Part shown: positions 1-64,000 of the stretch, piece after piece
Position numbering within the stretch: the first letter of the stretch is position 1
Layout of the letters: each line of letters opens with the position of its first letter
NCBI RefSeq assembly: GCF_000155775.1
Contig: NZ_DS989810.1
Coordinates: forward strand, 348,496-412,495
Length of the DNA stretch: 64,000 nt
Reading direction: 5' to 3'
DNA from: Glaciecola sp. HTCC2999
GTDB lineage: Bacteria > Pseudomonadota > Gammaproteobacteria > Enterobacterales > Alteromonadaceae
The notes under the pieces: model-generated
Databases searched by the model: none
Seen by the model: only the letters and a program-made list of their open reading frames with translations
What the model was told of the DNA's origin: nothing
Position numbers and translations under genes: made by a program

Positions 1-785
1 GTACCTCCTTGTGATACTGGACATAGTGAAGAAGCTATAACAGTCATATTTATTGCAGGACCACGTAAATTACCATAACATTCATCTTTAGTATGCATCC
101 AAACATTAGGTAAACCAGCTAAAATAGGATGCTCGTTACGAGTCTTAATTTGAAACTCATGTTTATTACCATGAGCTCCCCCTGGGCCTTTCGAAAAATC
201 AGTGACTAAACCACCTTCTTCAGAGAAATAAACGTAAGGTCCACTTTTTTCATCACGACCTCCCCAGCCACCAAGGCCTGTCATTTCATTATATGCTTTC
301 CAATTTGGGAAGCTATTATTCGCAGAATGAATTGAAACAAACCCTCCCCCATTTCGCATATATTCTTCAAATGAGCGCTGAACATTAATCGGCCAATCCG
401 CTGCATTGTAACCAAAATTAGATATCACAACATCGTATTCGTTAAAAATGGGATTAAATGTAAAGTCCGTTTGTGGTTTAGGTAAGTGTTGATAATCATC
501 AGGCGTATAAGGTGCTAAATAAGATTGTTCTTCTTCACCACGCCATAATAGTCTTGTGCGGTAAACATCAACAGAAAATAAATTAGAAGACTCTAAATAT
601 TGTTTTAACATCACCGTACTTTTAGGCCAAACAGTATGATGGTTTTGACCATCAACTATCAAAACTTTTATTGGTAAAGGTTGTTGAGAAGAGGAAACTA
701 TTTTATTTTTTATAGTATTTGGAGGATTAGAAACTGAGCATGCTGTTAAAAATATTATTAAGATAAAAAATAAATGAAATTTCAT
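1..785 (-). CDS. ThuA-like lipoprotein (3' end cut by window edge)
   Basis: Open frame from the ATG at 785 running off the left edge, 261 codons visible. The N-terminus is a lipoprotein signal with lipobox FLTAC (Cys16). It is followed by IKVLIVDGQNHH, the start of a ThuA-type (trehalose-utilisation, class I glutamine amidotransferase-like) fold. Further ThuA-like pieces are GGGFVSIHSANNSFPNW, GGWGGRDEKSGPYVYF and HTKDECYGNLRG. In this family 'VS.GGTNRHEP' normally comes next, and the visible part stops at PVSQGG. The family is often linked to sugar oxidoreduction, but the reaction here is unknown. It lies downstream of the GH105 gene on the same strand, beyond a probable terminator, so it may have its own weak promoter in 786-815. 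Family assignment is good; function is inference. Confidence 0.8.
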   Translation of the reverse strand, partial: MKFHLFFILIIFLTACSVSNPPNTIKNKIVSSSQQPLPIKVLIVDGQNHHTVWPKSTVMLKQYLESSNLFSVDVYRTRLLWRGEEEQSYLAPYTPDDYQHLPKPQTDFTFNPIFNEYDVVISNFGYNAADWPINVQRSFEEYMRNGGGFVSIHSANNSFPNWKAYNEMTGLGGWGGRDEKSGPYVYFSEEGGLVTDFSKGPGGAHGNKHEFQIKTRNEHPILAGLPNVWMHTKDECYGNLRGPAINMTVIASSLCPVSQGG

Positions 786-814
786 AAAAACCTACCAACT
801 AAAACATTAATACA

Positions 815-850
815 ATAAAAAAAAATAGGCACATATAGTGCCTATTTTGA
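815..850 (-). terminator. Rho-independent terminator after the GH105 gene
   Basis: Read on the minus strand, the stem AAAATAGGCAC pairs with GTGCCTATTTT around a short loop and is followed by a run of nine T. It sits 10 bases beyond the stop codon of the GH105 gene and would end the sulfatase-PL25-GH105 transcript before the ThuA-like gene. Confidence 0.8.
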
Positions 851-860
851 TTGACTGAGC

Positions 861-2111
861 TTATTGCCATTTCGACATTTCAGATGCAGCTAGCAATACC
901 GCACCAGTTCCATATAACTGAGAATCGGTCTTTTTAACCGGGTCTGGTGACTTACCAACATGTTGTACCCAATTAACTCGACCATCACCGCTAATGGCTT
1001 GTTGAATTGCCCGCCAACCATCCTCGACAATCTTTTTAGATTCAGTATCATCTAAAATTCCATTGTTTACACCCCAAGCTAAACCATAAGTAATAAAGCC
1101 AGTACCACTAATTTCAGGTGTTTTAACTTTATTAGGATCCATCAAGGAAGCTGGCCAATAGCCATCTGCTGTTTGTAATTTTAATAAAGCAGCAGCATTT
1201 TTCTTATATAATTCAATGTAACGTGGACGTGATGGATGATCATCTGGTAAATCATTAATAATTAAAGGCAGGGCAGCAAAAACCCATCCATTACCACGGC
1301 CCCAGAAAACAGGCTCACCATTGTCACTTTTCATATCAAAATAACGGCTATCACGAAAAAATAAGCCATACTTATCAGAGAATAAATAATCAGCTGCGGC
1401 CCAAAACTCTTTATCAGCATATTCAAAATATTTAGGATCGCCAGTCGCATTGGATAACTTCAACCAGGTTCTTGGTGCCATAAATAATGCATCTGCCCAA
1501 CACCAGCGAAGTTGACAATTACCTTCATTATGCAATTTACCAGACCCACTTGCGGTACTATCAAGCATTTCCAACCCAACATTAGGCTGGTTAGCTAAAA
1601 TCCAGTCAAAATGTTCTTGGGTCGGACCATATGCTGCTTTATTTCCGGTTTGCTCAGTTAACCAGAGATAAGTTTGGCCAATGGTATGGTCATCTGCGTG
1701 ATAAGGGCGATCTGTTAATAAACCGTACTCTTCTTCTGCAGCCATTTTTTCAAGGTGAGCTAAGAATTCAGGATTTTTAGATATGCCCGTCCACTCAGTT
1801 AAACCGATATAAAAAGCCGCTTGGATCCAAAATTTGGCATTTTCAGATTTAGCACGATGTGACTCAGGTATATAATTTAAATTACCTAACTGTTCAATTT
1901 GCCAGGCTCCTGCACGCGTTGCAATATCATAAGCAGAATTCCGAATTTCTTCTGCAGATATCGCTTGACTGTAAGATTGCGTAGCTACTTCTTTTACATC
2001 AGCCACGGCTGATGTAGATTGTGTATTTACTTCATCGTTACCTGAACAACCAGTTAAGGCGATACTTAATGCCAATGCAGAAAGACTAAAGCCTCTTTTC
2101 TTTTTATACAT
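861..2111 (-). CDS. GH105 unsaturated uronyl hydrolase, lipoprotein
   Basis: 416 aa. It should remove the 4,5-unsaturated uronic acid left at the non-reducing end of ulvan oligomers by the lyases. Lipobox ALTGC (Cys22) predicts a lipid-anchored periplasmic enzyme. The (alpha/alpha)6 fold is recognisable from YHADDHTIGQTYLWL (Asp140/Asp141) and RWCWADALFMAP (Asp207). These two aspartates match the Asp88 and catalytic Asp143 of the founding member YteR as I remember them. It is the last gene of an apparent operon with an S1 sulfatase (5103) and a PL25-like lyase (3595). A second GH105 lies at 19795-21000; the two share the core motifs but differ elsewhere, so they may prefer different substituents. 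GH88 is the main alternative, but the motif context favours GH105. Confidence 0.9.
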   Translation of the reverse strand: MYKKKRGFSLSALALSIALTGCSGNDEVNTQSTSAVADVKEVATQSYSQAISAEEIRNSAYDIATRAGAWQIEQLGNLNYIPESHRAKSENAKFWIQAAFYIGLTEWTGISKNPEFLAHLEKMAAEEEYGLLTDRPYHADDHTIGQTYLWLTEQTGNKAAYGPTQEHFDWILANQPNVGLEMLDSTASGSGKLHNEGNCQLRWCWADALFMAPRTWLKLSNATGDPKYFEYADKEFWAAADYLFSDKYGLFFRDSRYFDMKSDNGEPVFWGRGNGWVFAALPLIINDLPDDHPSRPRYIELYKKNAAALLKLQTADGYWPASLMDPNKVKTPEISGTGFITYGLAWGVNNGILDDTESKKIVEDGWRAIQQAISGDGRVNWVQHVGKSPDPVKKTDSQLYGTGAVLLAASEMSKWQ

Positions 2112-2140
2112 GATACTTCCTCTGATAATTTTTAAATAAG

Positions 2141-3595
2141 CTATTTGATTTTAGACACGAACACAGAACTATCTTTTTCGAGCGTTGCATCTTGTAATAA
2201 TCGTCCAAGCGGACCATTGTCACCCACAAGGTAAATTTTTCTATGTGGTGTTAACCTAGAACGTTCTGCTACGATTAAGCGGGCATCTGGATGAGAGTTT
2301 TCAATCAACGATGAAACTGCAAAGGTTGAACTAGGTCGTCTTAATAATTCATCTTTTTTAGAGAAGGATTTACCACCATTATCACTTACCCAACGTGTAA
2401 TTGTAGCGTCCGTACCATCATTATCTGAAAGTATAAATTCAATATTTGAGGAAGAACTCACAGTAAAGTCCCCACGAGACTCCCCTGATATTTTTCCATT
2501 AACTGTTGTTGGTTGCGACCAATCACTGCCATTCCATCGTAGGTGGTGAGTTAATTTTGGCCCACCTGTTTTTTTACCAAGATCGACACCATAATTAGTA
2601 GCAATATGAGGATGACCCTCAGAATCTAGTTTAACAGACCCGTTAAATGTCCACATATCGCCAGTACTTGCAGCTAACGTTTTCTGCTCTGCCTCTTCTC
2701 GATTCAATGGCATATTTAATAAATCACCTTGAACGTTTGTCCACTCACCTGTTTGTGTATTAAATGACATAAAGTGCGCATCATGACGTTCTGTCGTATG
2801 ACCTCGACCACTAGGTTCCGCTCTTCCATCCCAACATAAATGATAATCAAAACCAACAATTATATTATTACCCTCACCTTTCACAGCCCAGGCATACCAG
2901 CTATCAACAGCATCTAAATCCGTACGTCTTTTATGCTTTAAGAAAGAGACAGGGGCATCATAAGTTCTGCCATTATCGGTTGATTTTTGATAAACCCAGT
3001 CACTTCTATGCGCACCGTGACGATAGAATAGATAAATATCACCATTATCCATCTTAATAGCTTGATTATATGTACCGAATACTGAAATATTATCTACTTC
3101 ATCCCATTCAGTAATATCTAATGGACGTTTAGATATTGAATTTTTATTAGCGCCATGATGAATGTTACCTAAAGTATTAGTCCCATGATGCTTATCACCA
3201 CCATGACCACCGTAATAAACATGAATATAACCTTCGTCATCGATTAATAATGTTGGTTTACCATGATTATCAAATTTTGTTCTACCCTCACGACGACCCA
3301 ACTCACTCGTGCCAGCACGGAAAGGTCCTAACCACTCACCCGTCTTATGGTTATAAGATGCAATATATGGGTCTTCAAATGGACCTTGATAAGATACATA
3401 GGTAATTCCTTTATGGTAAATACCAGCAGGATTTTGAACAATTGCTAATGAATTTCCTGTACCGTTATCAGCAAAATAATCAACGTTTGCAGTTTGAATA
3501 CCTGTGCAAGCAGAAATAGTGTATAACAAAGTAAGTGAAGTAATTATTGTTATAATTTTTTTATTTGACTGACATAACTTTTTAATACCACTCAT
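2141..3595 (-). CDS. PL25-type ulvan lyase, lipoprotein
   Basis: 484 aa from the ATG at 3595, chosen because AGGA lies upstream and the product then begins with a proper lipoprotein signal (lipobox TISAC, Cys30). An in-frame start at 3685 would bury that signal. BNR-type beta-propeller similar throughout to the protein at 27555-29012. Likely beta-eliminative residues by motif: His131 in YYGGHGG, His147 in IHHG, Tyr176 in FGTYNQ and Arg192 in YLFYRHG. The 16-residue Tyr-Arg spacing equals that of Tyr188/Arg204 in the PL25 enzyme PLSV_3936 as I recall it. It should cut Rha3S-GlcA/IdoA bonds, leaving unsaturated uronate for the downstream GH105. Membership of PL25 rather than another propeller family is from memory, not a search. 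Confidence 0.82.
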   Translation of the reverse strand: MSGIKKLCQSNKKIITIITSLTLLYTISACTGIQTANVDYFADNGTGNSLAIVQNPAGIYHKGITYVSYQGPFEDPYIASYNHKTGEWLGPFRAGTSELGRREGRTKFDNHGKPTLLIDDEGYIHVYYGGHGGDKHHGTNTLGNIHHGANKNSISKRPLDITEWDEVDNISVFGTYNQAIKMDNGDIYLFYRHGAHRSDWVYQKSTDNGRTYDAPVSFLKHKRRTDLDAVDSWYAWAVKGEGNNIIVGFDYHLCWDGRAEPSGRGHTTERHDAHFMSFNTQTGEWTNVQGDLLNMPLNREEAEQKTLAASTGDMWTFNGSVKLDSEGHPHIATNYGVDLGKKTGGPKLTHHLRWNGSDWSQPTTVNGKISGESRGDFTVSSSSNIEFILSDNDGTDATITRWVSDNGGKSFSKKDELLRRPSSTFAVSSLIENSHPDARLIVAERSRLTPHRKIYLVGDNGPLGRLLQDATLEKDSSVFVSKIK

Positions 3596-3631
3596 ATTTA
3601 ATAGAGTCCTATTGAGAATTAAATTAAGGAG

Positions 3632-3675
3632 CCCTTGGACATTGATAAGCATGACAAACCTAACAATGCCAAGGG
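3632..3675 (-). other. Intercistronic stem-loop between sulfatase and PL25 lyase
   Basis: CCCTTGG plus CATTG (3632-3638, 3640-3644) pairs with CAATG plus CCAAGGG (3664-3675): twelve pairs with one bulged base and a 19-base loop. There is no T run, so a classic terminator is unlikely. It lies between two genes of the same apparent operon, so an mRNA-processing or stability element is the simplest reading. Confidence 0.45.
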
Positions 3676-3693
3676 TTAAACACACTCTTATTT

Positions 3694-5103
3694 TTATTTA
3701 TATGTTTCAAACATATCTAAAAATTCTTTAGCTATTTTCTTTTCTTTCAATACCAAATTATTTGACTCATTTGGGTCATTAGAAATATTATAAAGCTCTA
3801 AATCAGCATCAAATCCATAACGAACAGCTTTCCAATCACCCCTGCGTGCTGCTTGAAAAGTATCACCTATAATACCTGAATTTGGATCACCAACCTGTTT
3901 CGAAAACTCCCAATACAATGTACGCTCAGGCATTTCAATAGGGCTATCATTTAAGATTGATTTAATTGATACACCATTAGTGCGAACACGTGGTACCAAA
4001 TCTAAATTTACACCTGCAATGTCCGCAAGGGTTGGTAAGACATCTGCAAACGTCCAAGGAGTTTGATCGACACGACCTTGTTTAATTTGGTCAGGCCAAT
4101 GCAGGATCATTGGTACGTGAATACCACCATCATATAAATCACGCTTTTGTCCTTTGTAAGGTGCTGCAGCATCAAAGAACTCAGGATCCGCACCGCCCTC
4201 GTCGTGAGGACCATTATCAGATGTGAAAATAATAATAGTATTGTCTAATTGACCCGTTTTTTTAAGAGTATCTATTAATTGACCAACATAATCGTCTAAT
4301 GCCGTAACCATACCTGCAAGCACCGCATTAGGACGTTCAATTGGCTCTGGGTAATACCATGCGTACTTATCTGTTGGTTTCCCATTTTGCATACCTAAAT
4401 AAGGGGTTTCAGGGAAATCATACATGTCGCTGTACTGTTTAGGGACCGCTAAATCAGCATGCGGAGATGTATAAGCTAGCATCACAAAGAATGGGTTTTC
4501 ACGGTCCTGTTTAATGAAATCAATGGTTTCATTAGTAAAGATCTCAGACGCATATGCACCTTGTCGACCACCTTCATTAGCTTTAATACGTTCTTTAACA
4601 CCATCACGCCATAAGATTTGTGGGTATTGACGATGACCTTCTAAGATAGAGTACATGCCGTACCAAGTGTCAAAACCCATGGCGAGTGGATCAGTCACAC
4701 CCATTTTGGAACCAATAGAATACTTACCAAATAACGCCGTATCATAATCTGCGTGTTTTAAAACATGAGCCATTGTAATATCAATTTCTTCAAGCTGAAC
4801 TGTGTTTGAATTATTTGACATATATCGGCCATCACGACCTGTAAATAGTGAAACGCGAGATGGTGAACACACAGTATTACCTGAATATGCTTGCTCAAAA
4901 CGAACACCGTTCGCAGCCATCTCATCTAAATTAGGGGTTTTAATCTTAGTCGAGCTATAAGCGCCTACCTGATTAAAACCAAGATCATCAGTTAATATAA
5001 ATAAAACATTAGGCTTATCTGCGGCCACTGATACATAAGACATTAAAGTTAATGCAACAGAACCAAGCATAATCGGTAGTGATCTAATACGTTGAATTTT
5101 CAT
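3694..5103 (-). CDS. S1-family sulfatase, secreted
   Basis: 469 aa from the ATG at 5103, where a normal signal peptide begins (cleavage expected after VSVAA, residue 28). A start at 5175 would add 24 residues before it. Type I sulfatase: metal-binding DD at 39-40 (FILTDDLGF), formylglycine site Cys79 in CSPSR, and TSDNGPHDEGG further on. It should remove sulfate from rhamnose 3-sulfate, xylose 2-sulfate or a related group of ulvan; the subfamily cannot be told by eye. Activity needs formylglycine maturation by an enzyme not found in this window. First gene of a probable operon with the PL25-like lyase and GH105. About 85-105 bases upstream lie three TGAAT/TGACT pentamers in 10-bp phase. Confidence 0.88.
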   Translation of the reverse strand: MKIQRIRSLPIMLGSVALTLMSYVSVAADKPNVLFILTDDLGFNQVGAYSSTKIKTPNLDEMAANGVRFEQAYSGNTVCSPSRVSLFTGRDGRYMSNNSNTVQLEEIDITMAHVLKHADYDTALFGKYSIGSKMGVTDPLAMGFDTWYGMYSILEGHRQYPQILWRDGVKERIKANEGGRQGAYASEIFTNETIDFIKQDRENPFFVMLAYTSPHADLAVPKQYSDMYDFPETPYLGMQNGKPTDKYAWYYPEPIERPNAVLAGMVTALDDYVGQLIDTLKKTGQLDNTIIIFTSDNGPHDEGGADPEFFDAAAPYKGQKRDLYDGGIHVPMILHWPDQIKQGRVDQTPWTFADVLPTLADIAGVNLDLVPRVRTNGVSIKSILNDSPIEMPERTLYWEFSKQVGDPNSGIIGDTFQAARRGDWKAVRYGFDADLELYNISNDPNESNNLVLKEKKIAKEFLDMFETYK

Positions 5104-5187
5104 TTGAAGGTTTACCTTATTTAACAGCATTATCATCAGATTAACGTTTAGTTTACAACAAACTTTGATGGACAAAAAGACTTAATT

Positions 5188-5212
5188 TGAATTAATTTGA
5201 CTAAAAATGACT
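5188..5212. promoter_or_regulatory. 10-bp-phased TGANT repeats upstream of sulfatase operon
   Basis: TGAAT at 5188, TGACT at 5198 and TGACT at 5208: three pentamers exactly one helical turn apart, between the end of pntB and the sulfatase start. Same architecture as the sites at 24971-25005, 57023-57047 and 60384-60408. Candidate operator. Confidence 0.5.
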
Positions 5213-5235
5213 GCTTTAGTGAGGTATTAATTATA

Positions 5236-5262
5236 CGTCAGTTCTCATGATGAGAACTGACG
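5236..5262 (-). terminator. Hairpin overlapping the 3' end of pntB
   Basis: Perfect 12-bp stem (CGTCAGTTCTCA with TGAGAACTGACG) around a 3-base loop, overlapping the pntB stop codon. On the minus strand it is followed by TATAATTAAT rather than a clean T run, so it is a weak terminator or a 3'-end protecting hairpin. Confidence 0.5.
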
Positions 5263-6615
5263 GACAAGGTTACCCAGTGTCTCTTTAGCATCACCAAAGA
5301 TCATTCGGGTATTTTGTTTAAAAAATAATGGATTTTCAATACCAGCAAAGCCCGCAGCCATACCACGCTTAAGAACAAATACATTTTTGGCTAAATCGGC
5401 ATTAATAACTGGCATACCATATATAGGACTACCTGGTAGTTCTCTTGCTGCTGGATTGACTACATCGTTTGCGCCAATGACGATGGCAACATCAAATGTA
5501 TCGATGCGTGCATTGATTTCATCCATTTCGAATAATTGCTCATATGAAACATCCGCTTCTGCAAGCAAGACATTCATATGTCCAGGCATTCTGCCAGCTA
5601 CTGGGTGTATAGCATAGGCCATTTCTGCACCGTTTTTCTCAAGTAACTCTTGCAGCTCTTTCATCACGTGTTGCGCTTGCGCTACTGCCATCCCATAACC
5701 AGGAATTACTAGCACAGATTGCGCAGCTTCTAGAACATAAAATGCATCCTCAGGTGTTAATGGTTTGATCTCACCTTCAATTTTGACATCGCTGGTTATT
5801 ACCGCTTGGAAACCTGATGTTAATACATTAATCAGTGAACGATTCATTGCTTTACACATTATGTTAGTCAAAATGATACCGCTTGCCCCTACTAAAGAGC
5901 CCGCCACAATCAATAGATTATTTTCTAGCGCAAAACCTGCAGCACAGGCCGCCAAACCAGAGTAACTATTCAATAATGAAATCACTACTGGCATATCCGC
6001 GCCACCAATCGGTAACACAAACATCACGCCCATCAGCAATGCCAATGCAATCAGAACAATATGCCACGTCGCAACGCTTGGCTGTATAACGACAAGTACG
6101 CTAAGAGCAACAATAGCAACGATTAATGCGGCGTTAAACACTACTTGTCCTTTAAACACAATCGGACGTCCAATCATACGCTCGCTTAATTTGGCCCATG
6201 CGATAACACTGCCTGAGAAGGTAATCGCTCCGATTAATAAGGCCAACACACTGACGGTTAAGATAAACACATTAATTTGTTCAGCAGACACAATCGTTGC
6301 ATAGGCAACCGCCAAGCTAGCAAGTCCACCGATGCCGTTGAAAAGTGATACTAGTTCCGGCATAGCCGTCATTTCTATCTTTTTAGCAGTAAACACACCA
6401 ATAGCTGAACCAACGACAATACCTGCTAAAATAAGCTCAAATGATAAAATGTTTTTATCCAATAGAGTCACAATCACTGCAACAAACATACCCAGTGCGG
6501 ATAATAGGTTTCCTTTTCTAGCAGTCGCTGGATGGCTTAATAACTTCAAACCAAAAATAAATAAAACTGCCGAAACGACATAAACAAAATTAATTAATAC
6601 ATTATAGTCTTGCAC
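5245..6615 (-). CDS. pntB: NAD(P) transhydrogenase subunit beta
   Basis: 456 aa, the usual length. Inner-membrane protein with about nine hydrophobic segments (residues 1-260) and a C-terminal NADP(H)-binding domain. It carries VIPGYGMAVAQAQ, AIHPVAGRMPGHMNVLLAEA and VIGANDVVNPAA, all typical of PntB domain III. With PntAA and PntAB it couples proton entry to hydride transfer from NADH to NADP+. Last of three genes, 9 bases after pntAB. It lies between kduD and the sulfatase operon, so it may balance NADH from KduD, RhaEW and other dehydrogenases against NADPH demand. That link is inference from position. Confidence 0.95.
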   Translation of the reverse strand: MQDYNVLINFVYVVSAVLFIFGLKLLSHPATARKGNLLSALGMFVAVIVTLLDKNILSFELILAGIVVGSAIGVFTAKKIEMTAMPELVSLFNGIGGLASLAVAYATIVSAEQINVFILTVSVLALLIGAITFSGSVIAWAKLSERMIGRPIVFKGQVVFNAALIVAIVALSVLVVIQPSVATWHIVLIALALLMGVMFVLPIGGADMPVVISLLNSYSGLAACAAGFALENNLLIVAGSLVGASGIILTNIMCKAMNRSLINVLTSGFQAVITSDVKIEGEIKPLTPEDAFYVLEAAQSVLVIPGYGMAVAQAQHVMKELQELLEKNGAEMAYAIHPVAGRMPGHMNVLLAEADVSYEQLFEMDEINARIDTFDVAIVIGANDVVNPAARELPGSPIYGMPVINADLAKNVFVLKRGMAAGFAGIENPLFFKQNTRMIFGDAKETLGNLVRQFSS

Positions 6616-6624
6616 AATATGCTC

Positions 6625-6900
6625 CTATCGCTTCTTAAACATAGCTAACATGCGATCAGTCACCAAATAACCACCGACCACGTTAATTGTTGCCAGAGCA
6701 ACAGCAGCAAATCCAAGCCAAGTGGCGAATTGTGAGTGTTCACCGCCGGATAGACTTAATGCACCAATCAAAGTGATGCCAGAAATAGCATTAGAACCTG
6801 ACATCAATGGAGTGTGTAAGGTAGAAGGCACTTTACGAATGAGTTCGAAGCCAACAACAATGGCCAATATCAAAATAAACAGTAAATAAATAGCAATCAT
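6625..6900 (-). CDS. pntAB: NAD(P) transhydrogenase subunit alpha, membrane part (alpha2)
   Basis: 91 aa with three hydrophobic segments. It corresponds to the C-terminal membrane part of one-piece PntA, here a separate protein as in the three-subunit enzymes. The VPSTLHTPLMSGSNAISGI motif is diagnostic. Its ATG overlaps the stop of pntAA by one base (TAATG), indicating translational coupling. Confidence 0.93.
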   Translation of the reverse strand: MIAIYLLFILILAIVVGFELIRKVPSTLHTPLMSGSNAISGITLIGALSLSGGEHSQFATWLGFAAVALATINVVGGYLVTDRMLAMFKKR

Positions 6901-8039
6901 TATGCTTCCTTAAGTGAGTTTTGCACCATCTGGTTGGTAACGGACCCGTTATGTGTAATCACAGCAAGAATTTGAATTTCATCTTCCAAATCGATACTGA
7001 AAGTCTGTTCGTCCGAATCAGTAAATTCAGAAACCAAATTTTGCAAGTTGTTCGCATACATTTGCGAAGCATTGTAAGCAACCATATTTGGCCAATTACC
7101 CGTACCCACAATTGTCACCTTGTGCTTTACAATGACCTCACCAGGAACAGTACCTTCAACATTGCCACCATCTAGTGCTGCCATATCAACGATAACTGCT
7201 CCAGGTTTCATCTGGGCTATAGTTTCATCTTTAATTAACACTGGGGGTTTTCTACCAAACAGTTGTGCGGTCGTAATGACAATATCCGAATCACAGATAC
7301 ACTTAGCTTGTTCGGCTTGTTGAATTGCTAATTGTTCGGTGCTGAGTGCTTGAGCATAACCTTGCTCGGTTTGCTTTGTCTCACCCAAATCAATCTCTAA
7401 AAACTTTGCACCTAGAGAGCGTACTTGGTCTGCCACAACTGTTCGTGTATCAAAAGCAGTCACAGTCGCACCTAATCTTTTGGCAGTTGCAATTGCTTGG
7501 AGACCAGCCACTCCAGCACCAATAACAAACACTTTAGCCGGTTTAATAGTGCCTGCAGCAGTCATCATCATTGGCATTATAGATCTGTAATTATTAAGTG
7601 CTTGGATAACCATTGCATACCCTGCCAAACTAGCCTGAGAACTCAGGGCATCCATTTTTTGACAACGTGTAGAACGTGGGATCATTTCCATGCTAAAACT
7701 GGTAATACGGTAAGTAGTTAGGGCATCAAGATAGGCATCTTCATTAAATGCGTCTAAAAAACTGATTAGAATTTTGCCTTGAACTTGTGATAATTCAGAT
7801 TGTGGTATTTTTCGCACGCTCAAAATCAAATCCGCACGTTTAAATAAATCCTCTCTCGAGTCAGCAACAACAGCACCTGCATCATTATAGTCAGAATCCT
7901 CAATATTTAGCTGGAATCCCAAACCAGATTCTATTAATACTGAATAACCCATTAATGTGTACGATTTAATATTATTGGGCAATAGTGCACAACGTGCTTC
8001 TTGGGAATCCAATTCACACGGAAAAGCAATCACTTTCAT
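6900..8039 (-). CDS. pntAA: NAD(P) transhydrogenase subunit alpha, soluble part (alpha1)
   Basis: 379 aa, NAD(H)-binding domain I. It has the alanine-dehydrogenase/PNT N-terminal lobe and a Rossmann motif VIGAGVAGLQAIATAKRLGA. The AFDTRTVVADQVRSLGAKF stretch matches the RQD-loop region of the family. Split arrangement (alpha1, alpha2, beta) rather than the fused PntA of E. coli. First gene of the pnt trio, 130 bases after kduD on the same strand; that gap could hold its own promoter. Alanine dehydrogenase is excluded by the neighbouring pntAB and pntB. Confidence 0.93.
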   Translation of the reverse strand: MKVIAFPCELDSQEARCALLPNNIKSYTLMGYSVLIESGLGFQLNIEDSDYNDAGAVVADSREDLFKRADLILSVRKIPQSELSQVQGKILISFLDAFNEDAYLDALTTYRITSFSMEMIPRSTRCQKMDALSSQASLAGYAMVIQALNNYRSIMPMMMTAAGTIKPAKVFVIGAGVAGLQAIATAKRLGATVTAFDTRTVVADQVRSLGAKFLEIDLGETKQTEQGYAQALSTEQLAIQQAEQAKCICDSDIVITTAQLFGRKPPVLIKDETIAQMKPGAVIVDMAALDGGNVEGTVPGEVIVKHKVTIVGTGNWPNMVAYNASQMYANNLQNLVSEFTDSDEQTFSIDLEDEIQILAVITHNGSVTNQMVQNSLKEA

Positions 8040-8169
8040 AACATATCCTAATAGTTATAAATAAACTCAATACCTTTTTAATTAATGCGCAAAACATCGC
8101 ACCTTAAAATGTAAGGTACGACATTACGGAAGAACTATACTATTCTAGGTATTATTCGTAGATGTTGGC

Positions 8170-8943
8170 TTAACGTGCCATCCATCCTCCATCGACTAAC
8201 ATTACATGTCCATTCATGTAGTTAGATGCGGAACTTGCTAGGAAAACAGTAGCACCAGCTAGGTCTTCAGGTTTTCCCCATTCACCACAAGGTATGCGGG
8301 CAGTGATACTTTCGTAACGGTCTTTATCGTTACGGATATTGGTAGTATTGTCTGTTTCAAAATATCCAGGTGCAATTGCATTCACTTGAATACCTGAGCT
8401 CGCCCACTCGTTAGCTAGTGCTTTGGTTATTTGGGCAACACCACCTTTACTCGCTGCATATGCAGGAACGGTAATCCCACCTGAAAAACTGAGTAAAGAA
8501 GCAATATTAATGATCTTTCCAGAACCTTGCTTGAGCATATGATTTCCAGCCTCACGGCAAAACTTAAAAACACCATTTAAATTCACATTAATAACTTCAT
8601 TCCAGTCATCATCTGAAAATTCATGCGCAGGTGCACGCCTTATTGTGCCTGCATTATTAACAAGAATATCAATACGACCATACTTTGCTACAACAGCGTC
8701 AATGACAGCAATAATTTGTTCGCCTTTAGATTGATCACATGCCAACGCTAAAAAATCATTATTTTTAGCTTTCAATAATGAAGACGTTTGTTCTAAATTT
8801 TCAATACGAGAACCAACCACAACAACAGTTGCTCCCGCATCGCTCATAGCCAGTGCCATTGCTTGACCTAATCCTCTTGTAGCACCAGTTACTACTGCAA
8901 TTTTATCTTTTAACCCAAATTGATTTTCTAAATATGAAGGCAT
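8170..8943 (-). CDS. kduD: 2-dehydro-3-deoxy-D-gluconate 5-dehydrogenase KduD
   Basis: 257 aa short-chain dehydrogenase. It reduces 2,5-diketo-3-deoxygluconate, the KduI product, to 2-keto-3-deoxygluconate in the cytoplasm. Visible: TGATRGLGQ nucleotide motif, NNAG, the catalytic Ser-Tyr-Lys set (IASLLSFSGG, then YAASKGG) and the C-terminus VDGGWMAR typical of KduD. The partner kduI is at 48099-48929. kdgK and eda for the next steps are not in the window. Divergent from the DeoR-type regulator; the shared 287-base region carries TGATT at 8994, 9004 and 9024. Confidence 0.92.
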   Translation of the reverse strand: MPSYLENQFGLKDKIAVVTGATRGLGQAMALAMSDAGATVVVVGSRIENLEQTSSLLKAKNNDFLALACDQSKGEQIIAVIDAVVAKYGRIDILVNNAGTIRRAPAHEFSDDDWNEVINVNLNGVFKFCREAGNHMLKQGSGKIINIASLLSFSGGITVPAYAASKGGVAQITKALANEWASSGIQVNAIAPGYFETDNTTNIRNDKDRYESITARIPCGEWGKPEDLAGATVFLASSASNYMNGHVMLVDGGWMAR

Positions 8944-8986
8944 AAATATTGTCCTAATTATTACGATAATAATGAGGTTAACAATA

Positions 8987-9028
8987 AATCAAGTGATTGT
9001 AAATGATTAGATTTAATCGATATTGATT
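8987..9028. promoter_or_regulatory. Phased TGATT repeats between kduD and the DeoR-type regulator
   Basis: TGATT at 8994, 9004 and 9024 (10- and 20-bp steps), with an inverted AATCA at 8987. The 8944-9230 intergenic region otherwise shows only A+T-rich sequence in which the kduD and regulator promoters must lie. A site here could serve kduD and regulator autoregulation. Confidence 0.5.
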
Positions 9029-9230
9029 GCTATCGCTTGCTTAATATCTATATTTTTATTTACTTATATAAATTTACACCTAATGTAAAGAAAATTATCC
9101 ATTTACGTCATAACTTTTCTTTTACAATCACCTGTGACTGAAGTACTATATTATATTAGCTTCAATAACTTAAATGTAGTTTATGTATAATAAAAATAAT
9201 GACAATTCAACTGAACATGGTGGTAACCCT

Positions 9231-10016
9231 ATGTTAGAAAAACATAGACAACAACTAATAAAAGATATTTTAGACCAGCAACAGTTTGCAAGTGTAAGAA
9301 GTCTTACTGAAAAGCTAAATTCGTCTGAGGCCACTATTAGACGTGACATTACTAAAATGGCTAAACGCAATGAAATAAAAAAGATTCGAGGTGGTGCTGA
9401 ATCTATTCATGGTGAACCAATTAAAAAACATATTGCAAGTAGTGTTTTTAGAGTAGATAAAGCGAAACGCTCTGAAACCAAAAAACGCATTGCAAAACGC
9501 GCCGTTGAGTTATGTTCAGATGGTGATTCAATCATTATCAATGGTGGAAGTTCAACCTTTATGATGGGCGAATTCCTACCACAGGTTTCTGTGAATGTTT
9601 TCACAAATTCATTTGTACTTGCAAATCATATAACTGAAAATAGCGATAACCAGGTAAGCCTTCCAGGTGGTGAGATATATCGAGAACAGGGCATTATTTT
9701 AAGCTCTTATGAAAACGATTGCACACCTTACTACCATGGAAAAATGATGTTTATGGGATCACCTGGTGTGAGTAGATTCGGTGTAATGGAATCAGATCCT
9801 TTACTTATTCGTTCTGAACAAAAGTTGAAAAAACAAGCTGAGAAACTAGTTATTCTTGCCGATAGCAGTAAGATTGGCAAAAAAAGCAGCCTAGTACTCT
9901 GCCCTCTTTCAGAGGTCGATATTATTATTACGGATTCAAAAGTTGATCCAAAAGAAGTGAAGTTTCTTGAAGAAAATGGGATTGAAGTTCTAATTGTTGA
10001 AGCTGTAGATGATTAA
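9231..10016 (+). CDS. DeoR-family (UlaR-like) transcriptional regulator
   Basis: 261 aa from the ATG at 9231 (GGTGG upstream); an in-frame ATG at 9183 would add 16 low-complexity residues that the family lacks. N-terminal winged helix with SSEATIRRDITKM recognition helix and KKIRGGAESI wing, then the DeoR sugar-phosphate sensor domain (AKRAVELCSDGDSIIINGGSS, LVILADSSKIGKKSS). Overall it reads most like UlaR of ascorbate metabolism. Its position between kduD and the rhamnose operon suggests it senses a phosphorylated or keto intermediate of rhamnose or uronate breakdown. Ends in a 4-base tail-to-tail overlap with the FGGY kinase gene. It is the only dedicated transcription factor in the window, hence the best candidate to bind the phased TGANT repeats. 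That binding is inference. Confidence 0.9.
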   Translation: MLEKHRQQLIKDILDQQQFASVRSLTEKLNSSEATIRRDITKMAKRNEIKKIRGGAESIHGEPIKKHIASSVFRVDKAKRSETKKRIAKRAVELCSDGDSIIINGGSSTFMMGEFLPQVSVNVFTNSFVLANHITENSDNQVSLPGGEIYREQGIILSSYENDCTPYYHGKMMFMGSPGVSRFGVMESDPLLIRSEQKLKKQAEKLVILADSSKIGKKSSLVLCPLSEVDIIITDSKVDPKEVKFLEENGIEVLIVEAVDD

Positions 10017-11431
10017 TCTACAGCTTCATTAGATTTAGTAAGTTCTCTCCATTTTTGTTTAAATTCATCTAACCCTTCAAGTTGAATTACTGTTGCAGGA
10101 CTAACAGTAAGAATGGGTTTCTCTGTATCCCACTGAGTAAGATATGCAGCACCTAATACAGTGCCAGTACTATCTTCAGACAACATGACTTCTTGATTTA
10201 ATCTGAGTGAGTTAACAATAGAACATAACAAAGGGTTTTTAAGGAAAGCACCCTCGATATAAACATCGCCATGAGCACCTAACATATCAAGCTGGTAATC
10301 AATCATAAGTGCACAATACAACGTAGCAATAGCGATTCCACTAACTTCATTTACAGGGCCAATGAGTTTAGATTGGGCACCGCCAAATGGACCCGAGCCA
10401 TCACTAAAATCAGGCAATGCAAATACTTCATTATTAATTACATTCTGAATATCATTTTGATTAAATTGTTCACCTAACCAAGAACCAGCCTGTTCACAAA
10501 TAGCTTCAAATTCTCTTCCACCCATAAATCTTGCACATGCTATTGGTGAACCAAATGCATCGATATTAGCAAGCATATCTTTATCACTTTTAAGATTAGA
10601 AAGTGAAACCTGAGATGCCATTAATATGGTCCAAGTGCCAGTAGAAATAACTGTAAAAGGCTTATTTTCTTGAGCAATACGGTAACGTAAAAAACTTGCA
10701 TTACTATCATGTAAACCACTGAAGAACTCACAACCTTTAGGTAAACCCAATTGATGGCATAAATCGTCTTTAATATCACCAACCTTGTGCCACGCTGGTT
10801 TGAGTTTAGGAAATAAATCGATACAATCTAATTGTTTGACAAGTTCAGAATATGTGTTGTCTTTAATTGACCACAAATCGGTGTGACAACCTAAAGAAGT
10901 AATTTCCGAAACACTCTCTCCGGTAAACCGCCACGCCCAATACTGAGGGTACATGAGAATATCCGTGGTATTAGCAAATGCCTCTGGGAATGACTCTTTC
11001 AGCCAATACAGCTGACGTCCTAGATTCAGCCCCCCAGGTAAGCTCGGAGAGAAAGTATCTACGAAATCAGGACGGTCCGTTTCATAACTAATAGAATCAT
11101 CGAAAGGTTTAGTACATTCATAATCAAGAATCGGTAAAACTAAACCGTCAGGCGAAGCATTGTGTTTATCAATTAACGCAGCTGTCGCCCCATGTGTTGT
11201 AATCGTCATCTTAGTGATCGAGTATTTAGGTGTTATAGTTGTAATAGATGAACATAGCCACTTCCAAATGGCAGAAACATCTGCGCATGGGTAGATATCT
11301 GAAAGCACTGGCGTATTGCTCATTTGGGTTGAATGGACCGCTTCATAGCAACTATTCAACACCAACAACTTAACGTGTGTTTTACCAATATCAATAATTA
11401 ATGTATGAGATAACTCTGCAACAGACATCAT
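10013..11431 (-). CDS. rhaB: FGGY-family kinase, probable L-rhamnulokinase
   Basis: 472 aa. Actin-like ATPase fold of FGGY sugar kinases: LIIDIGKTHVKLLVLN (phosphate 1), a Gly/Thr-rich ISTGTWTILMA and a late VYIEGAFLKNPLLCSIVNSL (adenosine motif). It probably phosphorylates L-rhamnulose to L-rhamnulose 1-phosphate, the substrate of RhaEW. The substrate is inferred from the operon (rhaEW-rhaI-permease-kinase), not from a diagnostic residue, and the sequence is divergent from E. coli RhaB. Six bases separate it from the permease gene, so the two are cotranscribed. L-fuculokinase activity is the main alternative. Confidence 0.8.
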   Translation of the reverse strand: MMSVAELSHTLIIDIGKTHVKLLVLNSCYEAVHSTQMSNTPVLSDIYPCADVSAIWKWLCSSITTITPKYSITKMTITTHGATAALIDKHNASPDGLVLPILDYECTKPFDDSISYETDRPDFVDTFSPSLPGGLNLGRQLYWLKESFPEAFANTTDILMYPQYWAWRFTGESVSEITSLGCHTDLWSIKDNTYSELVKQLDCIDLFPKLKPAWHKVGDIKDDLCHQLGLPKGCEFFSGLHDSNASFLRYRIAQENKPFTVISTGTWTILMASQVSLSNLKSDKDMLANIDAFGSPIACARFMGGREFEAICEQAGSWLGEQFNQNDIQNVINNEVFALPDFSDGSGPFGGAQSKLIGPVNEVSGIAIATLYCALMIDYQLDMLGAHGDVYIEGAFLKNPLLCSIVNSLRLNQEVMLSEDSTGTVLGAAYLTQWDTEKPILTVSPATVIQLEGLDEFKQKWRELTKSNEAVD

Positions 11432-11437
11432 TAATCC

Positions 11438-13099
11438 CTAGTTCTTGTCTTGCTGCAACATGGCATAAGTTGCAGTAACAAAGTAAATTAACGTTGGTAA
11501 TAGGAGCCAAGTTGTTGCAAGGTCAATATTTTCTGTTGCATACGACATAACACCTAAATAAGCGCAACTTATTAGGGCTAGGTAGGAAGCGTATTTTGCA
11601 ACTAACACTTGCGTAGTGACTTTTTTCTTTGGATTTGCTTGTGTTTCAGCTAAATCATTCGCTAAATACGCACGCTCTGCTTCTTTTCGTTGGAATTCAG
11701 CAGCTTCATGTTCTGCGGCTTGTGAATAGGTTTCTTTAGCACCCATTACAGAAGCCAACCCAATGTAAAGCACTGTTGCAAAAATCCACAGTGGAATAAG
11801 GATGAAAAATAAGTGCAATAAACCAGTTTGTTCTACTGTAATACCTGCGACGACGGAAATAATCCAGGTAGCAAGCGCAGCTATGTTTGTAGTGTTACCC
11901 TTATATTTTGACCAGTAACGCGTCAAGCCTAACTTGGCAAATAACCAGTGCTCGGTAACGATGATTGCACCCACAGGGGCTAGTAACATGCCCATATAGC
12001 CAACAAAACCAAGTAACTTAGAAAATACAAACGGCGAACACGCAATAATCGTGGTAATAATACCGACCACAATGGTCACGCGTGTTCTACCCCACGCATG
12101 GTTTAGTGAACTAAACGCAAGACCCGCACGATAAATAGTTGGGTTAGATGTAGTCCACCCGGCGATAATAACGGCTAAGATACCAGATGCACCTAAAGCA
12201 GAGAACGCAACTGTACCTGGGTCGATAGCAGTAATGCTGGTATTAAGTAAGATAGCAGCTCCTGCGCCCATGATACCTGCACACACCCAAGCAATATAGT
12301 GACCAATGAACATACCTAAAGCTGAAAAGTATCCATATTTAGATTTCTTTGCAAAACGCAATAGAGTCATATCGCCTAAGCTACCGTGCATGGCTAAGTT
12401 CGCAATCCACGCAAAGGCAGCAACGTGCCAGATACCAATATCACTATCGTTATCTATCCAAATTGAATCATTTGCTACTTTAAGAAAATCACTAAAGCTG
12501 CTGATACCATCAACGCCTGCTGTTGCAAGAACTGTAGTTGGCAACATTACTAGTGCACCGACAATAAACATGAGTATCATCCAAGGTGCGCACACTTCAG
12601 CAAAAGCTGCTAATTTTTTAAAACCCTTAACCGCCATATAAACTACGACAGCACCAACACCAAGGACAACCAATACAAAGCGCATATCCGTTGGGAAATA
12701 CCCTATTTGGTCATCTATACCAAATAAAATTCTTACAGCGGACGCAGAAACGGTGATCATGGCGCCTGCTAGCACACAGAACAAAACGCCGTTCACAACA
12801 CTGTAAAATTTAATGGTACCAGGACCGGCAATTTTCTCTAAATACGCATACAAAGTAAGTCTGGTATCGGTAGCAATCGGTGCAGTAATCAATCCCCAGG
12901 TTAATACAGCTAGTAAATTACCAAACAGCAAACCGACTAAAATGTCACCAGCACCAACACCCCAAGACACAAATAATGCACCTATAACAAATTCAGTACC
13001 TGCCACATGCTCACCAGAGTAACTGGCGGCAAATGGTTTAGGGCCTTGTAATTTATCGGGCGAGACCGGTTGGGTTTCAAATTCTTCTGCACTTGACAT
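11438..13099 (-). CDS. NCS1-type permease, putative L-rhamnose transporter
   Basis: 553 aa, about twelve hydrophobic segments between residues 35 and 465 and two near the C-terminus, with a charged stretch (KEAERAYLANDLAETQ) between. Motifs such as GTEFVIGALFVSWGVGAGDILVG and WTTSNPTIYRAGLAF are those of the NCS1/cytosine-purine permease family (CodB-like). It sits inside the L-rhamnose operon where RhaT, RhaY or an MFS protein is usually found, with 6 bases to the kinase and 78 to rhaI. The simplest reading is that it imports L-rhamnose across the inner membrane, most likely cation-coupled. I found no purine gene nearby to support a nucleobase role. Substrate assignment is inference from context. 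Confidence 0.75.
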   Translation of the reverse strand: MSSAEEFETQPVSPDKLQGPKPFAASYSGEHVAGTEFVIGALFVSWGVGAGDILVGLLFGNLLAVLTWGLITAPIATDTRLTLYAYLEKIAGPGTIKFYSVVNGVLFCVLAGAMITVSASAVRILFGIDDQIGYFPTDMRFVLVVLGVGAVVVYMAVKGFKKLAAFAEVCAPWMILMFIVGALVMLPTTVLATAGVDGISSFSDFLKVANDSIWIDNDSDIGIWHVAAFAWIANLAMHGSLGDMTLLRFAKKSKYGYFSALGMFIGHYIAWVCAGIMGAGAAILLNTSITAIDPGTVAFSALGASGILAVIIAGWTTSNPTIYRAGLAFSSLNHAWGRTRVTIVVGIITTIIACSPFVFSKLLGFVGYMGMLLAPVGAIIVTEHWLFAKLGLTRYWSKYKGNTTNIAALATWIISVVAGITVEQTGLLHLFFILIPLWIFATVLYIGLASVMGAKETYSQAAEHEAAEFQRKEAERAYLANDLAETQANPKKKVTTQVLVAKYASYLALISCAYLGVMSYATENIDLATTWLLLPTLIYFVTATYAMLQQDKN

Positions 13100-13177
13100 A
13101 ACTACTCCATGACAGCTTACTTTGCTGCATTTTTTTTATTATTAAGTTGCCATTAACAGGCATACATCATTTTATAT

Positions 13178-14473
13178 TTAAACAATACCTGAGCCGTTGC
13201 CGCCACTATTAGGACGTACTTTAGCTACTGCACTTCTATAACCAGATGCACGGTATGTAGCAATCGGATCAATTGCTCCGCCCTTGCGTAAGCGTGCCAT
13301 CTCTAAGATTGGAGATACGTCGGTTGTGAACGCTTTTTTCAAAGTGTTGCTTGCCATTAGTGCATCATTGTCAGCTTGATATTGAGTTAATGCATTGCGG
13401 TCAACCAATAAGGCTGCTATGTAAGAGCGCTGCACGCTAGCCGCTGAATTCATCAAGCTTTCAATTGGATCTGTCACATTGTGAGACTGATCGAGCATAT
13501 AGTTTGGATTAAATTCTGCTTGGTTGCGATGTTCTGCATCAACTAACTCGTTAAAAATCAAGAACTGCTGATATGGATGTAGACTACCGCTATCCAAGTC
13601 GTCATCGCCATATTTAGAATCGTTAAAGTGGAAACCACCTAACTTCTTAAACTGAATCAAGCGTGACACGATCATTTCAATGTTTACGTTAGGTGCATGG
13701 TGTCCCAAATCAACTAACGATTTGGCTTGTGGACCTAGTTCCATTGCCGCGAGTATATTACTTCCCCAATCCTGAATAATTGTTGAATAAAAAGCAGGTT
13801 CGAACATTTTGTGCTCGATATGCATTTCCCAATCACTTGGTAGTCCAGCATAAATTTCTTTCATACTTTCTAAATAACGTTCGAACGCATGCTGAAAATG
13901 TTGTTGACCGGGATGATTAGAACCGTCTCCAACCCATACAGTCAATGTCTTAGAACCCAACATTTGACCCCACTCAATACACTCTAGATTATGAGCGATG
14001 GCTAAATCACGACTATCTTTACTTGTGTTACTCAAGCTACCGTATTTAAAGCTGTGTTCTTGTCCTGGCTGATCTTGGAACGTGTTTGAATTGATTGAAT
14101 CCCATTTTAAATTTAGTGCGTCAGATGCGTCTTTTAACTCACTAAAATCATCTACTTTATCCCAAGGGAAGTGCGGAGAAACACGCTCTGTCGCTTGAGT
14201 TAAATCATTGATAACGGCACTATCTTCAAGTTTTTCAAAAATATTACGTGGCTCACCTTCACCCGGGAAGCGCGCGAAACGCGTACCACCAGTACCTGTA
14301 CCCCAAGAAGGTACAGCAATTTGGAACTTTTCAGCGGCCGATGTAATTTCATCAATATTAATGTTGTCACGCGCTAGTTTGTTACCTAGCGCTTGATAAT
14401 CTTCTTGCAAATTTGCTTCTAGTTTTGCGTTTTGTTCAGCTATAATTGCTTTATCGATACGTTGTTGCTGCAT
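13178..14473 (-). CDS. rhaI: L-rhamnose isomerase (Pseudomonas stutzeri/rhizobial type)
   Basis: 431 aa TIM-barrel isomerase converting L-rhamnose to L-rhamnulose. It belongs to the RhaI type, not to E. coli RhaA. Metal and substrate ligands appear in order: HIEHKMFEP (Glu), LVDLGHH (Asp and His), FHFNDSKYGDDDLDSGS (His, Asp) and YMLDQSHNV (Asp). Starts with MQQQRIDKAII; the stop lies just ahead of the permease start. Second gene of the rhamnose operon, 49 bases after rhaEW. Confidence 0.92.
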   Translation of the reverse strand: MQQQRIDKAIIAEQNAKLEANLQEDYQALGNKLARDNINIDEITSAAEKFQIAVPSWGTGTGGTRFARFPGEGEPRNIFEKLEDSAVINDLTQATERVSPHFPWDKVDDFSELKDASDALNLKWDSINSNTFQDQPGQEHSFKYGSLSNTSKDSRDLAIAHNLECIEWGQMLGSKTLTVWVGDGSNHPGQQHFQHAFERYLESMKEIYAGLPSDWEMHIEHKMFEPAFYSTIIQDWGSNILAAMELGPQAKSLVDLGHHAPNVNIEMIVSRLIQFKKLGGFHFNDSKYGDDDLDSGSLHPYQQFLIFNELVDAEHRNQAEFNPNYMLDQSHNVTDPIESLMNSAASVQRSYIAALLVDRNALTQYQADNDALMASNTLKKAFTTDVSPILEMARLRKGGAIDPIATYRASGYRSAVAKVRPNSGGNGSGIV

Positions 14474-14522
14474 ATATTTTCACCTATAAATTCGTTGTAG
14501 TTACATTGTTATACGTTGTTAT

Positions 14523-16715
14523 TTAACGCAAAAATGCTTCATGTAATCCGCCATCAACACTGATGATTTGGCCCGTTGTTTTACTGAGTTGACCAGACAC
14601 CATTAGGTATGCTGCTTCGGCTTGATCTGCGGGAGTAATTGGCTGTTTGGTTAATGTACGCTGGGCATAAAAAATCGCTAACTTATCACGTAATTCATCA
14701 TCACTGTCATTTTCAGAATAATCAACATGATATTTACTTAAAGATGCTATAACCCGGTCACGTGGGAACATTGTGCTTCCTTTGACGACTGTAGCAGGAG
14801 CTAAACCATTTACGTTTACTAATGGAGAGAGTTCGACAGCTAGCTCACGGACCAAGTGGTTTGCTGCAGCTTTAGATGTGTCGTAAGCCAATGATCCTTT
14901 TTTCGATACCACTGCATTTACACTGGTGGTTAATACCATAGCGCCCGGTAAGTTTTGTGCTTGCCAAAGTTTATTGGCTTCAGTACCAACAATGTATCCA
15001 CCTTTGACGTTTACAGCAAAACTTACATCAAACATTTCATCATTGCCCATACCTGCTTGACCTGGTGCTAAGAAAACACCAGCAGTTACGATAACTTTAT
15101 CGATTCCGCCGTAAGCTAGTGTCACCTGCTTGAACATCTCTGATACAGACTGACGGTCAGTAATATTTACTGCTAAAGCAATTGCTGGACCGCAACCAGA
15201 AATACCAGTTCCTGCAACACCAATACCTTGACCATAAATAGCGGTTAGTTCATCTGCTGTTGCTTGTGCAGCATCTAAGCGCAGGTCAGCACATACCACG
15301 TGTGCACCCTCTTTAGCAACGCGGAAAGCTGTTTCTTTACCGATACCGTCGCCAGCTCCTATAACCACTACAATATCACGTGCTAATGTGGCTTCTTTTG
15401 GCATACGTTGAAGTTTTGCTTCTTCTAATGCCCAGTATTCTATATCGAATGCTTCTTGTTGCGGTAAAGCAGTATACTCACTTATAGCTTCAGCTCCACG
15501 CATGACTTCAATTGCACAATTATAGAATTCAGTTGTAACTCTTGACTCTGATTTATTTTTGCCCCACCCAATAATACCTACACCAGGAATTAATATAACG
15601 GTTGGACTTGGATCACGCATCGCTGGTGAATCATCACGCTTACAATTATTATAATATGCTTCGTAATCTTTGCGATATTGAACAATACCAGTGTTTAGTT
15701 TAGTTACTAAAGTATCAAAATCATCTACAGCAGGGTCAAAATCAACATATAGCGGCTGTATTTTAGTTCTTAAAAAGTGATCTGGGCATGATGTGCCTAA
15801 CTTAGCTAAACGTGGCGCATCAACACTGTTAACAAATCTTAATGCTGTTTCATCTGATTGCACCGTGGCGACAAATTTAACTTTATTTGATAAAACACCT
15901 CGAGCTACAGGTAAAAATTTAGTAAGCAGCTCGGTCCGTTCATTATCAGACAAACTTTTAACTTTAGCACCACCAAAAGTCATTTCACCTTTATCATGTT
16001 TTTCAATATAACGGGCTGCTGTTTCAATAACCCACAATGAAGTTTCATAACAACTTTTACTTTCAGATTCCCAGTTCGTATGACCATGTTGGCCAAGTAA
16101 TATACCTACACTATCTGGTTTTGCAGCATATGCATCTTCGCAGACTTTGGCAGCTTCCCAACCTGGGCGCATCCAAGGAACATATGCCATTTTCCCACCC
16201 CAAACAACTTCTGTGAGGGCTTCTTGGTCTTTACATGAGGCGATAGCAATAACCGCATTTGGGTGTAAATGATCTACATGTTTATCAGCAATCATAGAAT
16301 GAAGAGGTGTATCTATTGACGATGCGCGAGGATTTAAACAAAAATTACAGTGCTTATACATGCCGATCATGGCATCTTCACCTGCGGATTTATAACCTTT
16401 ATCGTCTCTAGCTTGATATGTATCATCAAGGCTGGTTAACTTACCTTGATAAAGTGATGAAAAGTTTTCTAATTTGGCAGTACGTAAATCGCCACCAGAA
16501 CCTTTTACCCATAACACTTCTACGTCTTCACCAGTGAGAGGATCTTTTTCGATTAACTTTGCAGATGTATTTCCACCACCGGTATTAGTTATACGCTGAT
16601 CTGCACCAAGTATATTAGAACGGTAAACTAAGCTTTCAACTTCACTTAGCCCTGCAGCATGTGCATCGTCCCAGCTATAATTTACATGTTTGAATTCTTC
16701 TTTTTTATTCGACAT
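14523..16715 (-). CDS. rhaEW: Bifunctional rhamnulose-1-phosphate aldolase / lactaldehyde dehydrogenase
   Basis: 730 aa fusion. Residues about 1-430 form a class II aldolase domain: NTGGGNTSAK, LHPNAVIAIASCKD with metal-binding histidines, and GQHGHTNW. Residues about 450-730 form an SDR domain: VVVIGAGDGIGKETA, the Tyr-Lys pair in AYDTSKAAANH, and C-terminal ISVDGGLHEAFLR. It splits L-rhamnulose 1-phosphate into DHAP and L-lactaldehyde and should oxidise the aldehyde to L-lactate, which LldD (41597-42736) can feed to pyruvate. GGGAGAG upstream of the ATG at 16715 acts as ribosome site. First gene of the rhamnose operon; the promoter region 16716-16906 holds two pairs of phased TGATT repeats. 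Confidence 0.92.
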   Translation of the reverse strand: MSNKKEEFKHVNYSWDDAHAAGLSEVESLVYRSNILGADQRITNTGGGNTSAKLIEKDPLTGEDVEVLWVKGSGGDLRTAKLENFSSLYQGKLTSLDDTYQARDDKGYKSAGEDAMIGMYKHCNFCLNPRASSIDTPLHSMIADKHVDHLHPNAVIAIASCKDQEALTEVVWGGKMAYVPWMRPGWEAAKVCEDAYAAKPDSVGILLGQHGHTNWESESKSCYETSLWVIETAARYIEKHDKGEMTFGGAKVKSLSDNERTELLTKFLPVARGVLSNKVKFVATVQSDETALRFVNSVDAPRLAKLGTSCPDHFLRTKIQPLYVDFDPAVDDFDTLVTKLNTGIVQYRKDYEAYYNNCKRDDSPAMRDPSPTVILIPGVGIIGWGKNKSESRVTTEFYNCAIEVMRGAEAISEYTALPQQEAFDIEYWALEEAKLQRMPKEATLARDIVVVIGAGDGIGKETAFRVAKEGAHVVCADLRLDAAQATADELTAIYGQGIGVAGTGISGCGPAIALAVNITDRQSVSEMFKQVTLAYGGIDKVIVTAGVFLAPGQAGMGNDEMFDVSFAVNVKGGYIVGTEANKLWQAQNLPGAMVLTTSVNAVVSKKGSLAYDTSKAAANHLVRELAVELSPLVNVNGLAPATVVKGSTMFPRDRVIASLSKYHVDYSENDSDDELRDKLAIFYAQRTLTKQPITPADQAEAAYLMVSGQLSKTTGQIISVDGGLHEAFLR

Positions 16716-16807
16716 AGATAATGTCTCTCCCAGTGTTCTTTAATGGAAACTAAATTAACGATATCTTTACAATTCTACCCCTGATATAAACATAGTCAAG
16801 CAATTTT

Positions 16808-16861
16808 AATCAAATTCAATCACAATGGTTTTGTTTACGCATAATATGATTAAATTTGATT
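16808..16861. promoter_or_regulatory. Two inverted pairs of 10-bp-phased TGATT repeats
   Basis: AATCA at 16808 and 16818 (TGATT on the minus strand) and TGATT at 16847 and 16857. Each pair is spaced 10 bp and both read TGATT(G/A)AATTTGATTA. The two pairs face each other between the divergent rhaEW and ygjV-like genes, so each could control one side. Confidence 0.55.
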
Positions 16862-16906
16862 AGTACAAACGATATCTGTAAAAATAAGAATAGATAAAAT
16901 ATAACT

Positions 16907-17413
16907 ATGAGTATAAATATGTCTGAAATAGTGATTGGGCAACTACTAGGTGGTTTCAGCTTTGCTCTTGCCATACTAGCTTATTATCAAACCAATGATC
17001 GCACTTTAAAAATGCTACTCACTCTTTTGTATGTCGTACATGGCTTACACTTTTACTTCTTAGATGCTCACGTTCCAGCTTTGATATGTGGATTAAGCCT
17101 TATCAGGACTGTCATATCGATATATAGTTCGTCTTTAATAGTAGCATGCATTTTTATATTGATAACGCTTATTATAGGCACAATAAATTACCAATCCGTA
17201 ACGGACATTTTCGCAATTGTAGCCAGTATCATCGGAATATATTCGTTGTTTTGTTTATCCGGCACCAAAATGCGCATCGGTATCATTTTGGGCGCCTCGT
17301 GTTGGTTAATCAATAACCTTTACATTGGTACTATCGGTGGTGCTTTGATGGAGGTATTTGTGATATCAACTAACCTTATGACGATTTATCGTCTACAAAG
17401 CGATGGTAAATAA
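16907..17413 (+). CDS. YgjV-family inner-membrane protein
   Basis: 168 aa, five or six hydrophobic segments. GQLLGGFSFALAILAYYQTNDR and CWLINNLYIGTIGGALMEV are hallmarks of the YgjV family, whose function is unknown. Divergent from the rhamnose operon and sharing its promoter region; its 3' end overlaps the end of the sulfatase gene on the other strand by 38 bases. E. coli ygjV also lies in a sugar-acid (uronate) neighbourhood, as I recall, but the link to sugar metabolism remains speculative. Confidence 0.8.
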   Translation: MSINMSEIVIGQLLGGFSFALAILAYYQTNDRTLKMLLTLLYVVHGLHFYFLDAHVPALICGLSLIRTVISIYSSSLIVACIFILITLIIGTINYQSVTDIFAIVASIIGIYSLFCLSGTKMRIGIILGASCWLINNLYIGTIGGALMEVFVISTNLMTIYRLQSDGK

Positions 17414-18833
17414 GCGCTGGATCATTCGTTTCGTTCATTTTTTCAATAATAACCTTGTCAAATGTTACCTTTATTTTTTGGATATCTGCTTCTGTACTAT
17501 TAATAATATTGAACTTTTCTTCGGGATCATTTTTCAAATCATACATTTCATCACGCTGTGAATTATTAAAATCTTTTATCAATTTAAAACGCCCATCACT
17601 ATAGCTGCGCATTTGGGTAACTGACTGGTGTAATGACGAGTAAGCAGCATAATAATCGCTGGACAATATTTGCTCAGGATCTAAAAACAACGGCAAATAA
17701 CTCTGTCCACGTACAATGTTATCCTTACTCACTTTTCCTCGCGCTATAGCAACGAGCGTTGGAAACCAATCGAGATTTGACATAGTTGAATCGTTAATAG
17801 ATGCCTTGGGTATTACTCCTGGCCAACGTACGATGGTTGGTACTTTTAAACTGTTGTCATACATATTGGGACGCTGGCCGCGCGGTACATTAGGAGTCCC
17901 CAGTGGAGGCTCATACAGTAACCAATAACCATTGCCTTTATGCCACATACCGTTATGAGCGATGTTGTATCCGTGATCCGATGTAAATATAACCACGGTA
18001 TTTTGTGACAGTCCCAACTGCTCAAGTGTTTGCATCAATAAACCCACATTGCGATCGATACCTGTCACACTAGACATATATTCACGCATCAGTTTTCGTG
18101 CTCGCTCAGTATTTAATCCAGGATAATCTGGATGAGGCAAAGCAATCTCTACATCTTCATAAGGGGCGGCATCTTCTGGCGCAACAGGCAAAAAGCGATA
18201 ATGTGGAGCCCGGTAGTGCAACGAGAGCGCAAATTTATCGTCCTTATGTCTGTTTAAAAACGCAATGGCGTGGTTGGTTAAGACTTCGACCGTTAGTCCA
18301 AGTTCATTTGTTTCAACACCGTTCACTTCCAAACGTGGATCCTCTGGCGTAGTGCCTCCAGCTAGGAAACCAATAAACTCATCGTATCCGTGCTGCGTTG
18401 GATGATGTTCCGGTTGATATCCCAAATGCCACTTACCAATCAGACCTGTTTTGTAGCCAACCTTTTGTAAAATTTCAGGCCACGTTTCATATGACTGCTC
18501 AATGCCTAACAAGGGTTGATGCGCGGTGAGAGTTTTGGCTTTTACGTTGATCCAATCATCTATTCCTAGCTCAAAACCGTATTGTGATGTAAGTAGACCA
18601 GCTCGAGCAGGACTGCATACCGGTGTGGTTGTATAGGAGTTCGGTAAATAAAGACCTTGTTCAGCTAAGTCATCCAAATTAGGGGTGTAAATCTGAGTAT
18701 TTCCCGAATATCCAAGTGCCCAAGGCGCTTGGTCATCAGTGTAGATAAATAAAATATTAGGTGTCTGAGCTTCTTGTTTAACAGCGCATCCTAGTAAACT
18801 AGAAATAATGATTAAGAGCAGAAGATGTTTCAT
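17376..18833 (-). CDS. S1-family sulfatase, lipoprotein
   Basis: 485 aa. Lipobox SLLGC (Cys16) predicts a lipid anchor. Sulfatase motifs: DD at 33-34 (YTDDQAPWALGYSGN), formylglycine Cys73 in CSPAR, GKWHLGY and TSDHGYNIAHNGMWHKGN. It should desulfate ulvan oligosaccharides in the periplasm or at the surface; the sulfated position cannot be told. Ends inside the ygjV-like gene on the opposite strand (38-base convergent overlap). Divergent from the TIM-barrel lipoprotein at 18938; the 104-base gap contains TGAAA at 18848 and TGATT at 18858, a weak two-unit version of the phased repeat. Confidence 0.88.
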   Translation of the reverse strand: MKHLLLLIIISSLLGCAVKQEAQTPNILFIYTDDQAPWALGYSGNTQIYTPNLDDLAEQGLYLPNSYTTTPVCSPARAGLLTSQYGFELGIDDWINVKAKTLTAHQPLLGIEQSYETWPEILQKVGYKTGLIGKWHLGYQPEHHPTQHGYDEFIGFLAGGTTPEDPRLEVNGVETNELGLTVEVLTNHAIAFLNRHKDDKFALSLHYRAPHYRFLPVAPEDAAPYEDVEIALPHPDYPGLNTERARKLMREYMSSVTGIDRNVGLLMQTLEQLGLSQNTVVIFTSDHGYNIAHNGMWHKGNGYWLLYEPPLGTPNVPRGQRPNMYDNSLKVPTIVRWPGVIPKASINDSTMSNLDWFPTLVAIARGKVSKDNIVRGQSYLPLFLDPEQILSSDYYAAYSSLHQSVTQMRSYSDGRFKLIKDFNNSQRDEMYDLKNDPEEKFNIINSTEADIQKIKVTFDKVIIEKMNETNDPALIYHRFVDDKSS

Positions 18834-18937
18834 AATCGTTTAATAAATGAAATTATTTGATTTAATTTGCACCAAATAGACGGGCAATGCAAGTTAATGC
18901 TAACATTAATGATACAAATATCTGACTTGGTCTCGTG

Positions 18938-19798
18938 ATGAAATTATTTTCTTTTGTTTTGGTATTGGCAACTATGTTCACAATTACTGCATGTACAAAT
19001 ACAACATCCAGTACTACTCCACTGCTATCAGTCCAACTTCACTCGTTACGCGATGCTGTTGCAGATGACTTTAAGGGCACGCTCACTGCCATCGCAGAGA
19101 TGGGATTTGACGGTGTAGAGTTTGCTGGACGATACGGTGAGTTTGCCTCGGATCCAGAAGGACTAAAAACATTTTTAGCGGACTTGGGGCTAAAAGTCAG
19201 CGGTATGCATGTCAGTTTACCACAACTGACAGGAGAAGAAGGGGAACGTAACATTGCGTTCTTTAAAACACTTGGAGCAAGAATTATCATCATTCCTCAT
19301 GATAAACGCATCAATAATCCTGCTGAAATAGATGAATTAATACAAGAGTTCAACATCCTAACAAAGCGCTTAGCAGAGCATAACTTGCAGCTTGGATTCC
19401 ACAATCATGCAAAAGAATTTGAGTCGTACCAAGAGGGTACTTTTTGGGATTACTTAGCACAAAATACCGCACGTAACTTTGTCCTACAATTGGATGTTGG
19501 CTGGGCATTATTTGCAGGACAAGATCCTAATCAGCTTGTGAAACAATACGCGAATCGAACGATTACAACTCACATCAAACGTCGTACCTATCAAGGTAAA
19601 CCAGGTACTGTACCCGCAGATTCGCAAGTGATTTTAGGTGGTGATGATTTTGATTGGGCTAACTATGTCTCTAATACCACTGCGTACGGTGGCACGCAGT
19701 GGTTAGTAATAGAGCAAGAAGAATACCCCGAAGGATTAAGCCCGCTGCAAGCGGTTGAGGCATCCTTTAAGGGACTCAAACAAGCGTTGAGTCGTTAA
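18938..19798 (+). CDS. Lipoprotein sugar isomerase/epimerase, xylose-isomerase-like TIM barrel
   Basis: 286 aa from the ATG at 18938 (a GTG three bases earlier is possible). Lipobox FTITAC gives a lipid-anchored extracytoplasmic protein. The body is an AP-endonuclease-2-type TIM barrel: MGFDGVEFAGRYG, GFHNHAKEFE, LQLDVGWALFAGQ, THIKRR and VIEQEEYPEG supply the usual Glu/His/Asp/His/Glu metal site. Such proteins isomerise, epimerise or dehydrate sugars; here the substrate is unknown. Convergent with the GH105 gene, whose stop overlaps by three or four bases. An extracytoplasmic sugar isomerase is uncommon in a proteobacterial ulvan locus. Confidence 0.82.
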   Translation: MKLFSFVLVLATMFTITACTNTTSSTTPLLSVQLHSLRDAVADDFKGTLTAIAEMGFDGVEFAGRYGEFASDPEGLKTFLADLGLKVSGMHVSLPQLTGEEGERNIAFFKTLGARIIIIPHDKRINNPAEIDELIQEFNILTKRLAEHNLQLGFHNHAKEFESYQEGTFWDYLAQNTARNFVLQLDVGWALFAGQDPNQLVKQYANRTITTHIKRRTYQGKPGTVPADSQVILGGDDFDWANYVSNTTAYGGTQWLVIEQEEYPEGLSPLQAVEASFKGLKQALSR

Positions 19799-21000
19799 TT
19801 TGATATTGCATTGTTACTGACGAAATCATACATTTGTGAGCCTGCTAATAAGAAAGCACCAACACCGTATAACTGTGAGTCGTCATAGGCCACCACATCA
19901 GGTTTATCGTTAACACCTTGAACCCAACCAAACTTACCATCAGGATGCACAGCATTATTCAGCACTGTCCAAGCGTTTAGAATTTGCGGCAAATATTCTT
20001 CTTCAGATAGTAAACCTTGATTAATGCCCCATAACAAACCATAGGTAAAGAAAGCAGTACCGCTTGACTCTGGATATTTATCTTTTTCACCAGCCAATAA
20101 CGACATAGGCCAAGAACCATCTTTCTTTTGTAGTTTGATGATTGACTGAGTTAAATTCATGTACAGATTCTCATAATATGGACGGTACTGATGTCCTTCA
20201 GGTAAATGAGTAAGCGAATTCACTATCCCCGCGTATACCCAACCAACACCTCGTGCCCAAAAAATTTGCTCATCGAATTTGCCCTTGCGGTCAAAATAAC
20301 GGGAATCACGGAACATCAATCCTGTTTTAGGATCTAGCAAAAAATCTACCGTAGCCTGAAATTCTTTATGCGCATATTCGATGTACTTTTGATCGCCAGT
20401 TGCATTTGATAACGCAATCAGCGTTGGAGGCGCCATAAACAAAGCATCAGCCCAACACCAACGCCACTGACAGTTATGCAATCGGTCTGCGTTACGACCG
20501 GCAATAAAAGTTAAATCGTTAGTAGGGTTTTGTTCTATCAGCCAATCAAAGACTTCTTTCACAGGTAGTAGTGCCGCTTGGTTATTATGTCGATTGTAAT
20601 ACCACAAGTTCATTTGGCCAATGACATGATCATCTGCAAAGTATTTCACCTTACCCATGCGCCAGTTATGAGCGGCACCAACATAACCTATCCATGTCTC
20701 GTAAAACGGGTTTGGCGAGCGTTCGGCTAAATGGGTTAAGCCTACATAAAAAGCTCCTTGAATCCAACGTCCATAAGATTCTGAGCCAAGTTGAGCACGC
20801 CCTACATGCGGCATATATTGGGTTCGCGCTACCTGCCAGTTTGCGACTTTTTCGATAGTCTGCATAACAGTCTCAGCATCCGGTAATGTCTGGGTTTTCT
20901 GCGTTACTGCTACAGGAGTACCCTGCGTTATCTCACATGCGGTTATAGTCACCAACAGCACACTGCCAAGCAGCAAACGAGATAAATATTTTAAATTCAT
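19795..21000 (-). CDS. GH105 unsaturated uronyl hydrolase, lipoprotein (second copy)
   Basis: 401 aa, lipobox TITAC (Cys22). Catalytic-site motifs FADDHVIGQMNLWY (Asp123/Asp124) and WRWCWADALFMAP (Asp185) match the other GH105 at 861-2111. It releases unsaturated glucuronate from lyase-generated oligomers. Last gene of an apparent operon: RpiB-like isomerase, sulfatase, PL24-like lyase, GH105. Differences from the first copy in the loops before and after the first motif could reflect a different neighbouring sugar or sulfate. Confidence 0.9.
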   Translation of the reverse strand: MNLKYLSRLLLGSVLLVTITACEITQGTPVAVTQKTQTLPDAETVMQTIEKVANWQVARTQYMPHVGRAQLGSESYGRWIQGAFYVGLTHLAERSPNPFYETWIGYVGAAHNWRMGKVKYFADDHVIGQMNLWYYNRHNNQAALLPVKEVFDWLIEQNPTNDLTFIAGRNADRLHNCQWRWCWADALFMAPPTLIALSNATGDQKYIEYAHKEFQATVDFLLDPKTGLMFRDSRYFDRKGKFDEQIFWARGVGWVYAGIVNSLTHLPEGHQYRPYYENLYMNLTQSIIKLQKKDGSWPMSLLAGEKDKYPESSGTAFFTYGLLWGINQGLLSEEEYLPQILNAWTVLNNAVHPDGKFGWVQGVNDKPDVVAYDDSQLYGVGAFLLAGSQMYDFVSNNAISN

Positions 21001-21071
21001 CTTATAGTCTCCTTTTTTATTACTCTTTTGAGTTTATAATTTGCCAAAAGTATCCGTATTTCCATCATGTT

Positions 21072-22526
21072 TTACTTTAAGTCAAACACCTGCAAATACA
21101 AAGTACGAGTATCACCTGTCCCTGCAGCTTCTTTTAAAAAGTAGTAGACTTTACCGTTTGCAACATACGAAACTCCCTTATCAAAAATAGAACCATGTTG
21201 ATGTTGATAGACAACCTCAAAATCACTTGTTCCACCTGGAGCTTTTGCAATAGTCACGCGGCCAGCTTTCAAACCAATGAGGTATATATTATTGTCGAAG
21301 GTGTAAAGCTGACCATTTAAGTTGTATGGTACCGTTTTAAATTCATCAGTACCCGCTTTGCGATAAGTATGTAAGTTTATTACCTCATTAAACTCCAAAT
21401 CTTTTACCTGACTGATAAAATGCTCATCTCCTCTGTCAGTTACAATGAAGTCGAAGCCATGACTAATAGAAACTTGATCTTTTTTGATAGTTTTTGCCCA
21501 ATCTCCAGGCTCAGCAATTTTAATCAATTCAGCATCGGTAAGAGGAAGTTCAAAAGCCTGATTATTGGCGCCTCGCCATTGCGAAATTCCCATCGGATCA
21601 TTTGAAAAGGCGTAGTAAATACCGTCTTGATACAAAAACTTATCGTTAAGATTTTTTAAACGGCGTTGAAAGGCAATACGAAACTTATTTCCTACATATT
21701 TAAAGTCACCATAAAGTCCCCAATCATACTCACTTCCATGTTGTGAGGCCAAAACACGATTGAAGTCATAGTAACCGTGCCATTGCTGACCATCATAGCG
21801 TGTAAAAAGCATTTTTCCGTTACGTGAAAAACCATAGCGCATCTTCATAAAAAGTTCGCCATTTTCACCCGTAAAGAAGGCGGGATAAGTTAACAACTTT
21901 GTAGTTTCAATATCATCGATGCCATGAAATTGTAAATGTTTATAATGACCCGCTTCGGAATTAACAAACAATGCTAGGGTAAAGTCTTCATCACTCACAC
22001 TAGCGGCACCTTCTAATGAATATGAATAACGTAAATAGTCGTGGGCGAAGTTCGGGTAGCGGCCATTGCGATGCATATCGTATAAAAGGTGTATCGTGTC
22101 GTTTTTTGGGCTTATACCTACAGCAATTGTGTTATGCGTTTCACCAAGCCACCATTTACCTCTAAAGCCGGTATGTCGGTGTGGGAATTGAATGGTTTTG
22201 GTTACCCCTGTTTTCGTATTGAACCGAGAAAGCATAACATGACGGTTTTCTTTGCCACCTTGATACCATGTCATAAACACGAAATGTTTGAAGACTTTAA
22301 TACAATCTCCATGTGGCGACAGCGCATTACCAAAAATATAGTCATAACCGTCCGGGTTATTCCCAGTATGTTTATTATTTACTTTATCACCATTAAAAAA
22401 CATCGCTTTATTTGTAATTTTCACTTCTGACATTAAAGCAGCGTTAGCTTTAAAAATAAAACCGAAAACTATAGCAATCCACAACAAACTATATTTTTTT
22501 AGTACACCTATTTTATGTCTATTCAT
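21072..22526 (-). CDS. PL24-type ulvan lyase, secreted
   Basis: 484 aa from the ATG at 22526; a TTG at 22535 is also possible. Signal peptide ends at FKANA. Beta-propeller of the same kind as the proteins at 44252 and 57147, but the most divergent of the three. Expected catalytic set: His131 in GETHNT and His152 in YDMHRN (21 apart), plus Tyr in EYDWGLY and Arg in KFRIAF (16 apart). These spacings equal those I recall for His146/His167 and Tyr243/Arg259 of the PL24 enzyme LOR_107. It lies 11 bases after the sulfatase gene, so translation is probably coupled. Confidence 0.82.
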   Translation of the reverse strand: MNRHKIGVLKKYSLLWIAIVFGFIFKANAALMSEVKITNKAMFFNGDKVNNKHTGNNPDGYDYIFGNALSPHGDCIKVFKHFVFMTWYQGGKENRHVMLSRFNTKTGVTKTIQFPHRHTGFRGKWWLGETHNTIAVGISPKNDTIHLLYDMHRNGRYPNFAHDYLRYSYSLEGAASVSDEDFTLALFVNSEAGHYKHLQFHGIDDIETTKLLTYPAFFTGENGELFMKMRYGFSRNGKMLFTRYDGQQWHGYYDFNRVLASQHGSEYDWGLYGDFKYVGNKFRIAFQRRLKNLNDKFLYQDGIYYAFSNDPMGISQWRGANNQAFELPLTDAELIKIAEPGDWAKTIKKDQVSISHGFDFIVTDRGDEHFISQVKDLEFNEVINLHTYRKAGTDEFKTVPYNLNGQLYTFDNNIYLIGLKAGRVTIAKAPGGTSDFEVVYQHQHGSIFDKGVSYVANGKVYYFLKEAAGTGDTRTLYLQVFDLK

Positions 22527-22537
22527 AATGAACAAAA

Positions 22538-24259
22538 CTAATCCTGTTTTAATATACTTGTTCTTATCGCTTCGCTAGACTTAAACCCGAGTCGATGGGC
22601 AATCGCTGAAAGCTGATAGCCTTGTTCAAGTTGAAATGGGCCTTGATATAATTGCCACTCGCTGTGATGTTCGGTCTTATACCCAATAATAGCGCCTTGT
22701 GTAGGTGTGCTGATAGATATTGTATCTCCAACAAGTTCAATCTCTGGCGGTTCAGTAACCGGTTGCGTCTCAGCACTATTCCAAAGCTGGTTAATCAAAT
22801 CCGCTTCAGCCATTGATGGATCATCTCCAGTACGCTCAAGCCATTGGGCTAATTCAGCTCGAAAACGTTTAAGCTCCGGTGCATATTTAGGATTTAATGC
22901 TAAATTGTTAAGTTCATGCGGATCATTTAAAGTATCAAATAACTCTTCTTTCGGTTTGTCCTGCCGAAACCACTGAGCTTGATGTTCATTAAGCTTGTTT
23001 TGTTCATATAATGTTAGCAATGATTGCATTGTGGGAATTTTTTCACGGTAAGCAACGGGCAAATAATACCCCTGCTCTGGACGATAATTTCGAATATATT
23101 TAAAACGTTTATCTTTTACTGCCCTAATAGTATCGGTAAAACCATCAAAGCGATCAGCCGCAGCAAATACATATTCCCTTGCTTGCTTTTTAGTTAAGCC
23201 ACTCCCGTCAGCAAAAGGTAAGCCATGCATATTATCAGGCACTGATTTTGAAGCCATCGCCAGGGTTGTCGGCGCAAAATCAACAAAACTAATCAAACGG
23301 TCATCACGCTTACCGGCATGTTTAGCGTTGGGGAAGCGGATAATTAAGGGTACTTTGAGCCCTGAATCATAAATTAAGCGTTTTTGTCTAGGCAACGGGC
23401 CGCCGTGGTCGGCATAAAATACAATGATGGTTTCATCATATAACCCGTCATCTTTTAGCTGTTGTAACACCGCACCAATCTGTTTATCCGTTTCTACTAG
23501 ATTATTGTACATTTTCCATAAATCTCGTCTTATTTCTGTGGTATTAGGTAAGTATGGTGGGATCGGGAAGTCTATATCTTGGCCAATATGTACCGGAGTT
23601 TTATCAGCGGAAGTTTTGATAGAATGATGCTGAGGCAATACTTCAATTTTTTCACGGTCGCCGGCAAAATAATGACGAAATTCTATTTCACGGATACCGT
23701 AGGGCTCAAATAATCCCGATTCATGTGTGGTAGTGAAATTAAACACAGAGTAAAAAGGTCTATTAACTGGCCGATTGCGCCAATGAGCACTGACGCTGTT
23801 TTCATGCCAAATCGCTTGGGGTGGTTTAAACTGATAATCTGTTTTGTAGTTGTTGGTCGTGTAGTACCCAGCTTCTTGCATGTGATGACTCAGGATTTTG
23901 GCATCACTTGGAGGGATTGCTTCGTACTTAGGTAGACCTGTTTCTTTGGTATTGGAGCCAGTTCTCATATGGTTTGCACCAAATGATGTTGGGTACATTC
24001 CCATAGCGAGTGCCGCTCGACTCGGCGCACATACGCCTGAAGTAGAGTAAACGTTCGTGAATACGATACCTTCATTTGCCAATGAACTGATATTCGGTGT
24101 TGCTACTGTATTATCACCATAAGGTGCAATAATCGGCGACATATCCTCAACCACTAACCATAAAATATTTGGCGATTTTTGCTCGGCTTGTAACGGCATT
24201 AAACTAGTTACGAAGTAAAAACAAAATATTGCATAAAATTTCATGAGTAGTGGTTTCAT
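22538..24259 (-). CDS. S1-family sulfatase with C-terminal chitobiase-like domain
   Basis: 573 aa from the ATG at 24259 (AGAAGG about ten bases upstream); signal peptide ends near PLQA. Formylglycine site Cys77 in CAPSR; the first metal site reads VVEDMS instead of the more common DD, a variant seen in one branch of S1. YADHGGPLPRQKR gives the second metal site. After about residue 500 a small beta domain resembling the C-terminal domain of chitobiases follows (ISTPTQGAIIGYKT to SSEAIRTS); it may help bind the glycan. Second gene of the operon led by the RpiB-like isomerase. Confidence 0.87.
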   Translation of the reverse strand: MKPLLMKFYAIFCFYFVTSLMPLQAEQKSPNILWLVVEDMSPIIAPYGDNTVATPNISSLANEGIVFTNVYSTSGVCAPSRAALAMGMYPTSFGANHMRTGSNTKETGLPKYEAIPPSDAKILSHHMQEAGYYTTNNYKTDYQFKPPQAIWHENSVSAHWRNRPVNRPFYSVFNFTTTHESGLFEPYGIREIEFRHYFAGDREKIEVLPQHHSIKTSADKTPVHIGQDIDFPIPPYLPNTTEIRRDLWKMYNNLVETDKQIGAVLQQLKDDGLYDETIIVFYADHGGPLPRQKRLIYDSGLKVPLIIRFPNAKHAGKRDDRLISFVDFAPTTLAMASKSVPDNMHGLPFADGSGLTKKQAREYVFAAADRFDGFTDTIRAVKDKRFKYIRNYRPEQGYYLPVAYREKIPTMQSLLTLYEQNKLNEHQAQWFRQDKPKEELFDTLNDPHELNNLALNPKYAPELKRFRAELAQWLERTGDDPSMAEADLINQLWNSAETQPVTEPPEIELVGDTISISTPTQGAIIGYKTEHHSEWQLYQGPFQLEQGYQLSAIAHRLGFKSSEAIRTSILKQD

Positions 24260-24301
24260 CGAACGCCGCCTTCTTATATACACTTCAAAAAACGCTAGCT
24301 A

Positions 24302-24940
24302 CTAAATAAGTGATTTAACGTAATCAGCGATGATTTCATTTTTGCAATGAGTGAAGAATGTTGACTGAAACTGCTGACTGCCAACCGCTTGTTTGACCAG
24401 CTCCTGATCAAGACTTTGGAACGATTGTAATAAACTATCTTTGGCAACTGCTGCTTTTACTTGCGTTAATATACCCGCATTACGCTGTTGAGGTTCGGCA
24501 CGTTCAATAGGATAACCTTGACCACGCTCACCTGTAGTAAATGCTTTTTCAAACATGTAACGTATGTTTAATTCAGCGCCCCAGCCGAACCCTTTTGCAA
24601 ATGCTAATGCTAGCGCGTTACCATTATTGACTTGGTTGAACAAAAACGCATCCGTTGGGTCAATACAATATCCACAAATTACGCCTGGATGAGCATTTAA
24701 AGACATCATCGCACCTTGTCCTGTTCCACAACCGGTAATGACAAAATCCACTGCCCCCGTGTTGAGCAGTAAACTCGCTTGAATACCTAAATGAATATAT
24801 GTTAAGTGGTGATCGTTTTCGTCCACCATACCGACGTTATGCACTTCGTAACCAAGTGGATTAACAACCCCTTCTAATTCTTTTAACACAACTGCGTTTT
24901 TGCCAGCTTGGCTATTTTCTAAAGTGAGTGCTATTTTCAT
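24302..24940 (-). CDS. RpiB/LacA/LacB-family sugar isomerase, possible second keto-uronate isomerase
   Basis: 212 aa cytoplasmic protein. Family motif ITGCGTGQGAMMSLNAHPG contains the catalytic Cys71; YCIDPTDAFLFNQVNNGNALALAF follows as in RpiB. Longer than RpiB (about 150 aa), with an extra C-terminal helical part. It heads an operon with sulfatase, PL24-like lyase and GH105, so ribose 5-phosphate is an unlikely substrate. RpiB relatives named DhuI isomerise 4-deoxy-5-keto-uronate in glycosaminoglycan users, which would make this a functional duplicate of KduI. An isomerase of another ulvan sugar is the alternative. Promoter region upstream carries four phased TGANT units. Confidence 0.85.
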   Translation of the reverse strand: MKIALTLENSQAGKNAVVLKELEGVVNPLGYEVHNVGMVDENDHHLTYIHLGIQASLLLNTGAVDFVITGCGTGQGAMMSLNAHPGVICGYCIDPTDAFLFNQVNNGNALALAFAKGFGWGAELNIRYMFEKAFTTGERGQGYPIERAEPQQRNAGILTQVKAAVAKDSLLQSFQSLDQELVKQAVGSQQFQSTFFTHCKNEIIADYVKSLI

Positions 24941-24970
24941 TGGCTTTTCTCCAGTAACGATTAATATTTA

Positions 24971-25005
24971 TGAATAAATATGATTTAAATTGATTTTTTA
25001 TGATT
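24971..25005. promoter_or_regulatory. Four 10-bp-phased TGANT repeats in a divergent promoter
   Basis: TGAAT at 24971 and TGATT at 24981, 24991 and 25001: the clearest example of the repeat in this window. It lies between the divergent RpiB-like gene (start 24940) and the PL25/jelly-roll fusion (start 25052), so it could control both. Confidence 0.6.
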
Positions 25006-25051
25006 AAAACTGTAACAATATACAATAATTTAACAACTTCGGATAGTACCT

Positions 25052-27547
25052 ATGTACATAAAGCTCGGTTTCTTTTCTTCTATTTTTATTGGTAATTTGC
25101 TATTTATCAGTGGCTGCACAACCCCAACTAATACTCCTCAAGATAAAGATTTGCAAAGTATGCTGAACATCGAAAGAAGTATATTTATTCAAAAATATGC
25201 CAAGGAAGATCCTGTATTGACAACGCTTGCAGGACAAGCAACCCCGAAAGATAAACAAAGTATAGATTATTGGAATTGGCGTAGCGACCAGTATCTATAC
25301 GGACAATATCCAGAATACCAAGCGATTTATGATGCACAAACTACAAATAAAACATTCCACCAAATCTATGACATGCCGATAGAAGCTCTTGGACCAACAC
25401 CGGCTCCAATCAACTCTCTAAGTGCACTTCCTGAAGGGTATTTCACTGAAAATTTACCTGGAAATCCACATACCGGATGGAGCATAGTATCGGGTGATAC
25501 TTTATACATTACTTATCAAGGGAATCTAACTGACCCATATATCGCAACTTACAATCTGGCAACGCATCAGTGGAACGGTGCATATAAAGCTGGTGAAAGT
25601 ACACTGTCAAAAGGGATGCGCAAAATCGATAGTCATGGTCGCCCTATTATTGAAAAAGACAGTAAGGGTCATTTACATCTCGTCTATGGTGGACATGGTG
25701 GTGAACGTGAAGATGGATTAAACCCTAATTCGATTGATACACCTCATGCAGGTGGTCGTATGCTACATGTCATGTCTAAACGTCCTAATGACATCAGTGA
25801 GTTTGTTTATGTAAATGATATTTCACCTTTTGCTTCATACACTAAAAGCTATACCATGGGGAATGGTGACATTTATCTATTCACACGATTAGGCACACAT
25901 AAATCTCCTTGGGTGTATTATAAAATGCCTCATGGCAAACAAAACTTTGAAGATCCCGTCACGATTACACTACCCACAGTACAGAAAAACAACCCTTTAA
26001 ATGTAGATACGTTTTATATTAATCCAATAAAAATTAGCGATACAGAAATTGCCATTAGCTACCTATGGCATGAATGTAATTTTTTGGAATATCATGATAA
26101 AACGCATTACAGCCGAATTAACGCTTATTATGTAAGTTTAGATACACGTAGCGATACTTTTTTCAATGTACAAGGTGAGCAGATTGCTTTACCGATTACA
26201 CTTAACGTTGCAAATGAGAAGATGCTTGCATTTGATTCAACGAATCGAGAAGAAACACCTTTTAGCACTAGACCATTACTACTTGATAGTAATACCCCAG
26301 CTCTGGCATATCAGGCGTCAACGCCGAACTATCGAGAATGGCGAATGACTGCATTTAAAGATGGACAATGGACTCATAGCTTACCCATGCCAGGTACTGC
26401 AAAACGTACCTTAGTTGATCTAAATAATCAGAACATCGAAAACATTATTGCCCTTGAGGTCATTAAGATGTCTAAAGAAACTAAGCAAAATGCACTTGTG
26501 GTATACAAAGATTCTCTAGGCAAAAATGTTCTTGCACAAGCAGTTAGTGATAATGGTAACAACTGGCACGTAACACAAATCGAAATTGCAATGCGCAACA
26601 CACGTATTCAAATCGAACCAATCAAAAATGAAACGCAAGATACCATCGCTATGGTTGTTGCACTGAAAAAAGGAAAAGCACAACGCCTTTACCTCTGGCA
26701 TGCAGGACAATTTAGAGGTAACTCAAAGAACATACCAATCATTTCCGAGTCTTTTGAAAATGGCGGTTGGAACGCATCGCATCCACGTGGATTTACACCC
26801 GGTATAAATAGCAATTTAGCGGCCAATTTTTTGTTTAACCAACATCAGGGCGATCATGCTTTTGTACTAGAAAACAAGATTGTACGTGACGGTCAGTACT
26901 CTGCAAAATTAGTGTGGCACCACACTAATCCAGCTACATACAATGGCAATCCCAACAAAATAGATAATGTCGACCGCAAAGCCATGTTCCACGGACATAA
27001 AACTCCGACAGTTAAAGGGGCGCATGCATGGTATGGTTTTAGTGTGTATTTTCCCAAAGAAGGCACACAAGAGGAAGAGAACCCTTGGCTATTCTTCCAA
27101 ATACATGGCAGTGCTGATAAACACCTCAAAGAGCATTCTCGGAATCCTCCGTTTAGTCTTACTTTAACTGAGAATGGTCTTACAGGAAGCTGGAAATGGG
27201 ATAGTAATGAGTTAAGTCCTACCCGCACGGGTGAAGGCACTGAGAGATTTAATATTCCGGGAGATAAAGACCAATATTTGGACCGTTGGGTTGATTTTGT
27301 TGTACATGCCAAGGTTGACTATTCTGAAACTAAAACCGGCATTCTAGAACTATGGGTTGACGGCAATAAAGTGCTAAACGAACATAATATTCAGTTTGGG
27401 TACAATGACAAAAACGGCATTTATCCCTCTTGGGGGATGTATTTTAACGGTGATTTAAGTTTAATGCAGCACGATCACTATTTGTACCTTGATACTATCA
27501 AAACGAGTTCGGATAAGCGCGCCGTCTATACTGACGTCACGCCTTAG
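25052..27547 (+). CDS. PL25-like propeller fused to a heparin-lyase-like jelly-roll domain, lipoprotein
   Basis: 831 aa. Lipobox FISGC (Cys22). Residues about 130-565 form a BNR propeller related to the PL25-like proteins here. They keep His215 (YGGHGG), His232 (PHAGG), Tyr263 (FASYTK) and Arg279 (YLFTRLG), with the same 16-residue Tyr-Arg spacing. Residues about 572-831 are a different fold, a polysaccharide-lyase jelly roll of the heparin-lyase I kind (ESFENGGWNASH; HAWYGFSVYFP; PWLFFQIHGS; WVDFVVHAKVDY; GILELWVDGNKV). It therefore may be a two-domain lyase, or a lyase with a jelly-roll binding module. Residues 30-120 are a unique N-terminal segment. Convergent with the PL25-like gene at 27555, 7 bases apart. 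Catalytic competence of either domain is inferred. Confidence 0.8.
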   Translation: MYIKLGFFSSIFIGNLLFISGCTTPTNTPQDKDLQSMLNIERSIFIQKYAKEDPVLTTLAGQATPKDKQSIDYWNWRSDQYLYGQYPEYQAIYDAQTTNKTFHQIYDMPIEALGPTPAPINSLSALPEGYFTENLPGNPHTGWSIVSGDTLYITYQGNLTDPYIATYNLATHQWNGAYKAGESTLSKGMRKIDSHGRPIIEKDSKGHLHLVYGGHGGEREDGLNPNSIDTPHAGGRMLHVMSKRPNDISEFVYVNDISPFASYTKSYTMGNGDIYLFTRLGTHKSPWVYYKMPHGKQNFEDPVTITLPTVQKNNPLNVDTFYINPIKISDTEIAISYLWHECNFLEYHDKTHYSRINAYYVSLDTRSDTFFNVQGEQIALPITLNVANEKMLAFDSTNREETPFSTRPLLLDSNTPALAYQASTPNYREWRMTAFKDGQWTHSLPMPGTAKRTLVDLNNQNIENIIALEVIKMSKETKQNALVVYKDSLGKNVLAQAVSDNGNNWHVTQIEIAMRNTRIQIEPIKNETQDTIAMVVALKKGKAQRLYLWHAGQFRGNSKNIPIISESFENGGWNASHPRGFTPGINSNLAANFLFNQHQGDHAFVLENKIVRDGQYSAKLVWHHTNPATYNGNPNKIDNVDRKAMFHGHKTPTVKGAHAWYGFSVYFPKEGTQEEENPWLFFQIHGSADKHLKEHSRNPPFSLTLTENGLTGSWKWDSNELSPTRTGEGTERFNIPGDKDQYLDRWVDFVVHAKVDYSETKTGILELWVDGNKVLNEHNIQFGYNDKNGIYPSWGMYFNGDLSLMQHDHYLYLDTIKTSSDKRAVYTDVTP

Positions 27548-27554
27548 TCACCAA

Positions 27555-29012
27555 TTAATCTCTACGAACCACGGGGCCGTTATCTCCGACTAAATACATA
27601 CGGCGATAATCGGTCCCATCAGCTTTCTCAGCAATGATTATCCGCGCATCAGGATGCGCATTACGAATAAACGAACTTGATGCAGAGCCAGGGCTATCTA
27701 AGTTACTGAGAGATTTTGGACGCAAACTATCAGCATTAGAAGTTCTGTCATCCCAATCGTCTTTAAACTGTAATAGTTCATGTCCTTGAGTAAACGTTTC
27801 ACCGGCATCATTACTCTCCCACCAACGCACCGAAGTTCGCTTGGTTTGTGAGTCTATGCCACTTAACAAAAAACTAACGTTATCACCTGAGGATAAAAAA
27901 TCACCTCGACCGATGGGAAGACCATTATTTAAATTGCCATTCCAACGTGAACCATCCCAACGGAAATAACGTGCATTTTTGGGACCGCCAATTTGCCAAC
28001 CGATATCCTCTCCTATATAAGCAGAAATATGCGGATTGCCTTTTGCATCGACCTTAGTCGTTCCATTAAACGTCCAATTTTTCCCAGTATCAAACGCTAA
28101 GGCTTTGGCATCTGCTTCTTCTTTGGTTAAAGGAATTGAAAGTAACTGTCCATCAACACTATGCCATTCATTAGTATCGGTATTAAACGTCATGTAATAC
28201 AGATTTTTACGTTCAGTCGAGTGGCCGCCTCGATTATTACGTGGTGCGTTGCGGTTCCAACAAAAATGATAATCAAAACCAACTACGATCTGATTCCCTA
28301 CTCCTTTTGAGACATAGGGATACCAACTATCAGTACCTAACCCATCTGCACGAGCTTTGTATTTTAGGAACGAGACTGGAGATTCAAAAGTTCGACCATT
28401 ATCGGTAGATTTTTGATATACCCAATCACTACGGTGAGCCCCGTGGCGGTTGAATAAATATAAATCACCATTCTCCATTTTTATGGCTTGGTTATAAGTA
28501 CCAAACGGTGAGACGTTATCTAAATCAACCCATTCACTGATATCATAAGGGCGAGCGGAAACTGCGTGTTTATTTTCGCCAGAATGATAGTCACCTAATG
28601 CATTCTTACCGTGTAAATCAAGAACCCCACCATGGCTGCCATAAAATATATGGATATACCCAGCATGATCAATAATCAACGTCGGTTTTCCGTGGCTGTC
28701 AATTTTACCACGCGGGTTTTTACCCAAAATGCTTACCCCTGCTTTATAGGGGCCTTTCCACTCACCTGTAGCATGATTGTATGCTGCGACATAAGGATCT
28801 TCTTTAGGGCCTTGATAGGCCAAATAGGTCACGCCATTTTTATATTCTCCAGCTGGGTGTTGCACTACAGCCACGCCTTCACCAAAACCATTCTCAGCAA
28901 AGTAATCTCGTTGAAGATTTGTATTTTTATGGATTTGTGGCAGATTTGCGCACCCAATGACAAGACACAAAGTCATAACAATGACTACGGAACTGAAAGC
29001 TTGTTTATTCAT
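27555..29012 (-). CDS. PL25-type ulvan lyase, lipoprotein
   Basis: 485 aa from the ATG at 29012 with an excellent AAAGGAAG ribosome site; a start at 29054 would hide the lipoprotein signal (lipobox VIGC, Cys21). Propeller closely similar to the protein at 2141-3595. Catalytic candidates: His127 (YGSHGG), His143 (DYHSG), Tyr173 (FGTYNQ) and Arg189 (YLFNRHG). The start overlaps the end of the GH106 gene by eight bases, so it follows GH106 in one transcript with coupled translation. Confidence 0.83.
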   Translation of the reverse strand: MNKQAFSSVVIVMTLCLVIGCANLPQIHKNTNLQRDYFAENGFGEGVAVVQHPAGEYKNGVTYLAYQGPKEDPYVAAYNHATGEWKGPYKAGVSILGKNPRGKIDSHGKPTLIIDHAGYIHIFYGSHGGVLDLHGKNALGDYHSGENKHAVSARPYDISEWVDLDNVSPFGTYNQAIKMENGDLYLFNRHGAHRSDWVYQKSTDNGRTFESPVSFLKYKARADGLGTDSWYPYVSKGVGNQIVVGFDYHFCWNRNAPRNNRGGHSTERKNLYYMTFNTDTNEWHSVDGQLLSIPLTKEEADAKALAFDTGKNWTFNGTTKVDAKGNPHISAYIGEDIGWQIGGPKNARYFRWDGSRWNGNLNNGLPIGRGDFLSSGDNVSFLLSGIDSQTKRTSVRWWESNDAGETFTQGHELLQFKDDWDDRTSNADSLRPKSLSNLDSPGSASSSFIRNAHPDARIIIAEKADGTDYRRMYLVGDNGPVVRRD

Positions 29013-32000
29013 TATGACTTCCTTTAAGATTGTTCTGGGATACTGAGAAAACATTTACCGGTCCCAAAAGACCAGAACTTTGTAATTTGCGTCGATTAGA
29101 ACGTTCAAAAAAGTTAAACCCCGTAAACGTGACTCTCTCGCTCTTCGGTGGCGGTTCGTTATTATTTAACCATGCTACGGTATCTCCCACCATGCTATAA
29201 CCGCTCGTATCAGGTAAAGCTTCATCGCCAATTAGGCGATTCACCCATGTATTAGTCACTGCAACTGTCAATTGGTTTTCTCCAAGTTCAACTACATCAG
29301 TGATATCAAGAACAAAAGGAGGCTTCCACAAAGTTGGCATCGACTTGCCATTAATTTTGACTTCAGCTATTTGTTGCACCTCTCCTAAATCCAGGTATAT
29401 ACGATTTTTTTCTGAACGATTCAGTGTATTTAGCGAGAATGAATTTTCATACTTTGCTGTACCCGAAAAATACTTAACACGGTCGTCATTACTATCAATC
29501 CAATTAACTAACTGATCGAATTCCACCTGTTCAGGACCACCTAATGCGGTGTCAAACCTTACAGACCATGGGCCATTAAGGGTGTTGATGATGCGACCTT
29601 GGTCTTTATTAAGATAAGTGTCTTCTATCAACCGAGTGTATGTGCCTTCGTACTTTGGTGCGTCTTCATCACGTCTTATAAGTACAAAACGTCCACCATA
29701 AGGTTCTAAAGCAAGCTTAGTCTTTAGGCGATTTCCACTACGAGTATAGTTGAGAATGGGTTCTACAGAGCCATCATCGACATTCCAAATTTCGGGTTGA
29801 CCATCCCCGTCCTTAAAGTCGATATTAATATGTTTAAACACCGGCTCATCATTATGAAAATAATATAAAGTATTCTTGCCAATTCGACGTTTTGCGAAAT
29901 ACTTTACTGGTTGTTCATCAATTATAAGATCGGCAGCTAAGCCCAGTTTACTGATGCTCTCTTCTAAGCTAAAACTCGAAACCGTACCTAATTTGAAGCG
30001 ATTAAGCCCCTCTTTCGAGTCTCCCCATAACTTATCAACAATACTCGTAAATTCTGCTTGTTTAGGCAACTCACTAAAACCAATAACAGATTCGGGTTTC
30101 TTGCCTATCACTGTTGCTCCCTGCGCAACGAGTTCTTGAATTCTCTTAATAGTGTGAAAGTTTAAAAAATCGGTCCTATTAAGTACTATCGCTCGGTAGC
30201 GTGTTCCCTCAGGAAGCACAATAAGCCCATTTTCTACTTTTGCTCGGTTAATCAACACATCTGTATTCACATGATCAAATTTAAATCCTTCGGGAACTTG
30301 CAGGCGCTTTGTTACACGAAGCGGAGCTACATCACCAATATGCACTAAAAAATCAGCATCCGGGACTCCTTGTTGTAATAAGTAAGAACCACGGGCAAGG
30401 TATTCAAACCACTTAGACCCGCCGTTAAGCCACCATGTCTGAGTTCGGTCGATATGAGAACCGATTGAATCCATTGTCATTCCGGGTCGAATGTGGTTAT
30501 TAGGTTGATGTGCAAAGCGATGAAACATAGTTTCATTGATACCACGTGCCCACATGTGATCACCATGATGTTTGTAATAATAAGGGTGGCCATACCAGTT
30601 AGTTTGTGTCGAAGTAAACGACTCTGCAGAGACTATATTACGCCCATAAGTATGTGCTGATGAAATGGCGGCCTCGACCCGGCTATGATAGCGTTGTTCT
30701 TCGCCATAAGGGGCTTTGACCCAAAACTCTCCCATCAATCTATCAGCTTTACCGCCGGCCGCGAGTTCATCAAATGGCCCCCAACCATAAGGTTCTATGT
30801 AAGATTCCATACCATACTCGTTGGCAATACGAGTAAATTCCCCAAAATAGTTATCGACCATCAAATTCGATAAGTGCTGACGATATTCTTGTAACACTGC
30901 GCCAGTGTGCCGAGGAGATTCAATCACGCGTCCGGTCATCGCTGGCAGCCAAGGTATAAAATCATAACCAAATTTAGCACTAAAACTTTTATCTATATTG
31001 CTGGTCCAGTTTTGCCCCCCCACTCCATAACTATCAATCTCAGTGGTTTTTAATGAGTTAATATTCTTAGCTTTGAGTTGCTTGGCAAATTTACCCACAT
31101 ACTGGTCAAAGTGAAAACGCAATGCTTGCGCATCGAACTTATCTACTTCTAAACCTTTGCCTTCAGTAGAAGATGGGACATTTTTAGCTCCTGTACTAGT
31201 GTAGCCAAATCGCAGCACGCGCCATTGTCCATCAGGTACATTGATACCCTGCTCAGGAATCTCTCCCCGATGTAAAACGACAACGTCATCTAAGGCTGTA
31301 ATGGCATGACTAGAAATCTGAGGAGCTAAACTTAATCGACCTCGTTCCATGGAATTCATTGAGTACCAATCGTCAATGCGGGGTACCGACCATAAATCAA
31401 AACGAGTCAGTGTAATAGGTTTGTCAAATACGATCCGAAAATACTTAGCGGTATAACCATCTTGGTCTTTCGTAACTAATTGGGGGCTAAATGCCCACAA
31501 ACGAGCCCCAGGGCGTGGACGTCTTAATTTTTTATCAACGGTAATAAATTTTTTGCCATCTTGAGAAATTTGCAAAGACGCATCACCATGACGATTAGGT
31601 GTCTCAATATGAAGACTTCGAAGAGTAGCAGGTTTGTCGAGTGTTACTTGTACCCAATAATCATCGTCATCATTTTTATTAAATGTGAATGTTGTATCCC
31701 AATCTTTGTCCTGTAACACATTTGTATTCAATGATAGGTCAGACGAGGAAAGCCTTGCATTAGCAAATTGATTGCTTTGATTGTATTTATTTTCTGGCAA
31801 GGCGATAATTGCAATATCACGATAAAGGCCTTCATAATAACCAGGCTGTGCGGGAGTCATTTTTTGAGGACCGGAAACATTTGTCTCTGACCACGTAATT
31901 CTTTTCATGGATTGTTCTGGAGATACCCATGGCCCTCCGCTAGAAGTCCACCCATCAGCATTGTGGATGCCAAATTCAATATCGTGTTTATCGGCTTGTG

Positions 32001-32313
32001 CTGCTGCATGAACCAAATGTTCAAAGAACTCATCTGTACCAAAGCGCACGGGACCTCTAGAAGAATATGGCCGATCTTTGCGATGCACATGAAAAAATAT
32101 AGCTCCGCCAATACCCGCATCACTCAATGCTTGAAAATCGCCGGTAAACCCTGGCTTACTCAAATTGCCATTCATGGCGTGCATCCAAGTTTTTGGTAAA
32201 TACTCAGCAGTGGGTTTCGCAAAGTACTCGGCATTGAGTTGTCCTGCAAACACATTAGGTGTTAAGAAAAAACTCAACACACCACTACACAATAATTTCT
32301 TCCACATTGACAC
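29005..32313 (-). CDS. GH106-type alpha-L-rhamnosidase, secreted
   Basis: 1102 aa with signal peptide ending at PNVFA. The N-terminal part (GGAIFFHVHRKDRPYSSRGP, FGIHNADGWTSSGGPW) and overall length are those of GH106. Around residues 130-330 an inserted beta-sandwich is likely (LHIETPNRHGDASLQISQ). The C-terminal 150 residues resemble the sugar-binding jelly roll of GH2 proteins (YLDLGEVQQIAEVKINGK; LTVAVTNTWVNRLIGD). It should release terminal rhamnose from desulfated ulvan oligomers in the periplasm. The 3' end is fused by overlap to the PL25-like gene. It follows the TonB receptor on the same strand, beyond a probable terminator. Confidence 0.87.
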   Translation of the reverse strand: MSMWKKLLCSGVLSFFLTPNVFAGQLNAEYFAKPTAEYLPKTWMHAMNGNLSKPGFTGDFQALSDAGIGGAIFFHVHRKDRPYSSRGPVRFGTDEFFEHLVHAAAQADKHDIEFGIHNADGWTSSGGPWVSPEQSMKRITWSETNVSGPQKMTPAQPGYYEGLYRDIAIIALPENKYNQSNQFANARLSSSDLSLNTNVLQDKDWDTTFTFNKNDDDDYWVQVTLDKPATLRSLHIETPNRHGDASLQISQDGKKFITVDKKLRRPRPGARLWAFSPQLVTKDQDGYTAKYFRIVFDKPITLTRFDLWSVPRIDDWYSMNSMERGRLSLAPQISSHAITALDDVVVLHRGEIPEQGINVPDGQWRVLRFGYTSTGAKNVPSSTEGKGLEVDKFDAQALRFHFDQYVGKFAKQLKAKNINSLKTTEIDSYGVGGQNWTSNIDKSFSAKFGYDFIPWLPAMTGRVIESPRHTGAVLQEYRQHLSNLMVDNYFGEFTRIANEYGMESYIEPYGWGPFDELAAGGKADRLMGEFWVKAPYGEEQRYHSRVEAAISSAHTYGRNIVSAESFTSTQTNWYGHPYYYKHHGDHMWARGINETMFHRFAHQPNNHIRPGMTMDSIGSHIDRTQTWWLNGGSKWFEYLARGSYLLQQGVPDADFLVHIGDVAPLRVTKRLQVPEGFKFDHVNTDVLINRAKVENGLIVLPEGTRYRAIVLNRTDFLNFHTIKRIQELVAQGATVIGKKPESVIGFSELPKQAEFTSIVDKLWGDSKEGLNRFKLGTVSSFSLEESISKLGLAADLIIDEQPVKYFAKRRIGKNTLYYFHNDEPVFKHINIDFKDGDGQPEIWNVDDGSVEPILNYTRSGNRLKTKLALEPYGGRFVLIRRDEDAPKYEGTYTRLIEDTYLNKDQGRIINTLNGPWSVRFDTALGGPEQVEFDQLVNWIDSNDDRVKYFSGTAKYENSFSLNTLNRSEKNRIYLDLGEVQQIAEVKINGKSMPTLWKPPFVLDITDVVELGENQLTVAVTNTWVNRLIGDEALPDTSGYSMVGDTVAWLNNNEPPPKSERVTFTGFNFFERSNRRKLQSSGLLGPVNVFSVSQNNLKGSHNE

Positions 32314-32344
32314 TTCTCTCTTATTTTTATAACTATTAACGTTA

Positions 32345-32387
32345 AATATAAAATAAAACCCAACTGTGTTTTCACTCAGTTGGGTTT
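32345..32387 (-). terminator. Rho-independent terminator after TonB receptor gene
   Basis: On the minus strand, AAACCCAACTG (32387-32377) pairs with CAGTTGGGTTT (32366-32356) around a 10-base loop, followed by TTTTATTTTAT. It lies 33 bases beyond the receptor stop and just before the GH106 gene, which may depend on read-through. Confidence 0.8.
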
Positions 32388-32419
32388 CTAAGGATTATAA
32401 TCCTGCTAACAACGTCTTG

Positions 32420-35400
32420 TTAGAATGTATAGCTTACGCCTACGCGATACGTGCGACCTGCAAAGCGGATACGGTTTACTGCATCCTCGTTGCCGCCGAT
32501 GTATTCATAGCCTTGGTCTTCGGTCAAGTTAAAGGCGCGCAAATCAAATCGTAACTTATCGCTGTAGCGATAAGATGCTGCCATATCAAGGCGACCACGA
32601 TCTGTTTCGAAACGTGCATCTGTACCTAAGAAAGCTGAGTTGGTGCCATCTAAAATAATGTTTTGAGATAGCTGCTGCGCTTCACGCCAATTATAGGTTA
32701 AACGGATACTATATTTTTCGTTTTCCCAGTAACCAACGACATTATATGACTCAGGAGATACGCGTAATAGCGTTGTACCGTCGTCTGATTCGTCAGTATT
32801 GATCTTGGTATAGTTAAATACGCCACCAAAACCGTTCCACGGGTAAGGTAAAAAGTCGAGTTTCTGCTGAACGGCAAGCTCATAACCAGAGACTTTAATA
32901 GATCCTGGTGTATTAATAGCTTGGTTAACCGTAATGCGACGACCCAAATCATTGGTTGTACCGTCAGAACTAGTAAATGGCTCAAGTTCGCGGCACTCTA
33001 AACCACCAGTACCGCCACCCTCTACTAGCCCAGTAGGACCGAATAGTCCGTCACTGACATCTGTTGGAATATCATCTCCACAAGCTGGAGCGCTGCCAAA
33101 TAGCCCGGTAATCTCTTTTTCAAAGAAACCAACTGAAATAGCACTACCCTCGCGGTTATACCATTCGAGCGAAATGTCAAAGTTATCTGCTGTATATGGT
33201 TCTACATCTGACGCTGGTAGGTCCACGCGAACGCTAGTGATATCACCATCGTCATTTTCGTTAGCTGTGACAATTGTTGTAGGGTTTTGACTACGTAAAT
33301 TTGGTCGCACAATTCCTTCATAACTCGCCAAGCGTAAAATAACATCGTCAGTTAATTCAAATTTAACGTTAAACGAAGGCAGAGTATGCGTATAGCTGTT
33401 GCCAGTAGTACGTGTTTGCAAAACACCATCTGCGTCAAGGAATGCACCAGTGAATTCATTATCGGTTTCGATTCTTCTAAAACCTAAATTACCAGCATAA
33501 AAGACTGAACCAAGTTCACCACTAAAGTTACCCATAATGTATGCCGCAGTAATATCTTGAACGGTACTGAAATTACGTGCGTAAAATTGGTTGCGGCCAC
33601 CCGCTAATCTAACTCCCCATCCTGTGGGGTCAGCGAGCGCAGAACCCTCAGGTAAACGGTCTAAAATCCCTTGTTGTAGCAATGGACGAATATTTACAGA
33701 ATCGATTGTGCTCCAACCTGTTCCCGGACCAAATGCACCTGGGAAGTTTCCTTTGAAAAATGGCCCTTGAGTTTCGACAAACAATCGCGCATCACCAAAA
33801 ATATTTTCAGTTGTTAGCGCCTCAGCATTCAGCCCGCCAGCACCGACCCGCAAATCATTATTTACTAATTCTTCAGTTTGATAACGATAACCGCCCTTTA
33901 CTGACTCTAAACGAAAAGTATCACCAAAACCGAGGTCGGTATAACGAGAAACATTGAACTCGCCAGAGTCCAGTTCACGTATTGGATTATCTACACGGCC
34001 ATTGACATAAAATTGAACTCGGCGACCGTCATTTACTGAGTCGGGCAACGTACTGTTAAATCCAGAAGCATTCGGTGTGCTCCAATCTCCGTCATAGATA
34101 AACGAACTCAACACTGAAGGATCTTGCACTTGGACGAAGGCCTGAGCTAAATTGCCGTTGCCTGTGTTAATTTCAACATCTATCCCAGTTGGCGCCCAAC
34201 GTTGGCGACTGCCATCCACCTGATGACGTAAGTCTATGCCTTCGTTAATAAAGAAATTTTCTGATTCTGAACGTGAAAACTTGGCATCTACTACCCAATC
34301 ATCTTTTGCATAATCAGCGTATACAAATAAGCCGTCAGCATCTTCAGTAAATTGAAATAATCGGTTGGCTGGCAACCAGTTTAAATTAGTCCAACTCGCA
34401 TGTCCGACTGTGTAAGTCTGAGGTTCGCCAGGGCCTGCAAAACCCGAAGAAGAGGGTGCGCCAATTAATGTGACTTGTTGCTGTGAGTTATCGGCTTGAC
34501 GACGTGCTAAAAATTGAGAGTCTTCTAAATTGCTACGGTCAAGAGTACGCTTGGTGTAAATATAATCTAAACCAAGTTTAAAATGTTCAGTCGCTTTAAA
34601 TTCAAGATTGATCGCACCGGAATGGCGATCACCATTACTAACCTCGGCGGCCTGCCCTGCACGGGAGATAACACGGATTTGTGAATTATCAGGAAGGCCA
34701 TGCAAAGCACGATATTCATCAATTGCCTCGGCACTTATAATCGGTCTAACACCCGTCTGCTCACCTGTCTCCTGGTTAAAATTGACAAGGTTAGTGTATT
34801 GCGTAAAGTTAACTGTGTCGCGACGGTAGTTTTGTTCTGAACCAGCAACTTTAAAAGCAACGCCAAGGCGACCATCCATAAAATGCTTAACACCTTGGAA
34901 GCGATATGTTGTATTAAATTCTTCTGATAAATCCTCATAGCGAGAACCTAAATCCACCTTCATCAGACCGTCACGCTTGCTTAATGCACGTTGAAATTTA
35001 AGATCAACGATACCAGCAACGCCACCGGCTTGAAGATCGGCCGTCGGACTTTTTACAACAGTAACACCATCAAATATACCAGCTTCGAATGCACCAAATG
35101 GATTAGAGGCACCTGCCGCGCCTGCACTTCGGCTTGGCGTAGCAATTGATTGTCCTCCGGCAGTGGTTCTAACAAATCCTCCCGGTAAACCACGCAAGCT
35201 GATTTCAGAATCACGTTGACCGCCATCGCGGTTCAACTGAATTCCAGGCAGTGCCTGTAAGGCTTCACCTAAATCAAGTGCTGGTAAATCATCAATGTCG
35301 TTTGCTGAGATTGCGTCAACAACAGAACTAGCGTCGCGCTTAACTAACAAAGCTGCCTCTAGCGCGTCGCGTACGCCAGTTACCTTGATAACTTCAACAG

Positions 35401-35515
35401 ATTCCTCTTGTTTAGATAACGCCTCGTTAACTTCTTGTGCAATAACGGTTGGCGTGCTTACAGCAAGCAATAATGCTGCCGTGCCTGTTTTGAATGTGTG
35501 CTTAGTTGTTTTCAT
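32420..35515 (-). CDS. TonB-dependent receptor for ulvan oligosaccharides
   Basis: 1031 aa from the ATG at 35515 (AGGAAG upstream); signal peptide ends near VIAQ. A TonB-box-like EVIKVTGVRDALEAALLVKR opens the plug domain (ALDLGEALQALPGIQLNRDGG, EISLRGLPGGF). A 22-strand barrel follows and ends in the outer-membrane signature VGVSYTF. It imports oligosaccharides after extracellular lysis. No SusD-like gene accompanies it. Same family as the receptor at 53440-56841, with shared plug motifs and the same closing signature. Upstream, AATCA at 35608, 35618, 35628 and 35648 are the minus-strand form of the phased TGATT repeat. Confidence 0.93.
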   Translation of the reverse strand: MKTTKHTFKTGTAALLLAVSTPTVIAQEVNEALSKQEESVEVIKVTGVRDALEAALLVKRDASSVVDAISANDIDDLPALDLGEALQALPGIQLNRDGGQRDSEISLRGLPGGFVRTTAGGQSIATPSRSAGAAGASNPFGAFEAGIFDGVTVVKSPTADLQAGGVAGIVDLKFQRALSKRDGLMKVDLGSRYEDLSEEFNTTYRFQGVKHFMDGRLGVAFKVAGSEQNYRRDTVNFTQYTNLVNFNQETGEQTGVRPIISAEAIDEYRALHGLPDNSQIRVISRAGQAAEVSNGDRHSGAINLEFKATEHFKLGLDYIYTKRTLDRSNLEDSQFLARRQADNSQQQVTLIGAPSSSGFAGPGEPQTYTVGHASWTNLNWLPANRLFQFTEDADGLFVYADYAKDDWVVDAKFSRSESENFFINEGIDLRHQVDGSRQRWAPTGIDVEINTGNGNLAQAFVQVQDPSVLSSFIYDGDWSTPNASGFNSTLPDSVNDGRRVQFYVNGRVDNPIRELDSGEFNVSRYTDLGFGDTFRLESVKGGYRYQTEELVNNDLRVGAGGLNAEALTTENIFGDARLFVETQGPFFKGNFPGAFGPGTGWSTIDSVNIRPLLQQGILDRLPEGSALADPTGWGVRLAGGRNQFYARNFSTVQDITAAYIMGNFSGELGSVFYAGNLGFRRIETDNEFTGAFLDADGVLQTRTTGNSYTHTLPSFNVKFELTDDVILRLASYEGIVRPNLRSQNPTTIVTANENDDGDITSVRVDLPASDVEPYTADNFDISLEWYNREGSAISVGFFEKEITGLFGSAPACGDDIPTDVSDGLFGPTGLVEGGGTGGLECRELEPFTSSDGTTNDLGRRITVNQAINTPGSIKVSGYELAVQQKLDFLPYPWNGFGGVFNYTKINTDESDDGTTLLRVSPESYNVVGYWENEKYSIRLTYNWREAQQLSQNIILDGTNSAFLGTDARFETDRGRLDMAASYRYSDKLRFDLRAFNLTEDQGYEYIGGNEDAVNRIRFAGRTYRVGVSYTF

Positions 35516-35607
35516 ATGTCTTCCTAATATTAAGAGCAAAATCCATAAAAAAGAGTAAAGACTTAAATATTTATCATAAACTCAACATTAAATTAACATA
35601 TACAAAA

Positions 35608-35652
35608 AATCAAATCAAATCATTAACAATCAAAAAAATAATAAAAAAATCA
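35608..35652. promoter_or_regulatory. Phased TGATT repeats (minus strand) upstream of TonB receptor
   Basis: AATCA at 35608, 35618, 35628 and 35648 are in 10-bp phase (one step skipped); another at 35613 is out of phase. They lie 93-137 bases upstream of the receptor start. The surrounding DNA is very A+T-rich, so the chance background is higher here than at the other sites. Confidence 0.45.
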
Positions 35653-36003
35653 TTTATAGTCATTGCATTTCAACTTGAATGTTTTTAAATACCGCCCTGC
35701 TTTATACTTCCCACTATATTGTGTATATGGTCCAGCTAAATCCAAAAGCGCCGAAGTATTACTTGGGACCGTAAAACGCCAAATAATAGTATCCACCTGA
35801 CGTTCCCATTGGCTATCAATCGTGCTGTATCCTATTGAAATATTAAAGGCAGTATCGCCATAACCATAATCACTCAATGCAAGATATAAATAGGTCTGAG
35901 CTAGTGCACCAACTGAGGCATGTCCATTCCATGTACTGATAACATCGTTATTGATGGCTTGAGCTACCTTTGCTCGCACTTCTTTGGGTGCAATATCAAC
36001 TGA
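35650..36003 (-). pseudogene. Relic of a GH78 alpha-L-rhamnosidase with an internal deletion
   Basis: Directly after the stop of the sulfatase-GH39 gene an open frame encodes only the C-terminal pieces of a GH78 enzyme. The part SVDIAPKEVRAKVAQAINND..GHASVGALAQTYL..DYGYGDTAFNI matches the GH78 region before the WE.WN motif. It then jumps to IGYSTIDSQWERQVDTIIWRF with VPSNTSALLDL, the C-terminal beta domain. About a hundred residues in between, including WELWNG and the NH.W region, and the whole N-terminal catalytic part are missing. A GTG at 35979 could start a 109-aa peptide, but no ribosome site supports it. An intact GH78 lies upstream at 39097-41454. Best read as what remained after a deletion or rearrangement at this junction. 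Confidence 0.7.
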
Positions 36004-36013
36004 ATCCTTTTTA

Positions 36014-39000
36014 TTACAAATCTGCTGTATGCAGCCACTTTATTTCATACTTTTGCACGCTAAACGATGGGATTACACGGTTTATCTTGATCTTTGATCC
36101 ACTCTGTTTATTTGGCAAAGTCTCTGCGTCTACCCATTCACTCCATACGAGCTGGTTTTTACGCTCAAACCCAGAGCGAAACACATTAAATTGTTTTAAC
36201 CCTTGCGAGTTTAGGCGTTTATTTAATGCCGCAGTAGGATGGGTATTGGGCAACAACCAGCCACCGGCACTAACCGGAATGGTGGCTTTTGGTGACTCCG
36301 CAGTGAATACTTGTTCAATATTAGATGCACGATCAAGTTGCGCAACGCGATACTGATAGCTGGTACCTACCGCTTGCTTTACATTGAGAGATAATGACAG
36401 TGATTCTGGAGACTGATACGTCAAGTTTTTGTTATTAAAATTGTATGCCAGCACATCAATCGCATGGTTGTCTGGGTGCTGAGTCACGATTGCATCAATA
36501 TTATTATCCAAGATCAATGGGGAACCTGTCACCGTATTAGTATAAATACGACTGCCCAACATACCATGTAGAGCAAACTGCGTCATTGCTTCTCCATTGT
36601 AATACCCCCCATGAGCATTACCCCACTGAAATATCTGTCGAATATTTTTTTGTAACGCCATTTTCGAGAGCATGGCGAAAAATGCAGAATTATGTGATGT
36701 TCCGACACTTACAAAACCAGCACGCTCCATCTTGACAATGAATTTAAATTCATGAATCTCAAAACTGGCATTTTGATTATAGTCAGGGTGCTCCACAATT
36801 GGAGCTATTTGTTGAGTATAGACATTCTCCATATCCATCTCATGAGGATGCGTAATATGCGGATAATAGGATATAGCTAAAAAATCATAAGGGACATTAT
36901 GTTTTTTGGCCCAATTTACAAAAGATGGCGCATAAGCATCTTCACTCTGACCAGTATAGTCTATGTATTTGCTTTTATGAGACGCCTCACGAAAATGTGC
37001 TCCAACGACGGCATCAGGTAACACGCTTTTAACTGCCTCGACAGTATTCTGATAATGGGCAAAAAACTCTTCACGCGTACCCGCCCAATGCTGTGGCCGC
37101 GTATCAATTTCCGAACCGATACGAAAGCGCCATTGCAATACAGTTTCTTTACTATATGTTGATACTAGATGTTGTATAAATGCTGCAATATACTGCGACC
37201 ACGCTTTCGCATCATTTGGGGGGATTCCATTGCCATATACACCAACCCGATCTTTACTTAAGTAATTGTTACCATCAGGCTTATCCACAAAGTTAATCCC
37301 TCGCTGAAATGCCCATGGCGGATTATCAAGGACAATCTGAAAGATATCCCAATCATTTGCCAACCAGCGGTCGATACGCTGAGTTGCTACCTTAAAATTA
37401 TAGACATATTGCTCGCCATCCCATTGATATGTATCACCGGAAATATCTTGATTATACCAACCACCTAACATACGCACAGTCGTCACTTTGGGTGTACGAC
37501 CATAAGTTGCAGGTTTTGATTTTGGGTTACCACGCTCGGTTCTGACCGCGACATCGAAAAAATCAAACATTTCGCCTGCATGAGCATCTTGGTCTCGAAG
37601 ATCGGCATTGATTGTTACCGTATTATTAATGACGTTACGCGGTGCATAAAATGAGGGCCCATCTAAAGGATACTGCTGTTGTAACATGTCCCGAAGACGC
37701 GTTTCTACTTCTGCATATTGTGGTTGTTTAGCCACATTTTCAGTTGCGACCTGACTGTCACGATGATCATACAACTCTTTAAATTTGATGGCATGCGAAT
37801 TTGCGTCACGCCATTCGGTATAACGCCATAATCCATCGGTAACAGATACTCCCATTAGAGGCCCGCGATTAAATATACTAAACGCTGCCTGCTTGAGTTG
37901 AATTTGAGGCTGTTCGAGCAGAGGTTTTAAGCTAACGCCATCGAGAACAGGTAGTGGCAGACCTGCCGTTTCCGCAATCGTCGGGAAAATATCGACATAT
38001 TCTACTAACGCATCGCTCGTAACACCTGATTTTCGCTTCGGCTCTTCAAGTGCCTGACTGATAATCAAAGGTACGCGTGTATCCAGCTCCATATTAGTAT
38101 GCTTATTCCACGCGCCATACTCACCAAGTTTATATCCATGATCACTCATAAAAATAACCGTGGTATTTTCACGTAGTCCTAGTTCGTCCAGTGTGTTTAA
38201 GACTTTTCCTACCTGCGCATCCATATAGCTCACCGTCGCGTAATAGGCATGAATCAAGGTTTTAGTGAGTTCGTCGTCTGTATAACCCTCCTTTGGTATA
38301 CCACCGTACATGCGTAACTCATTCCATTTAGTCAAAGCGAGCCTAAACATATTGTCTGGTGTCTTTCTACTTGGCACGGTGAATTGATCGCGTTGATACA
38401 TATCCCAGTATTTTTTAGGTGCATTAAAGGGTAAATGTGGTTTGCTAAATCCAACAAACATTAAAAATGGATCGTTTTGGTGTTCACGTAATGCAATATC
38501 TGCATCACGAGCAACCTTCCCATCTTTATAAAAATCGTCCTCTACGTTTCCAGCTTCATAAGCATATCTAACCGCCTGCTTTTCTGGATCGACATAAAAA
38601 TTAGGTAATTTTTTAATATGTGTCGACCAGTTCTCTTGATCATCTGTAGTGCTGTGGTAGACCTTGCCAATACTAATAGTTTTATAACCGTTCGCCTTAA
38701 ATAACTGGGGTAGAGATACAACATTGGGTTGGTTTGGGCGCAATCGACCATCTCGACGAATAGTATACAACCCAGTAGTTTCCGGTCTTAGGCCAGTCAT
38801 AATACTCACTCTTGATGGACCACAAATAGCTTGCTGAGCATAAGCTCGATTAAAACTCACACCTTGATTAGCTAGTTTATCAATATTAGGAGTAATTGCA
38901 TGAGCATGTCCATAGCTACCCAAATCAGGACGCAAATCATCAATCATGAACACAAGAATATTGGGTTTAGAGTTTTTATCATCAGCATTTTTGTCCTGTT

Positions 39001-39100
39001 CAAGTGCATGACTTGAAAACATGATAAATATGAGGAAACAATACATAAACATACTGATATTTCTTGGATTATGAAGGCGATGGAATTGAACTTTATTCAT
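36014..39100 (-). CDS. Sulfatase (iduronate-2-sulfatase-like S1) fused to a GH39-like glycosidase
   Basis: 1028 aa, signal peptide ending near FSSHA. Residues 45-480 are an S1 sulfatase of the iduronate-2-sulfatase kind: DD at 54-55, formylglycine Cys93 in CGPSR, GKVYHS, SKPHLPFNAPKKYW and SDHGYKLGEYGAWNKHTN. Residues about 490-1028 form a second domain, a TIM barrel with a C-terminal beta part, resembling GH39 (LGGWYNQD; Glu664 in FRIGSEID as acid/base candidate; Glu781 or Glu784 in FEIHEF as nucleophile candidate). The fusion could remove a 2-sulfate and then cleave the freed sugar, for example xylose or iduronate; that is inference. Its start overlaps the GH78 stop by four bases (ATGA), so the two are coupled. 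Confidence 0.83.
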   Translation of the reverse strand: MNKVQFHRLHNPRNISMFMYCFLIFIMFSSHALEQDKNADDKNSKPNILVFMIDDLRPDLGSYGHAHAITPNIDKLANQGVSFNRAYAQQAICGPSRVSIMTGLRPETTGLYTIRRDGRLRPNQPNVVSLPQLFKANGYKTISIGKVYHSTTDDQENWSTHIKKLPNFYVDPEKQAVRYAYEAGNVEDDFYKDGKVARDADIALREHQNDPFLMFVGFSKPHLPFNAPKKYWDMYQRDQFTVPSRKTPDNMFRLALTKWNELRMYGGIPKEGYTDDELTKTLIHAYYATVSYMDAQVGKVLNTLDELGLRENTTVIFMSDHGYKLGEYGAWNKHTNMELDTRVPLIISQALEEPKRKSGVTSDALVEYVDIFPTIAETAGLPLPVLDGVSLKPLLEQPQIQLKQAAFSIFNRGPLMGVSVTDGLWRYTEWRDANSHAIKFKELYDHRDSQVATENVAKQPQYAEVETRLRDMLQQQYPLDGPSFYAPRNVINNTVTINADLRDQDAHAGEMFDFFDVAVRTERGNPKSKPATYGRTPKVTTVRMLGGWYNQDISGDTYQWDGEQYVYNFKVATQRIDRWLANDWDIFQIVLDNPPWAFQRGINFVDKPDGNNYLSKDRVGVYGNGIPPNDAKAWSQYIAAFIQHLVSTYSKETVLQWRFRIGSEIDTRPQHWAGTREEFFAHYQNTVEAVKSVLPDAVVGAHFREASHKSKYIDYTGQSEDAYAPSFVNWAKKHNVPYDFLAISYYPHITHPHEMDMENVYTQQIAPIVEHPDYNQNASFEIHEFKFIVKMERAGFVSVGTSHNSAFFAMLSKMALQKNIRQIFQWGNAHGGYYNGEAMTQFALHGMLGSRIYTNTVTGSPLILDNNIDAIVTQHPDNHAIDVLAYNFNNKNLTYQSPESLSLSLNVKQAVGTSYQYRVAQLDRASNIEQVFTAESPKATIPVSAGGWLLPNTHPTAALNKRLNSQGLKQFNVFRSGFERKNQLVWSEWVDAETLPNKQSGSKIKINRVIPSFSVQKYEIKWLHTADL

Positions 39101-41454
39101 TTAAAGGACCTTATTTTCCATTGACCTGGTGCGATTTTGAAGTTGATGAAATCTTTATCTTGACCAATAAATTCAATACCCAGCATTTGCTCTTGCATAC
39201 GCCCTGCCTGCCAAATAGATTCATCATTAAATACAATAGAGGAAATATTGAAATAACGTTTAGGAATGCCTAAAATTGCAGTTGTATCTGATGGCGATAC
39301 AAGTGTTATATCAATCTGCGTGTCGCTACGCTCAATCATAAAATCAATATCACCTTTCACGCTTGGAACGAGTTGATTTACACGTTTCATATGTGCCATA
39401 TTCGGCTTAATTTCATATTCTTCCCATGCTACGGATGTGGGAGCAATACCAGCAATAAACTGACTTAACACAGTACTCGGTGCATTCCATGCGTGGTTTT
39501 CAGTTCCACCAGATGGAAGGTATTCTGCCAATGTCGATAAAGCAGGGTTATTAACTTGTTTTGCGTAACGAGTTTTCATCCGCACAAGCGCATCACGATG
39601 ACGACCCGCTATTGCCATCGCGTTATATACCATCCACTCAAAATGCGGACTTGAATAGTGATTGGGGATGAGAACATTATCAACGATTTGTTGGTATTGT
39701 GAAGGCTCAGCAAGACCGAATAGAATTGCGATAGCATTGGCGCGATCATCTTTATATTTATCCGGCTGACTGCTAAAAAATCCATCTTGCCAGTATTGCT
39801 GTTGATAGGCGCGCTTGATTGAGGAAATACGAGAATCATAAAAGCTTAAGTGAGTTTCATCACCCAATGCTAATGCCATATTTTTAGCTGCTTTTAACGC
39901 ACTGTAATACAAAGCATTCTGAATAACGTCATAGTCAATCGTGTCTTGCGGCCCCCAATCCGTCCATTTCCAAGCACCGCTTCTAAAAGTAGCTAGACCG
40001 TTTTCACGCAAACCCCATAGTGTTAAATATCGATGCACATAAGGATAAGCAAATTTAAGTGTTTCAATATCACCAGTATTAAAATAATAGTGCCAAATGC
40101 CTTGATCAATAAACTGTAAGCTTTGCGCGGGTAATTCTCGAAATCTACCTGGTGCAAGGCCTGCAAAAATACCCGTTTCAGTATCGCTGAAGGCCAAGGT
40201 AACTTTAATTGCCTTCTTTAATAAATCTCGACCAGGTTGATCCATTGAATAAAATAAATAACTCGCCTGATCTGCAACGTCACCAATCCACAACCCTCGC
40301 TCTCTATCAGGAGTATCCATAAAATTATCACGTGCACAAATATAAAGCGTATTTTCAGCCATTTGCCAGATTCTATTCAGCCATGGGTCATCTGAAGAAA
40401 AATGACCTGGTGTTTGACCAACTCCGGTCCATCGATATTTTAGCCCGTGGACGATCACTCCTTTTGGAATCTTAAAATTAATAATTCGACCATTTGACCA
40501 AGAGTATGATTCAAACTGCTGACGCCCTTGCCGAGTGGTATATGTAGTCTCAATAGTATTTAAACGCATATTGCTATTGATATGTATGACCTCATTCGCG
40601 TTAGCCTCAATATCAAAATAAGGCGTAAAATTTTTATTAAAATCTAGCTTACAACGTATCGTCTTACCATCACTAACGAATGGGAATTGGTCTTGTGTAT
40701 AATTACTACAATTGCTCAAACCATAATCATGCAATATTGGAATTTCACTGGGAAATAGCTTATAAAAAGGTGCTCTGGGAGGAATAAGATGACCATGAGC
40801 AGATTGCCATGTTGAATCATCAAATACTTGTTGAACCCAGCCTTGCTCAGTCCAATCTCCCATTGCCAAACGTGCATCATAGTCGACATTCCATGCAGCA
40901 ATGCGGTAAGGTGATTTTTTAGTAACCTTTTTGGCGAAGGCTGGATGAGTCTTAACTTTCCAAGTATTATTAGTTAATATTTTGATACCACCAACATCAG
41001 CTTGAAAAATAAAACCGCCTTTATTAGATGATATATGCGTTCCTTTTTGTCCATTATCTCCGTAATACCAAACCAGCGCAGCAATCGTATTTTTGCCTTC
41101 TTGCAAATAATCACTGATATCAACTTCATCGTAATATTTGTTAGAAGCAATAGGAAAATAGTCCACACGTGGGGAGGCTTTAACAGGGCTTGGTCCTCCC
41201 GTATAACTCCCTTCAAAGACGACTAACTCGCCGTTAATCCATAGCCAATATTTTGTATCTGCACTGATGTATGCTTTCGTATTAGCTGGCACGTGGTCTA
41301 GAGATACATTCTTTCGGAAGGCAACCCAAGTGTTAGGGTCGGTAAAACGGGTCTTCTCCCAGATCCAATTAGCCTCCCACTCTACAGCTTGAGAAGATAA
41401 AGAAGCCAGCATAATCATACAACCGAAAACTGAATTTTTTAAAAAAAGATGCAT
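39097..41454 (-). CDS. GH78-type alpha-L-rhamnosidase, secreted
   Basis: 785 aa, signal peptide ending near SSQA. An N-terminal carbohydrate-binding beta domain (WLWINGELVVFEGSYTGGP) is followed by further beta domains and an (alpha/alpha)6 barrel from about residue 355. The GH78 signature is Asp380, Glu385, Asp392 in DTPDRERGLWIGD; these spacings equal Asp567, Glu572, Asp579 of Bacillus RhaB as I recall. GGTENHAWNAPS later carries the expected Glu. It should cleave alpha-L-rhamnosyl ends of ulvan oligomers. Coupled by a 4-base overlap to the sulfatase-GH39 fusion. A broken second GH78 lies just downstream of that fusion. Confidence 0.88.
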   Translation of the reverse strand: MHLFLKNSVFGCMIMLASLSSQAVEWEANWIWEKTRFTDPNTWVAFRKNVSLDHVPANTKAYISADTKYWLWINGELVVFEGSYTGGPSPVKASPRVDYFPIASNKYYDEVDISDYLQEGKNTIAALVWYYGDNGQKGTHISSNKGGFIFQADVGGIKILTNNTWKVKTHPAFAKKVTKKSPYRIAAWNVDYDARLAMGDWTEQGWVQQVFDDSTWQSAHGHLIPPRAPFYKLFPSEIPILHDYGLSNCSNYTQDQFPFVSDGKTIRCKLDFNKNFTPYFDIEANANEVIHINSNMRLNTIETTYTTRQGRQQFESYSWSNGRIINFKIPKGVIVHGLKYRWTGVGQTPGHFSSDDPWLNRIWQMAENTLYICARDNFMDTPDRERGLWIGDVADQASYLFYSMDQPGRDLLKKAIKVTLAFSDTETGIFAGLAPGRFRELPAQSLQFIDQGIWHYYFNTGDIETLKFAYPYVHRYLTLWGLRENGLATFRSGAWKWTDWGPQDTIDYDVIQNALYYSALKAAKNMALALGDETHLSFYDSRISSIKRAYQQQYWQDGFFSSQPDKYKDDRANAIAILFGLAEPSQYQQIVDNVLIPNHYSSPHFEWMVYNAMAIAGRHRDALVRMKTRYAKQVNNPALSTLAEYLPSGGTENHAWNAPSTVLSQFIAGIAPTSVAWEEYEIKPNMAHMKRVNQLVPSVKGDIDFMIERSDTQIDITLVSPSDTTAILGIPKRYFNISSIVFNDESIWQAGRMQEQMLGIEFIGQDKDFINFKIAPGQWKIRSFK

Positions 41455-41485
41455 AGTACGTTCTCCACTTATAACCTAATTAATA

Positions 41486-41566
41486 CTATAAAGCCTGACG
41501 TTCATTCATTCGATACTGATCATCTAACTCACGTGCTACACGCACAGCCAACCCATGCGTGACCAT
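41486..41566 (-). CDS. Possible 26-codon peptide or gene scrap
   Basis: In the 142-base gap between lldD and the GH78 gene, an ATG at 41566 opens 26 codons ending at TAG 41486. The product is polar and amphipathic (VARELDDQYRMNERQAL at the end), unlike random A+T-rich DNA. I do not recognise it and see no ribosome site. It may be the 3' scrap of a lost gene. Nothing else is visible in this gap. Confidence 0.2.
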   Translation of the reverse strand: MVTHGLAVRVARELDDQYRMNERQAL

Positions 41567-41596
41567 CCGACAATATTAGTACAATATAAATACCGA

Positions 41597-42736
41597 CTAC
41601 ATAGCTCTTGCAATGGAGTGATTTCCAATCTCACCAATTGACTTAGCTCCTGTCAGCGTCATCGCTACGCGTATTTCATTTTGATAAAGACTCAACAAAT
41701 GCTCTACGCCTTGTTGCCCTCTCGCGGCTAATGCATAAATATACGAGCGTCCTAACATAGTACAATCAGCACCAAGTGCCAGCATCCGTACTACATCTAA
41801 TCCACTGCGAATACCCGAATCCACAAACAGCTTAATATCACCTTTCACCGCATCAGCAATCAGAGGCAATGCTTTTGCTGAGGACATAACCCCATCGAGT
41901 TGGCGTCCACCATGATTAGAAACAACAATTCCGTCTGCACCAAAGCGCACTGCATCTTTAGCATCTTCAACATCCAATATACCTTTGATAATTAATGGAC
42001 CATCCCAAAACTCGCGGATCCATTCCAAATCCTGCCACGAAATCGACGTGTCAAAATTATCACCTAGCCATCCTATATAATCACCTAACTTGGTCGTTTT
42101 ATTACGATATGCAGAAATATTGCCCAAATCATGAGGTTTGCCTAATAAACCAACATCCATCGCCCAAGAGGGATGAGCAACTGCTTGCATTACCCGACGA
42201 AATTCTGCGTATGGCCCACTCATACCTGAGTGCATGTCACGATAACGAGCACCAGGCGTTGGCATATCTACAGTAAAGACTAACGTTGTAACGCCTGCAG
42301 CCTTAGCGCGTTCCAGCACGTTTTTCATAAACTCACGGTCTTTTAACACGTACAGTTGAAACCACATTGGGCGTTTAATCGCTGGTGTGACTTCTTCAAT
42401 AGGACACACAGAGACCGTCGACATAGTAAAAGGGATCCCCATCTTTTCAGCTGCTTTTGCCGCCTGAACCTCACCGCGGCGAGCATACATTCCAGTTAGC
42501 CCAACGGGAGAAAGTACCACTGGCATTGATAATTTTTCACCAAATACATCGTGCTCAAGGCTCAATTCTGACATATCATTTAAGACTTTTTGCTTCAAAG
42601 CGATGTCTTGTAAATCGCTAACATTATTTTTTAATGTCGTTTCAGTATAAGAACCACCATCAATATAATGAAATAAAAAAGGCGGTAGTTTAGCTTGCGC
42701 AGCTGCGCGGTAATCGGTTGTCGCGGATATAACCAT
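41597..42736 (-). CDS. lldD: FMN-dependent L-lactate dehydrogenase
   Basis: 379 aa, very similar to E. coli LldD (opening [52 protein letters not shown]; the catalytic His in [12 protein letters not shown]). Peripheral inner-membrane enzyme passing electrons to quinone. In this setting it oxidises L-lactate made by RhaEW from rhamnose to pyruvate, which explains its place within the ulvan cluster. Lies 33 bases after a sulfatase gene and shares the PL24-sulfatase-lldD transcript. It ends about 17 residues earlier than the E. coli protein. Confidence 0.93.
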
Positions 42737-42769
42737 GATTAAAATATTTCCCTTATAAAATTAGTATAC

Positions 42770-44242
42770 TTACTGAGTGCTTGATGCATTCTCTGTCAAT
42801 GCTTTAAAGTACGGGTTACCAGTATAATTTGACACTTGGGACCATGGAGCATTGTCTGTGGGCAAATGCCTAATTAATTCTTGTTGTATCTGATAGTAAC
42901 GAGGATCACCAGCAACGTTATGCCATTCATTAACATCATATTCGTGATCATATAATTCTTCACTACCATCGGCATATTTTATATAACGATAACGCGACGT
43001 TTTTACCGCGTGATTGTTCGGACCATAGGTTGTGACTGCAGCGTGCTGCCATGGCAAATCAGGCTGGCGCATTAACGGACTAATATCTACCCCTTGGTTT
43101 TGTGTGTTTTCTGGTAAACCACAGATCTTAATAAGTGTTGGATACAAATCTAATAAGCTAACTGGTTGGTTGACAACATTATTCGCATCACCACTCACTT
43201 TATTTTTTGGCGGCGTTATGATTAACGGAGTACGCGTGGCACGCTCCCATAATGACATCTTCGCAAATTTACTTTTTTCACCAAGGGAGTAGCCGTGATC
43301 ACCCCATAACACAACGGCTGTATTATCAGCGTATGGGCTATTTTCTAACGCATCCAAAACAATGCCCACACACGAATCAACAAATGAAACACTGGCTAAA
43401 TATCCCTGTACAATATTTTTCCATTCATTGTTCTCAAGTGCCCATTCTGTCGTTGGCATCATTGGATGTGCACTGACGGCTTTGGCGATATCGGGCACGT
43501 CATCCAAATCATTAGGTAAGAAAGGGGGCAAAACAATGTCTTCCAAAGGATGTATATCAAACCATTTTTGCGGAACATACCACGGAGCATGAGGTCTCAA
43601 AAAACCACCAGCCATAAAAAACGGTTTGTTATGATTACGTCCAAGCTGTTTAGCTAACCATTGCGCAGCATCATAGTCAGGCATTTGCTCATCATCATCA
43701 GGAAACGCCCCCCAATCGGTATTGGTGCGCTTATCATGCCATTTAAAACGCTCATCAGGTGATGGTCCAAAACCCTTGTATCGACCACCAAACTCGTCAA
43801 AACTGTTGGGAGCAATACCTTGATGAAATACTTTGCCAACTGCGGCGGTATAGTAGCCGTGCTTACGAAAATATTCACTTAAGAATACGGATTCTGCGGC
43901 TTTGGGGTTTGCACGCTTAATATCAATATCTTTGACATGTCCGTATATACCGGTTGTGGCTGGAGCTAATCCAGTCATCACACTAGCTCGAGAGGGTCCA
44001 CACAGCGGCGCCGGTGCATGAGCGTTCGAAAATACCGTTCCTTGCCTAGCCAAACGGTCAATATTGGGAGTTTTGGTATTCGGATGGCCACCAAGTGGAC
44101 CAATCCAATCATTAAGATCATCGACGATCAGCATCAACACATTGGGGTATTGTTTCTTGAGTTGATTGAACACTTCAAACTGACAACCTGACAGTGCAAC
44201 TGCACTGCCAATAGTACCCAATAAAAAATTCCGCCTATCCAT
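42770..44242 (-). CDS. S1 sulfatase (iduronate-2-sulfatase-like) with twin-arginine lipoprotein signal
   Basis: 490 aa. The N-terminus MDRRNFLLGTIGSAVALSGC combines a twin-arginine-like motif with a lipobox (Cys20), suggesting folded export and lipid anchoring. Sulfatase motifs: DD in MLIVDDLNDW, formylglycine Cys in CGPSR, GKVFHQG, LRPHAPWYVPQKWF, and GDHGYSLGEKSKFAK. Closest in style to the sulfatase half of the 36014-39100 fusion, so both may act on a 2-sulfated sugar such as iduronate or xylose. Strong AGGAGGA ribosome site. Follows the PL24-like gene by nine bases. Confidence 0.87.
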   Translation of the reverse strand: MDRRNFLLGTIGSAVALSGCQFEVFNQLKKQYPNVLMLIVDDLNDWIGPLGGHPNTKTPNIDRLARQGTVFSNAHAPAPLCGPSRASVMTGLAPATTGIYGHVKDIDIKRANPKAAESVFLSEYFRKHGYYTAAVGKVFHQGIAPNSFDEFGGRYKGFGPSPDERFKWHDKRTNTDWGAFPDDDEQMPDYDAAQWLAKQLGRNHNKPFFMAGGFLRPHAPWYVPQKWFDIHPLEDIVLPPFLPNDLDDVPDIAKAVSAHPMMPTTEWALENNEWKNIVQGYLASVSFVDSCVGIVLDALENSPYADNTAVVLWGDHGYSLGEKSKFAKMSLWERATRTPLIITPPKNKVSGDANNVVNQPVSLLDLYPTLIKICGLPENTQNQGVDISPLMRQPDLPWQHAAVTTYGPNNHAVKTSRYRYIKYADGSEELYDHEYDVNEWHNVAGDPRYYQIQQELIRHLPTDNAPWSQVSNYTGNPYFKALTENASSTQ

Positions 44243-44251
44243 ATCATCCTC

Positions 44252-45820
44252 CTACTTAGCAATACCAAGATCAATGACTTGTAGATGCAATGGCATTGAA
44301 TCGCCTGAAGTTTTTTCCATCAAATAATAATATACCTTCCCATCTTTAACATATACGACGCCGTGGTCAAAACGCACACCGCCACTTTGCTCATAAATCC
44401 GCTCAAAATTATTGGTACCGCCAACACCTTTTTCGATAAACGGCAGTCCATTGTTTAATCCAATAATAAAAATATCATCGCCTGAGGTATATAGCTTACT
44501 CGCACCAGGGAAATCGGTGGTGGTTATAAACTCCTCTGCACCGGCAGGCTTATATGTGTGCAAATGCACTTGTTCAAAATCAGGACGTTTAGTATTAGTT
44601 GAGCGCAACGAGCTAATAAAGTGCACGTCACCGCGCTCAGTAACAGTCCAATCAAACCCATGAACAATATGCACCGAGTTTGATTCACTATGCGAAATAT
44701 AATCACCTGGTTCGACAATTTTGATCTCATCAGAATTCACTAACGGCCATGTCATTTCCTCGCCTTTGTGGTTTTTCCAATCACCAAAACCTTGCGGATG
44801 ATCAGAGTATGCGTAGTAAATTCCGTTTTGATAGACGTACTTGTCATCTTTTATGTTAGCGCGTTGTTGAAAACCAACGCGTAATTTACCGTTGAGATAC
44901 TTCATGTTGCCATAAAGTCCCCAATTATAATCATTACCTTTACTACGTTGGTTATTTTCATTAAATTTAGTAAAACGTGACCAATTTTGCGTGTCGGCAT
45001 CATAGCGATTAAATACATAAGCACCGTTATTGTTTCCGCCCAAACGCATATAGAGCAGAATCGTACCGTCAGTAGTGGTGAAGAACTTTGGATAGGTTAG
45101 GCGAGAGAAATTGGATTTATCAGCAAGATCACCTGTCATTGTCAAGTGTTTGTAATCATCAGGCCCTTGAGACACCTCACTGGTGTCCTTAACAAAACGG
45201 TCTAAAGTAAACTCTTCATCAGGTACGTTAGCAGTATTAGGAATACTGTATGAATAGCGGAAAAAATCATCTTTAAATTTACCGCCAAAATTATCGTCCG
45301 AATAAGCATGTAGATCATAGACCATGTGTATAGTGCCATTAAGCGGACTGACGGCTATACCGATAGAATTGTGGGACTCACCAATATTAGGGTCCCCACG
45401 AAAACCGGTATGTCGATGCGGGAACTCAATCGTAGCAACTGTGCCAGTCTTTTTATTATAGCGCGATAACATTACGTGACGATCGGTTTTACCACCGCGA
45501 TACCACGTCATAAACACATAATCGCCATACACTTTGATGGCATCACCATGCGCAGAAATATTACGACCAAAAAAGAAATCAAACTGGTCAAGCTGGGTGC
45601 TTGCAGTATTTAGGGTTTTATGGGAAACCTTTTTACCATTAAAATGCAAACCTTGTTCGGTGATTTTTACTTGGCTTTCTAATACAACATTAGATGATGG
45701 ACTCGACGTTGCAGAACAACCATTTAAAAAAGCAAATAACAGCAAAGAAGAAGCAATAACGGATGGTGCTTTGCGTGATGGCGCAATCGAACTTAATGTC
45801 ATGTGTAACCTCGAAGTCAA
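44252..45820 (-). CDS. PL24-type ulvan lyase, lipoprotein
   Basis: 522 aa, lipobox LNGC (Cys35) after a somewhat long n-region. Propeller with the same residues as the other PL24-like proteins: His150 (GESHNS), His171 (YDLHAY), then Tyr in DYNWGLY and Arg in KLRVGF 16 apart. Very similar to the lyase half of the large protein at 57147, which suggests a membrane-anchored version of the same activity. First gene of the operon PL24-sulfatase-lldD and perhaps the GH78 and sulfatase-GH39 genes. Upstream, TGACT, TGACA, TGAAT and TGACT follow at 45834, 45844, 45854 and 45864. Confidence 0.87.
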
Positions 45821-45833
45821 TATAAAACAAACC

Positions 45834-45868
45834 TGACTGATTATGACACAATATGAATAGATATGACT
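45834..45868. promoter_or_regulatory. Four 10-bp-phased TGANN repeats upstream of PL24 operon
   Basis: TGACT 45834, TGACA 45844, TGAAT 45854, TGACT 45864, in perfect 10-bp phase, 14-48 bases upstream of the PL24 start. More degenerate than at 24971 but same geometry. Confidence 0.5.
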
Positions 45869-45916
45869 ACTTTATAATCCGTTTTTTTTTTACATTTAAT
45901 TAACGAGGGAGTCGCT

Positions 45917-48085
45917 TTACTTTAAGGACATAAAATAACGATATTGCTGTCTATTTTGTTGTTTTTGAGCAAGATACAGTCCCAAATCCACCAGCTGTGG
46001 ATTATTATTGTAACGTTTAAGACTGGTGCGTAAGTTGAGTAACGCTTGAGCTGTGCTATTTTTCTTATCAAGTGCTAAAAAATAAAGGTAGGCATATTGC
46101 GGGTTAGTTGGTGCCTGTTTGATTGCTAGTGATGCTTGTTCTATAGCATTATCTACATCATTTTGACGAATATAAAACAGTGCATAGCTATATAACAATA
46201 AATCAGCCTTAGGGTTGTGTTTCAGGCCCTTTGCAAACATTGCTTTTTCTGCAGCAGTGTCTCCTGTCATTTTATAAATATTACTTAGATTAACATAAGA
46301 AGGTACAAAATAAGGATCCACCTTAATGCTGTGTTTTAAACTTTCAATGCCTGGTGTTATTTCGTTTTGCTGTATGTGTATCATGCTTTTATTCAAACCA
46401 CCCTCGCCGCGCCACATACCCTGTTCTCTGGCAGCCATTAGTTCTGCAAACGCTTGATTGAATACTTCGGGTTCAACAAATGACATTCCAACAAGATGCA
46501 CTGCCGCCTCTACTCGTACTGAGCGCAGTTCGTCAGAGAGCAAGTTAACAAAGCCTTTTCGTTTATCAACGTCACTTAACATAGAGCCTATTTTTGCAGT
46601 AGCTAAACGGACCAAGGGATCATCAGAAACTAACCAATCTTTCACTGTGTTGTGTGTAACTGTCTGTGTACTATTAGGTAGTAATGCAATAGCACTGGCA
46701 CGATATATCTCGTTCATATTTTTATCATTGGCTAATGCAAGTTGTTGACTAAGCGGTAAGCCCCCTTGATCTAATAAACGAATAAACAATTTCTCCGAAT
46801 CTGTAAGCGGGCGATTATTAGGATAATTCATCTTTATTTGTTGAGCAGCCCAGTCCGACCCTTTATCTACATGACAACTATTACAGGCATTTGGGATATC
46901 AAATGCTGAAGTTAATTCAGGACGGGGGATCTTAAAACTATGATCACGACGAGCATCGACCCCCATATATGTTGTAGTTGGCATGTGACAACTCACACAT
47001 TGTGCAGGTTCAGTTCCAGACTTATGCATTAAATGTTGAGAGTTTTCATATGCCTGTGGTTGATGACACTGTAAGCATAGACCGTTGGTTTGAGTTTTGA
47101 CTTTCATAGTGTGCGGATTATGACAATCTACACAATTGACTCCAGCGCTATACATTTTACTCTGCAAAAAAGAACCATACACATACACTTCTTCTTTGAT
47201 TTGCCCATCGGCGTGATACATCGTGTTATCAAGTAAAGCGACCGAGAACTGATCTAAAAACGGGGTATCTGCTGAAAACCCATCAGTGATAGGAGCACGC
47301 AATGAGTGACAAGCATAACAGGTTTCCATAAAACGATTATCACGCTTTTCTCCTTGCCAACTAGCAATATTGTTGTCTTCGGTAAAAGCCCATTTACTCA
47401 CCTTTTTAGCGGTGTCTTTCAAGTATTCTAAACCTGTTTGGTCTAATGTATTCATCAAAGTAGACGCATGTCCAGACATATCAGTATGACATGACTTACA
47501 GCCCACATTAATGTTATCCCAATTAGTAGAAAAACTGTCAGTATGAGTATCATAATTACGCTTTAACCCATCAGAGTGACAGTCGGCACACATACCATTC
47601 CAGTTTTGTAAAGGCTGCTGCCAATGTAGTCTATCATTTCCCTGAATATCTTCTTCAGGATACATAACATACCAACGTTGCCCGCCTTCAACTTTAGGTC
47701 GACTATCCCAAGCAAACGGAAAGACCTGTAAGCGCCCATTATCGGCTTTAATGAGATACTGCTGTAATGGATCATGACCAAAAGTATACTCAACACGATA
47801 TTCCGTGGTTGTATCACCCTCAGTAAATGACATCCAATAAGCATCATCTTTGCTATAAAAGGTTACTTTTTGGGAAAAGTGTGAAACCACAACCCCAGAA
47901 AAATCACCCAACACATATTTCGCAGTCGGCGGGTTCATCGCTTTGAAGTGGTCGGATTGTTGCCACAAGCTTACTTGTTCACTATGACAGTCGATGCAAT
48001 TTTTATAGCCTGTTGCGGCATCACTAGGACTGGCTAATACAGCACAAGAGATACAGCAAAATAAAGCTATGAAAAATCGCATCAT
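45917..48085 (-). CDS. Octaheme c-type cytochrome with HEAT/TPR C-terminus
   Basis: 722 aa. Signal peptide ends near SPSDA. Eight CXXCH haem sites in the first two thirds (CIDCH, CADCH, CKSCH, CYACH, CVDCH, CLQCH, CVSCH, CNSCH), as in cytochrome c554/nitrite-reductase-like multihaem proteins. HEAT-like repeats (WLVSDDPLVRLATAKIG) and three TPR units (DPYFVPSYVNLSNIYKMTGD onward) follow. Periplasmic, probably an electron-transfer protein; partner unknown. It lies only 13 bases after kduI with no strong ribosome site of its own, so it looks coupled to a uronate gene. No other respiratory or haem-maturation gene is near. Function in ulvan breakdown is unclear. Confidence 0.85.
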   Translation of the reverse strand: MMRFFIALFCCISCAVLASPSDAATGYKNCIDCHSEQVSLWQQSDHFKAMNPPTAKYVLGDFSGVVVSHFSQKVTFYSKDDAYWMSFTEGDTTTEYRVEYTFGHDPLQQYLIKADNGRLQVFPFAWDSRPKVEGGQRWYVMYPEEDIQGNDRLHWQQPLQNWNGMCADCHSDGLKRNYDTHTDSFSTNWDNINVGCKSCHTDMSGHASTLMNTLDQTGLEYLKDTAKKVSKWAFTEDNNIASWQGEKRDNRFMETCYACHSLRAPITDGFSADTPFLDQFSVALLDNTMYHADGQIKEEVYVYGSFLQSKMYSAGVNCVDCHNPHTMKVKTQTNGLCLQCHQPQAYENSQHLMHKSGTEPAQCVSCHMPTTTYMGVDARRDHSFKIPRPELTSAFDIPNACNSCHVDKGSDWAAQQIKMNYPNNRPLTDSEKLFIRLLDQGGLPLSQQLALANDKNMNEIYRASAIALLPNSTQTVTHNTVKDWLVSDDPLVRLATAKIGSMLSDVDKRKGFVNLLSDELRSVRVEAAVHLVGMSFVEPEVFNQAFAELMAAREQGMWRGEGGLNKSMIHIQQNEITPGIESLKHSIKVDPYFVPSYVNLSNIYKMTGDTAAEKAMFAKGLKHNPKADLLLYSYALFYIRQNDVDNAIEQASLAIKQAPTNPQYAYLYFLALDKKNSTAQALLNLRTSLKRYNNNPQLVDLGLYLAQKQQNRQQYRYFMSLK

Positions 48086-48098
48086 AAGAGTGTGTTAT

Positions 48099-48929
48099 CT
48101 ATTTAAAGTTATCTAGATCAATCGGATCCATATCATCAAAAGCTTGGTTTTCACCCGCCATTGCCCAAATAAAACCATAGTTACTTGTACCTGCACCACT
48201 GTGAATAGACCAGCTAGGCGATAACACGGCTTGATGATTTTTCACCATCAGGTGACGTGTTTCTTCTGGCTCACCCATCAGGTGCATGACTCGTGCATCA
48301 TCGGCTAAATCAAAGTAAAAGTAAACTTCCATGCGGCGGTCATGTGTATGTGCTGGAAACGTGTTCCACACACTTCCGGTTTCTAGGATCGTCAAGCCCA
48401 TCACCAATTGTGAGCTGCGTACGCCTTTTTCATGGATGTATTGATAGATAGTGCGCTTGTTACTAGTAGAAAGATCACCAAGGTGAATTGGATTCGCATC
48501 AGATTGCATACTTTTTACCGTCGGGTATTCTGCATGCGCAGGCGTAGATACTAAATAAAATAACGCAGGGTTATTAGCATCATCGCTAGAAAACACTGGA
48601 TCAGGTTGTCCGCGACCGACGTACAAGCACTCCAGTCTACCTAAACTATATTCGGTATCTCCTACTGTTACTACACCGTCACCGCCGACATTAATTATGC
48701 CTAGTTCGCGACGTTGTAAGAACGATGTTGCGCGCAATGCATCGCCCGCTGCCAGTGTCAATGATGTGGTAACAGGTACTGCACCGCCTGTAATCACGCG
48801 ATCAATCTGTGAATACACTAAGTTAAGTTGGTCTTGCTCCATTAACGATTCAATCAAATACTCGTCTCTTAAACGTTGAGTATCATAGTGTTTAGCATCT
48901 TTTGGGTTGGTTGAGTGTCTAATTTGCAT
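48099..48929 (-). CDS. kduI: 5-dehydro-4-deoxy-D-glucuronate isomerase KduI
   Basis: 276 aa, the usual length. It converts 5-keto-4-deoxyuronate, the spontaneous form of the unsaturated uronic acid released by GH105, to 2,5-diketo-3-deoxygluconate for KduD. Cupin-type zinc site: FPAHTHDRRMEVYFYF gives two His and the Glu, WSIHSGAG the third His. Family opening RHSTNPKDAKHYDTQRLR is clear. kduD lies 39 kb away in this window. Cotranscribed with the octaheme cytochrome gene. Confidence 0.95.
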   Translation of the reverse strand: MQIRHSTNPKDAKHYDTQRLRDEYLIESLMEQDQLNLVYSQIDRVITGGAVPVTTSLTLAAGDALRATSFLQRRELGIINVGGDGVVTVGDTEYSLGRLECLYVGRGQPDPVFSSDDANNPALFYLVSTPAHAEYPTVKSMQSDANPIHLGDLSTSNKRTIYQYIHEKGVRSSQLVMGLTILETGSVWNTFPAHTHDRRMEVYFYFDLADDARVMHLMGEPEETRHLMVKNHQAVLSPSWSIHSGAGTSNYGFIWAMAGENQAFDDMDPIDLDNFK

Positions 48930-48964
48930 GGTAAATTTCTCGTTCGCTTACGGTTGAGCGATAC

Positions 48965-48988
48965 TGCAATAAAATGATTGATATTGCA
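48965..48988. promoter_or_regulatory. Inverted repeat upstream of kduI
   Basis: TGCAATA (48965-48971) and TATTGCA (48982-48988) form 7-bp inverted arms with a 10-bp spacer containing one TGATT, 36-59 bases upstream of kduI. Possible operator for a different regulator than the phased-repeat sites. Confidence 0.3.
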
Positions 48989-49025
48989 ATACGTAACCAT
49001 TTTGTTAATTGTGTTTTGTTTCTAC

Positions 49026-49060
49026 AAAAAAAAACGCCGCTGTTTAACCGGCGGCGTTTT
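49026..49060 (-). terminator. Rho-independent terminator of the TonB receptor-lipoprotein operon
   Basis: On the minus strand, AAAACGCCGC pairs with GCGGCGTTTT around a 10-base loop and runs into a string of T. Located 17 bases after the stop of the lipoprotein gene at 49077; strong, G+C-rich stem. Confidence 0.9.
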
Positions 49061-49076
49061 TAGTCAGTTATGTGAC

Positions 49077-51794
49077 TTATTCTAAATTTTCAATATCAAC
49101 AGCTGTTGCCGTTGAGTTTCCACTCGTATTTGAACTTTGATAATCTAAACTAACATTAGTATCTTCGGTTTGATTATTAAAATTATCAGACAATATATTT
49201 GTCCAGCCATTCACATCAGAATAGACTTTGAAATCATCAATAATAAAGTTATTACCACCTTTAGTTTGGATTTCAAAAAACGCTGGACCAGTCGCTTGTA
49301 AACCTGTCGCAGCAGCTGTTGCTAAAGAGTCAAACGTACCGTTTTCATAAAATGTAATATCATCCGCAGAAATAAAGGTACCATTTATCTTAAGTGATAA
49401 AATTGCAAGGCGACCTGAAGATGCATCCCAAGTTAATTCAACTGGGACAGGTTGCCCCTTCACTACAGTATCATTAAGCGTGAAATATTTTCCATTGCCA
49501 GTACTGTTATTTAACCTTAATTCTCCATTTGCTCTAACGGTTAGTGCAAGTAAAGTTCTATGGAGTTCTGTTGGTTTATATTTACTTCCATGAAAAACAA
49601 GTTTCACATCTTTAGCAGAATCATTTGGGAAAAGCATTGTAAATGAAGCCTTACCTACAGTAGATGTAGTGTCTGGCATGTCGATAACCCATTTACCATC
49701 TTTACCATTGTTATCACCAACTTTTAAAGCTAAATTCGTTGGGAATACAACACCCGTACTCGTTGAATTACTACTCGTATTTGAACTCTGATAATCAAGC
49801 GATATCGAACTACTTTCAAAAATATCATCACCATCAAATTTCTCAATTAATAATTCATTATAGCCATCATTGAATTCATAAACCTTTAAATCGTCAATAT
49901 CAAAGCTATTACCGCCTTTGGTTTGGATTTCAAAAAAGGCTGGACCAGCCGCTTGTAAACCTGTCGCAGCAGCTGTTGCCAATGAAACAAACGTACCGTC
50001 TTCCTCTACAGTGATATCATCTGAAGAAATAAAAGTATCATTTATTTTTAATGATAAATTAGCTAGACGCCCAGAAGAAGCATCCCATGTCAATTCAACA
50101 GGAACAGGTTGCCCCTTCACTACAGTATCATTAAGCGTGAAATATTTTCCATTGCCAGTACTGTTATTTAACCTTAATTCTCCATTTGCTCTAACGGTTA
50201 GTGCAAGTAAAGTTCTATGGAGTTCTGTTGGTTTATATTTACTTCCATGAAATACAAGTTTTACATCTTTAGCTGAATCTTCTGGGAAACGCATCGTAAA
50301 TGTAGCCTTACCTACAGTAGATGTAGTGTCTGGCATGTCGATAACCCATTTACCATCTTTACCATTGCTATCACCAGCCCTTAAACCAAAATTTCCAGGT
50401 TCTAGCGCGACAATAGAAACACTTACCATCTGTGTTGTACCATCAAATGATGAGACTGAAATTTCTTCATTAAAAGGTAACGTTAAAGAGTTACTTTGAA
50501 GCGCAGCAATACTGCTATCGTTAAGCGTATATGTCCAATCCCCACCCTCTATAATCGTTAATGCACCATAAATACCATCTATCGTTTCAGGCATAAAGCT
50601 TGATTGTCCAAAATTAGTATCATCTATTAATAGCTTACCAGTTACAGATGCCACATTAGCATTTACCGCTGAAGATGAAACACCTTCATCATCTAATGTT
50701 GGGAAACCAGAAATTACTGCTGGCACTAACTCTGCACCCTGTAAGGTTACTGAAACAAAGGCTTGGGTGCCATCAACAGATGTTAGGGCAAATGAATCAG
50801 TCGCACTTGGCGGTGCATCATTTGCTCCAGCGTAGTATAAATCATTAATGCCATCTTTTGTGTAATCAATGCTGTAAGTCCAGATACCATTATCGTCAAC
50901 CGTAACTGAACCATATGTTGTTGAAATAGCATTTTCAGCTTTCATCGCAGCTTCTTGATAATTAGGATCTTGAACTGCAATTGAGCTAGTAAAACTTTCC
51001 GCATCAACACTAAATACAGCAGAGAAATTAACATCATCAATAATTGTTAAATTAGAAAATGGTTCAAAAGAAGCAGGTATTGGCTCAGAACCTAAAACAA
51101 GCACAGTCACAACTTGCTCGGTTCCATCAAGAGATTTAATTGTAAATACATCTTCTAAAGATTCGTCTGGAGCAAGAGCGATAACGGCTTCATTTTCTTC
51201 ATCTAAATCATAAGTCCATGCGCCAGTTGTAGAATCAAAGGTAGTTGCTCCATACAAGGTTACGATAGGCGCTTCAAGTTCAGCAAAAAAAGCTTCTTCT
51301 GGGTTTGCATCTGAAACAGTTATAGTGCCTTCAACAGACCCTTTACCTGTATCTCTTTGGACGATTCGGTTAGCGATGTCACCTTTAAAAGTTGCGGGTA
51401 CATCAATACCTCTTACAGTCAAAGTAATAACTTGTTGGGTTGAATCAGCGGTAGTCACTGTAAAACTTTCTTTCAAATCAGGTAAACCTGCTTTAACTAA
51501 AGCAGTAATATCTGGATGCTCGGCAGAGCCAGTGTAAAGTGTGTACTCCCATTCACCAGCAGCATTAATTTCAAAACTGCCATAAGTCCCTTCAAATGAT
51601 TCTGGGTAAACAAGTGATTCACCTGGGTTTAAATCAAAAACTTTCATAGTGCCTGCGGCGTTTGCTGCTTTTGTTGCTACACCCGATAAATCGCCAGAAA
51701 TAGACGGTGCTTCGGCCGGATTTAAAATATTATCGTCACTACCACAAGCTGTTAAAGCAGTAATTATGGATAGAGTTAAAAGTTGTCTTTTCAT
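49077..51794 (-). CDS. Surface-type lipoprotein with VCBS repeats and two LamG-like repeats
   Basis: 905 aa from the ATG at 51794 (AAGGAA upstream); lipobox ALTAC. Four VCBS-like units of about 105 residues (each with YGSF/YGALT..G.WTY.L and a SFDGT-type turn) cover residues about 30-460. Two repeats of 219 residues follow, each a probable LamG/concanavalin-like domain (DGKWVIDMPDTTSTVGKA; AFFEIQTKGGN; IDDLKVYEFNDGY). The two repeats share a stretch of 149 identical bases (49447-49595 and 50104-50252). It follows the TonB receptor and a frameshifted relative in one transcript. Probably a glycan-binding partner of the receptor on the cell surface, comparable in role to SusD/E/F; that is inference. 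Confidence 0.78.
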   Translation of the reverse strand: MKRQLLTLSIITALTACGSDDNILNPAEAPSISGDLSGVATKAANAAGTMKVFDLNPGESLVYPESFEGTYGSFEINAAGEWEYTLYTGSAEHPDITALVKAGLPDLKESFTVTTADSTQQVITLTVRGIDVPATFKGDIANRIVQRDTGKGSVEGTITVSDANPEEAFFAELEAPIVTLYGATTFDSTTGAWTYDLDEENEAVIALAPDESLEDVFTIKSLDGTEQVVTVLVLGSEPIPASFEPFSNLTIIDDVNFSAVFSVDAESFTSSIAVQDPNYQEAAMKAENAISTTYGSVTVDDNGIWTYSIDYTKDGINDLYYAGANDAPPSATDSFALTSVDGTQAFVSVTLQGAELVPAVISGFPTLDDEGVSSSAVNANVASVTGKLLIDDTNFGQSSFMPETIDGIYGALTIIEGGDWTYTLNDSSIAALQSNSLTLPFNEEISVSSFDGTTQMVSVSIVALEPGNFGLRAGDSNGKDGKWVIDMPDTTSTVGKATFTMRFPEDSAKDVKLVFHGSKYKPTELHRTLLALTVRANGELRLNNSTGNGKYFTLNDTVVKGQPVPVELTWDASSGRLANLSLKINDTFISSDDITVEEDGTFVSLATAAATGLQAAGPAFFEIQTKGGNSFDIDDLKVYEFNDGYNELLIEKFDGDDIFESSSISLDYQSSNTSSNSTSTGVVFPTNLALKVGDNNGKDGKWVIDMPDTTSTVGKASFTMLFPNDSAKDVKLVFHGSKYKPTELHRTLLALTVRANGELRLNNSTGNGKYFTLNDTVVKGQPVPVELTWDASSGRLAILSLKINGTFISADDITFYENGTFDSLATAAATGLQATGPAFFEIQTKGGNNFIIDDFKVYSDVNGWTNILSDNFNNQTEDTNVSLDYQSSNTSGNSTATAVDIENLE
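49447..50252 (-). repeat. Direct DNA repeat inside the lipoprotein gene (149 bp identical, period 657 bp)
   Basis: Bases 49447-49595 and 50104-50252 are identical, and a further stretch around 49649-49710 and 50306-50367 is nearly so; flanking parts of the two protein repeats have diverged. Unit length is 657 bases (219 codons). Suggests recent duplication or gene conversion. Confidence 0.85.
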
Positions 51795-51867
51795 TATAAG
51801 ATTCCTTAATACATAGTTACTCCATAAAAATGACACTCATTTAATATGGAGTAATTTTTATTTTTTA

Positions 51868-53404
51868 TTACAAAGTACGAACAACTTTGATGTTATCAGT
51901 AGTGGTATTTTGATAGCGCGGATTACCTGAGGCTTTTATAGGATCACCATCAGAATTATTTTTAAAACCTTCTTCAAAATCAGGTGTATCAAACTTAACA
52001 TCGGCATTAATATCAGTATAAAACTTTATATCATCAATTAATAAAGCACCTTCACCACCATTATCGACATTTTTTCTTACCCAAAAACGTGCCTCATCTA
52101 GGCATTTGTAGAGTCTTGAACCTGCCACAGTTTGTGCAACTATTTTTTGTGTCGGATTTGTAGGAATAGCACCATGCGATGATGAAACAGGAGTATCATC
52201 AATAGATAACGTTATATATGTTAGGCTATTACCTGAATTGAATTCCCATGACATAACAAAATCAACCCACTCATCCGTAACAAACATTTGATCAAAAATT
52301 ACTTTATCTGTTATGTATTGATTGTTTTCGTTTTTGGCAAATCAATTGCACCATTAGAGAAACTGCCTCCTGGTTTCAATTCAGCAGACCACATCTCAAT
52401 AGTCCCTTCTGGTTGCATATAAAGTTGAGCGACACGGCGATTATCGCCACTCCATCATTATTTCCATTCCATTGATCACAAGTAAAACCAATATTGCCGG
52501 CAACTAAATTATCAGCTGACATCTTTGCTTTGAAGGCAATTTTTCCATCACTAACATCAGCTTGAGTAATACCTTCGTGTAAGAAATCTATAGCAAATAC
52601 ACTGGTTAAATCTGTTTCACTTGGAATTTGTGCAGCGAAATTAATCGGTGCACCCGTAATATTGACAGTAAATGTGACTTCACTTCCATCAGCAGAATAA
52701 ATCGTAAATGATTCTTGAGTTGCATCTTCTGGGTTCACAATATTATCAAGACCAGGATTTCTTTTATCTAAATTATACTGCCACTTTCCGTCAGCTTCGA
52801 TGGTGAAAACACCATATTGTGCTTGAACTTCATAACCTTCTTCATTCGCCAATTTAAACTCAGATTGATTAAAGTTTTCGTCATACACTTCGGCTCTACC
52901 AAAACCCAAAGTTTCGGACTTGGAGACATTTGCGACAAGCGCCCCACGAAACTGTGCTGGGCTGTCAGCTGGAGTGCCGTTAATAACAATACTAAGTACA
53001 GTAGTAGTACCATCCAATGAGGTAATTGTTAGAGTTTCAGTTAAAGATGCGCCAGGATTCCCTTGAAGTGTTAACACCTCAGAGTTGGTTTCATCTAAAT
53101 CGTATGACCATGCACCATTACCGCTAGCATCCATCGTAAAGGTGCCATATTGAGCCTCAGGTATAAGATTGAAATCAGGATCCGCTTCACCATAATTCAC
53201 ATCCGTCACACCTATGAACCCATTTGCTGAACCATGACCAAAGGTCACAACCACTTCCATTCCTTCGCCAGAAGTGCCGTCAAAACCAAGTTCAGTAGTA
53301 AACTCATTATTAAAGTTAGCCGGTACTTTCTTTGCTTCGCTGTTATCAATGTCACAACCAGTAAGGCCAGCCATAATAGACAAAACTAATAGTGTTTTTT
53401 TCAT
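51868..53404 (-). pseudogene. Frameshifted VCBS/LamG-like lipoprotein, second member of receptor operon
   Basis: A lipoprotein (lipobox GLTGC, Cys17) with VCBS-like units similar to the 905-aa protein, about 512 residues if intact. The frame from 53404 reads well to about 52455 (TCDQWNGNND). Then sense continues in the next frame (WSGDNRRVAQLYMQPEGTIE to SFSNGAIDL), and from about 52340 in the third frame (NENNQYITDKVIFDQMF to the end at 51868). Each break looks like loss of one base. The rebuilt C-terminus is a LamG-like domain ending with LLIDDIKFYTDINAD, parallel to the neighbour. Two nearby one-base losses could be real decay or sequence error. As written, only the VCBS part up to 52376 would be made. 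Confidence 0.8.
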
Positions 53405-53439
53405 TTTAATTGTCCTATAAATATTCTTTTCGTCTTTAC

Positions 53440-56400
53440 TTAAAAATTATAAGTAATGCTTGCTGTATAAATACGGCCTGCATAACGTATTCTGCTGATC
53501 GCTTTTTCATTGCCACCAATATATTCGTATTCTTGACGATTATTAAGATTAAATGCTCTAAGATTAGCTCTCCATCCTTTCGCGAAACGATAAGATGCGG
53601 ACATATCTAAACGGCCACCTGCAGTTTGTGTACGTGCATCGCTTCCTAGGAAATTTGTGACTCCACCTGCGCTTAATAACTTCTCATCTTGCCAGTTATA
53701 AGCAAAACGAATGTTAAAACCATCATTTTCATAATAGCCGATTAAGTTTCCTGAATACGGAGCTATTCTGGTCATTGGCGCACCTTCACCTTCATCAAGG
53801 TCAACCTTTGTAAAGTTGAATACACCACCAAACCCATTCCAAGGATAAGGTAAGAAATCTAGTTTTTGTTGAACCGCTAATTCATATCCTGTAACCGTAA
53901 TCGGAATATCACTATTAAACGTTTCATTTATAATAACTCTTCGATTGGACACAACATCACCATCTGATGTTTCAAAGTCACCTATTTCTTGACACAAACC
54001 TAAAGAAGAACCATCGTCAATTAATTCTAATGGACCTACTTCCCAGCGAGCTTCATCGCCTACAGGGCAGATTCTATTGGTTTGGATCTTACCTTTTATG
54101 TCTTTTACAAACATACCAATAGACACTGCAGATCCTTCACGGTTGTACCATGCTAAAGCCAAGTCATAATTTTGCGACGTATAAGGAAGCACTTCCGCTT
54201 TTGCATTTTCAAGTCTTACGGTTGCTCGGCCATTATCATTTCTTGGACTGGGTGATTGAGAAAGTAGGTTTGGTCTTACCAGCGCCTTTGAATATGCAGT
54301 TCTTAATACAACATCGTCTGTTAATTCAAAAGCAGCATTAAATGATGGTAAAGTATTATCATAATCAGTTTCGACTAGTACTGCGATACCTTTACCTTCA
54401 TCATCAAAACCTTGTCCGATTACATCATTGGTGGTTTCAACATAACGCACACCCGCATTACCAGTAAATGAGACATCACCAATTTCACCTTCAAATTTAC
54501 CCATTAGATAAATAGCATTAATAGCTTGATCCGCAGAAAAATTGTTACGGTAAAATTGATTCAAACCAAAAGCAGGTGAAGATGTTGCATTTTCTAATTT
54601 CACAGGGAAACCAGTAGGATCAGCCATGTCATACTCTTCTACTGGGAGACCTGTAGCTGGGTCTAATGGATTCAGACCTTCTTGAATTACTGGTGCTAGA
54701 TTTTTGGAATCTAAAACAGCCCATCCGGTACTAGAACCATAATGGCCTGGGTAATCACCATTAAAATAGACAGTTTGATCATCAGATGACAATCTATCCT
54801 TAAATATATTTTCTCGATTGAAGTTTGATAAATTCACACCTCCACCGCCAACACGTAAATCATCAACAGATAAAGTCTCTCGTGAATGACGACCACCGAA
54901 TTTAACAGTAGTGAACCTTAATTTGTCATTACCTAATTCAATAAACCGTTGAAAGTTTAACTCTGCAGATTCATATTCTCGAATTGGGCGATTAACACGA
55001 CCATTAACATAGAAATCAAGAGCTTTACCACCAAATCTAGAAAGTGCTTCAGCCCTAGCTGCTGCCTGTTCAGCACGTTCTGCAAGCTGCTCTGGAGATA
55101 AGGCTGCTAGTTCTGCTTCGGTAAGCATTTCAGGTGCTTCTGGGAGATAACCTACTGGAAAATCATTAACGTCAAGCGGGTTAATTTTGGGGTCAAGTCT
55201 ACTACTGAAACTCGTCAAAGGAATACTTGACCAACCACTGTTGAAACGTTTCCAAGAGTTATCGCCTAAATCATAAAGAGGCTCTCCGGTATCAGGGTCC
55301 GTTTGACTTAAAACACCATTCACATCACTATAAAAATAATCGTCATAACCATTTATCGTAGCAAATGCCTTACTTAAATCACCATTTCCTGTGTTAATAA
55401 CTCCGTTTATTCCAGTCGGCGCATAATTCAAACGCTCACCACTATCTAAATCGGTATAGTATTGGTTATTACGTTTAGCAGCATGACGCACATCTAAACC
55501 AGTTAAAATACCTTCACTGTCTGCCTTTGATTTACTTAACATACCATCAATTTGCCAGTCATCAGTGACATAATCTGCATATAAAAAGATGCCTTTTGCT
55601 TCTTCTTTACTTGATGATAAACGATTTGAAGGAGACCAACTAACGTTGCTGATCTCTGCGTGAGTAATAGCATAAACAGGTATAGTAGCTAAATCAGGGC
55701 TATGTATAGCTGAATTATACTCTGGATTAGCATTCGCACTTAATTGAATTGGCGCGCCCAATGGAGTTACTCTTTGAATGTCAAAGTTACTATCATTACT
55801 ATTCATGAAAAACTGAACATCTTCCATGTTGCTTTCGCCTAAATCGCGTTTTGTAAATAGAAAGTTAGCACCGAGTTTCAATGCATCAGTTGCTTGATAT
55901 TCAATATTACCAGTTGCAGATACACGATCACCACGAGAGTTTTCTGTGACTTGTCCAGCCTTACCGATTACTTTCATAATCGAGAGAGGCTCTGTTATTC
56001 CATATTGCGCTTTATAATCATTCAAATCTTCCGCACTAATAAAAGAAGTGTTTTTAATTGAATTATTATCAATGGTGTTAAGTGATGTATATTGAGTGAA
56101 ATTAGCTGTATCACGACGGAAATTTTGTTCAGATGCAGCTACTTTAAAAGCGACTGCTAACTTATCTTTGATAAGATGCTTTGAACCAGAAGCACTAATA
56201 GAATTATCAATATTATCTGCAAGCTCTTCGTACCGATTCCCAAGGCTGATAGAGTATCTACCATCTTTTTTACCTAATGCACGTTGTAATTTTTTATCTA
56301 CAATACCACCAATACCGCCTTCCTGAAGATCTGCAGTTGGTGCCTTTATTACTGTTACACCGTCAAACACACCACCTTCAAATGCACCAAATGGATTCGA

Positions 56401-56841
56401 ATTACCTACCACACCACTACTTCGACTTGGCGTTGAAAAGGACTGACCTTCGGCTGTCACTTTCGCATAACCACCAGGTAAACCTCGTAAATTAATCTCA
56501 GCATTACGAGAACCATCTTCAGTATTTAGCTGGATACCTGGGATAGCTTGAAGAGCCTCACCAAGATTAAGAGCTGGTAAACTGTCAATATCTTTAGCAG
56601 AAATCGCATCAACGATTGAATCAGCATCTCGCTTTACATTCAATGCAGTTTCAAGTGAGCTTCGAATTCCCGTTACTTCTATTTGCTCAATATCATCGGC
56701 CTTGTTATCTGATTCAATAGCGGCTTGTACTTGAGCTGCTATTAGTGAAGGCGTGAACAACGTAAGTAAAATACCAGTTGAACATCCAAATATTTTTGAT
56801 GCTTTCTTATAATTAGTATTACTTTTTCTCATATTTCCCAT
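53440..56841 (-). CDS. TonB-dependent receptor (second)
   Basis: 1133 aa (an ATG at 56832 is also possible). Signal peptide ends near LIAAQ. TonB-box-like EQIEVTGIRSSLETALNVKR, plug motifs ALNLGEALQAIPGIQLN and INLRGLPGGY, barrel ending VASITYNF-like (ASITYNF). Same family as the receptor at 32420 with long insertions in the barrel, one rich in Ala/Glu (AALSPEQLAERAEQAAARA). It leads an operon with the two VCBS/LamG-like lipoproteins and a terminator at 49026. This pairing suggests uptake of larger ulvan pieces assisted by surface binding proteins. Confidence 0.92.
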   Translation of the reverse strand: MGNMRKSNTNYKKASKIFGCSTGILLTLFTPSLIAAQVQAAIESDNKADDIEQIEVTGIRSSLETALNVKRDADSIVDAISAKDIDSLPALNLGEALQAIPGIQLNTEDGSRNAEINLRGLPGGYAKVTAEGQSFSTPSRSSGVVGNSNPFGAFEGGVFDGVTVIKAPTADLQEGGIGGIVDKKLQRALGKKDGRYSISLGNRYEELADNIDNSISASGSKHLIKDKLAVAFKVAASEQNFRRDTANFTQYTSLNTIDNNSIKNTSFISAEDLNDYKAQYGITEPLSIMKVIGKAGQVTENSRGDRVSATGNIEYQATDALKLGANFLFTKRDLGESNMEDVQFFMNSNDSNFDIQRVTPLGAPIQLSANANPEYNSAIHSPDLATIPVYAITHAEISNVSWSPSNRLSSSKEEAKGIFLYADYVTDDWQIDGMLSKSKADSEGILTGLDVRHAAKRNNQYYTDLDSGERLNYAPTGINGVINTGNGDLSKAFATINGYDDYFYSDVNGVLSQTDPDTGEPLYDLGDNSWKRFNSGWSSIPLTSFSSRLDPKINPLDVNDFPVGYLPEAPEMLTEAELAALSPEQLAERAEQAAARAEALSRFGGKALDFYVNGRVNRPIREYESAELNFQRFIELGNDKLRFTTVKFGGRHSRETLSVDDLRVGGGGVNLSNFNRENIFKDRLSSDDQTVYFNGDYPGHYGSSTGWAVLDSKNLAPVIQEGLNPLDPATGLPVEEYDMADPTGFPVKLENATSSPAFGLNQFYRNNFSADQAINAIYLMGKFEGEIGDVSFTGNAGVRYVETTNDVIGQGFDDEGKGIAVLVETDYDNTLPSFNAAFELTDDVVLRTAYSKALVRPNLLSQSPSPRNDNGRATVRLENAKAEVLPYTSQNYDLALAWYNREGSAVSIGMFVKDIKGKIQTNRICPVGDEARWEVGPLELIDDGSSLGLCQEIGDFETSDGDVVSNRRVIINETFNSDIPITVTGYELAVQQKLDFLPYPWNGFGGVFNFTKVDLDEGEGAPMTRIAPYSGNLIGYYENDGFNIRFAYNWQDEKLLSAGGVTNFLGSDARTQTAGGRLDMSASYRFAKGWRANLRAFNLNNRQEYEYIGGNEKAISRIRYAGRIYTASITYNF

Positions 56842-57146
56842 GAAGATCTCGCTTATGCTTATAAATGTAATGTAAATTATGATTTTGTTAATGATAAGTT
56901 AAACTATTAATCATTAGATTGCAACACCGCTCAACATCAATCATTAAAATATTAATAATATTTACAAAAAATATTAAATATATTGGATTATTTACATTTA
57001 ATTCATAAATATCACACCGCAATGATTATCAATGATTGATATTGAGTGTTTTTTTTGGCAGGATAACTCGAAGTTAAATAATTATAAAACCAATGTTATT
57101 TATTCGTTGTATTGCGGATGTATTTACACTAATAAGGTATTGATAA
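56842..57146. promoter_or_regulatory. Divergent promoter region with phased TGATT repeats
   Basis: 305 bases between the second receptor and the large PL24-like gene. TGATT at 57023 and 57033 and TGAGT at 57043 are in 10-bp phase. AATCA at 56909 and 56939 (30 apart, same phase with each other) could serve the receptor side. The rest is A+T-rich without a visible small gene. Confidence 0.5.
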
Positions 57147-60068
57147 ATGAATATTCTAGTAAGCGATAGAAATTACTCCCAAAATTTACTATCTAAAAGG
57201 TGCTTTTTCTTTGGCTCAGTTCTATCTTTTGTGAGGCTATGCCCGAAAATAAAATTTATGGCGATGTTGTTTATATTTTCATTCACAAGTTACGTCAGTG
57301 CCGATATTTCTGCCCAATCACCACTTAAAATTGCAGACAACGGTCTCTACTTTGATGGTAAAGATTTAGATTATGGTACTGTTTCTCAAGCAGACACTGG
57401 TGATAAATATGATTTTTTCTTTGGTCGCAGTATATCTGCCCACGGAGATGCGGTTAAAACTTACAAGCATTTTGTATTTATGACATGGTATCGGGGTGGT
57501 AAAAATGACAGACATGTCATGTTAACTCGTCTAAACACCCTAACAGGTAAAACCGTAGACATAGAATTTCCACACCAACATACAGGTTTTAGAGGTAACC
57601 CACTGATAGGTGAATCACACAACACGATTGGAATCGCGGTAAGTCCGATTAATGGCACCATACATATGGTTTATGATATGCATGCTTATGATAATAATAA
57701 TCATGATGGTGTTTTCAAAGATGATTTCTTTCGATATTCATTTAGCATACCCGGAGCAGCTGAAGTATCAGATGAAGAATTTACTCTCCAACAATTTGTG
57801 AAAGATACAAGTGAGATTAGCCAAGGTGAAGATGATTATAAGCATCTAGTTATGACAGGCAACTTATCCGATAAAGGTAATTTTGCTCGCTTAACATATC
57901 CTAAGTTTTTTTCAACCGATGATGGAACATTATTACTATATATGCGTTTGGGTGGTAATAATAATGGGGCATACTTATTTAATAGCTATGATGCAGCCAC
58001 TGAGACATGGTCCAAATTTACTAAGTTTAACGAAAATAATCAGAAAAGCTTAGGAAATGAATATAACTGGGGCCTATATGGCAACATGAAATACCTTAAT
58101 GGCAAGCTACGTATTGGTTTTCAACAGCGCAGCAGTGACAACAATGATAAATACAAATATCAAAATGGTGTTTACTACGCTTATTCTAACCATCCGCGAG
58201 GAACTGGTGACTGGTTTAATCATCGCGACGAGTCCATTACTTGGCCGTTAATAAACTCAGATGAAATCAAAGTGTTTGAGCCAGGTGATTATATTACTCA
58301 CGAGCAGCCAAATTCTGTATATATAGTTAAAGACTTTGATTGGACAGTAACCGCACGTGGTGATATCCACACTATCAGCTTAGTAAAAACGAATGCATCT
58401 TCTGCAGAAGCTACAAAGTTTGGATTTGCAGATGTAGAAAAAGAACAAGTCTACATTCACGCTTATAAACCTGCGGGCGCAGATGAATTTATTATAGATA
58501 CCGAATTTGTAGGTGCCTCAGCCATTTATACATCAGGTGATAACATTTATATTATAGGGTTGGATAATGGTAGACCTTATATTGAGGTTGCTAAAGGTGG
58601 TACTAATGAATTTACTCGAGCTTATACATCTAATTCTGGACCAATATTCACACATGGAACCATATATATAAACGATGGAGTGGTTTATTTCTACATGCAG
58701 GAGCGTGGCACAGGTAATGCAACACCGCTATATCTTCAAATATTTGACTTGGGTATTTCGCAGGTAAATGTCAGTTTTCCAGAAGCTCAACTTACTATTC
58801 CAAAGGGATATTCTGAGCTATCAATTACCGCATTACCAACGGTTGGCAATTCATCTAAAAGTATAACAAGTGTGTCGCTATTCATTAACAATAATCTAGT
58901 TTCTACACTCGATACTGCGCCATTTAATTGGTCTCAAGCGGAAGCATTACTAAAAGATTTAGATATCGGAACCTATCAGCTCAAAGCGGTGGCAACTGAT
59001 AACACTGACGCTACTGTCGAATCCACGATGGATGTAATAGTAGTTGATAGTGCACCGACAATTGCTTTTTCCAACAACAACGTTGAGTTACTAGAAGGGT
59101 ATGATGAAGTAACGATTTCAGTAACAGCAAGCTCGCCAGATACTAATCGCAGTATTACCGAAACAAGGCTTTACCTTAACGATACACTGGTCAGCAGAAA
59201 TGATATAGCGCCCTACACTTGGACATTTGCCGATGCTGCGTTACAGGGGCTAGTCGCTGGTAGTTATACTCTGCGAGCAGAGGTTACTGATAGCGAGAAT
59301 GAAACTGCTGAAGCTTCAGCCACAATCACGGTGATTGATCCTACACCAACAGTCAGTTTTGCTAAAGATACGTTTACATTAACAGAAGGCTACACAGCGT
59401 TTTCTCTAAATGTCAATGCAACCACTCCAGTTTCAGGACGTACCGTGGCAGAAGTACAGTTACTCGTAAATGATAACGTCATTCGCAGTGAAACAGTAAC
59501 TCCTTATCAATGGGGGCATAATGCTGATTTCCAGGCTGAATTACTTAACTTCCCAGTAGGCACACATACGTTAAAAGCGATCGTAACTGATAGTGCGGGT
59601 TTAAAAGCAGAAGCGACTGCAACATTAAGTGTGCAAGAGGTCGTTGTGGCACCCGTTGTTACATTCAGCCAAATCCCGACCTCAATACAACAGGGTTATA
59701 GTGATTTAATGATTACGGCAAGTGCTACTACTCCAATGCGTACACGCACAATAGCGCATGTTAGCTTATTTGTGAACGATATCAAAATAGCACAGGTAGA
59801 CACCGCACCATACCAATGGACTGACAGCATGAGTGGTTTAGCATCATTGACAGCAGGTACATATCAACTACGTGCAGTTGCTACTGATAGTGCGGGTGTA
59901 GAATCAGCCATAACAGGACAACTAGTTATTGCTGCGCAACCATCTACCACACCAACACCTACGCCGACACCATCACAGCCAAGTTCCGACGGAGGCTCTG
60001 GTGGTTCTACCTCATTATTAATGTTGGGATTAATGTTGCTATGCTTATGTAGAAAGGTAATACGTTAG
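57147..60068 (+). CDS. PL24-type ulvan lyase with four Ig-like repeats and GlyGly-CTERM tail
   Basis: 973 aa. Long signal sequence (about 53 residues, cleavage near YVSA); AAGG precedes the ATG. Residues 55-535 are a PL24-like propeller with His158 (GESHNT), His179 (YDMHAY), Tyr306 (EYNWGLY) and Arg322 (KLRIGF). Residues about 540-935 hold four Ig-like units of about 97 residues (each with [16 protein letters not shown]-type and [11 protein letters not shown]-type strands). A Thr/Pro linker (TPTPTPTPS), then GGSGGS, a hydrophobic helix and a basic end (CRKVIR) form a GlyGly-CTERM sorting tail, typically processed by a rhombosortase in the inner membrane on the way to type II secretion. Probably the released, extracellular ulvan lyase that begins attack on the polymer. 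Confidence 0.87.
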
Positions 60069-60084
60069 TATTATCGTAACCATA

Positions 60085-60117
60085 TAAAAAAGAGCATGTT
60101 TTACATGCTCTTTTTTT
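60085..60117 (+). terminator. Rho-independent terminator after the large PL24 gene
   Basis: AGAGCATG (60091-60098) pairs with CATGCTCT (60104-60111) around TTTTA, extended by flanking A and T runs and followed by seven T. Sits 17 bases after the stop. Confidence 0.92.
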
Positions 60118-60383
60118 GACTGATATCGTTATAATTTCAATGTAACACCTAATATTACATGTCTATCAAAAAAGACTAACTAACATAAAAGCATTCTTTC
60201 CTTAAGCAGCATTTATCGCGGTATTGCTAGTTTAATGTTCACCTCCCAAGCCGACAATTATGTTGTTGTCTATGTTCTAAGTTTGACCCATACTTAATTA
60301 CACACAACTATCCATAACAGGCAGCATATCAAACTCGAAGCCCACTCAAATCAAACCAATACCAACCATAAACCGTAAATTAA

Positions 60384-60408
60384 TGAGTTATATTGACTGA
60401 AAATGACT
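60384..60408. promoter_or_regulatory. 10-bp-phased TGANT repeats upstream of the beta-helix/xyl operon
   Basis: TGAGT 60384, TGACT 60394, TGACT 60404. Lies in the 408-base gap 60069-60476, which otherwise holds only the terminator at 60085 and no recognisable gene or RNA. About 70 bases upstream of the start at 60477. Confidence 0.5.
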
Positions 60409-60476
60409 TAAATATTTGTTTTTTTGTGGTAGAGTTAACATATTGTGTTTTTTTTGTTAAGCAATTGGAGTTAGCT

Positions 60477-62126
60477 ATGAAAGCAACCTGCCTCGGCGCT
60501 TTATCAATCCTTTTTACATCATTGCCGTTACCCACATTGGCGAATACGTTGCCTGACATTTTATCTAGCGACACTGATTATTTAACGGATTTCTCTTATG
60601 CTGGATATAAATTTGGCACGACACCTCTTCCTACTGCTACTGGTACAGTCATTAATGTAACTGATTATGGAGCAGTACCCGACGATGCCATTGATGATAC
60701 TCACGCGATTATCAAAGCAATTGATGCTGCTAACTCAACGACTGGAAATGTCATTGTGCGTTTTCCTAAAGGCCGTTTTATTATCAGTGATTATATTGAA
60801 ATTACGCGTAGCAATTTTGTTTTACAAGGAGCTGGCAGCGGCAAGTTAGGCACAGTTTTTTATTTCCCAAGGCCATTGAGCATGGTGGATGATAAAGGGA
60901 AATTAGAGGAAATCCGTAAATACCTAAAAAAATACGATAAACGCCAGAGAACCCCAACTGAAAACTTAGATATTTTATATTCTGAATATTCATGGACAGC
61001 GGGCTATTTGTGGGTTGGCCCAAAAGGCAACCGTGGTTTTGCATATCTAGATGAATACAACACTCCAGCATCTGCTGATTTGGCGATGGGACAACAAGGT
61101 GCTCGTGGCGAACGGATATTATCCGTCTCCGATACGAGCAAATTTAGCGCAGGGCAACGTATCGAAATTCTATGGCATAACCGCCAAGGTAAAGAAGGTG
61201 CGCTGATTCAGTCTATCTACGGTGATACCGATTTGGCTATAGGTTCTCGACATTGGACAAACCCTGACAAACCTCTTGTTAAACAGCGTACAGTAGTTGA
61301 AGCTATTAATGGCGATAAAATAACGATTGCAGATACATTACTCCATGATATCAACATGAAATTACCAGTTCATATTAAACAATGGGAACCAATAGATAAT
61401 GTAGGCATTGAAGATATACGTTTTGAATTCCCAAGTGCAGCTTGGTTTGGTCACCATGTAGAAGCGGGCTACAATGGTATTTACCTCTCCGGTGTCGCCG
61501 ACAGTTGGATCCGTAACACAAGTTTCGAAAACGCAGACAGTGGAGTCATTACCTATGACAGCGCCAATGTAACTATTTCAGATCTAAATTTCACTGGTGA
61601 TAAAGCCGGTCATTACGCGGTACATTTAGGCAATGTACATAATTTTTTGGTGCAGGGCTTACATATTTTCACGCCAGTTGTGCATACGTTTACTTTTAAT
61701 ACACAGTCTACACGAAGTGTTTACAAGGATTCATTTGCCTACGCTGGTGTTGTGCTCGATCAACATGCTGGTGCTAACCACCAGAACTTGTTTGATAACC
61801 TAACTTTGAACATCGATGTTCTACCTAATGCTACACGCCCAACATACCCTTTGTATAACGGCTCTGGCGCAGGGTATTGGCAGCCGGGGCATGGTCGTTT
61901 TAACACGTCTTGGAACCTCAAGCTCAATATTCGCAGCGGTGTTTTGAGTGGACAGAAATTACATATAGAAGGTCTTGCTGAAGGTCCTGACGCTCGTGTC
62001 ATCGGCTTATCTGGTAATCGTGAACTCACCCTAGAATATTTTCCTACACCTTATGTTGAGCGTCTCAACGAACGGGTGTCGGACATACCCTCTCTTTACG
62101 ATTATCAATTACAACAAAGAGATTAA
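60477..62126 (+). CDS. Secreted right-handed beta-helix protein (pectate-lyase-like superfamily)
   Basis: 549 aa from the ATG at 60477 (GGAG seven bases upstream); the upstream in-frame ATG at 60393 would bury the signal peptide, which ends at TLANT. Opening TVINVTDYGAVPDDAIDDTHAI is the classic start of the Pectate_lyase_3/GH28-related beta helix, followed by helical rungs (NVGIEDIRFEF, ADSWIRNTSFENADSG, NVTISDLNFTGDKAGHYAVHLG). The substrate and whether it hydrolyses or eliminates are unknown, and I cannot place it in a CAZy family. It is 11 bases ahead of xylB and xylA, so it may release xylose-containing units of ulvan. The substrate is inference. Confidence 0.8.
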   Translation: MKATCLGALSILFTSLPLPTLANTLPDILSSDTDYLTDFSYAGYKFGTTPLPTATGTVINVTDYGAVPDDAIDDTHAIIKAIDAANSTTGNVIVRFPKGRFIISDYIEITRSNFVLQGAGSGKLGTVFYFPRPLSMVDDKGKLEEIRKYLKKYDKRQRTPTENLDILYSEYSWTAGYLWVGPKGNRGFAYLDEYNTPASADLAMGQQGARGERILSVSDTSKFSAGQRIEILWHNRQGKEGALIQSIYGDTDLAIGSRHWTNPDKPLVKQRTVVEAINGDKITIADTLLHDINMKLPVHIKQWEPIDNVGIEDIRFEFPSAAWFGHHVEAGYNGIYLSGVADSWIRNTSFENADSGVITYDSANVTISDLNFTGDKAGHYAVHLGNVHNFLVQGLHIFTPVVHTFTFNTQSTRSVYKDSFAYAGVVLDQHAGANHQNLFDNLTLNIDVLPNATRPTYPLYNGSGAGYWQPGHGRFNTSWNLKLNIRSGVLSGQKLHIEGLAEGPDARVIGLSGNRELTLEYFPTPYVERLNERVSDIPSLYDYQLQQRD

Positions 62127-62137
62127 GGAACACCAGC

Positions 62138-63601
62138 ATGTATATCGGGATTGACTTAGGTACATCGGGCATTAAAGCAGTACTCACCTCGACCACCGGG
62201 GAGATTATTGCACAAGCGACTGCTGGACTTGAATGTAGCCATCTGCACCCATTACACAGTGAACAACACCCACAAGATTGGGTGAATGCATTGCATTTGG
62301 TTATGGCAGATTTGCAACAACAGCAGTCGTTGGCGCAGGTGCGCTCGATTGGATTGAGCGGACAAATGCATGGAGCGGTTTTACTTGACGTTCAGGGCCA
62401 AGTATTGCGTCCTGCCATTTTATGGAATGATGGACGTAGCTTTGCTGAGTGCGAAGAGCTGTCAACTCATACAACGGATGCGCTCAACATCACAGGCAAC
62501 CTCATCATGCCTGGCTTTACCGCTCCTAAATTATTGTGGGTTAAGACCCATGAGCCGGATATTTTTGCACAAATTAATAAAGTACTCTTACCCAAAGACT
62601 TTCTACGTTATATTTTATCTGGTGAATACGTTACCGAAATGTCTGACGCAAGCGGCACTATGTGGCTAGATGTTACCAAACGGCGCTGGAGTAAAGAGAT
62701 GCTAGCTGCTACTGGGCTATCTGAAAAACATATGCCAACGCTATGTGAAGGTAGCGAAGTCAGTACGCAAGTCACTCCTGAATTATACACCAAATGGGGA
62801 TTACCAGCTAATGTCAATATTGCTGGTGGTGGTGGTGATAATGCTGCAGGTGCCGTAGGTATCGGCTTAGTCGAACCTGGACAAGCGATGCTATCTTTAG
62901 GCACATCAGGCGTGTATTTTGTAGTAACAGATACTTATTCTTCTGCACCACGTAAAGCCGTACATAGCTTTTGTCATGCATTACCCAATACGTGGCATTT
63001 AATGTCAGTCATGCTAAGCGCAGCTTCTTGTACTGACTGGCTGTGTAAGTCAATTATAAATACCGATATCAATACGATGTTCGAACAGTTAGACCAACGC
63101 ACCGATTACACGCCAAGCAAGCTATTATTTTTACCTTATTTAAGTGGCGAGCGCACTCCGCACAACGACCCAGATGCCAAAGGTGTCTTCATTGGTTTAA
63201 CGCAATCCACCACTTACCTAGATATGTTTCAAGCCGTGTTAGAAGGGGTAACATTTGCGTTTAAGGACGGTTTTGATGCAATTCATGAGGTTGCACCAGA
63301 AGTCGATGAAATCAACATTATTGGCGGTGGAGCTAAAAGCCCCTACTGGCGTCAACTGATCGCTAATGTATTACAATCCCCTGTGGTATATCGCGAGGGC
63401 AGTGAAGCTGGAGCTGCCCTAGGTGCAGCTAGGCTAGCGATACTAGCTGATACTGATGCTTCAGTAAGCGACGTCTGTGCACCGCCTGCCGAACTCGACA
63501 GACATACACCAGACTCAGCGTTAAATACCCAATACCAACAAAAATATGCGCTATATCAACAGCTATATAAGCAACTTTACCCTATTTTTAAGCAACTATA
63601 A
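62138..63601 (+). CDS. xylB: Xylulokinase
   Basis: 487 aa, normal length. FGGY kinase with XylB hallmarks: GIDLGTSGIKAVL, SIGLSGQMHGAVLLD (containing the catalytic-site MHG), LRPAILWNDGR and PYLSGERTPHNDPDAKG. Converts xylulose to xylulose 5-phosphate. AAGGAA upstream; 11 bases after the beta-helix gene and 23 before xylA, forming an operon for the xylose part of ulvan. Confidence 0.95.
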   Translation: MYIGIDLGTSGIKAVLTSTTGEIIAQATAGLECSHLHPLHSEQHPQDWVNALHLVMADLQQQQSLAQVRSIGLSGQMHGAVLLDVQGQVLRPAILWNDGRSFAECEELSTHTTDALNITGNLIMPGFTAPKLLWVKTHEPDIFAQINKVLLPKDFLRYILSGEYVTEMSDASGTMWLDVTKRRWSKEMLAATGLSEKHMPTLCEGSEVSTQVTPELYTKWGLPANVNIAGGGGDNAAGAVGIGLVEPGQAMLSLGTSGVYFVVTDTYSSAPRKAVHSFCHALPNTWHLMSVMLSAASCTDWLCKSIINTDINTMFEQLDQRTDYTPSKLLFLPYLSGERTPHNDPDAKGVFIGLTQSTTYLDMFQAVLEGVTFAFKDGFDAIHEVAPEVDEINIIGGGAKSPYWRQLIANVLQSPVVYREGSEAGAALGAARLAILADTDASVSDVCAPPAELDRHTPDSALNTQYQQKYALYQQLYKQLYPIFKQL

Positions 63602-63624
63602 TCTTCAATATGATAGGTAACAAC

Positions 63625-64000
63625 ATGCAAAACTATTTTAACGATATTCCTCATATTAAATTTGAGGGACCAAACTCAACTAACCCTCTTGCATTTAAAC
63701 ATTATGACGCCAACGAAATCGTCGCAGGTAAACCAATGCGTGAGCATTTGCGATTTGCTGCATGCTACTGGCACAACTTCTGTTGGGATGGCGCAGATGT
63801 ATTTGGTCAAGGCACTTTTAACCGCCCGTGGTTAACAGCAGCAGCACAAGCCAATCCAATGCAAGCAGCAAAAGATAAAGCCGATGCTGCATTTGAGTTT
63901 TATCAGCGCTTAGGTATTGATTATTATTGTTTCCACGACATTGATGTTGCGCCTGAAGGCAATAGCGTCAAAGAGTACGTTGAGAACCTTGCCGTTATGA
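63625..64000 (+). CDS. xylA: Xylose isomerase (5' part, cut by window edge)
   Basis: 125 codons visible from the ATG at 63625 (AGGTAA upstream; an in-frame ATG at 63610 is less likely). The N-terminus YFNDIPHIKFEGPNSTNPLAF, then MREHLRFAACYWHNFCWDGADVFG and YYCFHDIDVAPEG are those of the E. coli-type XylA, including the active-site His in CFHD. Converts D-xylose to D-xylulose in the cytoplasm. Confidence 0.95.
   Translation, partial: MQNYFNDIPHIKFEGPNSTNPLAFKHYDANEIVAGKPMREHLRFAACYWHNFCWDGADVFGQGTFNRPWLTAAAQANPMQAAKDKADAAFEFYQRLGIDYYCFHDIDVAPEGNSVKEYVENLAVM

Follow-up and report, generated by a model that had tools for sequence, protein, structure and literature searches.

DeoR-type RhaR proteins fall into at least four non-orthologous groups, and most of their regulons comprise one to several operons, according to the available text of PMC3870299. 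The RhaR of Rhizobium is described in that text, and in the available part of PMC9025865, as a negative regulator. The RhaR of Chloroflexus aurantiacus, as covered in the same portion of PMC3870299, occupies four tandem sites, from which L-rhamnulose releases it. Escherichia coli UlaR is a DeoR repressor with four operators, as given in the available text of PMC3219644. Among the literature matches listed, in a search of sources outside the subscription journals, no work dealt with RhaR control of bacterial ulvan clusters: PMC13050008 carries regulator terms in its reference list only and names no RhaR or DeoR, and the available part of PMC7953866 names neither.

The window examined here, a stretch of 64,000 nucleotides from Glaciecola sp. 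HTCC2999, encodes a DeoR-family regulator (HTH_DeoR plus DeoRC) at 9231..10016 on the plus strand, which we call RhaR. The conserved MLEKHRQQ marks the start at 9231, with the longest ORF running from 9183. Family membership is evident from PF08220 (52.8 bits, cut-off 21) and PF00455 (127.7 bits, cut-off 31.8). UlaR identity was considered and rejected: the NCBIfam UlaR model yields 208.6 bits, below its cut-off of 244, and the helix differs. The helix SEATIRRD is common to the window protein, all 13 close and all 30 more distant orthologues and 4/4 rhizobial orthologues; it is not exclusive as a marker of such operators, as UlaR-type proteins with SPATARRD adjoin similar arrays (L124 and E. 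coli ula). In our phylogenetic tree, a single clade (support 100/99) unites γ-proteobacterial RhaR with UlaR and rhizobial RhaR, apart from 13 other DeoR proteins and SrlR; within it, UlaR joins the γ-proteobacterial RhaR ahead of the rhizobial RhaR, with weak support (91/43). The rhizobial-type neighbourhood (rhaEW, rhaI and a sugar kinase) is present, as is a direct-repeat operator with a period of ~10 bp, the published motif having been compared by its verbal description. Judged from its sequence and context, the 9231 protein is RhaR-like and probably responds to rhamnose catabolism. The assembly, 82% complete, yielded one RhaR-type gene and one other full-length DeoR protein, with no array in the surrounding 20 kb.

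Rhizobial RhaR proteins, DeoR-family repressors of L-rhamnose operons, are 43–46% identical to the window protein and resemble it in helix, in their position beside rhaEW and in the operator—a TGAYT-N5-TGATTGACA array found in 4/4 rhaEW-rhaR regions, with rhaI listed in 3/4. These Rhizobium and Sinorhizobium loci differ in reach: they show two divergent rhamnose operons, whereas in Glaciecola about 16 arrays are spread through ~117 kb of polysaccharide genes. The Chloroflexus protein is alike in its family, its rha operon, a genome containing RhaEW and four tandem sites within 38 bp, and differs in the site letters, TCGAAA (all from the available text of PMC3870299). E. coli UlaR shares the supported clade, and the ulaG-ulaA region contains TGATTggtttTGATTaatccTGACA in 10-bp phase; it differs in being 33% identical, carries the helix SPATARRD and belongs to the ascorbate pathway. 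Because UlaR-type proteins use similar arrays, the type of operator is already known, and what is new is its reach across a very large gene cluster for ulvan, a seaweed polysaccharide.

The initial annotation had proposed a regulon-wide operator of TGAYT pentamers in exact 10-bp phase. Every coordinate that it listed does carry a TGA-type pentamer in this register (checked at each site), with several letters corrected: TGAAT at 5188, 24971 and 45854, TGAGT at 57043 and 60384, and TGACA at 45844. On the plus strand, a TGAAT/TGACT/TGACT array at 5188..5212 (matrix score 24.5) precedes the minus-strand sulfatase–2141–GH105 operon. A TATAAT lies directly upstream of this array. Between kduD (minus) and rhaR (plus) stands TGATT/TGATT/-/TGATT (8994..9028, plus, 21.1). 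The rhaEW operator and promoter (16794..16822, minus, 29.7) reads TGATT-N5-TGATT-N5-TGCTTGACT; the pair was placed at about −57 and −47, and the third, degenerate repeat overlaps the −35 box TTGACT, followed by N16 and TAGAAT. A weaker, divergent TGATT/TGATT pair points toward the ygjV-like gene (16847..16861, plus, 13.4, in the range of coding background). A four-repeat array (24971..25005, plus, 28.4) separates the rpiB operon (minus) from the polysaccharide-lyase gene at 25052 (plus), and the array before TonB receptor 1 (35608..35662, minus, scores 24.8 and 19.3) has repeats at 35608, 35618, 35628, 35648 and, in addition to those listed earlier, 35658. The weakest array, TGACT/TGACA/TGAAT/TGACT (45834..45868, plus, 12.7, again within coding background), precedes a minus-strand operon of BNR_4 (PL24-like) and sulfatase genes. 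Finally, one array lies between TonB receptor 2 (minus) and a large BNR_4 gene (plus) at 57023..57047 (plus, 22.0), and another before a beta-helix/FGGY kinase operon at 60384..60408 (plus, 23.3). The repeat unit itself is closer to TGATTGAAAW, and more degenerate repeats flank it on both sides. With a matrix trained without the Glaciecola genome, seven of the nine arrays of the initial annotation score at least 18; positions 16857 (13.4) and 45864 (12.7) fall below the top coding position (17.0), and the sites at 16847 and 45834 are weak.

The phased arrays ahead of the named operons are real and far above chance. In the 2,809 bp of noncoding window DNA (as called by script), there are nine TGAYT-N5-TGAYT pairs and five TGANT triples, where dinucleotide shuffling gives means of 0.08 and 0.00, respectively; neither count was equalled in any of 500 shuffles. 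Across the 2.56-Mb assembly, the three-repeat pattern has eight matches, confined to a 115-kb region that surrounds the window (C8:304314-419241) and two of them beyond the window's ends, and the reversed control has none. Pairs are less specific, with 70 matches in the assembly (23 of them in C8:302-421 kb) versus 22 for the reversed pattern, which is an imperfect control since its composition differs. In total, about 16 arrays over ~117 kb accompany genes for lyases, sulfatases and rhamnosidases as well as TonB receptors, and the ulvan plasmid pAlt76 of Alteromonas sp. 76-1 carries six.

The 10-bp phase is kept in relatives. Noncoding spacing counts at 9, 10 and 11 bp were 0, 32 and 0 for 14 RhaR loci (window included), 5, 62 and 3 for 30 further RhaR loci, and 0, 1 and 0 around 13 unrelated DeoR genes; a peak at 10/20/30 bp appears only near RhaR orthologues. 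At least one strict array was found in the loci of 12/13 close and 26/30 more distant orthologues, versus 1/13 unrelated DeoR loci. Of 26 relatives, 23 have an array ahead of rhaEW, and the remaining three miss the pattern by one letter. RhaI occurs in 40 of 395 family genomes, all 40 among the 43 with RhaR. These 43 genomes hold 172 triple matches versus 72 for the control pattern, and 32 RhaR-negative genomes hold 46 versus 44 (Mann-Whitney p 7e-7 for triples, 0.12 for the control), with simple repeats in G072, G015, G032 and others inflating the per-genome triple counts. The TGANT triple is missing from three RhaR genomes (G403, G031 and G082), and a tighter triple from 7/27. Among remote arrays, 20 of 26 stretches have one ahead of a PUL-, ulvan- or rhamnose-type gene versus 0/19 from RhaR-less genomes (Fisher 7e-8); in the remaining six, no array precedes a recognised homologue. 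The genome scan, the kept phase and these targets bear out the regulon-wide reading, and the way the arrays track RhaR orthologues across genomes agrees with the original suggestion of the DeoR/UlaR-like 9231 protein as likely binder. A strict pair lies within 250 bp upstream of rhaR in just 2/13 and 9/31 genes, so autoregulation is not general.

Arrays, phase, link to RhaR and targets, in this and related genomes, are computational observations. We consider it likely that the arrays are operators of RhaR, the regulator encoded inside the cluster, at which a RhaR oligomer represses, a rhamnose intermediate releases it and the targets are induced together. RhaR would bind tandem TGATT(G) half-sites on one helix face, probably as an oligomer across two to five repeats. 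Without rhamnose catabolism, by analogy with rhizobial RhaR and UlaR, it would block RNA polymerase, since the arrays overlap the −35 box or cover the transcription start. L-Rhamnulose or L-rhamnulose-1-phosphate, formed in L-rhamnose breakdown, may then release RhaR, as one distant RhaR suggests; KDG is a less likely inducer given the RhaR-like nature of the protein. Release would induce rhamnose/uronate catabolic genes, lyases, sulfatases, rhamnosidases and TonB receptors together and, with one rhamnose-sensing repressor on all arrays, a single product of sugar breakdown probably turns on the cluster. It also seems reasonably probable that RhaR alone controls the ulvan system via ~16 cheap arrays, and that regulator, operators and cluster move together among marine bacteria, also on plasmids. 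If so, ulvan would be sensed without an oligosaccharide receptor, through a cytosolic rhamnose breakdown product. For the ulvan cluster, the analysis thereby names a regulator, its probable operator and a few candidate inducers, with the phased TGAYT repeats as a sequence tag for finding more ulvan and rhamnose genes.

RhaR could instead act as an activator, with repeats upstream of or abutting the −35 box recruiting RNA polymerase in the presence of inducer. The position of the rhaEW array would suit this, and same-strand arrays show a good −35 at in-phase offsets (+3 in 21/80, +13 in 12/80). Yet 13 of 96 arrays face only an oppositely oriented gene, the 5188 repeats fall at about +11 to +31 of the predicted start, where activators rarely work, and a negative role is reported for rhizobial RhaR (PMC9025865, available part); activation is therefore unlikely. 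Over all arrays no shared −10 position was found, and the same-strand class has only minor −10 peaks, at +25 and +35; as these and the −35 offsets are all that is seen, the per-promoter geometry outside rhaEW is weak, and at 45834 the start that places the array over the transcription start ranks only third among predictions.

Binding by another regulator of the cluster, GntR-FCD (L010 15690-16415) or AraC-PAS (L012 7261-8067), is quite improbable: both lie within the same ~117-kb region, and direct repeats can serve as sites for AraC proteins (available text of PMC3870299), but the arrays track RhaR across genomes into rhizobia, where RhaR is the sole regulator among the genes listed in four stretches with incomplete gene tables. 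The earlier idea of two related regulators, one reading TGATT and the other TGACT, drew on three TGACT-rich sites in the window. It did not hold up and is now highly improbable, as letters are independent between adjacent repeats (61 TT, 30 mixed and 5 CC versus 60, 32 and 4 expected; Fisher p 0.54), mixed triples such as TGACT/TGATT/TGACT occur and a single RhaR-type gene was found in the 82% complete assembly; with TGATT and TGACT mixing freely, a second regulator is unneeded. That the arrays are chance motifs of A+T-rich intergenic DNA is scarcely credible. TGATT is common in 40% GC DNA, pairs are found outside the cluster and RhaR-less genomes have their 46 triple matches, but shuffles, the reversed pattern, anagrams, N4/N6 spacers, unrelated DeoR loci and gene context in RhaR-less genomes all gave values far under those observed. 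These controls refute the chance reading for the cluster, though single weak sites could be chance. As a minor point of annotation, the listed ORF start at 60393, a TTG inside the 60384..60408 array, is probably too early.

The initial annotation had placed TGA-type pentamers in exact 10-bp phase before most operons of the window, and the listed sites are indeed present in the sequence, although several of the pentamers read TGAAT, TGAGT or TGACA. Its expectation of an excess over shuffled DNA was borne out: the noncoding DNA of the window held nine TGAYT-N5-TGAYT pairs (0.08 on average after shuffling) and five TGANT triples (0.00), with neither count equalled in any of 500 shuffles. A genome-wide scan of the assembly (2.56 Mb in 11 contigs, 82% complete) yielded eight triple matches—every one of them inside C8:304314-419241 on the same contig, two outside the window, which occupies C8:348496-412495—and no match to the reversed pattern. 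Pairs alone were less specific (70 matches versus 22 for the reversed pattern); 23 of the 70 lay within C8:302-421 kb, and some fell in coding DNA.

Scoring with a matrix trained without this genome revealed seven noncoding sites of at least 18 in the flanking 80 kb, adjoining BNR_4 and Polysacc_lyase genes, two α-L-rhamnosidases (Bac_rhamnosid6H), a TonB receptor and a cupin/BNR_4 pair; a RhaT-type transporter is also encoded in a flanking stretch with arrays. Eight positions reached this score in the window, two of which (35612 and 35652) form one array, while the sites at 16857 and 45864 scored below 18. As coding positions in array-bearing stretches reach 17.0, these last two sites are supported by phase and place, not by score. 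The maximum in an unrelated 20-kb stretch of the same genome was 6.8. Altogether, about 16 arrays span some 117 kb of window and flanks. GntR-FCD (L010:15690-16415) and AraC-PAS (L012:7261-8067) regulators are encoded in the same cluster.

The proposed binder of the arrays is RhaR, the DeoR-family protein of the window (9231-10016, plus strand); the assembly contains two full and one weak match to DeoR proteins. Across the noncoding DNA of 14 close RhaR loci, window included, TGAYT pairs numbered 0, 32 and 0 at spacings of 9, 10 and 11 bp, so that the phase is kept in relatives as anticipated. The corresponding counts were 5, 62 and 3 in 30 more distant RhaR loci and 0, 1 and 0 in 13 unrelated DeoR loci, and anagram patterns gave a flat spectrum. 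Additional peaks at 14 and 24 derive mainly from the -35 TTGACT of rhaEW promoters. Strict arrays occurred in 12 of 13 close, 26 of 30 distant and 1 of 13 control loci. Moreover, where the DNA upstream of rhaEW was complete, a strict pair preceded 7 of 8 and 16 of 18 genes, the remaining three being one letter off; N4 and N6 spacers gave 0 and 0 of the 8 and 1 and 2 of the 18. In another family of the order (locus L122), a 39% RhaEW homologue likewise has an array in front of it, and TGAYT-N5-TGATTGACA was found in all four rhizobial rhaEW-rhaR regions.

RhaR orthologues (E ≤ 1e-45) were present in 43 of 395 family genomes, this one included. Rhizobial-type rhamnose isomerase (RhaI, TIGR02629) was detected in 40 of the 395, 36 above its cut-off, and all 40 fall among the 43; one of the family genomes, G017, holds only short pieces at contig ends. 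Since neither RhaR nor RhaI passed the thresholds in any of nine drawn congeners, the cluster of more than 110 kb (window positions 1-64000 and stretches L009-L012) looks accessory and horizontally acquired; G+C differs little (0.38-0.42, versus 0.41 in another stretch of the genome). The nearest plasmid-borne relatives come from Pseudoalteromonas sp. KG3 (72%), Catenovulum adriaticum (70%) and Alteromonas sp. 76-1 (57.5%), the last a strain with reported growth on ulvan and host of the ulvan plasmid pAlt76 (L142-L144). Alphaproteobacterial proteins rank below these; in the four alphaproteobacterial loci that were retrieved, the gene adjoins a RhaEW-type enzyme and a rha ABC transporter, and in three of them rhaI is among the listed genes.

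A more stringent triple, scanned in 27 of the 43 RhaR genomes, matched 45 times against 3 for the control, with at least one match in 20 genomes. Thirty matches lay outside RhaR loci, in 26 stretches, and in 20 of these a homologue (identity at least 35%) of a window, flank or pAlt76 cluster gene had a three-repeat array in the 400 bp ahead of it—rhaEW itself in five. None of 19 stretches from RhaR-less genomes had an array before such a homologue. Because that control differs in both pattern and gene content, the arrays before polysaccharide-utilization and rhamnose-type homologues in RhaR genomes show association, not mechanism. On pAlt76, six arrays precede a RhaEW-type gene, an α-L-rhamnosidase, a GMC oxidoreductase pair, a TonB receptor, a BNR-4 protein and a GH43 protein. 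The KG3 plasmid stretch (L145), which carries several insertion sequences, encodes two DeoR genes (5926-6705 and 19980-20810), each with an array upstream.

Regulator and operator are of a known kind, as PMC3870299 describes DeoR-type RhaR motifs in four groups as made up of two imperfect 10-11-bp direct repeats. According to the same paper, most such regulons comprise one to several operons, and the rhizobial motif may already be given there. Our literature search did not find an array spread over a whole ulvan cluster.

Sorted by facing gene, 96 arrays comprised 53 with a downstream gene only, 13 with an opposite one only, 27 with both and 3 with neither. Counted from the last strict repeat, same-strand arrays had a good -35 box at offsets of +3 (21 of 80) or +13 (12 of 80), one turn apart; at the window rhaEW promoter, a third, degenerate repeat (TGCTT) overlaps the beginning of TTGACT-N16-TAGAAT. 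Of the opposite-strand arrays, the one at 5188 covers or closely follows the predicted start, as does, with less certainty, the one at rpiB. Positions upstream of or abutting the -35 box and those over the start both suit steric repression, and the former would suit activation as well. The inducer of Bacillus RhaR is rhamnulose-1-phosphate. PMC9025865 and PMC3870299 present rhizobial RhaR as a negative regulator, the latter also describing how Chloroflexus RhaR occupies a tandem of four sites, from which L-rhamnulose releases it; UlaR, according to PMC3219644, binds four operators as a tetramer released by ascorbate 6-phosphate.

The recognition helix SEATIRRD is shared by the window protein, all 13 close, all 30 distant, all four rhizobial and seven of eight other orthologues; 13 control DeoR proteins carry TPQTxRRD, SEVTIRKD and others. 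For a UlaR-like protein (L124, genome G055) with SPATARRD, as in E. coli UlaR, the gene is preceded by TGATT arrays (10425 and 10633), and the ulaG-ulaA region of E. coli K-12 (L152:1267-1291) contains TGATTggtttTGATTaatccTGACA in 10-bp phase, so arrays are not confined to proteins with SEATIRRD. The UlaR operators of E. coli K-12 thus seem to be of the same array type as those of RhaR. In the tree, a single clade with support of 100/99 unites RhaR, rhizobial RhaR and UlaR, the order within it being weak (91/43); together with the UlaR-side arrays, this suggests that such operators may predate the RhaR/UlaR split. A 40% RhaR paralogue in genome G116 (L121), with helix SAATIRRD and no strict TGAYT array within its 20 kb, adjoins a homologue of the large BNR_4 protein and is possibly a second, respecified regulator.

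Additionally, a multihaem cytochrome c/TPR protein is encoded at 45917-48085, inside the ulvan cluster; a 46% homologue lies beside RhaR in locus L116, and pAlt76 encodes a cytochrome c3 family protein.
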